Shown piece by piece: positions 1-64,000 of a DNA stretch of 64,000 bases. Below the pieces are notes generated by a model. The model saw only the letters and a list, made by a program, of their open reading frames with translations. It was not told the DNA's origin and made no database searches. Numbering within the stretch: the first letter of the stretch is position 1; every line of letters begins with the position of its first letter. The DNA comes from Tridacna crocea. Taxonomy: Eukaryota > Mollusca > Bivalvia > Cardiida > Cardiidae. Position numbers and translations under genes: made by a program. The stretch lies in the NCBI GenBank assembly GCA_943736015.1, contig OX031065.1, forward strand, positions 14,909,427 to 14,973,426, given 5' to 3'.

Positions 1-167
1 GCTCAATTTAACTAGGAAACTAGAATATAAGAATTGGTATTTTCACTGTTCACAACCATGAAATATCGAAAAATATTTCACCGATATTTCTCAATATCCT
101 ATGGGAAAGCATGAAATAAAAATCAAGTATACGACAAAAACTGAAACTTGTCTTTGGAAGGGAAGTA

Positions 168-250
168 TTATTTGTGGGAAAAGGAGAAAATGCGGGCTAC
201 AAGCATTTTCTCTGTTTGCCACATTGTTTCAAAAAGACTTATTTTGAAGG
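168..250. mobile_element. Degenerate core of the TTAA MITE
   Basis: GGGAAAAGGAGAAAATGC is followed by a decayed mirror half; the arms cannot be followed. Bases 1-125 next to it are an inverted fragment of the 450-bp repeat found at 4722 and 32960. A further left arm (CTTTACCAAACAATCACAAA) starts at about 330. Confidence 0.6.
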
Positions 251-457
251 AGTTTAAAACTTGTGTTTGTGAAAATAAGTCTATGAAAGCTTGAAAATAT
301 TTCAGTTAAAACTGATACTATCAATTTTAACCTTTACCAAACAATCACAAATTTCAACAATCCTATGGAAGAAGGTTTTTCAAAACATTCTGATCATTGT
401 TTTTATGATATTTGAGAAACCAGTCAATGATTTTGGTAGAATGTTATGCAAATAAAA

Positions 458-681
458 TCTTTTACCACACAATCATGAGTTTTAACGACCCCAAAGTAAA
501 AGCTTTTTGAAAACATTGTGAGATAAGGAGAAAATGCTGGTAACCAGCATTTTCTCCTTTTCCCACAATGTTTTCTACCCTATTAAAGACAGAAAACATC
601 ATCTGAGCTACTCTGAATTAGTCGTCTGCAAATGCCTTCAATTTGGACCAGTCTGAAATGTTGATGAGTGGTAAAGAGTTT
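458..681 (+). mobile_element. TTAA MITE, complete copy
   Basis: Complete member with CTTTACCACACAATC left end, palindromic core at 520-570 and TGGTAAAGAG right end. I use '+' for copies that start with the CAATCCC arm (core, then GTCGTCTGCAAATGC to the right) and '-' for the reverse. Confidence 0.85.
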
Positions 682-689
682 TGTATTAG

Positions 690-990
690 TGAAAGAAACT
701 CCAGGAGGGGATTTTTAATTGCCATTGTCAATAACAATATTTATCACAAAACCTCCCTTGTTTTCAGTGTAATATACCCATTACGAATTTTCTTATCTTA
801 CACACGTTTGATATCACATTTGTGTGACGTCATTTTTGACGTCATTTTGTACGCATTTCATACAAGTGAAGGGGTCTCATCTAAAATACCGCGGGTGCAT
901 TGATGAATGTTTTTGGATCATCTGATCTATATTTTGTGAAATATCATTATGTGATAAAAAGAATCTGACATTTGTGGGGGTTTGAGATAA
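690..990. other. No gene seen
   Basis: AT-rich spacer with GACGTCATTTTTGACGTCATTT (given here as a repeated GACGTCATTT) around 825-850, a short direct duplication. An 86-codon open frame here has no recognisable features. Confidence 0.5.
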
Positions 991-1082
991 GATTTTATTA
1001 AACTCGTCAAGGAAAATGTTATTAAGCTCGCCAAAGGCTCGCTTAATAACATTTCCCTAGACTCGTTTAATAAAACCTTTTC
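986..1082. repeat. Imperfect palindrome, TTTTATTAAAC arms
   Basis: TTTTATTAAACTCGTCAAGG faces CCTAGACTCGTTTAATAAAA, with AATGTTATTAAGC inside also mirrored. It looks like a small foldback element; no target duplication is clear. Confidence 0.7.
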
Positions 1083-1687
1083 TCAAAAGTCCACTCATGT
1101 CAGATCCTATATATCACTAAAATAAAGTTGAAAACAGCATGAAACACCACAAAAGCAAACAGGAAATTTTTGTACATTAATTCAAATTTATTATACACCT
1201 GAAAATCCTCTTGCTCAAATATATGATTTGCATGTGGGTAAATATCACATGTAACAGAAAGAAAAGTCTGTATACCTTATCTACACACAGTCAAATATGG
1301 TGCCAAATATGTTATGATAATGTAACAAAAATATGTACCTCATGGGCAAAATATGTATGTATTCATTTGCATTTTGATTGGTCAACTTTCCTGGTGCTAG
1401 TATTTATTGCTCACCAAGCAAGAAAATTTTGACATCTCGTTCAGCATTAGATGTCACTCCATATCACATTTTCTCATGCTGTTTGAATCAAATACAAGCT
1501 CCAGGTTAGCTACAACAACATAATAATATTCCATATGTGTCACAAATAATTTGAAATTAATAGTAAAGTGCATTGCATTTTGTGCATTGCGTATTGTGCA
1601 TTGAGTAATGTGCATACATGAATTGTCATGGAATAACTTAAATATCACAGGACAGCCTTGATGAGCCAAACGTAAAGATATATCTTA

Positions 1688-1871
1688 ATGAGCTATGCTA
1701 TGTTAAAAGGGGGCTTAATGCATCTACAAAATGCATCGACCCATGTCAGCCTGCGCAGTCCGCACAGGCTGACATGGGTCGAAGCTTTTTGCTTATTATT
1801 ATTAATTTTTTGCATGTCCAAGAAGATACAATTTATAAAGCTCCCTTTTGCCAAAGCATAGCTCAAACCTA
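1688..1871. mobile_element. Foldback MITE with GAGCTATGC ends
   Basis: The ends GAGCTATGCTATGTTAAAAG and its mirrored partner near 1850-1871 frame an inner hairpin, GACCCATGTCAGCCTGCGCA with its complement. The inner CAGCCTGCGCAGTCCGCACA motif recurs at 16448, 41130 and 41255. Confidence 0.7.
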
Positions 1872-1987
1872 TTCCTGATAGAAATTTTGATCATAATGAA
1901 AAAAAAATAAAAAAGAATCAGCTAAGATTTCTATTCTATCATTAGATCTAGATCTATTCTAATAAATATTCACATCCATTTTACATC

Positions 1988-2415
1988 TTAATCCTTTACT
2001 AAACAATCTAAGCTTTAACCCATTACTCCATAGATACTCATTTCTATGCATTGCTTGTTGGAGCCTTTGGAAAACATTGTGGCAAAAGGTGAAATTGTTC
2101 GTGACGAGCAATTTCACCTCTTGTCACAATGTTTTCTATGCTATCAAAAGGTGTCAAATACACATAAGAAACAGCTTTATCCTTGTTGTTACCAGGGTCA
2201 ATTAGAGATAGCATAGAAATGCCTTATGGGGTAAAGAGTTAACAAACCCGGGGAAAAAGGAAAATCATGGTGGAAAACGGAGAAAATGTTGGTAACCGTA
2301 ATCAGTCATTTCTCGTTCTCCAACCTATTTTATACCCTTTTAAAGGCAAATTTTGAGGCTAAATTATTTTGTTTTCTACAAATGCCCTGAATTTGTCATG
2401 TAGTATAGTATTAAA
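1988..2415 (+). mobile_element. TTAA MITE interrupted by another MITE
   Basis: An outer, old copy starts ATCCTTTACTAAACAATC and resumes after 2242 with AACAAACCCGGGGAAAAAGG and a decayed core (GGTAACCG). Bases 2015-2242 are an inserted second copy. Confidence 0.8.
2015..2242. mobile_element. TTAA MITE, GTGACGAGC-core subfamily
   Basis: TTAACCCATTACTCC ... GGGGTAAAGAGTTAA, 228 bp, inserted in an older copy. Its core is GGTGAAATTGTTCGTGACGA then GCAATTTCACC, so both stem arms differ from the main family yet still pair. Confidence 0.88.
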
Positions 2416-2641
2416 GATAAAAAATAGATCATTAATTGTTACACACATTGCACATTTGAACTCCAACTGAAATATTTTCAGGTACATTGCCGATTGTTTT
2501 TCCCCCTAAAAGTAAACAGTCCTAATCAATTTTTCTCACAAAATACAGGTATCACACTTTTCCTGAAAAAAGGGGGACACAGAATCTGCTTTTTTGTTGC
2601 TTTGAAACAAAATGCTATGTAGATAACATGACTGTTCTTAA

Positions 2642-2722
2642 TTAAAGAGTAAAATCAGAAAATCCACACAGAAGGACTTCTTCATTTTGGTTTGTGATCT
2701 TCCCTGTTGTCTGATATCGACC
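2642..2722 (-). CDS. GM2A-like gene, exon 4 (C-terminus and stop)
   Basis: Acceptor ATATTTCAG. It reads GRYQTTGKITNQNEEVLLCG then FSDFTL and TAA. The G-Y...G...N....L.C pattern equals the last strands of GM2 activators (GNYRI...LGCI). A phase-1 reading would hit a stop after 13 codons, so the phase-0 join to exon 3 is the right one. Confidence 0.76.
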   Translation of the reverse strand, partial: GRYQTTGKITNQNEEVLLCGFSDFTL

Positions 2723-5700
2723 CTGAAATATACATAAACAAACAGTTATTGTCAAATCATCTGTAATCACAATATATGGAAGTTCATAAACAAACAGACA
2801 ATTAAATGCAGGCATAGATAGAATAGGATTCATTCCCCGTTTCCCCCCCACACACACTTTTTTCAGTTTGCCGAGCCCCAGTAGCTCAGTCAGTAGCCTG
2901 CAGGGCTTGAGAGCATGAGGTACGGGTTCAATTCCTGGCCAGCCACTTTCTTTCAGGGGCTTGACATTTGTCAGTGTGACAGGATTCATTCCTTTCCTTC
3001 TGCTGACTATTGTTTCCACAATGATTATGTGGGAAAGCATCTTTGCAATCCACGGTTACGATCACTACGTAGATCTTACCTTGGTGGATCGAGCCTGATT
3101 TCAAGATTCCTGCGACACGCCCCCTATTGGATACTGCTTATTATCACCCTTTATATCATATTTCTTATAGCCAATGAAATGCCATTTTACAAACCGCTTA
3201 CGAATACAATAATTCAACATGAAGCAATAACCACAAACGTATTTCGACATTCCATGGTCAGGTGCTGGGATATAGCCTAAAACATCTGATAATTGATTGG
3301 TCACATTGAAACTTTATGTAAATATTGTTCGTATATGTTTTCTTCTGTAATAAATCATTACAGATCCTGCACACATCCACGAAGGTATTCATGTTTACCT
3401 TCTATTTTTATCACACCCTGTTCTATTTTTATCAAATATGAAATGCTATGAGCGATTTGATTTGATGCAGTTAGAGCTAGCTGCAACCAACGAAAATGCA
3501 TATTGGGTGATTGTTGAAATCAAGCTCAATCCGCCAAGGGTAGAGTAGCGTAGTGGATCATAACCCTTGGCTTGCAAAGATGGTGGGAAAGTAGCCAATG
3601 GCTTGGAACGAAAACTGTGTGGAGCACTGGTAAAAGAAACTCCTGGAAAGAATGGATAGGTGCACTGGCTGCTGCAATTAACCTGAAAAAATGTTGAAAT
3701 GGCATAAAACACCAACCAATCAATCAATGTTTGCAGTGTAATATACCCATCACAAAATTAATGTTCCTATCTTACACATGTTTGAGATAGGCAGTATTCT
3801 ACATCATACATGAAATGATTTTATACCTCTCTCAGAGAAATAAGTCAACATTTATTCTTGGAAATGTTCATGTATGCATGTTTTGTTTTGCATATTTCTG
3901 ACCTGTAAGTTATAAAATATTGTTATGTAACATACTATTTTGTTAGATAACTGATATAGACCTAAAAATTAATTGCTACCGTAATTCTATGCTTGCACAT
4001 ATGGAAAGCTGTGAGGATATTATGAGACGGAAAATAACATACCTTGGGTAGAAAAAACGGTATGGAACGATCTTTCACAAACGAGTAATCTCCAGGGTTA
4101 AAGGGACAATAAATGATCCTTTCTGGGTCTTCGTAGTCCTCATCAAGGGTACATAACTCCCACTCTTTACTATAAATAGCATTCCCATTGTATTTCACAT
4201 CTAAATAAAATTTGCCTCCTGTTAGTTCAGATTCTGAAAGGGAATAAAATGTGTCTGTCCAGACTTTAACATTTTGTCGGTTTACTTCAAAAACCTAGTA
4301 CCTATACAGCTTCATTCACCACAAAATCAAATTTCAACAATCCTGAAAAGGAGGGCTTATGAAACATTCTGGTGAAAGGAGAAAATGATGGTAACCAGAA
4401 TTTTCTCCTTTTCCAATGTTTTGTGACAAATATTTTCATTTGAAAAACATCTGAATTGTTGTCTGTAAACTCCTTGCGTTGGATGATTCTAAAATTTTGC
4501 AGTATGGTTAAGAGTCAACAAATTTTGGACTTGATCAAATTGAAAGAAATTGCAGATAAAGCATTAAATAAAGCCCCACTAATGATTTACTGGGTAGAAA
4601 GAAATGTGGAAAAAAAGGAAAAAATGCTGGTTACCATTTTTTTCCTTTTTCTTCTTTTTCCGAAATGTTTTCAAAACATCTCTCTCCTAGGGTCTTATCC
4701 TGCTAAATAATAACATTTTATTTCATGCTTTCCGGTAGGATATCGAGAAATAGCAGTGAAAATATTTTTCGATCTTACACTGGTACCACCTGTGAAAATA
4801 CTGATTTTCATGTTCTTTTTGCCCAGGTTAATTGCGTGTGCCTCACAACCAGATGGAAATATGATATCATTTACATTACATTTCTCGCACTGGACGTGAT
4901 ATTGTAATGCGTTGCTGCTATGTGGAAGGGGTACGCCACGGGGAATAACGGAAAAAAAACTACTGGATTTTGATAAAGCTCCTCTCAGAAAGGGTTAAAA
5001 GCATGAAATAAATAGAATATTTGGATTTTTCTGTGCAAGATCGAATTTCGTTTCATCTCCTGAACACCATCGGTAATATTTTCACTCATGGCTGCACTAC
5101 TCATGAAACTATTACCAATGGTGTCCACTCGATGAAATAAATTTCGATCTTTCACCAAAAAATACAAATATCCTCTATGAATTATTGTTGTGATACTAGT
5201 AGTATATACCTAAAAGCTGCTAATTGAAAGTTTAGTTTTGAGGAATAATACTACCTAACGGACAGTGTAGAACCAGGATCAGACTGCACATTCTGTGTAG
5301 TCTGATCTTGATCTACACCATTCGCAATAGGTCAGTGAGTCACCCTTAGCAACCTAAGGATTGAAAAAAGTAAGTTCATACTTTGGAGCGAGTAGAAAAA
5401 GAACAGAAGAAAGTATAACAAGAATAAATGGTTAAGTTCAGACTGACATGAATAAAAGATGTTTGCTTAGAGATGGATTTTAACTCATTACCAAACGACA
5501 ATATTTTAGGTTTGTCCAAATCAAAAGCATTTGCAGATGACAAAATAAAAGTGACTGAAAATTTGAAATTGTGTGAAGGGTAGAAAATATTGTTGGAAAA
5601 AGAGAAAATACTGGTTACCAGCATTTTCTCTTTTTCCCACAATGTTTTCTAAAGACTTCTTTCTCAGGGTCATCAAAAGTAGGGATTGTATGTTAATGGG

Positions 5701-8700
5701 TTTTAAAGAAGATATTTAGACTCTGAAAAGAAAAGAAATGTAACAGATCCTTTTGTGAATGAAAATGTTTATTCAGACTTCCACATAAATACGTAATGAC
5801 TAAGAGAAAAGTATGTATACAACAGGCACAAAGATAGCACTCTAACATGAATAAAAAATGTCAGTCTGGGGTCCGTATTCACCAACCATTCTTAAGAACA
5901 TTCTTTGTGTTGTTCTTCAACATGTTCTGTGAAAGTAACAGAATGTCTGATTGGCTAAACCAAATGGTTTAGCCAATCAGAAGTTCTGTTACTTTTACAT
6001 TGACAAAATTAGAATAAGACTACGAATGTTCTTAAGAATGTTTGGTGAATACGGACCCAGACCATGAAATGAATAAAAAGATGTTAGTCCACACTATGAT
6101 ATGAATAAAAGATGTCAGTCCAGTCCATGATATGAATAAAATATGCCATGTATGTCTTTGACACTAAAGATGAAAGTTCAGACTTCAATACAGTGAAAGA
6201 TGCTAGTTAAGACTTTGACATAAAAGATTCTAGGTAACAATTTGATATGCATAAAAGGTATTTTTCATATTTCACAACCCTATAGGAGTAGGTTTTTTTG
6301 AAACATTGTGGGAAAAATAGAAAATGTCAGTGACCTGCATGTTCTTTCTGAACTTGCTTTACTTGGCTCACAGACAGAAAAAAAGCCCTAAGAGAAGTTG
6401 GGCACCTTACCTAAAGTGGTGTTTATAAAGGTTCGAGATTTTACTCCTTTGAGACCTCCCCACCTTACTTCTGGCAACATAATGGTTCGGCCTACCATGA
6501 TTCTATCACCTTCCTCTGAAAGATACAAAGAGTTCACTATATCTTAACCCTTTCCCAAACAATAAATTTTGGACCCTTCCAAACCAAAAGGGTTTGCAGA
6601 CGACAATTTCAGATTTGGAGAAAATGGCAGAAAGTTCTCAAAAAGGGTAGAAAACATTGTGGGAAAAGTAAAAATTGCTCGTTACGAGCAATTTCTCCTT
6701 TTCCCAAAGTGTTTCCAAAAGACTTTAACTGCAGACACGTAAAAACCAGGGCTTGTTTGGGAAAGGGTTAAATCTCTACCAAACAATTTCATGTTGCTAT
6801 AACCCATAAAAAAAAAAAAACATTGTGGATAAAGGAGAAAATACTGATACCAGCATTTTCTCCTTTTTCGACCATATTTTGAAACCTTTAAAAAAGCAAA
6901 TCCCATAATTTAAGTGACATTACAAATGCCATCTGTAAACTCCTTACCAAATGACAAATTTTTGGTTTCGCCCAACCTGAAAGCATCTGCAAATGACAAA
7001 ATCAATGTAACCAAAGTGATGATTTCTGTCTTCTGTAGGGTAGAAAACTTTGTAGGAAAAGGAGAAAATGCTGGTTACCAGCATTTTCTCCTTTTCCTGC
7101 AGTGTTTTCAAAAGCTTTCTTCTTTAGGGTCATTAAAATGATTAAGAAATGGCCAAAATTTTGTTTTGTGGTAGAGTTAATTTGCATATATCCTACTACT
7201 AGATCACTATAGATGAGCGTTATAGGATACAAGAGTAATGCATGAGGTGAAAATTGTAATTTATAAAAGGGACATAACTGTTTCAAAGAAACTTTAAGAA
7301 TTACCAACCCTTTTTGATACCCAAACCCTCAGAGTCCTGAAATAACCTAATAGATATATTCACTCTTAAACTGAGGCTTAAATTATAAGTAGTTTCAGGG
7401 TTGCTCTTGTCCAAAATGTTTTAGCAAAGTGGAAGATCAGACTGCATGTTTTTGTGCAGTCTAATCTTGATGGCACTTTATCCCTATACCAAACAATCCC
7501 TGGTTTTTACGACCCTGAGATAGAAGCCATTTGAAAACATTGTGGGAAAAGGAAAAAATGCCTGTATTAATTTTCTCCTTTTTGAACAATATTTTCTACT
7601 CTGCTGAAAATAAATTTCAATTTTTGAGCTATGTTTATTATGTCGTCTGCAAGTTCTTTCAATTTGGACCAGTCTAAAATTTTGTCATTTGGTAAAGAGT
7701 TAAGGTTTAACACCTTGCCTGACAATGACACAAATATCTCCGGTAATGACACAGATGAGATAAATGTTGATGGTTTTGTATGACGATGATGATGATGATG
7801 CATCATGATGATGACAGAGATATAACCATACCTTAATGTATTATTCAAAATCAAGGGGGCTAAAATAAGTTAGCTCTTTACCAAACAACAAAGTTTTAGA
7901 CTGGTCCAAATTCAAAGCATTTGCAGACCACAAAATAAATGTGACTAAAGAATTGAAATGTGTTTTACGAAGGGAAGAAAACATTGTGGGAAAAGGAGAA
8001 AATGCTGGTTACCAGCATTTTCTCCTTTTCCTAAAATGTTTTCAAAAGGCTTCTTTCACAGGGGTATTATAAGTCGGGATTGTGTGGTAAAGGGTTAATA
8101 AATTGTGGAATGGTATTCAGTGTAGGGTCTTATCTAGCACAAGTACCACAGTTCGAATTAAAGAAATAAAAAAAAAAAAATCTTAGACGGCTGAATAAAA
8201 CCCAATAGTCATATTTGGTGTAGAAATAAGATCCAAAATAATCACAATTTTATGTTGCTTTTGTCTAGTGTGTTTCACCAGAGCGTTCAGTATAGATCAA
8301 AGATCAGATTGCACAGTTTGTGCGGCCTGATCTTGATCTATACTGGCCGTAAAGCTAACTATATTCAGTCTAGATTGTTTCAGCCAAGCGTACAATACAG
8401 ATAACAGATCTAGCTAAATGTTTTCTGCCGCCTGATCTTGATCTATTCTGGCTACAAAGACAACTAGAGTCAAAACAGGCGTCTTTAATAGGGGTTATTT
8501 CGAAAAAAGGCGAATAAATAACATACCACAATTATCATACACTTCACCAATCGGAACAAATTTGTTCTCGGCTATAAAGTTTTCCCAATATTGGAATGCT
8601 TTCTTCTCTTCTACATGAACATGTTTTTCTAAGTCATCCATATGCTCCTCTCTTTTAGCGGAGAAAAATCGTGCAGACTCTTTCTTGTAACGATTTGCTG

Positions 8701-8839
8701 ATATGATATCCTCTGGTGGGCCATGATTGAACAATAGAAAGTAACTACAGATGGTTGTAGCAGTCATTCCGGCTCCGAGTAGAAGAATTAACTTTTTACA
8801 AGTAAGTGCGCACATTTTTCTTCGTATGCCTCGAAACAT
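2642..8839 (-). CDS. GM2-activator-like ML-domain lipid-binding protein, whole gene (4 exons)
   Basis: Four exons (8527-8839, 6411-6515, 4043-4233, 2642-2722) have consensus acceptors and GT donors, compatible phases (1, 1, 0), and together give 690 bases: 229 codons plus TAA. The first 40 residues hold a basic N-terminus and a hydrophobic stretch (signal peptide or signal anchor). The mature part has DNCEEGD, ELCTLDED, YCPFNPGDYSF and a terminal LCGF. This matches the order in ganglioside GM2 activator proteins, where the first and last cysteines pair and a CPF..G.Y segment leads to the lipid-pocket loop. The family lifts glycolipids out of membranes in lysosomes or binds lipids extracellularly. 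Only four cysteines are present against eight in mammalian GM2A. Family membership is inferred from motifs; the ligand is unknown. It could instead be another ML/NPC2-like protein. Three introns (about 1.3-2.2 kb) contain MITE copies. Confidence 0.72.
2873..3130 (+). mobile_element. tRNA-derived SINE
   Basis: A-box-like TAGCTCAGTCAGTAG and B-box-like GGTTCAATTCC are spaced as in a tRNA, followed by a non-tRNA body with GTGTGACAGGATTCATTCC. A related copy lies on the other strand at 10668-10912. About 70 bases of body (3036-3110) recur inverted at 3515-3590. It cannot fold as a real tRNA (no CCA-stem pairing). Confidence 0.75.
3440..3725. repeat. SINE-related body and tail
   Basis: It contains an inverted copy of the 3036-3110 segment, a GTGCACTGGC block also seen near 10710 and 48060, and a 3' tail ATGTTGAAATGGCATAAAAC ACC, which is the tail of several SINEs here. 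Confidence 0.55.
4043..4233 (-). CDS. GM2A-like gene, exon 3 (central ML domain)
   Basis: Acceptor CCCTTTCAG, donor CCCAAG|GTATGT, phases 1 in and 0 out. It encodes 63 residues including SELTGGKFYLDVKYNG, EWELCTLDEDYEDPERIIYC and CPFNPGDYSFVKD, ending IPFFLPK. The ELC and YCPF cysteines are placed to pair, as in GM2A. This is the exon with the clearest family signature. Confidence 0.78.
4312..4706. mobile_element. Two MITE copies joined end to end
   Basis: The first (4312-4520) and second (4514-4706) share the boundary TAAGAGTCAACAAATTTTGG. Both cores are eroded (GATGGTAACCAG, GCTGGTTACC). Confidence 0.7.
4722..5175 (+). repeat. Dispersed ~450-bp repeat, copy 1
   Basis: It begins TTTCATGCTTTCCGGTAGGA and continues through GATATCGAGAAATAGCAGTG and GCCACGGGGAATAACGG. 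A second, same-strand copy at 32960-33400 is highly similar; inverted fragments are at 1-125 and perhaps 25370-25620. No coding sense is conserved. Confidence 0.8.
5264..5325. repeat. Short hairpin family (GATCAGACTGCAC)
   Basis: GGATCAGACTGCACATTCTG pairs with the following TGTAGTCTGATC. The same hairpin recurs near 7430, 8295-8345, 40090-40150, 48805-48850 and 51812-51870. Confidence 0.7.
5480..5706 (-). mobile_element. TTAA MITE, complete copy
   Basis: TTAACTCATTACCAAACGAC to GGGTTTTAA; core ACTGGTTACCAG. It lies in the intron of the GM2A-like gene between exons 2 and 3. Confidence 0.88.
5872..6059. mobile_element. Foldback MITE, GGGTCCGTATTCACCAA ends
   Basis: The two ~90-bp halves are mirror images around TTGGCTAAACCA-TTTGGTTTAGCCAA. 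A half copy of the same family lies at about 11290-11330 (TTGGTGAATACGGACCC). Confidence 0.85.
6411..6515 (-). CDS. GM2A-like gene, exon 2
   Basis: Acceptor CTTTCAG and donor TTAG|GTAAGG; phases 1 in and 1 out. It encodes EEGDRIMVGRTIMLPEV and SRTFINTTL, the first beta strands of the predicted ML fold, with an N-T-T glycosylation sequon. The DNC-EEGD join across the intron restores the DNCDEG-like motif of GM2 activators. Confidence 0.72.
6544..6771 (-). mobile_element. TTAA MITE, CGTTACG-core subfamily
   Basis: TTAACCCTTTCCCAAACAAT to GGGAAAGGGTTAA. The core stem tip is TTGCTCGTTACGAGCAA instead of TGCTGGTAACCAGCA. It lies 29 bases from the GM2A-like exon 2 acceptor. A further decayed copy (6768-6930) shares its right TTAA. 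Confidence 0.9.
6938..7143 (-). mobile_element. TTAA MITE, near-complete
   Basis: CTCCTTACCAAATGACAAAT left arm, perfect core GCTGGTTACCAGC at 7070-7083; right end decayed. Confidence 0.82.
7478..7703 (+). mobile_element. TTAA MITE, eroded core
   Basis: TCCCTATACCAAACAATCCC to TTTGGTAAAGAGTTAA. Core stem damaged (GCCTGTATTAATT), so palindrome upkeep failed in this copy. Confidence 0.82.
7870..8098 (-). mobile_element. TTAA MITE, complete copy
   Basis: TTAGCTCTTTACCAAACAAC to GTGGTAAAGGGTTAA with intact core. Confidence 0.88.
8527..8839 (-). CDS. GM2A-like gene, exon 1 (start codon, signal anchor)
   Basis: Encodes residues 1-104. An in-frame TAA lies directly before the ATG, so nothing coding extends upstream. 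The ATG context is weak (T at -3); a second ATG at codon 9 has A at -3 and could be the true start, placing the hydrophobic stretch (LTCKKLILLLGAGMTATTIC onward) right at the N-terminus. A charged spacer (AKREEHMDDLEKHVHVEEKK) follows, then the start of the ML domain at EVYDNC. The donor is TGTG|GTATGT, phase 1. Confidence 0.75.
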
Positions 8840-8877
8840 TTAGCGTTATCAGCTTTTGTTCAGCCCAGTAATTAATT

Positions 8878-9477
8878 GTTCACTACAAAACCCCTAACTT
8901 CAAGAACCCTTAGGAAAATATTCTTTTGAAAACACTGTGGGAAAAGGAGAAGATGCTGCTGATCAGCAATTTCACAATTTCTCCTTTTTCCTCAATGTTT
9001 GCTGCTCTTTTTTATACAAATCCCATCGTAAGAATCACATTTGTCACAAACAGTTAAAATGATATGTATTATCCAAATCTACCAGTGCAACAAATGAACT
9101 TGATTCTCCCGTACTTAGAACCATACACTTGTACTTTCATCCCAAGAGAATGCACTACAAACATTAAACAATTATACATTGTACTACATATACAAGTGTA
9201 ACACTGAAAAGATTAGAGAGTTATAGATTAGATTATGATATTTATTGTCTTTACTGTACAAGAAAATTTCAGATACTTCCACATTGACAAGATGTTTTGA
9301 TGACAAAGAAAACGTAACTCATTAGATGGAATTTGTCTTGGATAGGGGTGAAAACAATTTGTATGAAAAACTGAAAATGCTCACAACCAGTGTTTTTTTC
9401 TTCTTTTTCTCACAGTGTTTCCATACACCCTCTGTTCCCAGGTTGTTAAAACGTGGGTTTGTTTCGTAAAGGGTTAA
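8878..9477. mobile_element. Two decayed MITE copies upstream of the GM2A-like gene
   Basis: A core fragment lies at 8935-8995 (GCTGATCAGC) and a longer decayed copy at 9246-9477 ending GTAAAGGGTTAA. They occupy the region just 5' of the GM2A-like start codon, so the promoter is either compressed or further upstream. Confidence 0.6.
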
Positions 9478-9487
9478 TTCAGGCTTT

Positions 9488-9726
9488 TTAACCATTGACC
9501 ACTATGTAATTTGTACCAAAGGCATTCCGAAACAAAAAGTATGGGATTTTGAAATCATTATGGGAAACGAAAAATGCTAGCAACCAGCATTTTCTTCTTT
9601 CCCGCAATGTTTTGTACCCTTCCCAAAGCATGCAAATATAAATTTTTGAGTCACATAGATTTTTATCATCTGATAATGCTTCCAATTGTAAACAGTCTAA
9701 AATCATGTTGTTTTGTAAAGGGTTAA
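9488..9726 (+). mobile_element. TTAA MITE, diverged
   Basis: TTAACCATTGACCAC to TGTAAAGGGTTAA; core GCTAGCAACCAGC. Confidence 0.75.
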
Positions 9727-9745
9727 GACTGGTAAGGAAAATCAC

Positions 9746-9973
9746 TTAACCCATTACAGTACAATCCCTACTTTTGACCCCCTCAGAAAAAAGCCTTTAG
9801 AAAATATTGTGGGAAAAGGAGAAAATGCTGGTAACCAGCATTTTGTCCTTTTCCCTCAATGTTTTCTATCATTCACAAAACAAATTTCAAATTTTCGGTC
9901 ACTTTTATTTTGTTGTCTGCAAATTCTTTTGATTTGGTCAAGGCTAAAATATTGTTGTTGGGTAATGAGTTAA
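9746..9973 (+). mobile_element. TTAA MITE, complete copy
   Basis: TTAACCCATTACAGTACAAT to GGTAATGAGTTAA, core GCTGGTAACCAGC. It is separated from the previous copy by only 20 bases. Confidence 0.88.
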
Positions 9974-10151
9974 CAGAACTAAATAACAAATTAAGGAAAC
10001 ATATAACGCTACCAAGCCAATCCTTGTTTTAACTTAATTATTGCTTAATGATTTAGATTGGAACATCAAAGATAAAAAAAACCTTCTTTTCCCAATTAAG
10101 AGATGATACAAGAAATTGGTTGCACTAAAGAAGCACTGAAAAGTTTCAAAA

Positions 10152-10379
10152 TTAACCCTTTACCAAACAATCCCTGTTTTCACAAGCCTGTGGAGGAAGG
10201 CTTTCGAAAACACTGTAGGAAAATGAGAAAATGATGGTAACCAGCATTTTCTCCTTTTTCCACTATGCTTTTAACCCTATCAAGGTTTTAAATCATCATT
10301 TGAGCAACATCTAATTTGTTGACTTCAGATGCTTTCCGATTTGTCCAGTCCAAAATTCTGTCGTGTGGTAAAAATTTAA
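10152..10379 (+). mobile_element. TTAA MITE, complete copy
   Basis: TTAACCCTTTACCAAACAAT to GTGGTAAAAATTTAA; core GATGGTAACCAGC with one unpaired base. Confidence 0.86.
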
Positions 10380-10667
10380 AGGGAATTTCTCCAAATATAT
10401 GTACATGCATGTACATGTCCAAAATCTAGGTATGAAAGTCTTTATCAATGAAATGATAACACATTGTTCACAACGATAATGTCCCAACAATTAACCTGTA
10501 GCGAATTACGTACAGTCTTATTTTCAGAAATTGTTAATCTAGATCAGACTGCAATAAGATACTTTTGCTATATTTTGAAATTTTCTGATTGAAACAGCCA
10601 TGAAATTGCAGTTGCAATGATGTAACCAATCACTAAACAATCCAGAGGTTTAAAGATTGTATGGTGT

Positions 10668-10912
10668 TTAACACCGTTTTCAACATTATTTCAGTTAAAT
10701 CATGGTGGCCAATGCACCTATCCATGCGTTCCTTCATCATCAAAACAATGGTCAGTGGTAGGAGAGGAATAAATCCTGTCGCAGTGATCATCATCAATCT
10801 TTAGAAAGAAATTGGCGGAGCAAGAGTTCGTAGCCAGGAATTGAACCCTGAACCCCGTGTTCTCAAGTCCTGCACGCTACTGACTGAGCAACAGCAGTTC
10901 GGTGGAAGAAGA
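10668..10912 (-). mobile_element. tRNA-derived SINE
   Basis: On the minus strand GTTGCTCAGTCAGTAGCGTG (A box) and GGTTCAATTCCTGG (B box), then a body shared with the SINE at 2873 and a tail ATGTTGAAAACGGTGTTAAA. A MITE core remnant abuts its head (10920-10960). Confidence 0.78.
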
Positions 10913-11224
10913 CTCTTAATACTTTGTGAAAGAAGGGGAAAATGCTGATAACCAGCATTGTGAAACAAAACCAGCTGCCAGGTCCATGCGCGGATCCAGA
11001 TATCTTTCTCAGGGGGGTCCCACCGAAAACACACTCGCCTTTGATTTCCGGATTTCAGTGGATGTAAGCGGTTAACAAGAAAAGTCAACGTTTCCAGTTC
11101 TAACCATGAGGAGGTCTCCACATTTGGAACCTTTTTTAATTTATGACTGTATTTTACAGAAATGCTGTGCAATAGCAAACCAGTGCCATTTTACGAATCC
11201 GATAACCACACTTTTGCAAAAATT

Positions 11225-11980
11225 TCAGGGGTTTCCAGACCAGATCCCCCCCCCCCCACCCCCAGTTAGAAAATCTTGAAGAACAGGACGAAAAAATGTT
11301 CTTGACAATGGTTGGTGAATACGGACCCTGGCACTCTGCTGCAGTTGCTTTTAGAAATAGGTTGATTTTTAGCGAAAGTAAAGATATTTTGATGGTTACC
11401 TATCCCTGCTGTATGGGTTCCCTTTTCATAGTTAACTAGTGGTTCAAGTTTGTAATAAATATCTTTTGTAAGGATTGAAAAATTGTCAATCTTTGCACAG
11501 CAGTAACAAAAAGTAGCTGAAAGCAGACAACATTTTCTTCATAAACAGGCAAGCTAACAAAAAGAAAATTCTGTATGGTAACTGTTATTTTCTCTGTACA
11601 TTACAAAGTCATGTTTCCTACCCTTCAAAAAACTTTTTTTTTCATGAGAGAAAAGGAGAAAGCCCTTGTAACCTAGTGATCCTTATGATGGGGCCAACGG
11701 CTGTAATTTGGAGAAACCTTGAAGAGATTTATTAACTGATGCTATATGCCAAATTTGGTAGCCCTAGGCCTCATGGATTTTGACAAAAAGATTTTTTTTT
11801 ATGTTTTCAGTATTTTTCAGTTTTGTTACAATGGAAACTAGAGTTTTTATTGTATCTAAATTTCTTTATGAGGACCAAGGCAGGATCATTTCTGTGAGCT
11901 TTGGTCAAAACTGGGCAAACAGTTCCAGAGGTCTTTGATATACATTTGCTGGCCTTTGGCCGGTAGAGCTTAAAGCGAGA
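11225..11980. other. No gene seen
   Basis: It holds a C-rich run (11247-11262), a half copy of the GGGTCCGTATTCACC foldback element (11290-11330), and unique AT-rich sequence. No splice-bounded coding block was recognised. Confidence 0.5.
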
Positions 11981-11984
11981 TTGT

Positions 11985-12340
11985 TTAACTCTTTCCCGAA
12001 CAATCACTGGTTTTTATGATGCTGGGAAAGGCGGCTTTTGAAAATACAGAAAATACTGTAGGAAAAGGAGAAAATGCTGGTAACCAGCATTTTCTCCTTT
12101 TCCCATAGTGTTTTCTACCCCTTCATAACCAAAAATCATCACTGGCATTACATTTGATTTGTCGTATACAAACGCTTTGAATTTGATCTAGTCCAAAATT
12201 TTTTTGTTTGGGAAGGAGCTAAAAAAGGACAGCAAACACTGCAGGAAAAGAGAAAATGCTGGTACAATCATTTTCTCATTTTCCCTTGAACTTTTTAGAG
12301 GTGCTCAAACTCTGGATTATTTGGTAAAGTATGTAATCTC
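11985..12340 (+). mobile_element. TTAA MITE plus a deleted copy
   Basis: A full copy (11985-12222; GCTGGTAACCAGC core) is followed directly by an internally deleted copy (12230-12340) that keeps part of the core and the right end. Confidence 0.8.
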
Positions 12341-12370
12341 AATTCTTATGTGGTAAGTTGTGAATTTTTG

Positions 12371-12505
12371 CTTAGTCTGCTCAATGTACAACAGTACATG
12401 CACTTGGTTTGGGTTGCTTAGTCAGCTCAATGTACAATAGTACATGCACTTGGCTTGGGCTGCTTAGTCAGCTCAATGTACAATATTACATGCACTTGGT
12501 TTAGG
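12371..12505. repeat. ~60-bp minisatellite, about 2.5 units
   Basis: The unit contains GCTCAATGTACAATAGTACA TGCACTTGG and repeats with few changes. Confidence 0.8.
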
Positions 12506-12863
12506 TATCTTGTATCCTGTAGAATATTGTGACAATGTTATATTCACTAATTTGTTAGATGGAAACATTGTCATATGTTTTCCATTTTGAAGTTTCTTTA
12601 AGAGGCTATTAAGTTAGCATAGCATAAAGTTCTGCAGACAATGGATCAAGATCAGGCTGTCTATTTTGTATCATATTTTTTTTCCTAAATGTGAAGGCAG
12701 ATGAGGGAAAACTATTAACAGATACTTTAGGAAAGTGTTAAACTAGTTATGAGGTCAATTAGTCTATCAATACGCTGACCTAAGATTAAAAGTTTGCATT
12801 ATTAGGGTACAGGGTCTAGTGATTGCACCATTTGACTATTTCTCATTATATTACATATATATA

Positions 12864-13082
12864 TCAAAGAACAATATTTTAAGCTTGTCCAGATTGAAAG
12901 TATTTGCAGACGACAAAATAAAAGTGATAGTGATTGAAAACTTGGTATTTGTTTTAGGAAGGGCAGAAAACATTGTGGGAAAAAAAGAAAATGCTGGTTA
13001 CCAGCATTTTCTCCTTTTCCCACAATGTTTCCTAAAGATTTCTCAGGGTCTTCAAAAGTAGGGATTGTGTGGTAATGGGTGA
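12864..13082 (-). mobile_element. TTAA MITE, 5' end lost
   Basis: Left arm from AACAATATTTTAAGCTTGTC, intact core, right end GTGGTAATGGGTGAA. A decayed copy follows (13078-13170). Confidence 0.8.
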
Positions 13083-13631
13083 ACCCTGTACAAAACAAAT
13101 CCCAAGTTTAAAAAAATCAGTGAAAATGGAGAAACTGCTGGTAATCAGCACTGCCTCCTCTACACCAATGTGTTTAAAGCTCTCTCTCCAACTATCCATT
13201 CAAACATTAGATTGCCTGGCAAATTTATATTTTATCCAAAAAGGCATGAATAAGAAAAATTGGTTACTGTACCACTTAATACTACACTGACCCATCCTAC
13301 TTTATCTTCTATCATTTTTCATTGTCAAAGGTCACAGATATACATCCTGTCCAAATTGATGCTGATAGGTCAAATGACCTAATTTCTGTTAAAATTTATT
13401 GATAAAGATTTAGCCTCCTGTTTTTCAATAGCCAAAAAGAAAAGGATTTTCCAAACAACATGGAAAAAGGAGAAAATGCTTTCAATTTGATGGAGTGTTA
13501 AATTTTGTATTTCAAATGATAATTTGATCTTACCCTGTGGGCCACATGAAACCATTGTAAATCAATTTCTGATTCCCTTTTTTTTTTGTTAATGGCTAGG
13601 TCAATTGAAAATTGTGTAGCTTTTTAAATTC

Positions 13632-13871
13632 TTAACCAGTCACCAGACGACAACATTTTAGCCTTGTCCAAAATGAGGCATATGCATACGCCAATTTCAA
13701 TGTCGCTCAGTTGATGCATTTTTTCTTTGTGATGGTAGCAAACATTGTGGGAAAAGGAGAAAATTCTGCTTAGCAGCATTTTCTTCTTTTCCCATAATGT
13801 TTTTAAAAAGATTTTGTTAAAAAGATTTTTCCCATGGTTGTTAAAACCTGCATTATATGGTAAAGTGTTAG
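13632..13871 (-). mobile_element. TTAA MITE
   Basis: TTAACCAGTCACCAGACGAC to ATGGTAAAGTGTTA; core GCTTAGCAGC partly decayed. Confidence 0.75.
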
Positions 13872-13885
13872 ACAGATAAAACTAG

Positions 13886-14042
13886 AGCTGTCACTGAATG
13901 TGACTTCATACCCCCTCCAGTGGTTTGATGGTATTTTGTACACAGACGGACACACAGACAGATACATGGACAGATGGACGGATAAAGGAACAGACTGGCT
14001 GATTCCAGTATATCCCTGAATACACTTGTTATGCAGGGATAT
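13886..14042. mobile_element. Pearl/HINE-related short element
   Basis: Starts AGCTGTCACTGAATGTGACT TCATACCCCC, has ACGGACACACAGACAGA-type microsatellite and ends with GCTGATTCCAGTATA TCCC. Similar copies: 29903-30030, 42977-43130, 57231-57555. The microsatellite and ends resemble the bivalve pearl elements but without the tandem core. Confidence 0.55.
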
Positions 14043-14219
14043 AAGAATACCATATAGAACATGTACATGTATGACCCCAGGTCTGTAGCCTGGGTCTAGC
14101 TTGTTATAAAATTATTATTCACTCCCTGTTGCAGTCTCCTGTCTCAGCCAAAAATTAATCTCAATAATGAGATGCCCCAGTGATCTTTTTCATATTTGGA
14201 CATTTACTGTACACCGTAA

Positions 14220-15180
14220 CATCTCAAGTCTATCATAAATTTTATGGTAACAGAAATAGAGCGCTATATACTGACTTTATATTTCATCAGTTTTATCTGT
14301 ATTGCAGCAAAATGCAATTTACTTTTAGTACTAAACATGACCAAAAACAAATTGTTAAACCATTCATTAGATAAAAAGCTTGTAGAAGTTGTTTACAACA
14401 TATTATCTCGGAAAAATCACATATGAAATATATCGTGCGCGGTGGCCATTTTCTATGTTTTCGGAAATGTAAACAACTCGAGTAACTGATGATTTTTTTC
14501 TCTTGATCAGTGCTTAGATTTGAAATATTTGTATTTGAAATGAAGGAATATTGAATATGCAAGCCACAAGTATGTTTAAATCATAGTTTTGTGCTCTATT
14601 TCGGTAATTATAAGAGTTCAAACTTGTGCAGAAAATCTGTGTGGAACTTTCAACTGATTTTGTCTTGATTGTCTCTGTACCCAGAGGCGACCAGTCAAAA
14701 AGTAACATCGCCTTTAGGGACAGTTATCTGTACTAAGCTAGAAATCTGTATGTGACACAAAAAGTTTATTGGTTTCTGTAAATATCATTTGTTGTTTTTT
14801 GCAAAATAATGCCTGATTATAGAAAAATTATCATGTAGAACCCAGGCTAGTAGCCATGGTCTCTGATACATTTTTCCTTTTTTAAAATTGAGGAGCAGAT
14901 TAACATTCAGCTGGCACAGAACTAGACAGTGATAAGAAGCAGTAAAGAAATTAAATTATCACCTGGACTGCAGTTCCAGGGTCTGTTGAAGATTATAGAA
15001 GAATTATCAAACAAACTTTAAATATAAAACTTCCACCCTATTAAATCTATTGATCTTCCCATCAACCAATCGGACTGATATAGGAAATACATCAAATATC
15101 AGTTTATTCACAAATATCGAAAAGTGTGCATACTGATCAAAATAAGGCTGCATGCTGAAATCTGATCTTGATATACATCA
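14220..15180. other. Unique and old repeat sequence, no gene seen
   Basis: 14613-14760 contains TGATTTTGTCTTGATTGTCT CTGTACCCAGAGG; an inverted relative lies at 46800-46890. Otherwise AT-rich with no coding block recognised. Confidence 0.45.
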
Positions 15181-15199
15181 TGAACTCGCTTTTGAATAA

Positions 15200-15600
15200 C
15201 AGAGCACTTTGATTATCTTCAAAGATCGTTACTATTTTAAGAATGTTGCTTTTCGTCCCGATTTCGCTCAGTTAAACAAACGAGATTATCGAGCTTGAAT
15301 TACTTGTCAGAGTTTCAAGATAAAGATCTCTGGTGCTGAAATACAAATAAAAATGGACATGAAAACGAGAAATCGCTTGCTTCATTGTACTTAAGTCAAA
15401 TTTCGAGTAAATATTTTATATTTGTGACTTCACGACGTTCTCCTTTGTAGAGAGTACGCATGATTTCCGGCTTCTGAGTTCCAGTTTTTGCACACGAATC
15501 AAAACTGGGCTCAGTACCGACAGTTTATCACGCGGTTTTGAAAGGAAATATTCGACTCGCATTTATTCTGAAGCCTTGTCATATTTGCGATATGGAAAAA
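15200..15600. other. CpG-richer unique stretch, possible promoter
   Basis: Unlike its surroundings it has many CG pairs (TTTTCGTCCCGATTTCGCTC, CACGACGTTC, ACGCGG) and no MITE. It could be an upstream promoter or non-coding first exon, for example of the GM2A-like gene, but no splice donor can be linked to it. Confidence 0.3.
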
Positions 15601-15750
15601 AATAATATTGATTAATGGTTTATTTGCAAAAGTTTGATCTTAGAATCATTGAATAAGACACAGTGCTATCATTATTGCAAAAAGAAAACCAGAAGAAATC
15701 TGTTACTGGTGTTTCTCTTTCATATATAGATCTATATATTTTATGGTTAA

Positions 15751-15930
15751 TCAGGGGCGGATCCAGGATTTCTTCGGGGGGGGGGGTTCAACGCGGTCAA
15801 TCTCAGATATGCAGATACGAACCCAAGGCACAAATCAGTTGCCAGTGAGTTGGAAGTCCATCAAAAAAAAATCTGGAAATTTAGGGGGTGTCGTCGGACT
15901 CCCCGAACCCCCCCTGGATCCGCCAGTGTT
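15751..15930. mobile_element. Short DNA transposon, CGGATCCAGG inverted ends
   Basis: CAGGGGCGGATCCAG opens and CTGGATCCGCCAGTG closes the element, with a G-run and C-run just inside. TTAAT lies directly on both sides (5-base duplication). A relative is at about 10975-11030 (GCGCGGATCCAGA). Confidence 0.78.
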
Positions 15931-16624
15931 AATGCTTGTTTTTGTGCTACCCCTATTGGTGACAATTGTATAATAAAACTAGGGTATACATGTTGCAAGC
16001 CCATTCATTCAAATGAACTTGGGGGCCGGGTATGGGGAGGGGGGCCGGGAAATGCTGGTGGCATTTGTGTGCCCCTTTATGACATGAATCAAGGGTGGAT
16101 TGTTTGTACTCCAGGCATATTAAAGTTTAGTTCTGAAACATACAATGAATTAACTTCTACATCATTTTAAATTGGTCCCTGAAAAAGCCTGCAGACAACG
16201 AATCTTGGTTCCAAATGATGGGATTTGTCTTCAGATGGATAAAAAACTTTGTGGGACATCGAGAAAGCACAGGAAAACGGTATTCATCACTTTTACCCAC
16301 ATTGTTGACAGAAGCCCCTTTTCCTCAGAGTCCTTAAAACATGCAATCATGGTTAAGCAAGGAGTTCAGAAGCAATAATCAACAAATAAACGAGCCATAA
16401 TCTTTGAAAAAGTGGATCTGCGAAAAGTATTAACCAAAGTCAGCCTGCAAAGTCCGCACAGGCTTTCTTCAGCCAAAATGTTTTGCTATGTACAGCTTCA
16501 GGTTAATTCTCAAATATCGAAATGGATTCTATAAATCCAATTTTATGAGATAATTTGCTTGGTAAAATCGATCAAAGAGATGCATTAAACCACCTTTTGC
16601 CAAACAGTGGCTCACATGCTTTAC

Positions 16625-17033
16625 TTAACTCTTTACCACACAATCCCCGACTTTTAACACATTACCAGCATTTTCTCCTTTTATCACAATGTTTTCTACT
16701 CTATCAAAGAGAAATCATTTCATATGAGCCACATTAAACCTGTTATCTACAAATGCTTTTAATTCCACCAGGTCTAACATTTTGTCATGTGGTAAAGGGT
16801 GAAAAGATTCTTCCATGATGAGAACCAGTGACAGGAACAATTTTTCCAGCGATGACACTCTATAATTTCAAGACTTCATATTCTCAAATATCGAAATGCT
16901 GGTAACAAGCATTTTCTCCTTTTCCCACAATGTTTTCTCCCTTTTTAATTCAAATTTCACATTTTGATTCACATTTTTTTTGTCATGCTTTCAATTTGGC
17001 CTAGTCTAAAATTTTGTTGTTTGGTAAAGAGTT
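16625..17033 (+). mobile_element. Two internally deleted MITE copies
   Basis: 16625-16801 has both ends (TTAACTCTTTACC, GGTAAAGGGT) but lost the left half of the core. 16893-17033 keeps only the core and right arm. Confidence 0.78.
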
Positions 17034-17073
17034 TAGATAAAATCCTTCAGTTATCATGGGAATTAGAAAAGTG

Positions 17074-17301
17074 TTAATCCATTACCACACAATCCCTACT
17101 TTTGACAACCCTGAGAAAGAAGCCTCGAGAAAACATTTTGGGAAAAGGAGAAAAAGCTGATAACCAGCATTTTCTCCTTTTCCCACATTGATTTCTATCT
17201 TTCACAAATCAAATTTGAAATTCTCAGTCACTTTTATTTTGTCGTCTGCAAATGCTTTCAATTTGGACAAATCTAGAATTTTATAGTTTGGTAATGAGTT
17301 A
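17074..17301 (+). mobile_element. TTAA MITE, complete copy
   Basis: TTAATCCATTACCACACAAT to TTTGGTAATGAGTTA, core GCTGATAACCAGC. Confidence 0.87.
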
Positions 17302-17321
17302 TTTTCATGTTATGGTAAAAT

Positions 17322-17612
17322 CCACCAATAGTTATACAAGCTGTGGCCTTTTTCAAACTTATTTTGGTTTGGACTGGGGTATCTATGTTATATGGACCAA
17401 TTTCTAATGGTACATTCTACCACCAATAGTTATACAAGCTGTGGCCTTTTTCAAACTTATTTTGGTTGGGACAGGGGTATCTATGTTATACGGACCAATT
17501 TCTAATGGTACATTCTACCACCAATAGTTATACAAGCTATGGCCCTTTTCAAACTTATTTTGGTTGGGACAGGGGTATCTATGTTATATGGGCTAATTTC
17601 TAATGGTATATT
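17322..17612. repeat. 98-bp tandem repeat, 3 units
   Basis: Unit begins CCACCAATAGTTATACAAGC and includes GGGGTATCTATGTTATA. Units start at 17322, 17420 and 17518 with a few percent divergence. Confidence 0.88.
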
Positions 17613-17803
17613 CTATAAAAATAAGCAAAGACTGAATTGCCTGCAAAATAATTTTACTCACAAAAACCTAGAAATTATACATTTTACCTAAAAGATAACA
17701 ACAACCAATAGGCCATGACATCAAATGCAAAAACCTACATACTTAATAGTAAATATCTATACATGTATATACAAAGAATATAATCATTTATGTTGATCAG
17801 CCT

Positions 17804-19236
17804 TTAACTCTACCAAACAACAAAATTATAGACTGGTCCAAATAGACAGCATTTGCAGACAAAAAATAAATGTGACTGAAAAGTCAAAATTTGTGTTAGA
17901 AAAGGTAGAAAACATAGTGAAACAAGAGCGGCAAACTGTCGCAAGATACGCCCGTCTTACCCCAAGTTGTAAAGCTGGGGCATGCATCGGACAAAATTCA
18001 ATTATGAAAAACAACAAAGGGCAATAACTAAAAAATTAAGCCAGCAACAGTTATGATTCGTGTGCACTGCACTCACCCTTGATGAGATCTATCCACCCAT
18101 GAAATTTCATAACCCTAGCTAGTATAGTTTTGGAGATATGCTCCGGACAAAATTCAATTATGAAAAACAACAAAGGGCAATAACTAAAAAATTAAGCGAG
18201 CAAGAGTTATGATTCGTGTGCACTGCACTCCTGCTCAGTGAGAACTATCCACCCATGAAATTTCATAACCCTAGCTAGTATAGTTTTGGAGATATGCTCC
18301 GGACAAAATTCAATTATGAAAAACAACAAAGGGCAATAACTAAAAAATTAAGCGAGCAAGAGTTATGATTCTTGCGCACTGCACTCCCCCTCCATGAGAT
18401 CTATCCACCCATGAAATTTCATAACCCTAGCTAGTATAGTTTTGGAGATATGCCCCGGACAAAATTCAAGTATGAAAAACAACAAAGGGCAATAACTCAA
18501 AAATTAAGCGAGCAAGAGTTATGATTCCTGCACACTGCACTCCCCCTCCATGAGATCTATCCACCCATGAAATTTCATAACCCTAGCTAGTATAGTTTTG
18601 GAGATATGCTCCGGACAAAATTCAAGTATGGAAAACAACAAAGGGCAATAACTCAAAAGTTAAGCAAGCAAGAGTAATGATTCCTGCGCACTGCACTCCC
18701 CCTCCATGAGATCTATCCACCCATGAAATTTCATAACCCTAGCTAGTATAGTTTTGGAGATATGCCCCGGACAAAATTCAAGTATGAAAAACAACAAAGG
18801 GCAATAACTCAAAAATTAAGCGAGCAAGAGTTATGATTCCTGCGCACTGCACTCCCCCTCCATGAGATCTATCCACCCATGAAATTTCATAACCCTAGCT
18901 AGTATAGTTTTGGAGATATGCCCCGGACAAACTCAAAAGTTAAGCGAGCAAGAGTTATGATTCTTGCGCACTGCACTCCCCCTCCATGAGATCTATCCAC
19001 CCATGAAATTTCATAACCCTAGCTAGAATAGTTTTGGAGATATGCCCCGGACAAAGAACTGGACGCCGCCCGCTCGCCCGCCTGCCACGGGTGATCCCAT
19101 AATACGTCCCGTCTTCGACGGGCGTATAAAAAGGAGAAAATGCTGGTTACCAGCATTTTCTCTTTTTCCCACAATGTTTTCAAAAGGCTTCCTTCTCAGG
19201 GTCATCATAAGTCGGGAATGTGTGGTAAAGGGTTAC
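17804..19236 (-). mobile_element. TTAA MITE split by a pearl-like element
   Basis: Left arm 17804-17920 (TTAACTCTACCAAACAAC to GAAAACATAGTG) and core plus right arm 19129-19236 (AAGGAGAAAATGCTGG to GTGGTAAAGGG) are the two parts of one copy. The break falls inside GTGGGAAAAGGAG. Confidence 0.87.
17921..19128. mobile_element. Pearl-like (Helentron-associated) element with tandem core
   Basis: Left end AACAAGAGCGGCAAACTGTC, then about seven core units of ~156 bp (each with GGACAAAATTCAA, AACAAAGGGCAATAACT and CATGAAATTTCATAACCCTA), then a GC-rich end with CGACGGGCGTATAAA. Units 1, 2 carry CTCC, later units CCCC before GGACAAA, and the seventh is truncated. Structure as described for bivalve 'pearl' elements. 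No coding sequence. Confidence 0.8.
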
Positions 19237-19475
19237 CGTAACCAAACAGTCCGGAGGAAGACACTTTTTTCTGAAACTATTGTAAGAAAAGGAGAAACTG
19301 CTTGGAGCCACTGTTGCCTCCTTTTCCTGAAGTATTGTATCATTTCTTACTGACAAGTCCCATAATTTGTGCCACATCTAATTTATCCTCAATTTACAGG
19401 TGATAAAACTTGATGCTAATCAAATCTACCGGTAAATGCAATTTCAGATCATGAATATATCAAATATGGCCCATA

Positions 19476-19690
19476 TAACCTTTACTCCACAGCTACTCAT
19501 TTCTATGTATTGCTTATAGGAGACTCTGGAAAACACTGTGGCAAAAGGTGAAATTGCTCATGACGAGCAATTTCACCTTTTGTCAAAATGTTTTCTGTGC
19601 TATCAAAAGGTGTCATATACACATAAGAAATGGCTTCATCGTTGCGGTTATTTAGGGTCATAGAAATGCCTTATGAGGATAAAGAGAATT
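19476..19690. mobile_element. TTAA MITE, GTGACGAGC-like subfamily
   Basis: Same lineage as 2015-2242: GGTGAAATTGCTCATGACGA core, TCATATACACATAAGAAATG right arm. A decayed copy with core GCTCTTTAGAGGC follows (19690-19790), and another decayed copy precedes it (19231-19450). Confidence 0.8.
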
Positions 19691-19939
19691 GTCTTTGATG
19701 GGGTAGGAGGTATTGTGTGGAAGGTAAAAATGCTCTTTAGAGGCATTTTCCTTTTTTACAATCTTTCCAAATAACTTCTGAAGTACTAGGATGTTTAAGG
19801 GTCACCACAATACATGTATTTATATTCTCCTGCAGCAGATCAGTTGTCAAAAATAGTGTGAAAAATGGAGGAAGTTAGCCTAAAACACACTAATTTCTCC
19901 TTTTGTAACACTGCTTTTCAATTTCTTAACTACATGGTC

Positions 19940-20115
19940 ACAAGTTTCAACAACCTAGCCTCTTAAAAACATCAAGCAAAAGAGAAAATGCTGGTAAGCA
20001 GCATTTTCTCCTTTTTCCCCACAAAGTACCTGCTCATGCAAAAATGAATTTCATTTTTGCAGTCATGCTTTGAATTTGGACTAGTCTAAAACTTTTTTGT
20101 TTGGTAAATCATTAA
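19940..20115 (+). mobile_element. TTAA MITE, shortened
   Basis: Core GCTGGTAAGCAGC; ends TTGTTTGGTAAATCATTAA, the TTAA being shared with the next copy. Confidence 0.72.
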
Positions 20116-20339
20116 TCCTTTCCCAAACAATCCCTTGTTTTTACGGTTAGGAATAGAAGCCTTTTGAAAACATTGTGGGAAAAGGAAAAGATGCTGATAA
20201 CCACCATTTTCTCCTTTTCCCACAATGTTTTCTACCCTATCATATAGAAAAATCATCTTTTTAGCTACTGTTAATTCGTAGTCTGCAAAATGCTTTCAAT
20301 TTGGTCTGGTCCAAAATTTGCCGTTTGGTAAATCATTAA
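20112..20339 (+). mobile_element. TTAA MITE, complete copy
   Basis: TTAATCCTTTCCCAAACAAT to GGTAAATCATTAA; core GCTGATAACCACC. Confidence 0.86.
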
Positions 20340-20440
20340 ATTTCTCTTGATTTTGATAATCAGAATCTCCAGAGTTCCGGATATCATTAAATTTCTCTTG
20401 ATTTTGATAATCAGAATCTCCAGAATTCCGGATAGAGGGA
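20334..20440. repeat. 51-bp direct duplication
   Basis: CATTAAATTTCTCTTGATTT and on to TTCCGGATAT occurs twice with one base difference, between a MITE and a large palindrome. Confidence 0.85.
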
Positions 20441-20605
20441 GCGATTTTGATTTCAAAATCGAAAAATATCAATTATTCTCCACTAATCCCTATGCTATGG
20501 GTACTCATTAGAATCGTCTCAGCGAGATGATTCTAATGAGTACCCACAACATAGGGTTTGGAAAAGAAATAATTGATTTAGAATATCATCGCTCCCTCAT
20601 ATCTG
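20433..20605. mobile_element. Foldback element, GAGGGAGCGAT ends
   Basis: Ends GAGGGAGCGAT and ATCGCTCCCTC; a long inner hairpin (GGGTACTCATTAGAATCGTC pairs with its complement after a 3-base turn). Single copy in this window. Confidence 0.8.
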
Positions 20606-21310
20606 GAGCTCTGGGTATCTCATAAGGCTGTTTTCAGAGTAGTCTGCTGCAATGATAATGATCTTGATAAAGTAAGTGATAATATACAGACAACATTTTA
20701 TCTGTCTAACGGGAAGCAATCATTTGATGAACATACTTAGATCATTGGACAAATTTATTGTAAAATCAATCACTTTGTTACCAAAATCACTAAAAGAATA
20801 CTCTGCTGCTTTGACGTAACTCTTTACCAAACGACAAAAATGAAGACTTGTCTAATGTTTTCAAGTTTTCTCATGGTTGTTAAAACTCAGAGGAGGATTT
20901 AAGGAAGCTATTTACAGCTTAATAATGATGCTGAACTTCAGAAATGTTATTTTCCTACACTCAGTATGGCACTATATTACAATGAGATATTTTGGAAAAA
21001 AAAAAGTGATGGCAGTTCCTTTAAGAGATATGAAACCTTTTTTTTTTAAATATGCGCCAGAAGTTCACAAATGCCTGTGGGAATGTAACAATCTTTACAT
21101 GCATCACTTATGTGGGATCAGACCCAAATAAGTGTGATGACATCAAATCTGTTCTTATAATAATAAACAGAGGTCTCAAAATTAAGCAAAACAATCATCC
21201 CATTATATAAGCATAAAACTGCATCCTCTTTGCTAAAACCTTCCTCTTTATGCTCACTAGTACTACATATAAGTGATTAGCCTGGGTTGCAGCCCACTTA
21301 TGTCTTTTCT

Positions 21311-21539
21311 TTAACTCTTTACTAAAACAGTCCCTGGTTTTCACGACTCTGTGAAAGAAGCCATTTGAAAACATTGTAGGAAAAGGATAAAATGCTGGTA
21401 ACCAGCATGTTCTCCTTTTTCCACAATGTTTTCTACCCATCCCAAACAAATTTCAAGTTTTAAATCACTTTAATTTTGTCATCTGCTCATGCTTTCAATT
21501 TGGAACAGTCTAAAATTGTGTCATCTGATAATAAGTTAA
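21311..21539 (+). mobile_element. TTAA MITE, complete copy
   Basis: TTAACTCTTTACTAAAACAG to GATAATAAGTTAA with core GCTGGTAACCAGC. Confidence 0.85.
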
Positions 21540-21648
21540 TATAATCAGATGTTACTTTGCCCAAAACAAAAGAGATAAAATAATTACAGAGGCAAGACAA
21601 CATCTGGCCATGTATGGACCTAGAAAGAAGACTGTGATGAGGAATTAC

Positions 21649-21876
21649 TTAACTCATTACCAAACGACAATATTTTAGGCTTGTCCAAATTGAAAGCTTT
21701 TGCAGACAACAAAATAATAGTAACTAAACATTTGAAATTTGTTTTGTGAAAGTTAGAAAACATTGTGGGAAAGGAGAAAATTCTGATTACCATCATTTTC
21801 TCCTTTTCCCACAATGTTTTCTAAAGGCTTTTCTCCCAGGGTCGTCTCTAAGTAGGGATTGTGTGGTAATAGGTTG
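21649..21876 (-). mobile_element. TTAA MITE, complete copy
   Basis: TTAACTCATTACCAAACGAC to GTGGTAATAGGTTGA; core TCTGATTACCATC. Confidence 0.84.
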
Positions 21877-21879
21877 AAG

Positions 21880-22260
21880 ACCACTACTGGCTGAACCCAG
21901 GCTTCTCAGTGCTTACATTAACTTTAGATATTACAGCAAAAAATCTAAATATGCCCCTTAAAACAAAAATGTTGCAGTTGTCAAAAATAGACAGATAATA
22001 AGTACATGCAATAAAAATGTTTAAATGTTGATATTCAAATACAATAGTCATTTAATTTTCTTAAAGAGTTATCCTTTTTCTTTTAATAATTTAAATTAGG
22101 AATTAGAGATTCTCTCAGAAAAAAATATTATTCTCTAATAAAAAGAAAGTATAAATCTTTTTAACAGTGCTCAAAAAATTATGGAGATAATATACAACTA
22201 ATTTATGGTAAATAAGTATATGACAACAAACAACTCTGCATGTTTCAGATCAAAAACATA
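21880..22260. other. AT-rich, no gene seen
   Basis: Low-complexity AT-rich sequence without recognised repeats or coding signals. 22520-23080 is similar. Confidence 0.5.
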
Positions 22261-22267
22261 AATGATA

Positions 22268-22510
22268 TACTCTAATACTCTTCACCACAGAACACAATTT
22301 TAGACTAGTCCAATTTGAAAGTATCTACTGACCATATCGTCGGTGTACTTCCAAAACCTCATAACTACAGCTTGTTACAAGCTGTAGTTACGAGGTTTCA
22401 GAAGTACACCAACGATATGTTGGATGTGGCTGATATGACAAGGTTAGTTTTTGACAGTTTTTGTCAGCCCAGTTTCTTTTAAACTCAGGATTGTGTCCAA
22501 AGAGTACAAC
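22268..22510 (-). mobile_element. MITE arm carrying an inserted palindrome
   Basis: The left arm (CTCTTCACCACAGAACACAA onward) runs to about 22331, an unrelated palindrome replaces the core, and a decayed right end (GGATTGTGTCCAAAGAG) follows. Confidence 0.6.
22332..22424. repeat. ~90-bp near-perfect palindrome
   Basis: ATATCGTCGGTGTACTTCCA and AACCTCATAACTACAGCTTG mirror around a GTTACA turn. Not related to the MITE core. Confidence 0.85.
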
Positions 22511-23106
22511 TCCGAGAAGCACCAGAAAAGTGTTTTTTTTATATAAATACATGATTTTTTTGACATTCTGGTTTCATAAATAAACTTGCAATAAAGACTT
22601 AAATCCACATATAAAATAATACTACTTTAGCCATGTATCATTGCTGTACAAAATAAATAACATTAACACAATAACATCTCAAAAACAAAGTACAAAACAG
22701 CTGTTATTCTATTACACCTATTCATATTACCGGTTTGTAAAATTATATACAAGGTACACTAAAAGCGAAAAGAAATGCATAGTAAATATTTTATGCCCTA
22801 AAACAGTAAGTCTTATACTGTTTCATGATATATTCCATGTATTGGTAGAATTAACATTTTTCAAAAAATGTTAAAAATTTCACTGTATTGTCACTACATG
22901 CCAGCTGATTTTCATAATTCTATTTCGGGCAAGACAGTACATGTAGTTTTTGCATAAAATGTTTACCTTGCATATCTTTTTCAGTTTAGTATTTATATCA
23001 ACATCTTGCAACAACTTAGGGAGACTATGATATAGAAGTAAAACTGCAAACAAAACAATACAAGAAGTGAATCTTCACCCCATATAATTATCTTTCTGAT
23101 GAGGCA

Positions 23107-23318
23107 TTAACTCTTTGCCACACAATCCCGACTTTAAACAACCTTGAAGAAGACAGCTTTTGAAAACACAGTGGGAAAAGGAGAAAATGCTGGTAATCAG
23201 CATTTTCTCCTTTTCCCACAGTGTTTTCTACCCTATCAAAGATGAATTTTATCATTTGAGCTACCTTTGATTTGTCATCTGCAAATGCTTTCAATTTGGA
23301 CGAGCCCAAATTTTTGCC
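23107..23318 (+). mobile_element. TTAA MITE, right end lost
   Basis: TTAACTCTTTGCCACACAAT, core GCTGGTAATCAGC, right arm to GGACGAGCCCAAAT. Confidence 0.82.
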
Positions 23319-23635
23319 TGCATCCTGCACTCTCCCCCGGAAACATAAAAAGAATAATTCAAAGTTCTTAATGCATGAACTTTATCAACAACAGAACAAA
23401 TATAGCATTTACAAAATGCATGCTGGTACTTTAAAAAGACATTTTACTGTAAATTGGGTGATCAAGTCTGCGAATTATTTCTTGGGACTACTTTTAAAAT
23501 ACTTCTGACAGCATAAAACGAATAAGAATCTATACATCAATCTATACATCATATCATTAATTCGTCACCAAACCACAAATTTTCAGACTTTACACCATAT
23601 CTATAACCCTTTACAAGACCACATATATTTAGACA

Positions 23636-23862
23636 TTAACCCTTTCCCAAACGACAAATTTTGGACTTTTCCAAACTGAAAGAGTTTGCAGATGACAATT
23701 TTAGATTTTGAGAAAATGGCAGAAAGTTCTCAAAAAGGGTAGAAAACACTGTGGGAAAAGGAGAAATTGCTCGTTACGAGCAATTTCTCCTTTTCCCACA
23801 ATGTTTTCAAAGACTTTTACTGCAGACACGTAAAAACCAGGGCTTGTTTGGGAAAGGGTTAA
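23636..23862 (-). mobile_element. TTAA MITE, CGTTACG-core subfamily
   Basis: TTAACCCTTTCCCAAACGAC to GGGAAAGGGTTAA, intact stem TTGCTCGTTACGAGCAA; near twin of 6544-6771. Confidence 0.9.
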
Positions 23863-24185
23863 ACTATTTGCAAAGCAAATGTTAAATATGGCTCAAAAGA
23901 TTGGATGTGCCATAGTTATTTCTGTCTTTGATAGGGAAGAAAACATTGTGGGAAAAGGAAACAACGCTGATAACCAGCGCTTTCTCCTTTTCTAACCATG
24001 TTTTCAAATGCCATTTTCTCCAGGGTCATTCAAACTTGGGATAGTGTGATAAAGACCCAAAGTATTGTGGGAAAAGGAGAAAATGCTGGCTCTAGTATAA
24101 TTCCTCCTTTTCCCACAATGATTTAAAAAGTCCTTCTCTATGGCATCGCCAATACATGGGATTATTTGGTAACAAATTAAACAAT
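23859..24185 (-). mobile_element. Two more copies chained to 23636-23862
   Basis: A diverged copy (23859-24055, core CGCTGATAACCAGCG) shares the TTAA with the previous one; a deleted third copy (24055-24185, ends GGTAACAAATTAA) follows. Confidence 0.75.
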
Positions 24186-24507
24186 ATAACAGAAGTTTCA
24201 CAAGCATGGTCGCTTTTTGGCAATACAAATGCATGTGAGGGGGGCAAATAAAATATTCATAAACTAGCTACACTCTTTCAAAAACACACAAAATAAATTC
24301 AAAAACAAAATGCTTACAAAACTATATAACTATTGTCTTTATGTGTAAAGCCTTCTAAAAAAGCTGTTCTGTGATATGAATCTAGCAATAAATAGTATCA
24401 AAAACCTAGCCAAAAAAATCAGAAAAACAAACAGTTTGAATGATTCCTGACTATGAAAAATAAAGAGTAAAATATGCTTATATGATATTTTCTGGGCCAA
24501 AGATAAG

Positions 24508-25324
24508 TATTAGTCCTTTGTCAAATAATCCTTTCTTTTTAAAAAAGCTCCGAGCAAACCTTTTTCAAAAAGAAAAAAAAAAAAAAACAGAAAAATAAAA
24601 AAAATATTTGGGAAAAGGTTACAATGTTCGTCACCAGCATTTTTTCCTTCTTCCCATGAAGCGTTTCTATCCTATTAAAACACATTCCTTTATATCAGCT
24701 ACATGTTCTAAATGCTTTCAACTGTGGACCAGTCTAGAAATTTGCTGTAAGCTGCAGAGTTATCCCTATACCAAACAATCCTTGGTTTTTACATCCCCGA
24801 GATGCAAGCCTTTTGAAAACATTGTGGAAAAAGAAGAAAATACTGGTTACCAGCATTTTCTCCTTTTCCCACAATGTTTTCTACCCTGCTGAAAACAAAT
24901 TTCAGTTTTTGAGTTCCGTTTAATTTGTCATCTGAAAGTGCTTTCAATGTAAACTAGTCTAAAATTTTGTTGTTTGGTGAAGTGTTAATGCTTTACCAAA
25001 CAACAAACTTTTAGACTGGCTCAAATCGAAAGCATTTACATGCATCATATTAAAAGTAACTCAAAGATGGAAATTCGTTTTGGGAAGGGTAGAATACATT
25101 GTTAGAAAAGGAGAAAATGCTGGTTATCAGCATCTTCTTCTTTCCAACAAAAAACATTGTGGGAAAAGGAGAAAATGCTGGTAGCCAGCATTTTCTCCTT
25201 TTCCAATGAAGTTTTCTACCATATCAAACCAAAATTGCACCATTTGAGCCAGTTTGAAATTGTCGTATGCAAATGCTTTCAATTTGGATAGGTCTAACAT
25301 TTTGCTGTGTGGTAATGAGTTAAC
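24508..25324. mobile_element. Chain of four MITE copies
   Basis: 24508-24762 (decayed), 24760-24988 (complete, '+'), 24985-25147 ('-', truncated past its core) and 25140-25324 ('+', core and right arm only). The second and third share one TTAA; the third and fourth meet core to core. Confidence 0.8.
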
Positions 25325-25369
25325 CAAAGGATATATGATGTAACTTATGTGCATTTAACCTATATTGCT

Positions 25370-26010
25370 TGCGTTTCATGTTCTATTGTAATGCCTTCTT
25401 ATGTGGAGGGGATATGCCATGAAGATTGACCAAAAACAACTGTACTGAATTCTGACAAAAATTTCAACAAAAAATGGTTTAAAGCATGGAACACTAGTGG
25501 CTGTGCCACTTTTGAAAATAGTACCAATGACAATCTCTCAATGGAAAAAAAAAAACATTCTGATCTTTCACCAAAAAAAAAAAAAAAAGATCCTTTCTGT
25601 ATAACTTGTCATTTATGATAAGTAACACTGACTAGATATACATGTAGGCCGATAAATAAAAAAAATTAAGTACAAATGTATATGAAAGCAAAACTTAACA
25701 AGCCACACTTACAATAAGTTATGATCAGTTAGATACCGGTTTTCTTAATGTCATATACCTCAGAAAGTTATAGTTTGAAATATCTTATGCAAATCTCATA
25801 CAAAAACTTTAAATCGGCTGTTATTACGATTGAATCAATTTGATTTTACAATATTTTTCATGCATAAATACATTTTTTCAAGTTCCAAGCACAATATATT
25901 CTGTATTTTGCTTACAGATAATTTGAAAAAACACAATAACAGGAAAAACAGCTTATAACAAGAAAACTTTGCTTTTTGCCAAACAGATGTCTAATATCAA
26001 CCTACCGGTA
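25370..26010. other. Old repeats, no gene seen
   Basis: 25370-25620 faintly resembles the 450-bp repeat (GTAATGCCTTCTTATGTGGA GGGG). The rest is AT-rich with A-runs. Decayed MITE pieces follow at 26012-26188 and 26219-26485. Confidence 0.45.
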
Positions 26011-26531
26011 AATACCACAAAATCTTGTGTTTTAATGACCTCGAGTCTACAGATTTTTTTCTTTTTCCTACAATATTTTCCTATCTTTTCAACAACACAT
26101 CCATTTGTTTAAATTACACTTGGTTTATTGTCTGCAGAAACTTGTAATTGAGACATGTCTAAATTTTTGTCAACTAGTAAAATGTTACTATATGTTATGT
26201 AGATCTCTAATAATGTTATTTAAACCATTACCACACAATCCCTACACAGTTGACAGTTGACCTCTGCAAACAATCCCAATTCTTACAATGACCCAGTGGA
26301 AAACCATTTTTTTAAAAACTTTGTGGGAAAGAGAGAAAATACTTTAGACCACTTCCTTTGTCAGTTTAATTTTGCTATGATTTCCAGGACCAATTAAATC
26401 ACTTTTGTTTCATTTAATTTTTTTGTGTACAAATGTTTTCGAAATGGACTAATCTGTGGTTTTGTTGTCTTGAAAAACAATTAAGTAGAAATAGTCCCAA
26501 CACACTACAAGCGCTTAAATAAATATAGATT

Positions 26532-26623
26532 CTATGAATAGATTGTAATGACTTCACTGCCACTCCCTCTCACCATCAGTACACGATCTAATCCTTCTGT
26601 TAGGACCTCTAAAAACTCCATAT
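26532..26623 (-). CDS. KCC: KCC exon s: last coding exon and stop
   Basis: The acceptor TTTTTGTACAG is preceded by a perfect U12 branch motif TTCCTTAAC. It encodes [20 protein letters not shown], then [10 protein letters not shown] and TAG. This is the canonical KCC C-terminus. No unambiguous AATAAA is visible directly after the stop; the 3' UTR runs into MITE remnants. Confidence 0.95.
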
Positions 26624-29600
26624 CTGTACAAAAAGTTAAGGAACACAAATTTGAGTAAGTTACTCTAAAGGTTGCCTTTCAGATTTTGGAACGAAAATTT
26701 TACAATATAAAAATCATCCTTATACTTCCAAAGCTTTTTAACTTTCATCCATAAAACCCAAGTAGTCAAAAACCATCCGACAACAAGAGAAATTAGAGAG
26801 TTAAGTCAAAAATAGCATCTGAAGAAGATACTGTGGAAAATAATTGCATGTTTGTTTTGTTACGGATTTAAAGTGTCATTCATCACATGCCTGTCCCTTG
26901 GCATTCCCACAATGCTTTTTTGATTTTTTGTGCGAAATCTAAAAATCCCTTAGGACGCTACGTAGCCCTTTAAGGTCACGCTATCAAAAAATTCTTGTTT
27001 GTAATTTTATGATTCTTAATAATTGATGATTTGTATTGTTTTTTCATATAAATTTCCGTTTAAAATATTTCTTTAATCTGATGAGATGTGAAAAATCTAA
27101 ATACCCATCTTTAAAAAGTGTCTGAGTCATAAACTGGTGCCAAACTCACCTGTTCATAACTTTCCTAACTTTATAAATGCTAGTGTAAAGCTCATCTTTT
27201 CTCAAAATAATATCAAGAGCTTTCCCTCCAAGGTGTTCAAAACAAACGATTGTTTGTTACAAAGTTTATTTGATAAAGAAAGACAAATGATGTTTTACAT
27301 GTTGAAAAAAAATCAAAGGATACAGTTTAATTCTCCTTCTTCCCTTTTCGGTGGTGCCGGCAAGTTGAGGATCACAAGTTTGGCTTCATGAGATTTCTCT
27401 ATAATGACTTCATTTAAACGCACAGCTGTGTGCATTCTTCGTACATTCTTTTGGTCCCTATAAAAAGATTAAAATCTTTAGCTTCAACTGCTAATTATTT
27501 AACAATCAATTCTACTGCTAAATTCAAAGAATCGCCATCTAATTGACTAAGACCCTCTCAGAAATTAAACTTAATCCTTTACCAAACAATGATGACTTTT
27601 GACGCTCCTGAAAAAGATACCTTTTGAAAACATTGTGGGAAAAGGAGAAAATGCTGGTTACCAGCATTTTCTCCTTTGCCCACAATGTTTTCCACCCTTT
27701 CAAAGAAAAATCATTTAATATAAGCCACATTGAAACTGTCATCAGCAAATGCTTTCCGTTCAGACAGGTCTAAAATCTTGTCATGTGGTAAAGGGTTAAT
27801 GTACTGCCAAGAATTACATAACTAAACAGGACCTAACTACTTCATACAAACAACATTTTTGTAAACTAATCTAAGCAACAAATAAATATGTCTCAATTGA
27901 AGAGATTTTTCTTTGAGAAAGTTCTACTTTAACAAACAAACAAATTTTTTACTTTTGACAGAACTATATAAAACTTATGTGTAGACGACAATGATAAGCA
28001 TAGCTCAAATGATAATATCTGTCTTAAAAAGAGGAAACATTGTGGGATAAGGAGAAAATCCTGGTAATCAGCATTTTCTCCTTTTCCAACCATGTTTTCA
28101 AAAGGCTTAAACCTAAAAACTCTGCATTTCGTACCAAATTCCACTCAATCTGTCTTTTGCAAGTTCTATCAATCCAGGAGACAATAGAATTTTGTTGTCT
28201 TGTACAGTCATTGATTCAATGGGTGCAGTTAAACTAACTTGTGTCTACAAAGTCCACATCTAGATGTGATGTAAACATGATCACTAAAAGAATCAAGAAA
28301 ACAAATATCCAAACTCACGGTTTTATGTCCAGAACATTTTTGTTTATTGATGATGCCATCTCTTCCATGGAGATAGCAGCGCCCCCTGATGGTGTAAATG
28401 TATACTGGTTCCTGTCCGACAACTTCTCTTCATCTGTTGTACTACTTTCCTCTAGAACTGGATCCAGTAAAACTGTAAGCACAGGAATTATTAAAAAAAT
28501 AAACACTTGAACCTATTTTCTTATCTTTAAAAACATAACTTCAATCATATGAGTCATTATTTGAATTGTAATTTTGATATGTCTTCACCCATTTCCATAC
28601 AGTCCCCACTTTTAATGACCCTATGCAAGAAGCCATTTGAAAAAAATGTGGGAAAAGAAGAAAATGCAGGTGACCAGCATTTTCTCCTTTTCCCACAATT
28701 TTTTTCCACCCTTCCAACAAAATATTTCAATTTTTCAACAATATTTATTTCGTCACCTGCAAATGCTTTCAATTTGGAGAGGTCTAAAATTTTGTTGTTT
28801 GGTAAGGTGTTAAGGTTGTAATTTCTTAAGGAAGTTGTGCGCCTGAAATATCATTTAACTAGGATAATCTTTACAAAGTAAATACTGACATTTTGTGAAT
28901 AGCCCTATCTTGTATATATAGACCCGTGGCCAAGATACTTCAACAATGTAATTGTGTTGTTAAGTACTTAACCCCGGAATAAAGTAAGACTTTAATTTTC
29001 AAAAAATTTTAAAGGTGGGTACTTAGGTTTTTCACATCACACCAAATTAAAAAATATATATATCACTGAAATTTATATGGAAAAAAAAAATCAATAAGGA
29101 AGAATCATAATATTACAATTTTTTTTTTTTTATTCCCTTAAAAGGCTACATAGCCCCTTAAGGTATTTTTAGATTTCCCGCCAAAAATCAAAACAAGCAT
29201 TGTGGGAATGTTGAGTGACTGGCACGTGACTAATGACGCTTAAATTCTATAACATAACAATTCTTTGGACACTATGTTTGAAGCTTCGTCTGTGTATTTC
29301 TAAAATGTAAATGATCCAGTTGCTCATGTAAAAATATATCGTGTTTCCCATCAGTGTCCACCTGCCACCAGGGCTAAATGAATTTTATAAGGCTTTGGGA
29401 GTATGAAGATTTTTTTTTGTATTTTTAAAAATTTTTTTGTCCCAAAGTCTGAAGGGCCACCTTTAAAATATTTTTGACTACCTCCAAGCACCATCTTCTT
29501 TTCAAAATATTATTTTCTACTCTCCCACAGGAGAATCAAATCATTTGAAGAACATTTAAGATGTCATCTGCTCTTAAATTTGATAACTCTGAAATCTTGT

Positions 29601-32600
29601 CATCGGGATAGAAGTTAAATCAACTGAATGAGCCCTTACTTTTGATATCTCTCGGTGCAGCACCATGACTTTTATCTACTATGGTCTGTGGTTCTATAAC
29701 TTTCTTATTATTGACTCGCATGTTTTTCAACATCTCTGTTCTCTGCTCCATCATCAGAGTTCTCTCGTACGTGTACGCTGTGATATCCTTCTCTGCCTGT
29801 AACAGATGATCAAAGTCAGCATGATTTTGTACCATACAACAAAATTTTAAATCTATATCTAAATCTAAATTGAAAGCATTTATAGACAAAAAACAAAATA
29901 GAGCTGTCACGAACCCCGCAAGCGCTTTGACAGAAACAGGCAATTGTTTGTACACAGATGGACGGACAGACACACAGGCTGATTCCAGTATACCCTCAAA
30001 AACATTTGTTTTGGAGGTGTATAATAATGGCTCAGAAATTGATCCTTGCTGGTGAATGAGCATTTTCTCTTTTTCCATCAGTGTTTTCTGCACTACCAAA
30101 GAGAAAGTCCATCACTTGAGCCATATTGTTTTTGTGGACTGCAAGCGCTTTCACTTTGGACTAATCTAAAATTTTACTTAGTTTAGTTAAACCATTTACC
30201 AAACACTCCCTGGTTTTTATGACCCTGAGATAGAAACCTTTTGAAAACATTGTGGGAAAAGGAGAAAATAATGGTAACTAGCATTTTCTCCTTTTCCCAC
30301 AATGTTTTCTACCCTGCTAGAGACAAATTTCAATTTTTGAGGTATGTTTATTTTGTCGTCTGCAAGTCTGAAATTTTGTCGTTTGGTAAAGGGTTAAACA
30401 TTTTCATTTTACATCGATTGAGAAAGAAGTTCTTACAACTTATACTAACCTCTCTCGATTCTGCTTCTCTCTCGATTCTGCTTCCTGGGAACTATACCAG
30501 TACTCACGCCGAACATGTGTGTCAATGAAAAGTGCAAAAGTTGACAGCCACTCCCTGGTATCAAACTCAGGACCTTATGGTTTAGAGGCCGACGCTCTAC
30601 CTCACAACCACAGACACCACAAAATTTTACGGTATGGTACAGATTTAGTTCTTTACCATACATTCACGAGTTTTAACAACCATGCAGGAGAAAGCCTTTT
30701 GAAAACATTGTGGGAAAAGGAGAAAATGCTGGTAATGTTTTCTATTTTATCAAAGACAAATCCATCATTTGAGCCACAATGAATTTGTCGTCTGCAAATG
30801 CTTTCAATTTGGATAATTCTAAGATTTTGTCGTTTGGTAAAGAATTAATTAATATTTAAGAAATAATCTTCTTTCTATCATGGTTTATCATTTAACTCAC
30901 AGTAACTGTTGTGAGTTATGAGGCACAATAAATAATCCATGAGGGCAATAGCCCGAGTAGTTTATTCATTGCGCCTCATAACTCACATGGTTTATTGAAT
31001 ATTAAACCACCATAGAAAGAAAATTATTTTGATTCTAACATGACCAATTCTTCAGGAAAGGAAAACAAGTTCATCCTTGGAGTAAAAATGCGGATAAAGA
31101 TTATGTTTCATTGAATAACTCACTAACTTACTTTATACAGGATGACGTCACTCTGCCAGGAATGTTTCAGATTTTACCATGCTTTATAGAGCCGAATTCA
31201 CATGTCATATAGGAATGCAGATTTTGCCATGCTTTCCTTGCAACTTGTTTACAGAGTCGAATTCACATGTCATATAGGATACAGATTTTGCTATGCTTTC
31301 CCGGCACTGTGTTTATAGAGCCGAATTTGTGTGTCATGTTACAAAGGAGATTTTACCACGCTTTCCTTGCACCCTGTTTACAGAGCCAAATTCGCATGTC
31401 ATGTTAGACTAAAAGACTTACCATCTCGACAACTTCCACATCAGCCTGTATTCTCAGCTGGTACATAAACTTTTCTAAATCTTTCTTCATCTGTATTGTA
31501 TTGTCTTCTAGCTCTATAAAACACTTAAGGAAAAGTTTCCTCAGATAACTTTTGTCATGACATATACGTAAGACTTAAACAAACCTCTGGACAAGTATAC
31601 ATACAGAAGAGCAATCTTAACAGAATTAGATTTTCTTCTTTTTCTCACAATGTTTTCTGACTTTTCAAAGACAAGTTTAACAAGCAATTTCGTTGAAATG
31701 ATAAACCTGCCAAAAAAATGTGTGACTTAAAATTAGATAGAATAGATATGAAAACATTGTGGGAAAAGGAGAAAATGCTGGTAACCAGCAGTTTTTCTTT
31801 TTCCTACAATGTTTTCTTCCCTTCCCAAAACAAATTTCTGTTTTTGACTTTTAACGATCCCGAGACGGAAGCCTTTAGAAAACATTGTGGGAAAAGAAGA
31901 AAAATGCTAAAAAAAACAGCATTTTTTCCTTTTCCCACAATGTTTTCTTCACTTCCCAAAACATATTTCAATTTTTTCGTCAAAATAATTTTGTCGTCTG
32001 CAAATGATTCCAATTTGGACTAGTCCAAAATTATGTTGTTTGGTTTAGAGTTAGCTCCAGTTATTTGTTATAACAGTTATTGTCACAGGAAATAGAACCC
32101 AACGTTCAATATAACTTAAAAGGATACGAGCCACGGTGAACACTCGAAGTTTACAGTTTTTCCATGTTTTATGCTGTTTAAGCAGGAACGGTAGTAGCAT
32201 CAGTAATCCTCCATCATGTTGAAACAGTTAAGGATTTGTTTGTTTGTTTGGTGTTTTGCACCATTTCAACATAATTTAACCCATTACCACAAAATCCCTA
32301 CTTTTGAAGACCCTGAGAACGAAGCCTTTTGAAAACATTGTGGGAAAAGAAGAAAATCCAGGTAACCAGCATTTTCTCTGTTCCCACAATGCTTTCTACT
32401 CTTTACAAAATGAATTTCAAATTTTCTGTCACTTTTATTTTGTTGTCTGCAAATGCTTCTGATAGGGACAAGCCTAAAATATTGTTGTTTGGTAATGAGT
32501 TTTAAGTCATATCAGGCCAACGAGGTCATATAGTCATGTATTGCTCAGGTTTCACCAGCACAAGGCTGGTGCTCTGTGAAAACCCAGTGGAGCCAGTGAG

Positions 32601-35600
32601 GCTTGAACCCGGGACCTCCAGGTTGCCAGCCCTACACTCCATGCCAGAGTCACACAGGACCCCTGAGGACATCCTGTACAAAAACCTTTACAAACTCTCT
32701 CTCTGAAAAACCTTCCTATAAAATCATTTGAACATCTCTCCATCCATTTAATTCTGACCACATTCCAGTCTTTTAATGACCATGGATAAGAAGTCTTTTG
32801 AAAACACTGTAGGAAAAGGAGAAATGCTTGTGCAGAGTCATTGGTAGAGACACCCTAACAGCTTTTGACTAAATCATGCCCAGGGAAGCTAACGACAGCA
32901 CTGCATGCATATGCAAATGCTTGACTGCAGCTGCTTTTCAAAAATCAAAGTGCTATCAGCACTTTATTTCATGCTTTCGCATAGGATATCGAGAAATAGC
33001 AGTGAAAATATTTTTCGATCTTACACCGGTACTACCAATGAAAATACCGATTTTCACGTTCTTGTTGCCTAGGTAAATTGTGTGCGCCTCACAACCAGAT
33101 GGGAAATAAGACATCATGAACCTTACATTTCTTGCGCTTGACGTAATATTGTAATGCGTTGCTATGCGGGAGGGGTGCGCCACGGGGAATAACGGAGAAG
33201 AACTGTACTGCATTTTGATAAAGCTCCTCTCAGAAAGGGTTAAAAATATGAAATAAATAGAAAACTTGATTTTTCCGTGAAAGATCGCAATTTATTTCAT
33301 TTTGTGCCACTCGTGAAAATATTACTGATGGCATTCACTCGATGAATTAAATTTCGATCTCTCACCGAAAAAAACAACAACAAATATCCTCTATTTAATC
33401 GGATTTATTTTCAGTGAAAATACCGTATGCAAACACTGACTGTTTCAGAAATATTTTGATGGTTACCTGCCCTTGTTGTATCGGTTCCCCTTGTTATAAT
33501 TAACAATTTAACCAAATTCGATGAAAATACCTTCAGTAATGAAAGAGATATCAAAAAGGTTGATTATCAGTGGAAAATTGAAAAACAGGCATAGCTGTGT
33601 TGAAAATATTTGGATGGCTACCTGCCCTGTTCCTCTTTCGATAGTTAACATCTAGGACCTCTATTGATATTTGTCACATACTCCAAGTGTGAAGCAAATA
33701 AGTTTTGGAACTGCAGAGAAATGTTAAAAATTTCTACGTTTTTGCACAAGGACAATGGTAACAGAGCTATTAAAAATTCTCAATGTTTTCTTTGAAAAGA
33801 GGCGAGCTGAAAATCCAGTAAATGTTTGAAAGGATATGTACAATCCACCATACATCTATAGTTCCCTTAAACTTCTCTGAACTCTCTGGAAATAAGTTGG
33901 CTCCCTTTATAACCAGCAGGGCCATCTGACCAGCACCAATGTTGTTTACAGTTTCTACAAAAGAATATGGTATGAACTATGCTCTGTCCATGATGGCCAT
34001 GATGACCCTAGATCGCTCACATGAGTCAGTAGACAAAATTTCACTCCATATGCATAATTCAATTGTCATGTCAGTAAAGCTTAACTCTTTCCCAAACAAT
34101 CCCTTGTTTTTACGGGTCTGGAATATTGGTCTTTTGAAAACATTGTGGGAAAAGGAGAAAATGCTGGTAACCAGCATTTTCTCCTTTTCCCACAATGTTT
34201 TCTACCCTATCATAGACAGAAACCATCTTTTCAGCAAGAGCTGAATTGTCGTCTGCAAATGCTTTCAATTTGGTTTAGTCCAAAATTTGTCGTGTGGGAA
34301 AGGGTTAAAATGTGGCATCTAGGCTGTCCACAAGGAATTCCCTATGTAGGCATAGTGACCTACTTTATCATCATAGGTGACTCAATTTAGAACTCATCAA
34401 AAACTGATGAAGACAAACATTCTGAACAGTTTTTAAGCTAATTGAGCTATAAATGTGGCCTCTACAGTGCAGACAAGGTATTTTTTTAATTTGACTTGAT
34501 GACCTAGATTATGATCCCAGTAGACTCAATTTCAAACTAATCCGTTATTTTATCCAGACAAACATGCTGACCAATTTTCAAGTAAATTGAGCCAGAAAAG
34601 TGGCCTCTAGAGTGCCCCCAAGGTATTTCTTTAATTTTACCTAGTGACCTATATTATGACTTCAGTTGACCCAGTGTGAGATTTTACCAAAACTCATGTG
34701 AGATTTTATCAAGACAAACATTCTGACCAATTTTCAAGTCAATCCAGCAACAAATGTGGCCTCTAGCATGTGCTAAAGGTATTTCTTTCATTTGACCAAG
34801 TGACCTGGATTATGACCCAAGGTGACACAATTCTGAACTCATCTTAGATTTCATCAAGACAACATTTTGTCTTTTGGTTAAGAGTTAAGCTCATTTGTTC
34901 CAATTATGAATTTACTGTCTGCAGATGCTTTGAATACATAAGCCTGCAATTTGTTGTTTGGAAAAAGGGAAGAATCAAGGCCTTCTGAAAACTTTGAAAA
35001 TATACAGCAATTTTGCAGCTGATGAATTTACAAACATCTTTGTAAAATATATTTTAATTCTTTACCAAAAGACAAAATTTTAGACTTGTCTGAATTGAAA
35101 GAATTTGCAGACGACAAAAGAAATGTGGCTCAAAAATTGAAATTTGTTTTGGGAAGGGCAGAAAACATTGTGGGAAAAGGAGAAAATGCTGATTACCAGT
35201 ATTTTCTCTTTTTCCAACAATGCTTTCAGAAGGGTCTTTCTAAGGGTCGTTAAAAGTCAGGATTATGCAGTAAAGATTTAACATAGAAACATAATGAAAA
35301 CATGCTTAATATCCACAATATTTCTTTTTTTGCTGCAATGTTTACAAAAGCTATCTTGATGCATGATGAAACAGTTGTCTAATATAATGGTTACAAGTTC
35401 AAAACCAAACAAGAAAGATAAACGAAACAAAACAAACCAAGGAAAACTTTATAACTCCTTTCGTCCACATTATGTCTCCACCCATATGGCCAACCCAACA
35501 TCACTGTGTTGTGTCTTAAACCACCAAGTCCAGAATTCTGTACACTGAAATATATATGTAATTACTTGTTAACTCTTTACCAAAGAGCATAACTTTAGAC

Positions 35601-38600
35601 TAGTCCAAATTGAAAGCATTTGCAGACGACAAAATTAATATGAATCAAAAATTTAAATTTGTTTTGGGAAGGGTAGAAAACATTGTGGAAAAAGGAGAAA
35701 ATGCTGGTTACCAGCATTTTCTCCTTTTCCCACAATGTTTTCAGAAGGCTTCTTTCTCAGAGTCGTAAAAACCAGGAATCGTTTGGGAGAGGCTTAACTA
35801 AAGCAGACACTCCAATTTAAATTGGTCTAGCTTAGATGTTTGGAGGTACAATACCAGTCTCTTTTTGATGCATCATATCTGAACTGTTTGCTTTGCCGAT
35901 ATAGAGGTGTGCGGTAAAAATGTCAGAGGTAAAAATGCCATAGGTAAAAATGTCAGAGGTAAAAATGTCAGAGTCAAAGTGGTAAATATGCCATAGGTAA
36001 AAATGTCATAGGTAAAAATGTCAGAGATACTAAGTACATGATATGAAAAAACATGTGGCTCTGGCCTCTCACCAGATCCATTGAAGTCAAGCCATTCTTT
36101 GTAGATTTGGTAATATACCAGTTGTCCTTTATATTTATTTATAATATATTTATTTACCTTCATTGTATCCATGCTATACTGTGAAATAATTTTCTGTTTC
36201 ATTCAGCAATGATAACATTACATGTGGCTGATTGAACCCTTTACCAAACAACCCCTGGTTTTAACGACTTAAAGATAGAAGCCTAAAAAAAACATTGTGG
36301 GAAAATGAGAAAATGCTGGTAACCAGCATTGTATCCTTTTCCCGCACTATTTCTGCCCTGCTGGAAACAAATTTCAGTTTTTGAGTTAATTGCAAACCTT
36401 GATAAAAACATTTGTGAAAAAGTATCTTTGACAATAGTATGTGATCTTAGTTCTTCTGTATACTAATCTTGATTTTGACTGACTGCTATATCAGATGATT
36501 CAGAGGCCAGAAATAAGTGAGCCCCGACAAGATTTCGAACTTGGTAAGCCTTGACCAACTGAGCTAACCTCATATATTTATACTATGATAAATACATCTG
36601 AAATTTCTACCTATGACATTATTACCTATGGCATATTTACCACTTTGACTCTGACATTTTTACCTATGACTTTTTTACCTATGACATTTTTTCCTATGGC
36701 ATTTTTACCTCTGACATTTTTACCTACATTCGATATAGATATAACCATGTCAATGTTTAACCCATTACTACACAATCCCTACTTTTGACGACCCTGAGAA
36801 AAAAGCCCTAAGAAAACATTGTAGAAAAAAGAGAAAATGCTGCTAATCAGCATTTTCTCCTTTTCCCACAATATTTTCTACCCTTCACAAAACAAATTTC
36901 AAATTTTCAGTCACAATTATTTTGCCATCTGCAAATGCTTTCGATTTGGCCAAACCTAAAATTTTGCTGTTTGGTACTGAGTTAAATTGCCAAAGAATTC
37001 ATAAAATCTGTTAAAACTTATCTATAATGCTAACCTGCAGAGAAATTAATCATTGTTATATTTCTTTTCAAGTAAGATCATGACTTTGCTCTTCAGTCAA
37101 CTCTTTACCACACAATCCAGACTTTTAACAACCCTAAGAATGAAGCCTTTTGAAAACATTGTGAGAAAAGGAGACAATGCCTGTAACCAGCATTTCCAGT
37201 TTTCCCACAATGTTTTCTACCATTCCATAACCAAATTTCTATTTTTCAGTCACATTCATTTTGTCGTCTGCAAATGCTTTCAATTTGGACCAGTCTAAAA
37301 TTTTCTTGTGTGGTAAAGAGTAAAACTCTTTATCACACGAGAAAATTTTAGACTGGTCCAAATTGAAAGCATTTGCAGACGACAAAATAAAGGTGACTAA
37401 AAATTAAAAATTTGTTCTGAGAAGGGTAGAAAACACTGTGGGAAAAGGAGAAAATGCTGGTCACCAGCATTTTCTCCTTATCCCATAGTGTTTTCAAAGG
37501 GCTTCTTTCTCAGGGCCACCAAAAGTGAGTGTAGGACAAACCCCCCCCAGGACAAAACCCCCATGGACAAACCCCCCCAGGACAAAACTGAACTGTTTTC
37601 CTTTGTTTTCCTTTGTTTAAAGGACCGTTTAGTCTAAATACACAATTAGCAGTATACTCACTGATTGCGGGAGGCCGTTTTGGGCGGAGCGTTTTTAAAA
37701 AGTGAATAGCTTCGCCCAAGGCGACTTCCACGTTCAACGGTAAAATTTTCAAAGGTAAAATTTTGAGTGTGAAATATACTATACTGCTTCCCATTCTATA
37801 TCGTGCTGTTTACTTGTATTAACATTTTTTGTATATATCGGATGTCGTTTTGGACGAAGCATTCGCTTTTAACAAGCGACTCCTTTTCCCAAAACGAGTT
37901 CCATATTTGTAGTCTAACTCCCACATAAATTATCTCCTTTGTAATGATTTTCACTTTTAAAGTTTGACATCTTACTTATCTGATATTATTCTTTCTCTAA
38001 TGTGCTATGTTCGTTCATGTTTCACTTTTATCATTCATTATTTCCGCATTCGCTTATTCATTTCAACATATCCATTTGATATCATTTGATTTTTGTTTCA
38101 TTATTTGGTTGTTTAATCCACACCCATGTATGTATTTATAATTTATGTGTTAGGCGATGAACCTTATGTGTTCAAGCTGATATTATGAATAAAGTTTCTG
38201 TTCTGTTCTGTTCTGACAAAACCCCCATAGGATAAAAGCCCCTTAGGACAAAACCCCCATCATATATAAAAAAGCATATACATTTGAGAAAACACACACA
38301 ATTTGACAACAGTTTTAAAGTATTCAAAACAAGTCTCTTTGATTTAAGGAAAAAAAATCAATCATGAAAGGCAAAAAATGATTTAGATATTATCTTATTT
38401 TAATTTGTAACTCAAGTTTGTTGATAGTTTCTATTGATATATTAACACCTATACAGACTTGGGTAAGACAGGTGTTGAGGAGGGATTAAGACACCTGATT
38501 TGCAAGTTTATACCTGTCATATTCAGTAATGTTTAGTAGTAGATTTGAACATGTAAAAGCACCAAAAAAGAAAAAAAAATACATAAAAAATTTAAATGAA

Positions 38601-41600
38601 TTTATTATGAATGTATACAGAAAACACCACATTTTTGGTCATAAAGCACAATTTTAAGAAAAAACACATTTTTTATCATAATGCACAATTTTAAGAAAAA
38701 ATATTCTAATCAAATCAATTTAACTTATACAAAAACATTACTTTTTACAACCCCTACAAGTATTAAAAGCAGTAAATTTTATTCAACTTCAACATGACTG
38801 TACAAAAACAATCATTTGAAAACCATGGGGGTTTTGTCCACTTTTCAGTTAAGGGTATGGGGGTTTTGTCCATGGTTTTTTTTTCCATGGAGGTTTTGTC
38901 CTAGGGGGGTTTGTCCGTACCCCCCAAAAGTAGGGATTGTGTGGTAAAGGGTTAAGCGATGTAAATCACTTTTCTTTATGAAATGCTTTTATCATTTAAG
39001 TTTTGTAATTTTGATATAAGACATGTTTGTTTTAGTGCAATAAAAATATAGTAGTAGTAGTAGTAGTAGTTTACTTACAGGAAGCACAATCCATTAGTTA
39101 CACTCTCGGACACAATAACATCAGCAAACCCTTTCACTCCTGTGCGGTCTATGATCTTTTGCAAGGCCTGCAAATACAAACATTTTTTTGTATGCAAACT
39201 TATTTTCTGAAACTTTAAATGAATCACTTGACTGTTTTATCTTTCAGTATTCTTTACGGTCTTAAAATATAATATACAACTTAATATTCAACTTCCTACA
39301 TTCACTTACAACTAGACACAGTTAGACACCAGATGACAACATCTTTCACTAATCAAAATTGACAGCTTTTGCAGATGACAACTTCAATGTTGCGTAAGTT
39401 ATGAAATTCTTCCCTCAAAGGGTAGAAAACATTTTGGGAAAAGTAGAAAATAGTCATTACCACTATTTTCTCCTTTTCAAAAATTTTTTTTAAAAAGCCT
39501 TTTTTTAAAACCTAAATAACTTTAATCCTTCACCAGATGACAGAATTTTGGACTAGTCCAAATTCAAACTCTTCAGAGAAATAAATTTTATTGGGCTCAA
39601 ATGTTGGACTTTATTTGTGATAGGGTAGAAAACATTGTGGGAAAAGGCTTCCAGCACTTTCTCCTTTTCCCAAAACGTCTTTAAAAAGTCCAATTTCCCA
39701 GAGGCATTAAAATTCGTCATTGTTTGGTAAAGGGTTAAACTCATTACCAAAAAATCCCTGGTTTATACGACCCTGAGATGGAAGCCTTTCAAAAACATTG
39801 TGGGAAAAGGATAAAATGCTGGTAACCAGCATTTTCTCCTCTTCCTACAATGTTTTCTTTTCTGCTGGAAACAAATTTCATTTTTTGAGTTACATTTATT
39901 TTGTCTTCTTCAAGTGCTTTCATTTTGGACCTGTCTAAAATTTTGTCATTTGGTAAAGCTTTAAGCGAGCCAAATAAACCTAAAAGATACTTTCAGTCGA
40001 GAACTAAGACTTAAAATAATCACAATTTAAAGTTTGCTCTTGTAAAAAGTGTTTACTGTTTCATCAATGAGGACAGGGTAAGTGAATACAGGCTGCATGT
40101 GTTGTGCAGTCTGCTACATATTTTGTGCAGCATGATCTAGATCTACTCTGGCCGCAACAGTAACTATAATTGTGAAAGGCGCTTCTAGGGTTTAACTCCA
40201 AGTACCATTCTTAACTCATTACCAAACAACAAAATTCTAGGTTTGTCCAAATCAAAATCATTTGCAGACAACAAAGTAACTGAAAATTTGAAGATTGTTT
40301 TGTTAAGGGTAGAAAACACTGTGGGAAAAGGTGAAAATGCTGGGAACCAGCATTTTCTCATTTTCCCACAATGTTTTCTATAGGTTTATTTCCCAGAGTC
40401 ATCAAAAATAGGGATTGTGTGGTAATGGGTTAAACTATCAAGACAACTGCCCTATAATACTACTATTTTGATGCACTGTACTCTAGTTATTGACTATGTC
40501 TATAAAGCCGTACTAACCTGTTTGGCAGCCTGTGCATCTGCATATCTCTCCTTCCATTTGCCCTCTAACACACTAGTAACTAATGTAAGACCCTTTCCTG
40601 TGAAATAAACGAGTCATGAGTAATACGTTACTCTTTCACCTTTTTCCACAAGAAAAATTTAGAGTCTTGCAAACTGAAAGCTAATGCAGTCAGTCCACAA
40701 TGTCAAAACATAGTTCTCTGATATACCAGAAAACATTATGGAGAAAGGAAAAAAAATTTAAAACTTCCATTTTCTCCTTTTCCTACTTTATTTTCAAAGG
40801 CTGTCTTTTTCAGGCATTAAAACTTGAGTTGGCTTCAGGGTAAAACCATAACCACTTCCACATTTTTTTTCCAATCACTTTCTTCAACAGACATAAAACT
40901 TTGCAAGTGATGTAGAGATGCATCAAAATGGGGGATATAGATTGCTGTGACACTGCCACAATTTATGATGCTTTGTAAATACTCCGACAAAAAACTTCTA
41001 AAATTTTACAGAATGCAGAATAAGCATATTTGAGACTTTTGTCTTCAAGCAGACTGATTTTGGAACAAGTGATAGCATATCAAACTGCAAAAAAGGGCAT
41101 TCGGACATTTATGTAAAGTGTCATCTGGGATCAGCCTGCACAGTCTGTGCAGGCTAATCTGAAACGGCATTTTCTGTTTTGATGTAATTTTCTTTTTTGC
41201 GCAAGTCTACTCTAGCACATAATTTGAAGTACTGGTGAAGTGCCCTCACAGGTTAGCCTGCGCGGACTGCACAGGCTAATTGGAGATGACACTTAATGCA
41301 AATGGCCGAACGTCCCTTTAAGCGTTTTGCAGGCCATATGTAGATGCCATTGCTCAGCTGCAGTTGCTTAAAGTGAAAATTTAAAGTCAAAAACGGGACA
41401 CAAATGTGTACAACATATTTTGATAGTTACCTAGCCCTGATGAGTGGGTTTCCTTTATCATACATGTAGTTGACAACCAGTCCAACAACAATATCTTGGA
41501 CTAGTCAAAATTGAAAGCATTTGCAGACATCAAAATATAAGTGACTGAAAATTTGAAATCTGTATCGGAGAGGAGAGTAAACATAGCGGGAAAAGGAGGA

Positions 41601-44600
41601 TATGCTGGTTACCAGCATTTTACAGCAGATTTAAAACTAATCATCATTTAACCCATTACCACAAAATCCCTACTTTTGACGCCCCTGAGAAAGAAGCCTT
41701 AAGAAAACATTGTGGAAAAAGGAGAAAATGCTGGTTACCAGCATTTTCTCCTTTTCCCACAATGTTTTCTACGCTTCACAAAACAAATTTCAAATTTTTC
41801 ATTCACTTTTATTCGTCGTCTGCAAATGCTTTCAATTTGGATAAGCCTAAAATATTGTTGTTTGGTTATGAGTTGAAGCAGAGTTGAAACTAATCATCAA
41901 CACCATTGATTGATACAGAGCGCTAACAGAACTTACCTGCTTTCAGTTGTGATGCAAACTCTACCATTTTTGGATATTTTGGTTGTAGCTGATCATCTAG
42001 TTTGAACAAAACAAGGACCTGAGGTCTGTAAAAGAAAGAAAAGATAAGTGACCTGCTGATTTTGTTTGATTCTTTACCAAATGACCAAAAATTAGACCGG
42101 TCCAAATTCAAAAGATTTGCAGACGTCAAATTAACCCATTACCACACGATCCCTACTTTTGATGCCCTTGAAAAAGAAGCCTTTTGAAAACACTGTGGGA
42201 AAAGGAGAAAATGCTGGTAACCAGCATTTTCTCCTTTTCCCACAGTGTTTTCTACCCTTCCCAGTACAAATTTCAATTTTTCAGTCACCTTTGTCGTCTG
42301 CAAGTGCTTTCAATTTGAACCAGTCTAAAATTTAGTCGTGTGGTAAGGAGTTAAACAGAACTGAAATATTGATTTTTGTTTTGGATGGGGAAGAAAACAT
42401 TGTGGGAAAAGGAGAAATTGCGGGTTACCTGCATCTTCTCCTTTTTCCACAATGTTTTTAAAAGGCTTCTTATACAGGGGTGTTAAAAGGTGTTAACACT
42501 TTTCCAAACAGCAAAATCTCAGACTTACTTGATTTGCTGACAGCCAATTTAAGGTGAATGAAGAGTTTGTCTTTGATAGGGTAGAAAACATTGCTTATAC
42601 ATGAGAAAGAGCTGGTTACCAGCATCCTCCTTTTCCATCCATATTTTCAAAACTCCAGATTACCGGGTAAAAGGTTTAGTCCATTACATTTCTGATTTTG
42701 TGGATAATCAATTTTTTCCAACCTAGTGACCTATCTTAAATAGACAACGGGAGTTTTAGACCGGTCCATATTGAAAGTACCTAAGTGATTGCAGACAACA
42801 AAGTAAACTTGCAGTCAAGATTGGTTTTTGTCCCTTAAACAGTATAAATATAATGGGGAGGGGACAAAATGCTGGTTAGAAGTATTTTCTCCATTTCCAA
42901 TCCTGTTTCAAAAGGTTTCTTTTCAGTGTCATAAAATTATATGATCAATTTGTGCAGCCTTTGCATTAAAAAAATGCAGCTGTCACTGAATGTGACTTTA
43001 TACCCCCGCCAGTACTTTGACTGTATTTTGTACATAGACGGGCACACAGATGGACAGATGGACACACTGACAGACAGGCTGATTCCAGTATACCCCCCAA
43101 AACATTCGTTTTGTTAGAGTATAATAATTGAAGCAGAAAACAATATTTTTATCCAAACTGAAAGCACTTGCATTTTATAGAACTGATTTTCTACTAAAAG
43201 TGCAAAGAAAACCGTGTTTGAATTCAATGAACTGTCTTTAACCCTTTAGCAAACAATCACTGGTTTTGACAACTCTGGTATTGGTAACCAGCATTTTCTC
43301 CTTTTTCCACAATGCTTTCTACCCTACTGGAAACATATTTCAACTTTTTAGTTACGTTTATACTGTCGTCTGCAGGTGCTTTCAATTTGGACCAGTCTAA
43401 AATTCTGTCGCTTCGTAAAGAGTTAAAAACATTGTGACACAATTGAAGGAATTGCTGGCTATTTGCAGACAATAAAGATAAATGTAGCTCATGATGATGA
43501 TTCAAATGGCTATTGTATCTTTGGCCTGAAAGAAAATGTTCTTGGAAAAGGAAAAAAAAATGCTGGTTACCATTTTGCCCTCAATCCTATCAATAGCCTT
43601 CTTCAGCAACATCATTAACACTCAGGATTGATGCTAAATAGGTTAACCTCCACTACATTATCAAGGCTTTCAACAAACATGAGGAAAATGCCTTTTGAAA
43701 ACAAATTTTGGAAACGGAGAAAATGCTGGTAACTTATTTCTTACCCTTTGATAATCAATTTTCAACTTTTGAGTCACATTTATTTTGTTATCTATGTGTA
43801 CTTTGTAACAAACATGAGGAAAATGCCTTTTGAAAACAAATTTTGGAAATGGAGAAAATGCTGGTAACTTATTTCTTACCCTTTGATAATCAATTTTCAA
43901 CTTTTGAGTCACATTTATTTTGTTATCTATGTGTACTTTGTATTGTGACCATTCTACAATACCATCATTTGGTATTTCATAAAGAGTTAACTGACCAACC
44001 CTTGGCCACAGTAAGTAAACCTATTTTACCAACAGATAAAAGTTTTCATAGCTGTCCCTCTTACCTCCAGTTTTTGGTATGTGGGGGTCCTTGTTGTACT
44101 CGCAGTAGGGAATACCTAGCGGCTGACATAGCCAAACCTCGTATACCATCTCCCCACTCTTTCTCAGCTCTACATGGAAAGAAACAAGTAGTACTCTTTA
44201 ACAAAATGACAATTTTATAGACTCCTAAACATTCAAAGTGAAAAATTATATATGGATCAATCTACATGTACATGTATATGAATTGTCTTTGAAAGGGTAG
44301 AAAACATTATTAGAAAAGGAGAAAATGCTGGTTACAAACAAGTTCATCTTTCCAAAAAATGTTTTCAAAAGACTTTGTCCTCAGGCTTATTAAAACTTGG
44401 GATCAGAAAAATTGACACAAAGTAACCAACACTTGTTTCACTTCACAAAAGCTTCGCTCACAGCCTCATTTTTTTGTGATTGTTCTTCTAGGTAATGTTC
44501 TCTACATGAAATTTTTTTCACAAACCCTGCACAAAATTTTAATTTTTCATTGGCTTTTCTCTGAAATTTCTGTACACAAAAGTTATCTAAATTATGTGAC

Positions 44601-47600
44601 ATCTCAAACACATTTGGTATTCATCATTATGGCCTCATTTAACCACAGAATCCTGACTTTTAACGACCCTGTGAAAGAAGAAGTTTGAAAACATCGTGGG
44701 AAAAGGAGAAAATGCTGGTAACCAGCATTTTCTCCTTTTCCCACAATGTTTTCTACCCTGCTGGGAACAAGTTTCAATTTTTTAGTTATTTTTACTTTGT
44801 CATGTGCACATGCTTTCAATCCAGACAAGTCTAAAATTTTGCCTTTTGGTAAAGAGTTTACACTTTACTTCACATTCCAGTTTTAACAACCCTGACAATA
44901 TTGTGGGAAAGGAAAAAATGCCAAAATATTGTCATGTCGTAAAGAATTAAATTGCTTTTCCAAAGGTGAACAGACAGAAAACCCATGTAATGTTACATAA
45001 ATAAATAAATGAAAGTATAAGAACTTACCCTTTATATTCGATGTATTTATACACAAGGACTGCTATGGCTATGGCTGTTAATGCATAGTACCAGCTAGAT
45101 ATAAACATCAAACATACACACAATGACAGGCCTAGAATGGATAGAATCCTGAAAATAGAGCGTACATATTTCAACCTTTACCAACCACAAAATTTAAGAC
45201 AAACAATCCTGAGCTTTAACAGCACTGATTTGAAAGACTTTCAAAAATGTTTTGGGAAAAAAGGAGAAAATGTTTGTAGCCATAATTTTCTCCTATTTCT
45301 TTTTTTCATGCTAATTCTTTTATTCATTACCAAATAACAGTCACTGTTTTAACAACCCTAAAAAAGAAAGTGTTTGAAAAAAAAAAAACAATTCCTACAC
45401 TCGTAATGAGCAATTTCTCCTTTTCCCACAGTGTTTTCTACCCAAATGGAAAACTTTCTGCCATTTTTATCGGATTTAAAATTGTCGTCTGCAAACTCTT
45501 TGGGTTTGGAAGAGCCTAAAATTTGTTGTTTGGGAAAGGGTTAAGGCTAGTTCAAATTTAAAGTAAGCTTTTTGAAAACATTGTGGGAAAAGTAGAAAAA
45601 ATGTAACCAACATTTTCTCCTTTTTCCACAGTGTTTTTTTTTCCTTTCTAAAACAAATTGGAATTTTTTTGTCACATTTATTTTGTCGCCTGCAAATGCT
45701 CTCAATTTGGACCAGACTAAAATTGTCATTTGGTAAAGAGTTAAGGAAGGAGGAGAAAATGCTGGTCCGACACATTCCTCTTTTTTGGCAATGTTTCAAA
45801 AAGCTCTCAGGGTTGATGAAAAGCTGGGATTTCACTCCAGTATTTGTGTGTGGGTTGTGGTGGGGGGGGGAGGAAATTCCTCAAATCAGACACAAGGGAG
45901 GTAATCCACTTACCAGTGATAAAATCTAAATCTTGGCCTCCAGCTTGGTGTCCGCAGCAATGTCTGTAGGGCACAAGCCATATTTACAAATCCATAGCAC
46001 ATCAGGAAGAACCTGTGAAAAAAAGACAATACAATTAAAGACCGTAAACACTAAATAAATGATGAATTAAAAAAATAGAAATTCTTGTACTAAACTAAAG
46101 AGCAAGCATTTAGTTTCAAACCATTAACCGTCTACAATACTGCAAAATCTTAAATTCAAAATGAAAGATTTTGCAGATGACAAAATCAGTGTACCTTAAC
46201 TTTTGACCGTACAATCCCAACTTTTAACAACACTGCAAAAAAAAAAAAGCTTTTGAAACATTGTAGGAAATGTTTTCTACCCTTCTAAAATCAAATTTCA
46301 ATTTTTGAGTCACATTTATTTTGCCGTCTGCAAATGCTTTCAATTTGGACTTGTAAAAAATTTTTTCGTCTGGTAAAGAGTTAAGTCTTTATCAGATGAC
46401 GAAACTGTAGACCAGTTCATTTAAAATCAAACACTTGCAGTTGACAACATAAATATACCTAAAAAATTTGACTTTGTTCTCCATTTCCCACAAAGTTTTC
46501 ATAAGACTTCTTCATCTTGGTCGTAAAAAACAGGGATTGTTTGGTAAAGGGTTAAGTGAACTTACATTGTTATAACTGGGGCCACCATGTCAAGGTTCGC
46601 AATAAGAATCCCAATCTCCGATATTGCCACAGTCAATAAGAGGGCTCTGAACGGCTCCCCTCGCTTTGTCGTCACCGAGAAAAAGTTGAGAAATGGTATC
46701 ACACCGTCCATGGCTATAGCCTGTAACAGTCTGGGTGCCCCTGTTGTAATATAAAAATATATGAGCCTGATACAGAAAACTGTCTATAAAAGCGATGTTA
46801 CTTTTTCACTGGTCACCTCTGGGTACAGAGACGATCAAGACAAAATCAGGTGAATGCTCTGTACAGATTCCTACAAAATCTGTATGTAATAAAGGGTTTA
46901 ATAATTAAATTTTGTCTTTGGTTATGTTTGTTACTGAAAGTTAATTGCAATTCACTGAAATACAGATTAAATCGACAAAACAGGAAGTCAGCATAGCTTT
47001 CTTCTTTACTACCAGAAAATTAACGACAGACTTCAGATGATAAGGTGTGCAATCAATGTCCAAATATGAAAAAAAATCACCGTAACATCTCATCACTGAG
47101 TCTATATTAACTCTTTATCATATAACAAAATTTTAGACTGGTCCAATTTTAGACTGGTCCAAATTCAAAGCACTTGCAGGCAACAACCCCCCCCCCCCCC
47201 CCCCCACACACACACAACTCAAAAGTTCAAATTTGTTTCCAGCAGGGTTGAAAACATTGTGGGAAAAGGAGAAAATGCCAGTTACCAGCATTTTCTCCTT
47301 TTTCCACAATGTTTTCAAAAAGCTTCTATCTCAGGGTCGTAAAAAACAGGGATTGTTTGGTAAAGAGTCAACTCTTTACCGCTTGAGAAATTTTTAGGCT
47401 GGTCCAAATTGAAAGCATTTGCAGACAACAAAATAAATGTGACTGAAAAACTAAAATTTGTTTTGGGAAGGGTAGAAAACATTGGTTACCAGCATTTTCT
47501 CCTTTTCCGACAATGTTTTCAAAAGGCTTCTTTTCCAAGGGTGTCAAAAGTCGTCATTGTGTATTAAAGAGTTAAAGCCATGCTCTGACAAGAAGGTAAT

Positions 47601-50600
47601 CCATCTCCATGACTCGAGATATCAAGCAGTTATGGATCTCTAGAGTCCACTCTGTCTAGCAACTGACTGAATCATGATGTAGAATAGTCCTTTGATATGT
47701 AAATTGTCTAATAGCAAAGAAATTTTGACCCAGGTCAGGTTATGTAAAGAGCCCAGGCTGACATGGGTTGATACTTTTTGCAGATGCGTTAACTCTTTAC
47801 CACACAATCCCTACTTTTGATGACCGTGAGAAAGAAGCCTTTAGAAAACATTGTGGGAAAAAGAGAAAATGCTGGTAACCAGCATTTTCTCCTTTTCCCA
47901 CTATGTTTTCTACCCTTAACATAACAAATTTTCAGTCACTTTTATTTTGTTGTCTGCAAATGCTTTCAGTTTGGATAAGGACAAAATTCTGTCATCTGGG
48001 AAAGGCTTAAATGCTTCTTTTGAAAATGTCATTATAAGGTTGCTATATCTGCATGGCCAGTGCACCTATCCATGCTCTTCTGGAGTTTCTTTTGCCAGTA
48101 CTTCTTATAATATTCCTCCCAAGCCACAGATTCCTTTTCTACGTAACATTGTCTAAACAAAAATCAGATGAAAATGTCACCTCCCAAAGTAAGTGGGAGG
48201 GAATTGACAAAGAAAACAGACTTTTTTAATTTTGGCTCAGCTGTGTTATCCATGTTATTGATGGCTGAAGTTTGCAACTACACTAATAAACAGTAGAAAA
48301 TTCATCCCACGTTTGCAGCAATAGCCTGCTATGCCTTTTCATAGAAGCCTTTTGAAAACATTGTGGGAAAAGGAGAAAATGCTGGTAACCAGCATTTTCT
48401 CCTTTTCCCACAATGTTTTCTACCATGCTGGAAACAAATTTCAATTTTTGGGTTACATTTATTTTGTCGTCTGCAAATTCCGTCAATTTGGACTGGTCCA
48501 AAATTTTGTCATTAGCGAAAGGGTTAACCCTTCACTCTTTACCACACGAGAAAATTTTGGATAGGTCTAAATTCAGAGCAGATCTGCAGACGACAACGTA
48601 AGTGTGACTGAAAAATTGAAATTTTGTTTTGGAAGGGTAGAAAACATTGTGGGAAAAAGGAGAAAATGCTGGTTATCAGAATTTTCTCCTTTTCTCACAA
48701 TGTTTTCAGAAGGCTTCTTTCTCAGGGTTGTGAAAACCAGGCATTGTTTGGTAAAGGGTAACATCCTTGAAACCGACTAAGGTTGTTTTTGCAGACAGTG
48801 CAGGTCAAGATCAGACTGCAGAGAACTTGCATTCTGATCTTTGATCTGCACTGTCTGCTACTATGTTACATACTTTTAAAAGAAACAGCATTGATGTAGC
48901 AACATTTTGGGCTTCTTTTCCTAATTAAAAAGGTCCAAATCAGTAATTCAGCGCTTTCAGTGTTCAGTTATTTTGTAGTAAAATGGAAATAAAACCCAAA
49001 AATGCACAGGACTTAACTCTTTACTAAACAACAAAATTTTGGACTACTGCAAATTGAAAGCATTTGCAGACAACTAAATAAATGTGAATCAAAAATTGAT
49101 TTTTGATTTTGGGAGGGTAGAAAAACATTGTGGGAAAAGGAGAAAATGCTGGTTACCAGCCTTTATTCCTTTTCCCACAATGTTTTCAAAAGGCTTCTAT
49201 CTTAATGTCATTAAAATTCAGGATTGTGTGGTAAAGTTAATTAAGAAAGCAATGGAACCTTGTGTTTACATACCCGGTACTGATGATTGGATATCAGTTC
49301 TTTACCCAACGAAAAAATTTTAGGACCATCAAAATTGAAAGTATTTGCAGATGAATCATAGAATAGATCCAAAATGATGAAGTTCATCTTTGAAATGGTA
49401 GAAAATACAGATACCAGCATTTTCTTACTTATTCCAATTTATCAAAACCTTTCTTTTTCCATTACAATCATTAAAATTCAGATGCCTGGTGTCTGTGGCT
49501 GTGAGATAGTGTCTGCCTCGTAACCATAAGGTCCAGAGTTTGATACCATGGAGCATGTGGCAACCTAAGGATTTTTTTCATTGGCGCACACATTTGGCAC
49601 TGCTAGTACTGGTGTAGTTCCCAGGAAGCAGATGCGAGAGAAATTATCAAAGTTGTAAACTTGTTTCTCAATCAATGTAAAATAAATATATGTAAACTGA
49701 TTAAAATTCAGGATTGTGTAGGAAAAGGCTAACCCTTTGCCAAAAGGTACCAAGCTTTCAAGAGCAAAAGGTAGAAAACCCCTTGAAAACACAGCATGTT
49801 CTCCTTTTCCCATGTTGATTTTTACTCTTTCACAAACAAATCTCTTAGGTGATAAGTTTTCTTTCAAGAAATGAGAAAGCTTGTCTTATGACAATTTGGT
49901 AGAATACTATTCAGATTTGATTGGCTGACAAACTAACCTTTCTGATTGGCTGATATATCTCACCCATTGATAAAACTTGCTTCGTAAAATGTTGATGGAT
50001 AGAATTCTCTTCAGAATGGATTGAGAAGGATGCGGTTATAACTCATTATGAAACAACAATATTTTAGGTTTGTCCAAATCAAAAGCATTTGCAGACGACC
50101 AAGTAAAGGTAACTGAAAATTTGAATTCGTTTTGTGGAGGGTAGAAAACATTGTCGGAAAATGAGAAAATGCTGGTTACCAAAGGGCTTATTTCAAAGGC
50201 TTGTTAAAAGTTATGTTTGTGTTGTTAAGGGTTAAATATTATAAAATGACTGAAGGTCCCAGTTTAGGTGATAAAGTTTTGCTCAGCTAATGAGAAAGCC
50301 TGTTGTATGACAATTTGGTAAAATACTATTTAGATCTGACTGTGGTTGATAAACCTGCCTTTCTGATTGGCTGATACAGGGTGTCCGGAAAGTAAGGTAA
50401 CACTTTCGTACATTTATATTTTGGCTTAAGATAACGAGATGAAAAATATATCTACTTATACATAAAACGTGTAAGTTTTTTTGAGTGATAATTTAATTCA
50501 ATTTTCTTAACATTTTGTGTTTTTATACAGATTTCAATTCAAAAGTCCTTTTTCTGTCACTGGCGTCATTTTACAATTAATGACATTTTCAGTGAGACGG

Positions 50601-53600
50601 CAGATTATGCTCTTTCCATGCCGATCATGCCCAATGATATTGTGAATCACTTGAGTACACATTTCAATATCAATCTTCTTTATTTCACTGTTAGTGGTCT
50701 TTAACAATATGGCTGTGCTGTTTTGGTTGAGGCTGTCAACCTTTGACCTTTTAAACTAACAGAAAGAAGTCCCATATGTTGAAATCAGAATAAATTCGCC
50801 CTCACTCCTCATTGGAAAGGAATTGGTTCATGCAGGAAAGTGCTAAGCCACACACATCTAAATCTGTGAGAGACTTTTTATATAATAGGGTAATAGGTGA
50901 TATTGGGTAATGTCTAAACGATATCCGGAAGTAAGACATGGTTGAATATCGTGGCCTGCACACAGTCCAAAACTCAACCTTCAGCTTCCTCCTTTGCAGT
51001 GTGTTGAAGTCAAAGGTCTACAATCCCAACCTAAACAACCCAGACCTGTCGTTAAAAGAAATCCTTCTAGTGAAATCAGTATGATTGATGTTTGAATGCA
51101 TTTCAAAGTAAGTGAAAATTTCATTGTGCGTGTTTGGAAAGGAAAGAGTGTAAAAGGCAATCACATTGAAAACGTCATTAATTACTAAAAGGACTTTTGA
51201 AGTGAAACCTGTGTAAAAGCGGAAAGTGTTATGAAAATTCAATTAAATTATCAAACAAAAAAAATTACACATTTTATTTACATGTATATACTAGTATATT
51301 TTTCATCTTGTTATCTTATATTTTAAGCCAAAATATAAAAGTACGAAAGTGTTACCTTACTTTCCGGACACCCTGTATATCTGGTCTCACGAAATGATAA
51401 AACTTGCTATGTAAAACATTAAATTTTCATTAGAATGGATTTAGAAGGATTTGGTTATAACTCATTACTAAACAACAATATTTTAATCTTGTCCAAATCA
51501 AAAAGCATTTGTAGACGACCAAATAAATGTGACTGAAAATTTTAAATTTGTTTAGTGAAGGATAGAAACATTGTGGGAAAAGGAGAAAATGCTGGTTACC
51601 AGCATTTTCTCCTTTGCCCATAATGTTTTCTAGAGGCTTCTTTCTCAGAGTCTTCAAAAGTAGGGATTGTGTAGTAAAGGGATAATTGTTGTGAAGAGAT
51701 TTCAATTTTGTTTGTTATTCTTAATATGTGAAAAGGACAAACAAAGGAGGGAAAGAAATCAGATTAACTCTTTCCTTACTGTATATGACAAAAGAAGCTT
51801 TTGTAGACAGTGTAGATCAGAGATCAGACTGCACAGAATGTGCAGTCTGATCTCTGATCTACACTTTCTATTACTTTATCTTAGAATAAGTTCAAACTGT
51901 CTTTTCACTTCTCAGTGGAACTATATAATATAGCCAATAGAAATGTCTAGATCGTTTACTAAGTAGTGAAAGAGTTTGGAAAATTGAGGCTTCAAACAGA
52001 CTTACGGCATCAGGTTTTACAACAAAAACACTAATATATTATGATAAAACAAGGACTCTGAAAAGCAATAGTGAAATAAATATTCTAAGCAGCATATTTG
52101 ACAACAAGAGCTTCGCAAAGCGGCGCATATAGGCCCGAAGGGGCTTGTCAGTGAAATGAGTTGAAATGACGGAAGGGCCATGAATGAAGAGTAGTTAATC
52201 TCCATATGTGAAAAATATTAAAGGGCAATAACTAAAAAAAGAAAGGGTGGCACAGTTACAAATTTTGTAAATTGCTGTTCTCCACAAGGTGTTCTATCAG
52301 TTTTGAAGGGTTCAAGATCATAGCTTTTTAATTTAGAAATTATGGCCCAGACGAAAATTCAAAGAGAAAACTAACAAAGGGCAATAACTAAAAAAAGAAG
52401 GATGGCAGAGTTATGGTTCTTCTGCAGTGCACTTCTTTATAATGTGTTCTGTAAGTCTTTGAAGTTTCAAGATGATAGGTTTTAAAGTTTGGGAGTTATT
52501 GCCTGGACAAAAATTCAAACTAACAAAGGGCAATAACTAAAAAAATAAAAGTCGCAGAGTTATGGTTCATGTGCAGTGCACTTCACCATAATGTGTTCTA
52601 TCGGTGTATGAAGTTGCAAGTTATTAGCTTTTATAGTTTGGAAGTTATGGCCTGGACAAAAATTCAAACTGAAAATTAACAAAGGGCAATAAGTAAACAA
52701 ATAAAGGTGGCAGAGTTATGGTTCATGTGCAATGCACTTCTCCATAAAGTGTTATATTACTATATGAGGTTGCAAGTTATTAGCTTTTATAGTTTGGAAG
52801 TTATGGCCTGGACAAAAATTCAGACTGAAAATTAACAAAGGGCAATAAGTAAAAAAATAAAGGTGGCAGAGTTATGGTTCATGTGCAATGCACTTCTCCA
52901 CAATGTTATCTATCAGTGTATGAAGTTCAAAGTTAATAGCTTTTATAGTTTAGAAGTTATGGCCTGGACAAAAATTCAAACTGAAAATTAACAAAGGGCT
53001 GTAACTCAAAAAATAAAAGTGGCAGAGTTATGGTTCTTGTGCACTGCACTTCTCCATAATGTGTTCTATCAGTGTATGTAGTTTCAATTTAATACCTTTT
53101 ATGGTATGAAAGTTATGGCCTGAACAAAAATTCAAAGTGAAAAGTTGGTTATTTCAGAAATCAAGGGCAGATAATTTTGGAACGGAAACAGCGATCAAAA
53201 TTCTATGACCCTGGTGCACAACTAGACATGATGGAGATTCATTGTGGCAAGTTTCAAATAATTCCGATGAAAACTGTAGGAGGAGTTGCGCACACAAGAA
53301 ATTGCTAACGGACGGATGGACGGCTGGACAGACGGACGGACGGACGACCGGGGGTATAACATAATACGACCCTTCGGGCGTATAAAAAAGAAACAAAGGC
53401 AACCCTTGTTATTTACTCTCTATTGAAACTTCTGAAAACTAAGTAAATAAAAAAATGCAAAATAAATGCAAAAATATAACAACAAGAAATTTCATTGAAA
53501 TGATATCCCCACACCTGACCCCAGTTGGCCATTTTTCATTGAATCAAAAAATAAAACAACTGGATCGGCGGAATGGGTTATTGTACATATATATTAAGTT

Positions 53601-56600
53601 TCATGAAATTCCATTCACTAGTATTGAAGATATTCTCCCAGATGGACACAAGGACAGATGGACAGACAGACAAAGCTGAAACTATATCTCTCCACCTTTG
53701 GCAGGAGATAAAAACAAACTTTTTAACACCTTATCAAACAATAGTGAGTTTTAAAAACACTTGGAAACATTGAGCAGAAAATGCTGATTACCAGCAAAGA
53801 CAATATCCACCATTAGATCAGGTTTTACTTGCAGTCTGCAAATCAATTTGATTTCGAAAGGTCCAAAGTGTTGTCATTTGTTAAAGAGTTCAAGGGTAGA
53901 AAAGACTGTGGAAAATGGGGATAACCAACATCCTTCCATTTGAAAAATCTATACCAAATGACAACATTTTAGACCTTTCCATAAACACAGCATTGAAGAT
54001 GACTAATGAACCTTTCACCAAACAATCCCTGATTTTACGACCCTGAGATAGAAGCCTTTTGAAAAAATTGTGGAAAAAAAAAAGGAAAAAATGCAGGTAA
54101 CCAGCATTTTCTCCTTTTCCCACAATGTTTTTCTACCCTGTTGGAAACAAATTTCAATTTCTGATTTATATTTAATTTGTAATCTGCAAGTGCTTCACAT
54201 AATGACCTAAATCTTTGACTCATCTACGACATAAAACATTGACTAAGGGACAATAAGTTGTTTAACTCATTACCAAATGAGAATATTTTAGGCTTGTCCT
54301 AATTGAAAGCATTTGCAGACAACAAAATAAAAGTGACTGAAAATTTGAAAGTTGTCTTCTGAAGGGTAGAAAACATTGTAGGAAAAGGAGAAAATGCTGG
54401 TTACCAGCATTTTCTCCTTTCCCACAATGTTTTCAAAAGATTTTTTTCTCAGGGTCGTCAAAAGTAGGGATTGTATGGTACTGGGTTAAAATTCCAGGTT
54501 TTCAAGTAAGTTATCCTTCTATCATATCCTTTATAGATAATTCAGCAAGTATCTTAAACCAAACACGAAATATTCATCAATGGTGATGCAACATCACACT
54601 TTACAGTTTGTTACATTCTGGTCCTGATCTACTCTGTCCCTAAAAGTTAGGACTCAGTGATAAAGTGCTTGACTCATAACCCAGAAGGCCCTAGGCTCAA
54701 GCCTCAGTAGAAGTACTGGATTTTTCATGACAATGTACTGGTAATTAGGCAATACATCTCAGGGCCCTTGCCTTATACTAGTGAAAACCAGGACATAGTT
54801 ACATGAATAGGTGAGCTGTTGCTGTGATCTGACTGAAAAAATGTTGAAAGCAGACTAAAAAATATTATTATATCAATCAACCAACCAACCTTCAAAAAGT
54901 TGTGATAGGTATGTAAGGTTTAAAATACTCTGATTTCCAAAAACTTTCCATAAATCTATTCTAAAATTATTAAATCAATGTTTGTACATAGTAACATGTA
55001 ATACATATGTAGGAAAGATAAAGGAACCAGCCACTAACTGACCTGTGAGAGACTGGAGACCAGCTCCAACTGTAGACAAAAAGGAACCAATCAGAATCAC
55101 CCATCTTGTTGGCCATGCCAGTAGGGCAACCACTAAAGCTCCATCTATGCTTTCCCCTAGTCTATAGCAAATGAAAATTGATATCAAACCATATTCTATT
55201 TCAATTTCACAATGATAAACCAACATCTAACAATTTTGTTTTACTGTAAGACCTCTAGGCTTATAATGTCAAATGATAAAATTTGCCTTTGAAAACAGAG
55301 CAAACAATTTTGGAAAAGGAAAAAAATGTTGGTTATCAGCATTCCCTCCTTTACTCATAAGGTTTTCATAAGCCACAAGGTTTAAACTAAAACATGGTTT
55401 TCCTGAAAGGTTTTACAAGGCCTCTGACTTGATCATTAAAACTTGGATTATGTGCTAGAGGCTTAAACAGCTTTACCAAAATTTTTAGACTTGTCAAAAC
55501 TGAAACCATTTTCAGACGACAAAATAAATATAAGACTCAAAAATTGAAACTTGACTTTGGAAGAGAAAACATTGTGGGAAAAAGAGAAAATGCTGGTGAC
55601 AAGCATTTTCTCCTTTTCCCACAATGCTTTCAGAGGGCTTCTTTCCTATGGTCATTAAAATCAGGGACTGTTTGGCAAAGCCTTAAAAACTCCACAAGAA
55701 AAATATATTACACAAGTTATACTTTCCCTGACTTATATTGTTCTACAATTTTGTTGTCTGTTACATATTTAACCCATATTTAACCCATTACCAAATGACA
55801 ATATTTTAGACTGGTCCCAATTGAAAGCATTTGCAGACAACAAAATAAAAAGAGACTGAAGATTTGAAATTTGTTTTGTGAAGGGTAGAAAACATTGTGG
55901 GAAAAAGAGAAAATGCTGGTTACCAGCATTTTCTCCTTTTCCCACAATGTTTTCTAAAGGCTTCTTTCTCGAGGGTGTCAAAAGTAGGGATTGTGTGGTA
56001 ATGGGTTAAAGGATTTAATGCAGTTGAATAAAACAGTAACTTACTTGTCTCTTAGTAGATCACCTTCTATTGTTCCAGCAAAGAAGAAAGTACAAGTCAC
56101 ATCTAGTTGTATGTAAAGGAATAACTAGAAGCAGTAAAATGACAGTTTCTGTAAGTTCAATAGTTCCACTGCCAATGACATTAATTTTACCCTTTACCAT
56201 ACAAACCTGGGTTTTCATGTGAAGACTTTAAGAAATGAGGTCTTTGAAAACATTGTAGGAAGGAGAAAATACTGATAATTAGCATTTTCTCCTTTTCCTA
56301 AAATGTTTAAAAAGCCATATTCTTGATTATCAGCATTTTCTCCTTTTCCAACAATATTTTCAAAAACCTCCCTCTTCAAAGTCATGAAAATTTGGGACTG
56401 TGTGGTATAGGGTTACAGTGTATTTTTTGTTTTTGTTTTTTCCATTCTCAACATCATTTCAATCAAATCACAGCAACAGCTCTCTGAACTCTTTACTAAA
56501 CGAGAAGATTTTAGACTGATATTAGAAAGTACTTGCAGATGATAAAATAATAAACATTACTCAAAAGTTGAAATTTGTTTCCACCACTGTAGAAAACATT

Positions 56601-59600
56601 GTAGGAAAGGAGAAAATGCTGGGTACCAGCATTTTCTCCTTTTCCCACTTTTTTTTAAAAAGGCTTCTATCTTAGGGTCGTAAAACCCAGGGATTGTTTG
56701 GTAAAGAAGTCATTCATATGTGTCCTAGTTTTCATCGGTGCTAGGCTAGGACTCTGTTGTGCCTTGCCAAAGGACCTTCCAAAGAAAAGCCCAGCAACTT
56801 AACTCTTTACAAAACAACAAAATTTTAGACTTGTCCAAATTGAAAGCATTTGCAGATGACTAAATAAGTATGACTCATAAATTGAAACTTGACTTTAGAA
56901 GAGTAGAAAATATTGCAGGAAATGGATGGACAAAATGCTGGTTACCAGCGTTTTCTCCTTTTCCCACAATGTTTTCAGAAGGCTTCTTCCTTTGGTGTCG
57001 TAAAAAAACAGAGATTGTTTGGTAAAGGGTTAAGAGACAATCAAACCAAGGACGTTTAGTTTGTTGATTGCATACATCTTCATCTCTGGTCCACATGTGG
57101 ACCCAAAACAAAGTAAGGATACAGACTAGACTCGTGGTGGTAATGGCTGACAAAGTTCCGATAGGAATGGATTTCTGCGCATCTTCAAGGTCACCTGATC
57201 TGTTGGAGCCCGCCATTATACCTGTAAAAACTAGAGCTATCATTAAACATGATTATACCCCCCACCAGCTCCTTGTCACAAAAACAGGTCTTTGTCACAG
57301 AATGCAGAATGGTTTAGTACAAAAGCAAGAGTTGAAAAAGTTCAAGGGGAGATAAATCCTTGACATAGTAATGAAACTTGCACATGCACAACTTCATTAT
57401 AGGAACCCTGTGTGTAAGTTCGAGTTAAGAACGTGAAAAACTGTAGGAGTATTACTCAGTACAAATTTGTGTTAACGGATAGACAGGCTGATGGACAGAC
57501 AGCCATGGCAATTCCATTATACCCCTCTCCACTATTTCGTGGGGGGTATGATAAATATTTTCCATCTATACAAACACATAAATCTTATATTTTGAGCATC
57601 ATTTGCATAGCATTTTTCGTGGTTAAAATATGAGTTTTTTTAATTAGCTTAAAAAGAAATAGGCCCTGCTGGTTGCATGCCAAAAAATGCCATCTGCCAC
57701 AGTAAAATTTACATAAACATCTTTATTTAGTACAAAGTATTTTCAGTATCCTGTTAATGATGAACAAGCTCATAAAAATCTTTTTACTGGCTCCAACTGG
57801 CCTATCATTAACCCTTCACCACACAAAAACAAACTTTTAACAACCCTGAAGGCTTTTGTAAACATTGTGTTAAAAGGAGAAAATCCTAGTAACCAGCATT
57901 TTCTCCCTTTCCTACAATATTTTACACTCTCTCAAAGACAAAGTTCATCTTTCAATCCACGTTTCTTTTGTTGTCTGCAAAGCTTCCAATTTTGAGCTCT
58001 CAAACACTTTGTCATTTAGTAAAGGGTTCAAAATGGCTGACTTAGACTGAAAGAATCTTTTCTAATAATAATTGTATCCCTGCTTGTTTGGAAGATTTTT
58101 TTACTCTTTACCCAAACATCAAAATTCTAGACTTGTCCAAACTAAAAGCTTTTGCAGATGACATATCAAATGTGACTCAAATGATGAAATTTGTCTGTGA
58201 CAGGGTAGAAAACATTGTGGGAAAAGTAGAAAATGCTGGTAACCAGCATTTTCTCCTTTTCCCACAATGCTTTCAAATGTTTTCTGCTTCAATGTCATTA
58301 AAAGTTGGGAGTGTGTGGTAAAGAATTGACAAGAACTTTGCAAAGTGGCACATAATATGCCCAAAGGGGCTTGTCAGGAAAATGGCTCACAATCTAGAAT
58401 GCCTGCAGATATCCAAATCTTACAAGTCACATGCACACTTACAACTCATAAAGATTTATTTTGGTAAGTTTGAACTTATTCCAATGAAAACTGTTGGAGG
58501 AGTTACACACACAAGAAACTGCTAATGAATGGATGGACAAATGACAGGAGCCATAACATTATAGGACCCTTCAGGTGTATATAAAGAAAAAGTCTAAAAA
58601 TTTTTATCCTCTATGCAAATATCTGAATGCCCCTTTTAGCATGTTACAAGCCATATGATCTAAATGGTGAAATTTGCTTTGAAAGGGTACAAAACTTTGT
58701 AGAGACAAGTAGAAAGTGCTGGTTATCAGCATTTTCTCCTTTACCCCCACAATGTTTCAGAGGCCTTGTACATGAGGGCTGTTAACTGTCAGCATTTTAT
58801 GATAAAAGGTTAAATTCAAAGTCAACATTACCTGTGACAGAAGGAAAATAAATAGCCAGTAACACTACAAAGGAAGACGTGATGTCAGCCACTATCTCTC
58901 CATGCTTTCTGTTTCCCTCTGTTTTTGTACCAATGATGTCCCCTGTCATGGTATACTGATTTGCAATATTTTCTGTAGGAGAAAATTAAAAACTTGGATA
59001 GTTCTTCAGTTGAGCATCAAATTTTTAGGTAAAATTAACATGATATAAAGCACTATGAAGAAAAATTATTATCTCTTTGATGAACATCAAAATTTTAGAA
59101 TTGTCCTTTTGCAGATAGCAATTCAGATGTAGTTATCCCATTACCACACAATCCCTACTTTTGATGACCCTGAGAAAGAAGCCTTGAGAAAACATTGTGG
59201 TAAAAGGAGAAAATGCTGGTAACCAGCATTTTCTCCTTTTACCACAATGTTTTCTACCCTACCTAAAACAAATTTTAATTTTTGAGTCATGTTTCATTTG
59301 TTGGCTGCAAATGCTTTCAATTTGGACAAGTCTAAAATTTGTCATTTAATGTGACTCATTTTTGACATTGTCTGGGATATCCTCAAGACATACCTTTTTA
59401 CCATCTATCGTGTATTGGATTGGAAATGTTTTCTCTGGTCCTAATGGCCTACTTTTTAAACTGAACATGATCCAAGTTTCAAGTTTATCCCAGATACTAT
59501 CAAGACAAACATTGTGGTCAACTTTCATGGGTGTTGAACAGAAATTCTAGCCTCTTAGTACATATGATTTTTCTCAAAATGTCCTTGTGAGATACATTTT

Positions 59601-60604
59601 GATCCAACATGACCCAACTTCATATGTCGAAGATATTTGCAAGACAAACTTGTGACTTACTTGCATGAGTACTGGACTGAAAATGTGGCTTTTAGAGAGC
59701 ACACAAGGTCTTTCAAAGAATTGCCCTGTAACCTGTTTTTCTGACCCTCATTAACCCAATTACAAGCTTTCTCAATGACTTGTTACTTACCTTTTGACCC
59801 AACATCACATAAGCCTCTAGAGTGACTTCTTTTGACTGGACATGACTCATTTTCAATCATGTCCTTTCAAGGCAAAAATTCCAACAACTTTCATAAATAT
59901 GAAAATGTGGCATTTTTATGGTATACAAGCTTTATATGGTACACAAGGTTTTACACAGAAATTCGTAGAGACCTACTTTTCGAGCCATAGTGACATATTT
60001 TTTACAATCCTTCAAAATATAACCCAGAAAAAAGTTCCGACTTTCTTGATTGCAGAATGAAAATATGACCCCTATAAGGTTTTCCAAGGATATACCCAAG
60101 TGACCTACTTTTTTTGTCTCTTCCAGAAGGTTGTCTTTTAATAGCAGGGTATTTTTTAAAAATAAGATAAAAGACAACACCCATCCTATGTAACGTCTGA
60201 TTCTGTAACATACTCAAAACCATTTTTTTTTTTTTAAATTTCATTTGACCAGCTGTGAGATTTGGTTCCTGCATTTACTGGGACTGCAATATATATGAAA
60301 GACTTAGCCACCTAGTACTGTTTACACTCATTTGCATATCAAAAAGGATTCATCAAGGGAGATAACAACTTAAATTGTAAAATAATTCAATAACGTACCA
60401 TGAAATACCCCACTTGCTAAACCAGGAATGCCTGGTTTTGTATACATCTCATTGTTCTCGAAATACGGATCACAGACTGTTTCGTTGGGACCAACTGTAC
60501 AATATCTATGAAAGACTGGGCCAGTAACATTCTTTATACACATCATAACACCGTCTACAGTCACCGAGGCGGAGGTCAGCAATCTGTCACCTAGGTAACA
60601 GATT
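26532..60604 (-). CDS. KCC: K-Cl cotransporter (SLC12A4-7/KCC family), 3' part of gene, 19 exons
   Basis: Electroneutral K+/Cl- symporter of the plasma membrane. The exons, in transcript order from 60604 down to 26532, sum to 2312 bases. Every junction keeps frame except for one surplus base in exon 3, giving about 769 residues and a stop. A usual KCC is about 1,100 residues, so the cytosolic N-terminus and helices 1-5 lie beyond position 64000. Diagnostic motifs: [109 protein letters not shown] and terminal EVITIYS. NKCC/NCC proteins lack the large helix 5-6 cysteine loop seen here. The paralogue (KCC1-4) cannot be assigned; invertebrates usually have one or two KCC genes. The introns are filled with MITEs. 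Confidence 0.95.
26624..27323 (-). other. U12-type GT-AG intron in KCC gene
   Basis: Donor GTATCCTTTG and branch TTCCTTAAC, both full consensus, with AG 14 bases after the branch region. It joins exons r and s in frame (N-C/Y-M-E-F). It holds one arm of a large inverted repeat (26870-27115). Confidence 0.92.
26870..27115 (-). repeat. Arm of a large inverted repeat
   Basis: Contains GGCATTCCCACAATGC, CTACGTAGCCCTTTAAGG and a GTGAAAAATCTAAATACCCA block. An inverted relative lies at 29005-29245. Both arms are in introns and frame KCC exons q and r. Confidence 0.75.
27324..27457 (-). CDS. KCC: KCC exon r: [11 protein letters not shown] segment
   Basis: Acceptor TTTTTATAG; the donor AACT|GTATCCTTTG is U12-type. 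It encodes [20 protein letters not shown], then [17 protein letters not shown]. The Thr in [11 protein letters not shown] is the position that, in vertebrate KCCs, is a WNK-SPAK regulated inhibitory phosphosite (recalled from the literature), so the control mechanism is probably kept. Confidence 0.95.
27571..27799 (+). mobile_element. TTAA MITE, complete copy
   Basis: TTAATCCTTTACCAAACAAT to GTGGTAAAGGGTTAA, intact core. A decayed '-' copy lies at 27930-28108. Confidence 0.87.
28319..28472 (-). CDS. KCC: KCC exon q: variable regulatory loop
   Basis: Acceptor GCTTACAG, donor AAACC|GTGAGT. It encodes an acidic, Ser/Thr-rich stretch ([20 protein letters not shown]) then [20 protein letters not shown] and a Lys/Asn-rich end. 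It is the least conserved part of the KCC C-terminus and likely carries phosphorylation sites; assignment rests mainly on position, splice signals and phase. Confidence 0.83.
28586..28813 (+). mobile_element. TTAA MITE
   Basis: CACCCATTTCCATACAGTCC to TTTGGTAAGGTGTTAA, core GCAGGTGACCAGC. Confidence 0.82.
29005..29245 (+). repeat. Second arm of the large inverted repeat
   Basis: GGTGGGTACTTAGGTTTTTC, GGCTACATAGCCCCTTAAGG and GCATTGTGGGAATG are the complement of blocks at 26870-27115. Confidence 0.75.
29640..29796 (-). CDS. KCC: KCC exon p: C-terminal domain
   Basis: Acceptor CTGTTACAG, donor TCAAAA|GTAAGG. It encodes [20 protein letters not shown], then [12 protein letters not shown] and a variable tail ending [20 protein letters not shown] is almost invariant in KCCs; the tail corresponds to the poorly conserved loop. 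Confidence 0.94.
29903..30030. mobile_element. Pearl/HINE-related short element
   Basis: AGCTGTCACGAACCCC, ACAGATGGACGGACAGACAC and GCTGATTCCAGTATACCC as in 13886-14042. It is embedded in a MITE arm (29860 to 30055). Confidence 0.55.
30187..30397 (+). mobile_element. TTAA MITE
   Basis: TTAAACCATTTACCAAACAC to TTTGGTAAAGGGTTAA, core AATGGTAACTAGC; 17 bases of the right arm deleted. A half copy (30055-30190) shares its left TTAA. Confidence 0.84.
30397..30632 (-). mobile_element. tRNA-derived SINE, GTGAGGTAGAG family
   Basis: On the minus strand GTTGTGAGGTAGAGCGTCGG and GAGTTTGATACC form A- and B-box-like motifs; the tail is TTTCTCAATCGATGTAAAAT. Same family as 49482-49699. Confidence 0.78.
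30646..30848 (+). mobile_element. TTAA MITE lacking half of the core hairpin
   Basis: CTTTACCATACATTCACGAG to TTTGGTAAAGAATTAA; after GCTGGTAA the mirror half is cleanly missing and the sequence resumes at TGTTTTCTA. Confidence 0.85.
30890..31020. repeat. Imperfect foldback, AACTCACA/GAGTTATGAGGC arms
   Basis: GTGAGTTATGAGGCACAATA is mirrored by TTGCGCCTCATAACTCAC around a GGGCAATAGCCCGAG turn. Confidence 0.75.
31171..31406. repeat. ~65-bp minisatellite, 4 units
   Basis: Units share GATTTTGCCATGCTTTCC and GAGCCGAATTCACATGTCAT. The array ends 16 bases from the exon o border (31422). Confidence 0.82.
31422..31513 (-). CDS. KCC: KCC exon o: C-terminal domain
   Basis: Acceptor TTTTATAG after a U12-like branch site; donor GAGATG|GTAAGT, phase 0. 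It encodes [20 protein letters not shown], then [11 protein letters not shown], the KCC S-I-Q-M-K-K-D-L helix and EVEVVEM strand. Confidence 0.94.
31514..32127 (-). other. U12-type GT-AG intron in KCC gene
   Basis: Donor GTATCCTTTT; branch-like TTCCTTAAG lies about 12 bases before the terminal AG. It joins exons n and o in frame (TVA-Q-LEDN). It contains one MITE (31840-32052) and a second, MITE-like fragment. Confidence 0.88.
31749..32052 (+). mobile_element. MITE core fragment and a near-complete MITE
   Basis: The fragment (31749-31838) has GCTGGTAACCAGCAG. The second (31840-32052) begins in the TTTTAACGATCCCGAGACGG arm and ends TGGTTTAGAGTTA, with its core tip replaced by an A-run. Confidence 0.78.
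32128..32217 (-). CDS. KCC: KCC exon n: between two U12-type introns
   Basis: It has no AG at its 5' border; the intron ends in CAAC. It encodes [20 protein letters not shown], then [10 protein letters not shown], matching [16 protein letters not shown]...RIFTVAQ. The 3' border is GCTC|GTATCCTTTT, a U12-type GT donor. Confidence 0.93.
32231..32705 (-). mobile_element. tRNA-derived SINE split by a MITE
   Basis: Head 32506-32705: GACTCTGGCATGGAGTGTAG and GGGTTCAAGCCTCACTGG. Tail 32231-32275: ATGTTGAAATGGTGCAAAAC and (CAAA)n. The MITE 32276-32505 sits inside at TTAA. The tail ends directly beside the U12 branch site. Confidence 0.8.
32276..32505 (+). mobile_element. TTAA MITE inserted in a SINE
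   Basis: TTAACCCATTACCACAAAAT to GGTAATGAGTTTTAA, core CCAGGTAACCAGC. TTAA lies on both sides and the SINE reads through when the copy is removed. Confidence 0.88.
32960..33400 (+). repeat. Dispersed ~450-bp repeat, copy 2
   Basis: TTTCATGCTTTCGCATAGGA, GATATCGAGAAATAGCAGTG, GCCACGGGGAATAACGG; parallel to 4722-5175 through its whole length. Confidence 0.8.
33838..33954 (-). CDS. KCC: KCC exon m: C-terminal domain, ends at a U12 AT-AC donor
   Basis: Acceptor TTTTGTAG. It encodes [20 protein letters not shown], then [19 protein letters not shown]. The exon stops after one base of the next codon (C), where the intron begins ATATCCTTTC. A GT donor three bases earlier could be read, but only the AT-AC boundary lets the VHDGG motif join across the intron. 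Confidence 0.93.
33995..34870 (+). repeat. Bivalve GACCTAGTGACCTA-type repeat, interrupted
   Basis: The left part (ATGACCCTAGATCGCTCACA TGAG) and right part (repeated AAATGTGGCCTCTAG, AGACAAACATTCTGACCAA, TGACCTA..TTATGACC) belong to one dispersed repeat with internal ~150-bp periodicity. A MITE (34081-34308) splits it. Relatives at 59345-60270 and 61120-61360. Confidence 0.7.
34081..34308 (+). mobile_element. TTAA MITE, complete copy
   Basis: TTAACTCTTTCCCAAACAAT to GGGAAAGGGTTAA; perfect core. Nested in the GACCTAGTGACCTA repeat. Confidence 0.9.
35054..35281 (-). mobile_element. TTAA MITE, complete copy
   Basis: TTAATTCTTTACCAAAAGAC to AGTAAAGATTTAA, core GCTGATTACCAGT. Confidence 0.86.
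35438..35544 (-). CDS. KCC: KCC exon l: C-terminal domain, GLGGL motif
   Basis: Acceptor TATATTTCAG, donor CCTTG|GTTTGT. It encodes [20 protein letters not shown], then [16 protein letters not shown]. The strong match to KCC GLGGL.HNTV..GWP makes the exon certain although it has no long open frame of its own. A complete MITE begins 25 bases before the acceptor. Confidence 0.93.
35569..35797 (-). mobile_element. TTAA MITE, complete copy
   Basis: TTAACTCTTTACCAAAGAGC to GGGAGAGGCTTAA, intact core; 25 bases from the KCC exon l acceptor. Confidence 0.9.
35905..36035 (+). repeat. GGTAAAAATGTCAGA tandem array
   Basis: About eight 16-17-base units GGTAAAAATGTCAGA or GGTAAAAATGCCATA. The inverted counterpart lies at 36588-36728. 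Confidence 0.88.
36234..36390 (+). mobile_element. TTAA MITE, right arm truncated
   Basis: CCCTTTACCAAACAACCCCT, core GCTGGTAACCAGC, then lost after TTTTTGAGTTAATT. Confidence 0.8.
36440..36572 (-). mobile_element. tRNA-derived SINE fragment
   Basis: On the minus strand TTAGCTCAGTTGGTCAAGGC and AAGTTCGAAATCTTG are tRNA-like A and B boxes; the tail contains CAGTCAGTCAAAATCAAG. Lies between the two GTAAAAATGTC arrays. Confidence 0.65.
36588..36728 (-). repeat. Inverted GGTAAAAATGTCATA array
   Basis: CTATGACATTTTTACC units on the + strand, the reverse complement of 35905-36035, including the matched GTCAAAGTGGTAAATATGCC variant unit. Confidence 0.88.
36757..36985 (+). mobile_element. TTAA MITE, complete copy
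   Basis: TTAACCCATTACTACACAAT to TTTGGTACTGAGTTAA, core GCTGCTAATCAGC. Confidence 0.86.
37097..37323 (+). mobile_element. TTAA MITE, complete copy
   Basis: TCAACTCTTTACCACACAAT to GTGGTAAAGAGTAA; core GCCTGTAACCAGC. It abuts the next copy. Confidence 0.85.
37530..38925. mobile_element. hAT-like non-autonomous element, GGACAAACCCCC ends
   Basis: Opens with GTAGGACAAACCCCC and repeated AGGACAAAACCCCCATGG; closes with the mirrored CCATGGAGGTTTTGTCC and GGGGGGTTTGTCCGTACC. An 8-base direct duplication CCAAAAGT supports a hAT-type target site. No transposase frame. A LINE 3' end is inserted inside (37589-38213). Confidence 0.72.
37589..38213 (+). mobile_element. 5'-truncated non-LTR retrotransposon (3' end)
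   Basis: Ends in ATGAATAAAGTTTCTG then TTCTG repeats, typical of a CR1/RTE-like 3' tail. ACAAAAC on both borders fits a short target duplication. No reverse-transcriptase frame remains. Confidence 0.6.
39051..39070. repeat. GTA trinucleotide microsatellite
   Basis: Nearly seven GTA units, 9 bases from the donor of KCC exon k. Confidence 0.9.
39079..39167 (-). CDS. KCC: KCC exon k: C-terminal domain
   Basis: Acceptor GTATTTGCAG, donor TTCCT|GTAAGT, phase 2 out. It encodes [20 protein letters not shown], then [13 protein letters not shown] trinucleotide repeat (39051-39070) starts a few bases inside the following intron. Confidence 0.92.
39322..39515 (-). mobile_element. MITE, diverged
   Basis: Left arm CACCAGATGACAACATC, core AGTCATTACCACT, right end lost in an A/T run. 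Confidence 0.65.
39522..39738 (-). mobile_element. TTAA MITE with shortened core
   Basis: TTAATCCTTCACCAGATGAC to TTTGGTAAAGGGTTAA; one stem arm of the core is deleted (GGGAAAAGGCTTCCAGCAC). Confidence 0.84.
39735..39964 (+). mobile_element. TTAA MITE chained to the previous copy
   Basis: TTAAACTCATTACCAAAAAA to TTTGGTAAAGCTTTAA, core GCTGGTAACCAGC; shares the TTAA at 39735-39738. Confidence 0.87.
40211..40433 (-). mobile_element. TTAA MITE, complete copy
   Basis: TTAACTCATTACCAAACAAC to GTGGTAATGGGTTAA, core GCTGGGAACCAGC. A decayed copy lies at 40628-40850. Confidence 0.86.
40518..40597 (-). CDS. KCC: KCC exon j: C-terminal domain
   Basis: Acceptor ATTTCACAG, donor AACAG|GTTAGT, phase 0 out. 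It encodes [20 protein letters not shown], then DAQAAKQ, equal to the KCC K-G-L-T-x-V-x-S-V-L-E-G segment. Confidence 0.93.
41095..41322. mobile_element. Foldback MITE with GGCATTCGGACATTTATG ends
   Basis: GGGCATTCGGACATTTATGT and the mirrored CAAATGGCCGAACGTCCC frame two inner hairpins (GATCAGCCTGCACAGTCTGT and GTTAGCCTGCGCGGACTGC). A family shared with 1688 and 16437 by the CAGCCTGC core. Confidence 0.75.
41480..41625 (-). mobile_element. MITE left half
   Basis: GGACTAGTCAAAATTGAAAG through GCTGGTTACCAGC, cut at CATTTTA. Confidence 0.75.
41648..41876 (+). mobile_element. TTAA MITE, complete copy
   Basis: TTAACCCATTACCACAAAAT to TTTGGTTATGAGTTGA, perfect core. Confidence 0.87.
41937..42025 (-). 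CDS. KCC: KCC exon i: C-terminal domain
   Basis: Acceptor CTTTTACAG, donor AGCAG|GTAAGT. It encodes [20 protein letters not shown], then [11 protein letters not shown], the first beta-alpha unit of the cytosolic domain. A nested pair of MITEs begins about 40 bases upstream of the acceptor. Confidence 0.94.
42068..42500 (-). mobile_element. Outer MITE of a nested pair
   Basis: Left arm TCTTTACCAAATGACCAAAA to GCAGACGTCAAA, then after 42354 ACAGAACTGAAATATTG, core GCGGGTTACCTGC and a decayed right end. Confidence 0.85.
42131..42354 (+). mobile_element. Inner MITE of a nested pair
   Basis: TTAACCCATTACCACACGAT to GTGGTAAGGAGTTAA with perfect core, inserted in the TTAA of the outer copy's left arm. 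Confidence 0.9.
42494..42950 (-). mobile_element. Two decayed MITE copies
   Basis: 42494-42681 (core GCTGGTTACCAGC, ends eroded) and 42730-42950 (core GCTGGTTAGAAG). Confidence 0.65.
42977..43130. mobile_element. Pearl/HINE-related short element
   Basis: CAGCTGTCACTGAATGTGAC, ACGGGCACACAGATGGACAG and GCTGATTCCAGTATACCCCC. Confidence 0.55.
43238..43426 (+). mobile_element. TTAA MITE, deleted left core
   Basis: TTAACCCTTTAGCAAACAAT; jumps from ACAACTCTGG to ATTGGTAACCAGC; ends CGTAAAGAGTTAA. Confidence 0.83.
43673..43943. repeat. 135-bp tandem duplication of a partial MITE
   Basis: ACAAACATGAGGAAAATGCC to TGTGTACTTTGTA occurs twice with one difference; the unit contains a MITE core half (GAGAAAATGCTGGTAACTT). 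Confidence 0.9.
44065..44169 (-). CDS. KCC: KCC exon h: start of cytosolic C-terminus
   Basis: Acceptor CATGTAG, donor TGGAG|GTAAGA. It encodes [20 protein letters not shown] and GPPHTKNWR, among the most conserved KCC cytosolic motifs. Confidence 0.96.
44192..44410 (-). mobile_element. MITE, diverged
   Basis: CTCTTTAACAAAATGACAAT, core GCTGGTTACAAAC, decayed right half; starts 23 bases from the exon h acceptor. Confidence 0.68.
44639..44949 (+). mobile_element. TTAA MITE plus a short deleted copy
   Basis: 44639-44860 is near complete (core GCTGGTAACCAGC). 44870-44949 is a mini copy with ends only (TTTTAACAACCCTG to GTAAAGAATTAA). Confidence 0.82.
45029..45148 (-). CDS. KCC: KCC exon g: helices 11-12
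   Basis: Acceptor CTATTTTCAG, donor AAAGG|GTAAGT. It encodes [20 protein letters not shown], then [20 protein letters not shown]: the last two membrane spans and the exit into the cytosol. Confidence 0.94.
45322..45830 (+). mobile_element. Chain of three MITE copies
   Basis: 45322-45544 (CGTTACG-type arm: CTCGTAATGAGCAATTTCTC), 45541-45744 and a truncated third copy from 45741. Neighbours share single TTAA sites. Confidence 0.8.
45914..46012 (-). CDS. KCC: KCC exon f: helix 10
   Basis: Acceptor TTTTTTCACAG, donor CACTG|GTAAGT. It encodes [20 protein letters not shown], then [13 protein letters not shown], nearly identical to the vertebrate KCC helix-10 segment. Confidence 0.96.
46125..46384 (+). 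mobile_element. MITE in MITE arm
   Basis: A left arm of one copy (46125-46195, to GCAGATGACAAAATCAGTG) is cut by a second copy (46196-46384; TTAACTTTTGACCGTACAAT to GGTAAAGAGTTAA, central palindrome deleted). Confidence 0.75.
46381..46555 (-). mobile_element. TTAA MITE with core deleted, next to a splice donor
   Basis: TTAAGTCTTTATCAGATGAC to TTTGGTAAAGGGTTAA; the left core half is missing. Its end lies at the start of the intron after KCC exon e. Confidence 0.85.
46566..46740 (-). CDS. KCC: KCC exon e: helices 8-9
   Basis: Acceptor TTACAACAG, donor ACAAT|GTAAGT. It encodes [20 protein letters not shown], the GEP turn, and [20 protein letters not shown] with VAPVITM. A MITE copy ends at 46555, only a few bases past this exon's donor hexamer. 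The intron upstream of the exon (46741-55042) is the longest in the window. Confidence 0.95.
47107..47575 (-). mobile_element. Two chained MITE copies, one with a poly-C run
   Basis: 47107-47371 carries a C21-like run followed by CACACA (47188-47217) in its left arm and a local duplication of TTTTAGACTGGTCC. 47368-47575 shares its TCAA and has half of the core deleted. Confidence 0.85.
47789..48010 (+). mobile_element. TTAA MITE, complete copy
   Basis: TTAACTCTTTACCACACAAT to CTGGGAAAGGCTTAA, perfect core. Confidence 0.88.
48335..48762. mobile_element. Two adjacent MITE copies in opposite orientation
   Basis: 48335-48527 ('+', left end lost, perfect core) and 48531-48762 ('-', core GCTGGTTATCAGA). 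Confidence 0.84.
49013..49240 (-). mobile_element. TTAA MITE, complete copy
   Basis: TTAACTCTTTACTAAACAAC to GTGTGGTAAAGTTAA; core GCTGGTTACCAGC, right stem arm mutated (CCTTTATTCC). Confidence 0.87.
49292..49731 (-). mobile_element. MITE split by a SINE
   Basis: Left part 49292-49481 (TTCTTTACCCAACGAAAAAA, core CAGATACCAGC) and right end 49712-49731 (GATTGTGTAGGAAAAGGC). Confidence 0.8.
49482..49699 (+). mobile_element. tRNA-derived SINE with target duplication
   Basis: GGCTGTGAGATAGTGTCTGC and GAGTTTGATACC boxes, tail TTCTCAATCAATGTAAAATA. ATTAAAATTCAG stands on both sides (49470-49481 and 49700-49711). Confidence 0.86.
50036..50235 (-). mobile_element. MITE in duplication unit A
   Basis: ATAACTCATTATGAAACAAC to TTGTTAAGGGTTAA, right stem arm deleted after GCTGGTTACC. 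Confidence 0.82.
50377..51375. mobile_element. Tc1/mariner-type element, degenerate or non-autonomous
   Basis: 999 bp with ~75-base inverted ends beginning CAGGGTGTCCGGAAAGTAAG and TA on both sides. No intact transposase; short open stretches on the minus strand only. The empty site is present in the tandem duplicate at 49960 (GGCTGATATATCTC), proving the borders. Confidence 0.88.
51453..51684 (-). mobile_element. MITE in duplication unit B
   Basis: TATAACTCATTACTAAACAA to GTGTAGTAAAGGGATAA, perfect core. Confidence 0.85.
52101..53390. mobile_element. Pearl-like (Helentron-associated) element with tandem core and ACGG microsatellite
   Basis: Left end AACAAGAGCTTCGCAAAGCG; about six ~157-bp core units (GGCCTGGACAAAAATTCAAA, TTAACAAAGGGCAATAA, GGCAGAGTTATGGTTC); then an ACGGACGG microsatellite (53300-53345) and right end CCTTCGGGCGTATAAAA. 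The ends and the ACAAAGGGCAATAACT motif are shared with 17921-19128, so these are two subfamilies. No coding sequence. Confidence 0.82.
53430..53700. repeat. Pearl-related tail fragment
   Basis: TTAAGTTTCATGAAATTCCA and a CAGATGGACACAAGGACAGA-type run followed by CTCCACCTTTGGCAGGAGAT. A damaged MITE lies after it (53718-53891). Confidence 0.5.
54008..54196 (+). mobile_element. TTAA MITE, right end lost
   Basis: CTTTCACCAAACAATCCCTG, core GCAGGTAACCAGC, ends at AATCTGCAAGTGCTT. Confidence 0.82.
54262..54489 (-). mobile_element. TTAA MITE, complete copy
   Basis: TTAACTCATTACCAAATGAG to ATGGTACTGGGTTAA, perfect core tip. Confidence 0.88.
54640..54895 (+). mobile_element. tRNA-derived SINE
   Basis: GACTCAGTGATAAAGTGCTT and AGGCTCAAGCCTCAG boxes; body; tail GATCTGACTGAAAAAATGTT GAAAGC and (CAAC)n. 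The tail domain matches the SINE at 32231. Confidence 0.78.
55043..55161 (-). CDS. KCC: KCC exon d: helix 8 region
   Basis: Acceptor TTGCTATAG, donor CACAG|GTCAGT. It reads [17 protein letters not shown], then [20 protein letters not shown], close to KCC consensus F-G-E-S...W-V-I-x-I-G-S-F. It encodes helix 8 and the start of the conserved APRLLQAIA loop that is completed by the next exon. Confidence 0.94.
55466..55684 (-). mobile_element. TTAA MITE
   Basis: GCTTTACCAAAATTTTTAGA to TTTGGCAAAGCCTTAA, core GCTGGTGACAAGC. A decayed copy precedes it (55270-55460). Confidence 0.82.
55780..56010 (-). mobile_element. TTAA MITE, complete copy
   Basis: TTAACCCATTACCAAATGAC to GTGGTAATGGGTTAA, perfect core. 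Confidence 0.9.
56187..56416. mobile_element. MITE with duplicated core half
   Basis: The right stem (ATTATCAGCATTTTCTCCTT) occurs twice, at 56275 and 56325. Ends CCCTTTACCATACAAACC and GTGTGGTATAGGGTTA. Confidence 0.78.
56483..56711 (-). mobile_element. TTAA MITE
   Basis: GAACTCTTTACTAAACGAGA to TTTGGTAAAGAAGTCA, core GCTGGGTACCAGC. Confidence 0.83.
56799..57033 (-). mobile_element. TTAA MITE, complete copy
   Basis: TTAACTCTTTACAAAACAAC to TTTGGTAAAGGGTTAA, core GCTGGTTACCAGC; 42 bases beyond the KCC exon c donor. Confidence 0.88.
57076..57221 (-). CDS. KCC: KCC exon c: helix 6 signature, with one-base frameshift
   Basis: Acceptor TTTTTACAG, donor AAGAT|GTATGC. It encodes [20 protein letters not shown], then [12 protein letters not shown]. 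As printed the frame then goes wrong. One T fewer in the TTTT run (AAAA at 57105-57108 on the given strand) would continue [10 protein letters not shown] into the next exon at the length expected for KCC (LFG...FGES spacing) and would fix the exon phase. It is either a sequencing or assembly slip or a real allele mutation. Confidence 0.9.
57231..57555. mobile_element. Pearl/HINE-related element
   Basis: AGAGCTATCATTAAACATGA TTATACCCCC, GACAGGCTGATGGACAGACA, and right end TTTCGTGGGGGGTATGATAA. It lies 9 bases from the KCC exon c acceptor. Confidence 0.55.
57808..58029 (+). mobile_element. TTAA MITE
   Basis: TTAACCCTTCACCACACAAA to TTTAGTAAAGGGTTCA, core CCTAGTAACCAGC. Confidence 0.82.
58099..58327 (-). 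mobile_element. TTAA MITE, complete copy
   Basis: TACTCTTTACCCAAACATCA to GTGGTAAAGAATTG; perfect core tip. Followed by a coreless pearl-like piece (58329-58580; ends GCACATAATATGCCCAAAGG and CCCTTCAGGTGTATATAAA). Confidence 0.85.
58832..58972 (-). CDS. KCC: KCC exon b: end of loop and start of helix 6
   Basis: Acceptor CTCCTACAG, donor CACAG|GTAATG. It starts with ENIANQY (KCC E-N-L-W-x-x-Y position) and ends [19 protein letters not shown], the first half of transmembrane helix 6 leading into the broken helix of the ion pathway. Confidence 0.93.
59133..59349 (+). mobile_element. TTAA MITE
   Basis: TTATCCCATTACCACACAAT, core stem GTGGTAAAAGGAGAAAATGC with a matching G-to-T/A change on the other arm (CTCCTTTTACCACA). 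Confidence 0.87.
59345..60270. repeat. Bivalve GACCTAGTGACCTA-type repeat
   Basis: Six or so decayed ~150-bp units with TTTGACCCAACATGACCCA-like and CAAGACAAACATTGTGG motifs. No coding sense. Confidence 0.6.
60399..60604 (-). CDS. KCC: KCC exon a: large extracellular loop
   Basis: Acceptor TTCTTGCAG, donor CATG|GTACGT; enters with one codon base, leaves phase 1. It encodes the loop between helices 5 and 6: [30 protein letters not shown] and [11 protein letters not shown]. Four cysteines and two N-glycosylation sequons (NVT, NET) match the KCC-specific extracellular loop. No upstream exon is recognisable between here and 64000. Confidence 0.92.
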
Positions 60605-60811
60605 CTGCAAGAAAAATATAAATACTGTTTTCTACCGACAAAAATATTGTCTTCCAAGAGACCATTTTTTGAAAACATTTTGGCATTTTGAAAACTCGTC
60701 TGTATGCTACTAGTAAGTGAAAGAGTAATTTTCCTTTATTACATGAGACAGTTTTGGATTGGTCCAAACTGACAGCTGCAGCAGTCATTATATTCAATAA
60801 TTCTTAAATGA

Positions 60812-61011
60812 TTAACTCTTTACCACACAAACCCAGGTTTTCACAACATTTTTGAAAGAAGCCTTTTGAAAACATGGGAAAAGGAGACAATACTGGTAAC
60901 CATTATTATCTCCTTTTCTCATGAGATTTTCCATCCTTCCCAGAACAAATTTCAATTTTTGGGTCACTTTAACTTTGCTGTCTGCAAAAGCTTTCAGCTT
61001 GAGTTAAACAT
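60812..61011 (+). mobile_element. TTAA MITE, diverged
   Basis: TTAACTCTTTACCACACAAA, core ACTGGTAACCATT, ends GCTTGAGTTAA. Confidence 0.78.
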
Positions 61012-61119
61012 GTCTCTGACCGGATAGAAAGCATTGGCAGAAAAGGAGACCCTGCTGGTTATAAACGCTTCTTCTATTTGCCATTATTTTCAAAAACTTC
61101 TCAAAAGCTTTCTCAGAGT

Positions 61120-61360
61120 TAACACAAGGTTTTTCTTAGATTTGACCTAGTGACCTAGTTTTTGACCCGACATGACCCAATTTCAAACTTGTACGTTATT
61201 TTTAATCAAGCCAAACATTCTGACCAAGTTTCATGAGTATTGGACGAAAAACGTGGCCTCCAGAGCGCCTCCAGAGCACACACAATGTAAAAAGTTGACG
61301 ACGGACGATGGACACTATCACAATAGCTCACTCTCAGCATGAAGAGCTCAGGTGAGCTAA
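61120..61360. repeat. End of a GACCTAGTGACCTA-type repeat
   Basis: TTTGACCTAGTGACCTAGTT, CATTCTGACCAAGTTTCATG and terminal GATGGACACTATCACAATAG CTCAC ... GGTGAGCTAA. Confidence 0.7.
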
Positions 61361-61364
61361 AAAA

Positions 61365-61508
61365 ACTTCTGAAAACATTGTGGGAAAAGGAGAAAATGCT
61401 GGTTACCATTCCAAACCAAAATTTTTAATATTTCAGTCACATTTATTTTGGTCATCTGCAAATGCTTTCAAATTGGATTGGTCTAAAATTTCTCGTGTGG
61501 TAGAGTTA
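61365..61508 (+). mobile_element. MITE lacking half of the core
   Basis: TGAAAACATTGTGGGAAAAG to GCTGGTTACC, then directly TTCCAAACC; ends CGTGTGGTAGAGTTA. Confidence 0.8.
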
Positions 61509-61610
61509 TGAGACCACTCAGGTGTTATGATAATAATCGATTCAAAGCTCTTCCACAGATTCAGCAAATTCACAGCAATTTCAACTTTTCACATCTTTTT
61601 TCCCAAAAAC

Positions 61611-61991
61611 CTACTCTTTTTGCATGGGCATCATCAAGTACATGCATGAATATAAAGCAAAGCTTTTCATTTTGTCCCAGTATTTCCAAAAGTCTTCTTT
61701 CCCAAAGGCAGCAAAAAGTTCATACATGAATTTAAAAGAAATGTTCATTTTGTCAATCCAAGTCCCTTCTTTTGCATAAACATCATAAAGCCTTTGCATG
61801 AAGTAAAAGACAATGATGACATAATGACCACAAACCCTGCAAGTGTTATTGATATTGAAAAATGTCTTGCAGAGAACTACAACTATCCGACAGAAACTTT
61901 CCAATAAAAGGAGGTAAGTATGATAAATGACGCGTGGCCCTGTCAGTAGTAGGACTGGCTTAGCTAAGACAGAAATTTTATCATTTGTCAT
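61611..61991 (-). other. Unidentified repeat with an open frame
   Basis: A 126-codon open stretch on the minus strand (LESFCRIVVVLCK, FNINNTCRVCGHYV, EGTWIDKMNISFKFMYELF) with an internal ~85-base tandem duplication (CATGAAT..AAA..CATTTTGTC blocks). Its first part resembles 63358-63549. I recognise no family. A non-coding repeat is more likely than a gene. Confidence 0.35.
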
Positions 61992-62027
61992 TTTTTTTTT
62001 TTTTCAAAACATTCCACTGCCAATGAA

Positions 62028-62160
62028 TTAACCACTACCAAATAATCACTTCTAATGACTCCGAGGAAGAAGTCTTTTCAAAACATAGTTTGAAAAGGAA
62101 AAAATGCTGGTAACCAGCATTTTTCTCCTTTTCCCACAATGTATTATTTTCATGAAATCC
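62028..62160 (+). mobile_element. MITE, right arm lost
   Basis: TTAACCACTACCAAATAATC and core GCTGGTAACCAGC, cut after CACAATGTATTA. Confidence 0.75.
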
Positions 62161-62277
62161 ATATGGGAACAATGCCACCAAAGAAATTAGTTATTTTCCC
62201 ATTTCAGAAACCAAGGGCAGATAACACTAGCAAGTCTAAGGAGATCTAACTGTAAAGAGTCACTTGCCCAACTACTA

Positions 62278-62862
62278 CTCTTTTAAAGACCACTTTTGTC
62301 ATTTGAGACACCTTTAATTTGCCCTCTGCAAAATTAACCCATTACTACATAATCCCTACTTTTGACGCACCTGAGAAAGAAGCCTTTATAAAACATTGTG
62401 GGAAAAGGAGAAATGCTGGTTACCAGCATTTTCTCCTTTTCCCACAATGTTTTCTACCCTTCACAAAATAAATTTCAAATTTTCAGTCACTTTTCTTTTG
62501 TCGTGTGCAAATGGTTTCGATTTGGAAAAACCGAAATGACATGTCCAAAAATATTGTTGTTATACAGTAAAGAGCTAAGCCTTTCCTAAATGACAAATTT
62601 AGCCAACTCCAGATTGAATGCATCTGCCGACGACATATTTGAGATTAGTGCCAATGAACTGAAACCGTCTGATTTGATAGAAAACCTTGTGTAAAATAGG
62701 AAATAAAATGCCTGTTACAAGCAATTTCTCCTTTTTACACAATGTTTTGTTCTCTATCACAGACACGAGACTCTGGCTCTTTGAAACTGACTGAAAATTT
62801 GTCATCTGCTGGTCCTTTGAATTCAAAGTAGTCCTAGCATCTATCATTTGGGAAAGAATTAC
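62278..62862. mobile_element. MITE cluster
   Basis: An arm remnant (62278-62333) is followed by a full '+' copy at TTAA (62334-62578, core GCTGGTTACCAGC) and a decayed '-' copy (62572-62862, core GCCTGTTACAAGC). Confidence 0.78.
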
Positions 62863-62908
62863 TATTGAAAAATTGTCTTAAAATTACCACTGTCTCTCAA
62901 ACTTCCCT

Positions 62909-63132
62909 TTAAATCTTTACCACACAATTATGACTTTTGATGACCCTGAGGTAAAAGCCTTTTGAAAACATTGTGGGAAAAGGAGAAAATGCTGGTAACC
63001 AGCATTTTCTCCTTTTCCCACAATGTTTTCTACCCTTCCCTAATCAATTTGCGATTCATTAGTTGCATTTATTTTGTCTTCTACATATGCTTTCAATTTG
63101 GACCAGTCTCTAAATTTGTTGTTTGAGGTTAA
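62909..63132 (+). mobile_element. TTAA MITE
   Basis: AATCTTTACCACACAATTAT to TTGTTTGAGGTTAA, perfect core. Confidence 0.87.
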
Positions 63133-63357
63133 AAGAGGTAGGAATGATACATTAAATACTGTATTTTCTCTATTTAACACCCCTGATGGCAGGAAAGGGG
63201 CAAAATGGTAACAAGTTCAATTCCTTTCAGGAAAAAAAGCCAGGGTATGCAATTATTGAGGGATACATCTAACAATTTTTTATATTTTTTTTGCATTTTT
63301 GCATTACTTATGGTAGTCAGTCTTTCAGGCTAGTTTTCTCATCAAAGCAGTTGACTG

Positions 63358-63549
63358 TCATGGTCTAAAAGGCCCCCATTGCAAAGGCATAAAAAATACC
63401 AGTAAGTGCACAAGGTAAATTGTAACAGTGACAAACTGAGGACAAATGCTGCATTTGTTATTAATAAGGAAAACCATTTCTCTCAGATCTATCACTGTCC
63501 GACAGAAACTCTCTATTAGAAAGAGGTAATAATGATGTATGACAGACAT
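63358..63549 (-). other. Second copy of the unidentified 61611-type repeat
   Basis: Open 63-codon stretch with IESFCRTVIDLRE and INNKCSICPQFV, aligned with 61611-61991 over about 55 residues and at the DNA level (CCGACAGAAACT..AGAGGTAATAATGAT). Confidence 0.35.
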
Positions 63550-63565
63550 GTACTCTTCTTCCTGT

Positions 63566-63794
63566 TTAAATCTTTACTCAACGACAATTTTTAGGACTGG
63601 ACCAAATTCAAAACATCTGCAGACAACAAATTAAATCCTGTTAATATGGTGATTTCTGAGTTTGATAGGGTAGAAAACATTGTGGGAAAAGAAGAAAATG
63701 CTGGTTACCAGCATTTTCTCCTTTTCCCACAATCTTTTCTACAGGCTTCTTTCTCAGGGCGTATAAAAGTTGGGATTGTGTGGTAAAGAGTTAA
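63566..63794 (-). mobile_element. TTAA MITE, complete copy
   Basis: TTAAATCTTTACTCAACGAC to GTGGTAAAGAGTTAA, perfect core. Confidence 0.88.
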
Positions 63795-64000
63795 ATCTTG
63801 CAGATTTTTTTTTTTAAAAAGTCATTTTTTAAGTAGAAAAAAGGCTGGGAAATCAGCAGTTAAAGTGCAGCATTTTATACAGAATTCCTTGTATTACCCA
63901 GACAGTCTTTCAGACAAATTAATTTGATCAATAGAGCAATTTCTAAACTCGTCACAATTGAAAAGATAAAATCTACTAGAACTGGAAGGTACATATACAA

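Follow-up and report, generated by a model that had tools for sequence, protein, structure and literature searches.

The conserved core of the element analysed here has a close precedent in CMITE, which is known from two corals, Acropora millepora and A. palmata. In the excerpts of the CMITE report on which we draw, this element has TTAA duplications and CCCTTT-type termini, occurs in the same genome as piggyBac-like transposons, has some copies that adjoin one another, and has an inner region that is more conserved between families than its terminal repeats (PMC2872659). The miniature inverted-repeat transposable element (MITE) family found in the giant clam Tridacna crocea resembles it in these respects, including an inside that is better kept than the terminal repeats (divergence 0.094 vs 0.141). 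The same excerpts give CMITE a length of ~100 bp, a 75-base core and ~1,600 copies in A. millepora, and mention neither a palindrome nor a hairpin (PMC2872659), whereas the clam MITE measures 229 bp, has a 67-bp palindromic core and reaches an estimated 1.6–2.1 million copies and fragments, the two being compared here by description and not by sequence. A conserved MITE core is known from corals; new in the clam are its hairpin form, the recurrent flipping of its centre base and the scale of the family. No description of the clam family was found in the open-licence papers searched.

We explain the family jointly as a piggyBac-type MITE mobilised in trans, with a cis-acting palindrome whose centre base is recurrently inverted (probability about 0.78). 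A piggyBac-type transposase would move the MITE in trans, and source copies would retain the 67-bp palindrome while the arms diverge between subfamilies. The palindrome could serve in transposase binding, in host-factor binding or in hairpin formation at replication. Separately, template switching across the hairpin during replication would invert the centre base again and again.

Structure and insertion sites

The window, the whole 64,000-base stretch of T. crocea DNA analysed, contains 127 matches to TTAACYCTTTACC with at most two mismatches, against 5.3 expected from shuffles and a maximum of 13 among 100 shuffles. An iterated profile HMM gave 239 raw matches covering 24,084 of 64,000 bases (37.6%), a number inflated because the palindrome makes both strands match. 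Discarding overlapping opposite-strand matches left 126 (70 plus, 56 minus), or 36.1% of bases, while the window reversed without complementing gave 0. Near-full-length matches, running from model positions 1–3 through 222–225, number 47 of the 126 (Table 1). The real element is 1–3 bases longer than each match, since the first model position is the second T of the left TTAA, and the last falls short of a complete right TTAA. In the 229-bp consensus, TTAA is followed by a short arm of 51, a palindrome of 67, a long arm of 103 and a second TTAA; the 67-mer is perfect save for its single centre base, and end-to-end spacings peak at 228–229 (23 of 63 pairs). The element is short and homogeneous, is judged non-coding from its length alone, and bears TTAACYCTTTACC on both ends as terminal inverted repeats. 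A search of the window for tRNA or Rfam RNA returned none. A sequence-only reading had proposed one TTAA-flanked MITE family of ~110–120 copies making up about a third of the sequence, with unequal arms and a palindrome of ~60/66/110; counts, share and consensus bear this out closely.

The TTAA boundary is sharp. In an alignment of 96 full-length copies, conservation is 0.88–0.96 in the TTAA columns and drops to 0.40 (left) and 0.49 (right) at the next base outward. Among the termini examined, an exact TTAA is present in 94 of 109 on the left and 84 of 92 on the right, and 112 near-full matches have it at both ends (64), one end (33) or neither (15). A young piggyBac transposon carries two MITE insertions, and for one of them sister copies preserve a clean empty site with one TTAA. 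In L031, a young piggyBac element, the MITE is flanked as GATTGGC-TTAA...TTAA-ACCAACC; of 9 sister copies checked, 8 have an uninterrupted site with one TTAA, which backs the proposed target-site duplication beyond what flanks alone could do and agrees with the TTAA duplication of the piggyBac superfamily. For the second insertion (L033), sister sites that lack the MITE have TTTA in place of TTAA; it is the only case retained from a flank-joining search in which 16 of 64 queries gave an uninterrupted relative and most alignments examined were other MITE copies in the flank. There was no sign that the family favours its own termini as targets: in a set of 80 left and 80 right ends, 6 TTAA junctions are shared, where a naive estimate gives ~18.

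Table 1. MITE copies and palindromes in the window.
Feature	Positions	Strand	Remarks
MITE family, 126 non-overlapping matches	1..64000	both	36.1%, 47 near-full-length
near-full-length copy	457..679	+	
divergent-arm subfamily copy	2016..2239	+	palindrome with four compensated double changes
near-full-length copy	5483..5702	-	
near-full-length copy	6547..6770	-	two compensated pairs (3 and 8 from centre)
near-full-length copy	7480..7700	+	
near-full-length copy	7874..8097	-	
near-full-length copy	9249..9476	-	centre base T
near-full-length copy	9747..9970	+	
near-full-length copy	11986..12218	+	
near-full-length copy	17075..17299	+	
partial copy	19479..19609	+	four compensated pairs identical to 2016..2239; orientation from profile HMM
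near-full-length copy	21312..21535	+	
near-full-length copy	21652..21875	-	
near-full-length copy	23639..23861	-	two compensated pairs (3 and 8)
near-full-length copy	24762..24985	+	centre base T
near-full-length copy	27572..27796	+	centre base T
near-full-length copy	28587..28810	+	
near-full-length copy	30190..30394	+	
near-full-length copy	32277..32500	+	
near-full-length copy	34082..34305	+	perfect palindrome 34136..34202
near-full-length copy	35059..35280	-	
near-full-length copy	35572..35796	-	
near-full-length copy	36758..36982	+	
near-full-length copy	37099..37321	+	
near-full-length copy	39527..39737	-	
near-full-length copy	39738..39958	+	TTAA junction shared with 39527..39737
near-full-length copy	40214..40432	-	centre base T
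near-full-length copy	41649..41873	+	centre base T
near-full-length copy	42132..42351	+	
both model ends present	43239..43423	+	internally shortened
both model ends present	46197..46381	+	internally shortened
both model ends present	46386..46554	-	internally shortened
near-full-length copy	47110..47368	-	
near-full-length copy	47371..47574	-	TTAA-type junction shared with 47110..47368
near-full-length copy	47790..48005	+	
perfect 67-bp palindrome	48354..48420	+	within partial copy
near-full-length copy	48534..48759	-	
both model ends present	50041..50234	-	
near-full-length copy	51460..51683	-	
both model ends present	53724..53889	+	internally shortened
near-full-length copy	54265..54488	-	
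near-full-length copy	55471..55685	-	
near-full-length copy	55783..56008	-	
near-full-length copy	56802..57032	-	
near-full-length copy	57809..58027	+	
near-full-length copy	58103..58327	-	centre base T
near-full-length copy	62335..62574	+	centre base T
both model ends present	62576..62857	+	longer than model; centre base T
perfect 67-bp palindrome	62964..63030	+	within copy 62910..63126
near-full-length copy	63571..63793	-	

The candidate mobiliser

The T. crocea genome has 118 piggyBac transposase matches, several of them recently mobile. Recently mobile resident piggyBac transposons (L011, L014-L019, L020, L021, L022, L023 and L032) share with the MITE their TTAA ends and a related CCCTTT or CCCATT start to the terminal repeat. 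Unlike the MITE, the residents are coding and 2.6–2.9 kb long, and their terminal repeats differ from it past the first 6–7 bases; similarity to its arms or palindrome was seen in them only as MITE copies inserted in or beside them. The 12 loci with both termini read form four families (CCCTTTATATAC, CCCTAGTCATGC, CCCTTTCAGTGC and CCCATTTATGCC), and the MITE termini are CYCTTTACCAAAC. Its commonest left ends are CCCTTTACC (22), CCCATTACC (13) and CTCTTTACC (12), its commonest right ends CTCTTTACC (29) and CCCTTTACC (16). The sequence-only reading had suggested a piggyBac-like mobiliser. TTAA targeting, CYCTTT-type termini and recent resident piggyBacs with related ends support assignment to a piggyBac-type MITE, as judged from these sequence features; a transposon with the MITE's termini, such as an autonomous relative encoding a DDE_Tnp_1_7 transposase, or a piggyBac transposase with terminal CYCTTTACC, did not appear among the 12 loci with both ends read (30 loci examined, 118 transposase matches).

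Kolobok elements likewise duplicate TTAA, and the mobiliser might belong to this or another TTAA-targeting superfamily instead of piggyBac. Many MITE ends are also CTCTTT or CCCATT, departing from the CC[C/T]T motif given for piggyBac termini in the excerpts cited above (PMC2872659). We nonetheless hold such a mobiliser to be distinctly unlikely, since CCCTTT and CCCATT resemble the recent piggyBac termini of this very genome as well as the coral CMITE and piggyBac termini described in those excerpts (PMC2872659). That the family is a rolling-circle (Helitron-like) element, the dominant label in one giant-clam repeat annotation (22.48% of T. crocea; PMC11700175, Table 2), is highly improbable, given that another annotation of the same species has just 1.03% rolling-circle and 34.9% DNA transposon of unknown superfamily (PMC10858879). 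The structure of the MITE points the same way, with terminal inverted repeats and a TTAA target duplication. Rolling-circle elements have, to our knowledge, neither feature, and the MITE does not conform to the definition of a Helitron.

Conservation and instability of the palindrome

Divergence from the consensus in 150 copies, CpG columns excluded, was 0.094 in the palindrome, 0.141 in the terminal repeats and 0.219 in the arms. With CpG columns likewise removed, consensus fell below 0.7 in 0 of 67 palindrome columns vs 30 of 130 arm columns, and the early impression of a central palindrome far better kept than the arms was correct. Complementary double changes numbered 49, against a permuted mean of 11.4 (maximum 22 in 1,000 permutations), and 52 at true pairs vs 20–30 at slid pairs. 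A divergent-arm subfamily retains the palindrome with 4 compensated pairs, and changes in the compensated columns group together on a tree built from the arms alone (192 rows; for example, 15 minor states in 7 changes, and 13 in 6). Because subfamilies with strongly diverged arms keep a near-perfect palindrome with complementary-pair changes, the likeliest reading is that the palindrome acts in cis within the mobile unit and was preserved in the source copies from which each subfamily would have arisen.

The centre base behaves differently. It was counted with patterns ending in TACCC, since TAGAAAAC...GTTTTCTA copies match both strands. Otherwise perfect 72-mers genome-wide have centre A in 15,130 cases, T in 1,303, G in 345 and C in 139, so that ~8% of otherwise perfect palindromes have an inverted centre; neighbouring A-to-T changes number 96, making the centre change 13.6 times more frequent. 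The data do not support descent of the T copies from a centre-T lineage, as 28 such copies need 24 changes on the arms-only tree and the nearest neighbour of a T copy was also T in 0 of 22 cases (3.2 expected). Across palindrome-divergence classes the T fraction was 6/35, 4/51, 4/28, 2/37, 9/31 and 3/8, without a steady rise, and flips therefore do not simply accumulate with age. Recurrent inversion of the centre of an unstable palindrome is consistent with template switching across the hairpin during replication.

Two other accounts of the conservation bear on these data. It may be merely apparent, arising from the lack of CpG, from easier alignment and from the palindrome's help in finding copies. 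The palindrome indeed has no CpG, and the arms' CpG columns are among the worst conserved; in the closest pairs (arm difference <0.1, n = 19) the palindrome differs almost as the arms do (ratio 0.77), so the claim of constraint does not extend to single resident copies. We consider this account unlikely, as the contrasts above persist without CpG columns and the excess of complementary doubles is tied to the true pairs. Somewhat more credible, though still doubtful, is that the palindrome is kept by mutation instead of selection, with template switching copying arm onto arm and flipping the centre. The excess of centre flips favours this, as do reports, consulted as excerpts, that arm homogenisation and spacer inversion are two marks of template switching (PMC8604942) and that it can maintain stems (PMC8794818); private complementary doubles occur in 6 of 24 T-centre vs 12 of 123 other copies (Fisher p 0.08). 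Against it, private doubles overall show no clear excess (25 vs a permuted mean of 15.5, maximum 28 of 300), and A and T copies hardly differ in mean mismatches per substitution (0.823 vs 0.815). At the pair 2 from the centre, 15 doubles compare with 10.8 predicted by independence of 404 singles (left single alone counted, right assumed equal, centre-A doubles only); a switch would flip the centre too, and this count covers centre A, not centre T. Repair of this kind homogenises arms, yet alone does not reduce divergence from the consensus.

Abundance and share of the genome

Exact TTAACYCTTTACC ends number 279,935 genome-wide (139,851 + 140,084), against 157 (88 + 69) for the reversed-pattern control, implying the ~1.6–2.1 million copies and fragments given above. 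Paired exact ends 218–238 bp apart occur at 22,559 places (control 0). The family's share of the animal's DNA seems to lie between a quarter and a third, with well over a million copies. The window had been read as saturated; its density is real and is that of the genome as a whole (266 vs 267 exact ends per Mb), so it is not an assembly artefact of this region. The window has 3 occurrences of the exact centre-A 69-mer palindrome, against 2 expected from the A and T counts together. Outside the window coverage was lower, at 27.3% (39.6 kb) and 22.4% (17.6 kb).

In a published annotation, T. crocea DNA transposons of superfamily Unknown comprise 2,578,864 elements and 34.9% of a 1.30 Gb assembly (PMC10858879, section 7). 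This class is near the MITE's estimated share and number and is probably largely this family, a match made by figures, as the table gives neither sequence nor structure and concerns another assembly. It is possible, at somewhat less than even odds, that one hairpin-cored piggyBac-type MITE forms the bulk of that third, perhaps ranking with the largest proportions of any animal genome taken up by a single MITE family, with the palindrome as a cis-acting amplification module that outlives arms and terminal details and doubles as a natural assay. With T. crocea as the source, the analysis supplies an architecture and a probable class of mobiliser for what is the largest unclassified fraction in giant-clam genomes. 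It also extends the coral finding of a MITE core more constrained than its termini to a hairpin core. The many thousands of near-identical 67-bp palindromes in one genome would allow palindrome inversion and template switching to be quantified in the germline of an animal.

The two published giant-clam annotations disagree on rolling-circle and DNA shares: besides the rolling-circle values given above, DNA elements make up 14.19% in one (PMC11700175) and 37.68%, including the unknown class, in the other (PMC10858879).

Anatomy and abundance of the MITE

With an iterated profile, the TTAA-flanked palindromic MITE noticed in the sequence-only reading gave 126 matches in the window on both strands after overlap removal (47 of them near full length), with an overlap-free share of 36.1% and a raw coverage of 37.6%; the reversed window, used as a control, gave 0 matches. 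The consensus measures 229 bp from TTAA to TTAA, has the termini TTAACYCTTTACCAAAC, and comprises a short arm of 51 bp, a palindrome of 67 bp and a long arm of 103 bp. The family is real, and represents a known type, the piggyBac-type MITE, in a new form with a hairpin core and an extraordinary copy number. Its nearest described relative in kind, according to the available portion of the source, is the coral CMITE (PMC2872659).

The genome search covered 1,048,827,098 bases in 31 contigs (from 77 Mb for C1 down to 40 Mb for C18 among 14 looked at); the window occupies bases 14,909,427-14,973,426 of C10. In excerpts of a published comparison, the tabulated genome size of T. crocea is 1,048 Mb, and 18 chromosomes are given for T. 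maxima, with a consistent structure in T. crocea (PMC11700175). The exact 13-base MITE end occurred 279,935 times, vs. 157 for the pattern read backwards, and its density was 267 per Mb in the genome vs. 266 per Mb in the window (17 occurrences). Full-length pairs with exact ends numbered 22,559 genome-wide (control, 0). The window holds 1.97 fragments per kb, vs. 1.57 per kb across 39.6 kb flanking other copies that were fetched, which all lie within the first 1.3 Mb of C1; scaled to the genome, these densities give 1.6-2.1 million copies, fragments included. The MITE covers 36.1% of the window, 27.3% of the 39.6 kb of C1 flanks and 22.4% of 17.6 kb surrounding transposase loci, so that its share of the genome, as estimated from these non-random samples, would lie between about one quarter and one third. 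The T. crocea genome paper, in the portion available, lists 2,578,864 DNA elements of unknown superfamily, amounting to 34.9% (PMC10858879).

Target site, recent movement and the mobiliser

In 96 full-length MITE copies, conservation of the TTAA columns was 0.88-0.96 at either end, falling to 0.40 and 0.49 in the first column outside them. Individual insertions could be compared with empty sites. L031, a related copy of a ~2,765-bp piggyBac transposon, carries a MITE between two TTAA where eight of nine other transposon copies have a single TTAA; in the ninth, L023, the exact pattern for the empty site was unmatched. Another MITE, with TTAA on both sides, is inserted in the fetched locus L033, in sequence that is uninterrupted in seven sister copies (BLAST), where the site reads TTTA. 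L031 and L033, which have common flanks, show 98.5-98.7% identity to each other, yet L033 lacks the L031 insertion; by that measure the MITE family has been mobile recently.

The genome contains 118 piggyBac transposase matches, of which 30 were fetched. Both termini were readable in 12 of these loci, reading CCCTTTATATAC in seven, CCCTAGTCATGC in three, and CCCTTTCAGTGC and CCCATTTATGCC in one each. Because none of the 12 carried the MITE's CYC[T/A]TTACC terminus, we only infer a mobiliser of the piggyBac class, from the target and terminal motif. The ~2,765-bp transposon, with termini CCCTTTATATAC, is represented by seven complete fetched copies (L014-L019, L023) that are 98-99.9% identical in differing surroundings, and has been mobile recently; L014-L017 hold an open frame of 624 aa. 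A second piggyBac-type transposase lies in a repeated unit (L025-L029, L034, L037), with an open frame of 492 aa in L025-L029, where the unit spans the entire 4.1-kb loci at 99.5-99.98% identity and ends beyond them. Ordinary MITE copies adjoin the transposase gene in this unit.

Conservation and inversion of the palindrome

The palindrome is the best-kept part of the MITE, with a divergence of 0.094, compared with 0.141 for the termini and 0.219 for the arms; columns below 0.7 numbered 0 of 67 in the palindrome and 30 of 130 in the arms. As single-stranded DNA, the 67-mer is predicted to fold into a hairpin over its full length (-37.2 kcal/mol, z -14.5). Among 96 copies there were 49 complementary double changes vs. 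a permuted mean of 11.4 (maximum 22), and 52 both-side changes at true pairs vs. 20-30 at pairs slid by 1-3. The excess of complementary doubles is partly due to subfamilies such as a four-copy cluster, in which the arms are very different and the palindrome is near-perfect, compensated at 3, 8, 13, and 20 from the centre. In a 192-row tree built from the arms alone, the compensated columns change in clusters, a pattern that points to changes in source copies. The ratio of palindrome to arm differences was 0.77 for close pairs (19 pairs under 0.1) vs. 0.39 for distant pairs (611), which we read as constraint probably acting on source elements rather than on resident copies. Why the hairpin is retained is the least certain part of this account.

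Reversal of the palindrome alters only its unpaired centre base, from the consensus A to T, and an excess of T is therefore the expected trace of inversion. In palindromes perfect at all other bases and followed by TACCC, the centre counts were 15,130 for A, 1,303 for T, 345 for G and 139 for C; the equivalent A to T change one base away was found 96 times. T-centre copies are scattered (24 changes for 28 copies on the arms-only tree), none of 22 had a T-centre nearest neighbour, and T centres were already present in 6 of the 35 least diverged palindromes, with no steady rise with divergence. Template switching across the hairpin fits the centre flips, and exchange between oppositely oriented MITE copies is an alternative. 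The stated marks of template switching, in the accessible part of PMC8604942, are spacer inversion and arm homogenisation. The latter was not clearly seen at the MITE palindrome: complementary doubles at one pair with an A centre numbered 15 vs. 10.8 expected, private complementary doubles 25 vs. 15.5 permuted (permutations up to 28), and the link of private doubles with T centres was weak (p 0.08).

Other features

Positions and character of individual features in the window and in fetched loci
Sequence	Positions	Feature
Window	~1700-1790	hairpin-like, CCCATGTCAGCCTGCGCAGTCCGCACAGGCTGACATGGG
Window	~2878-2945	tRNA-like, CCCAGTAGCTCAGTCAGTAG...GGTTCAATTCCTGG
Window	~5265-5325	hairpin-like, GATCAGACTGCACA...TGTGTAGTCTGATC type
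Window	17988-18931	tandem array, period 156
Window	34410-34819	tandem array, period 156
Window	43672-43942	tandem duplication of 135-bp MITE piece, 2.0 copies, 99% matches
Window	52209-53143	tandem array, period 156
Window	56875-57252, minus strand	open stretch, amino-acid permease piece (PF00324, E 6.9e-7), continuing into MITE sequence
L027	~1095-1165	imperfect palindrome GAAAACCATGG...CCATGTTTTC within the L025-type unit; by eye like the MITE palindrome, absent from MITE profile matches
L031	845-1067	inserted MITE

The tandem MITE piece is a recent local duplication, made without transposition. Apart from the permease piece, none of six other open stretches tested in the window had a Pfam match. 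ARAGORN reported no tRNA at the tRNA-like stretch, which resembles a SINE head, and the two hairpin-like sequences apparently belong to repeat families other than the MITE. Units of the first and last period-156 arrays have motifs in common, e.g., GGGCAATAACTAAAAAA, and all three arrays may be one satellite family.
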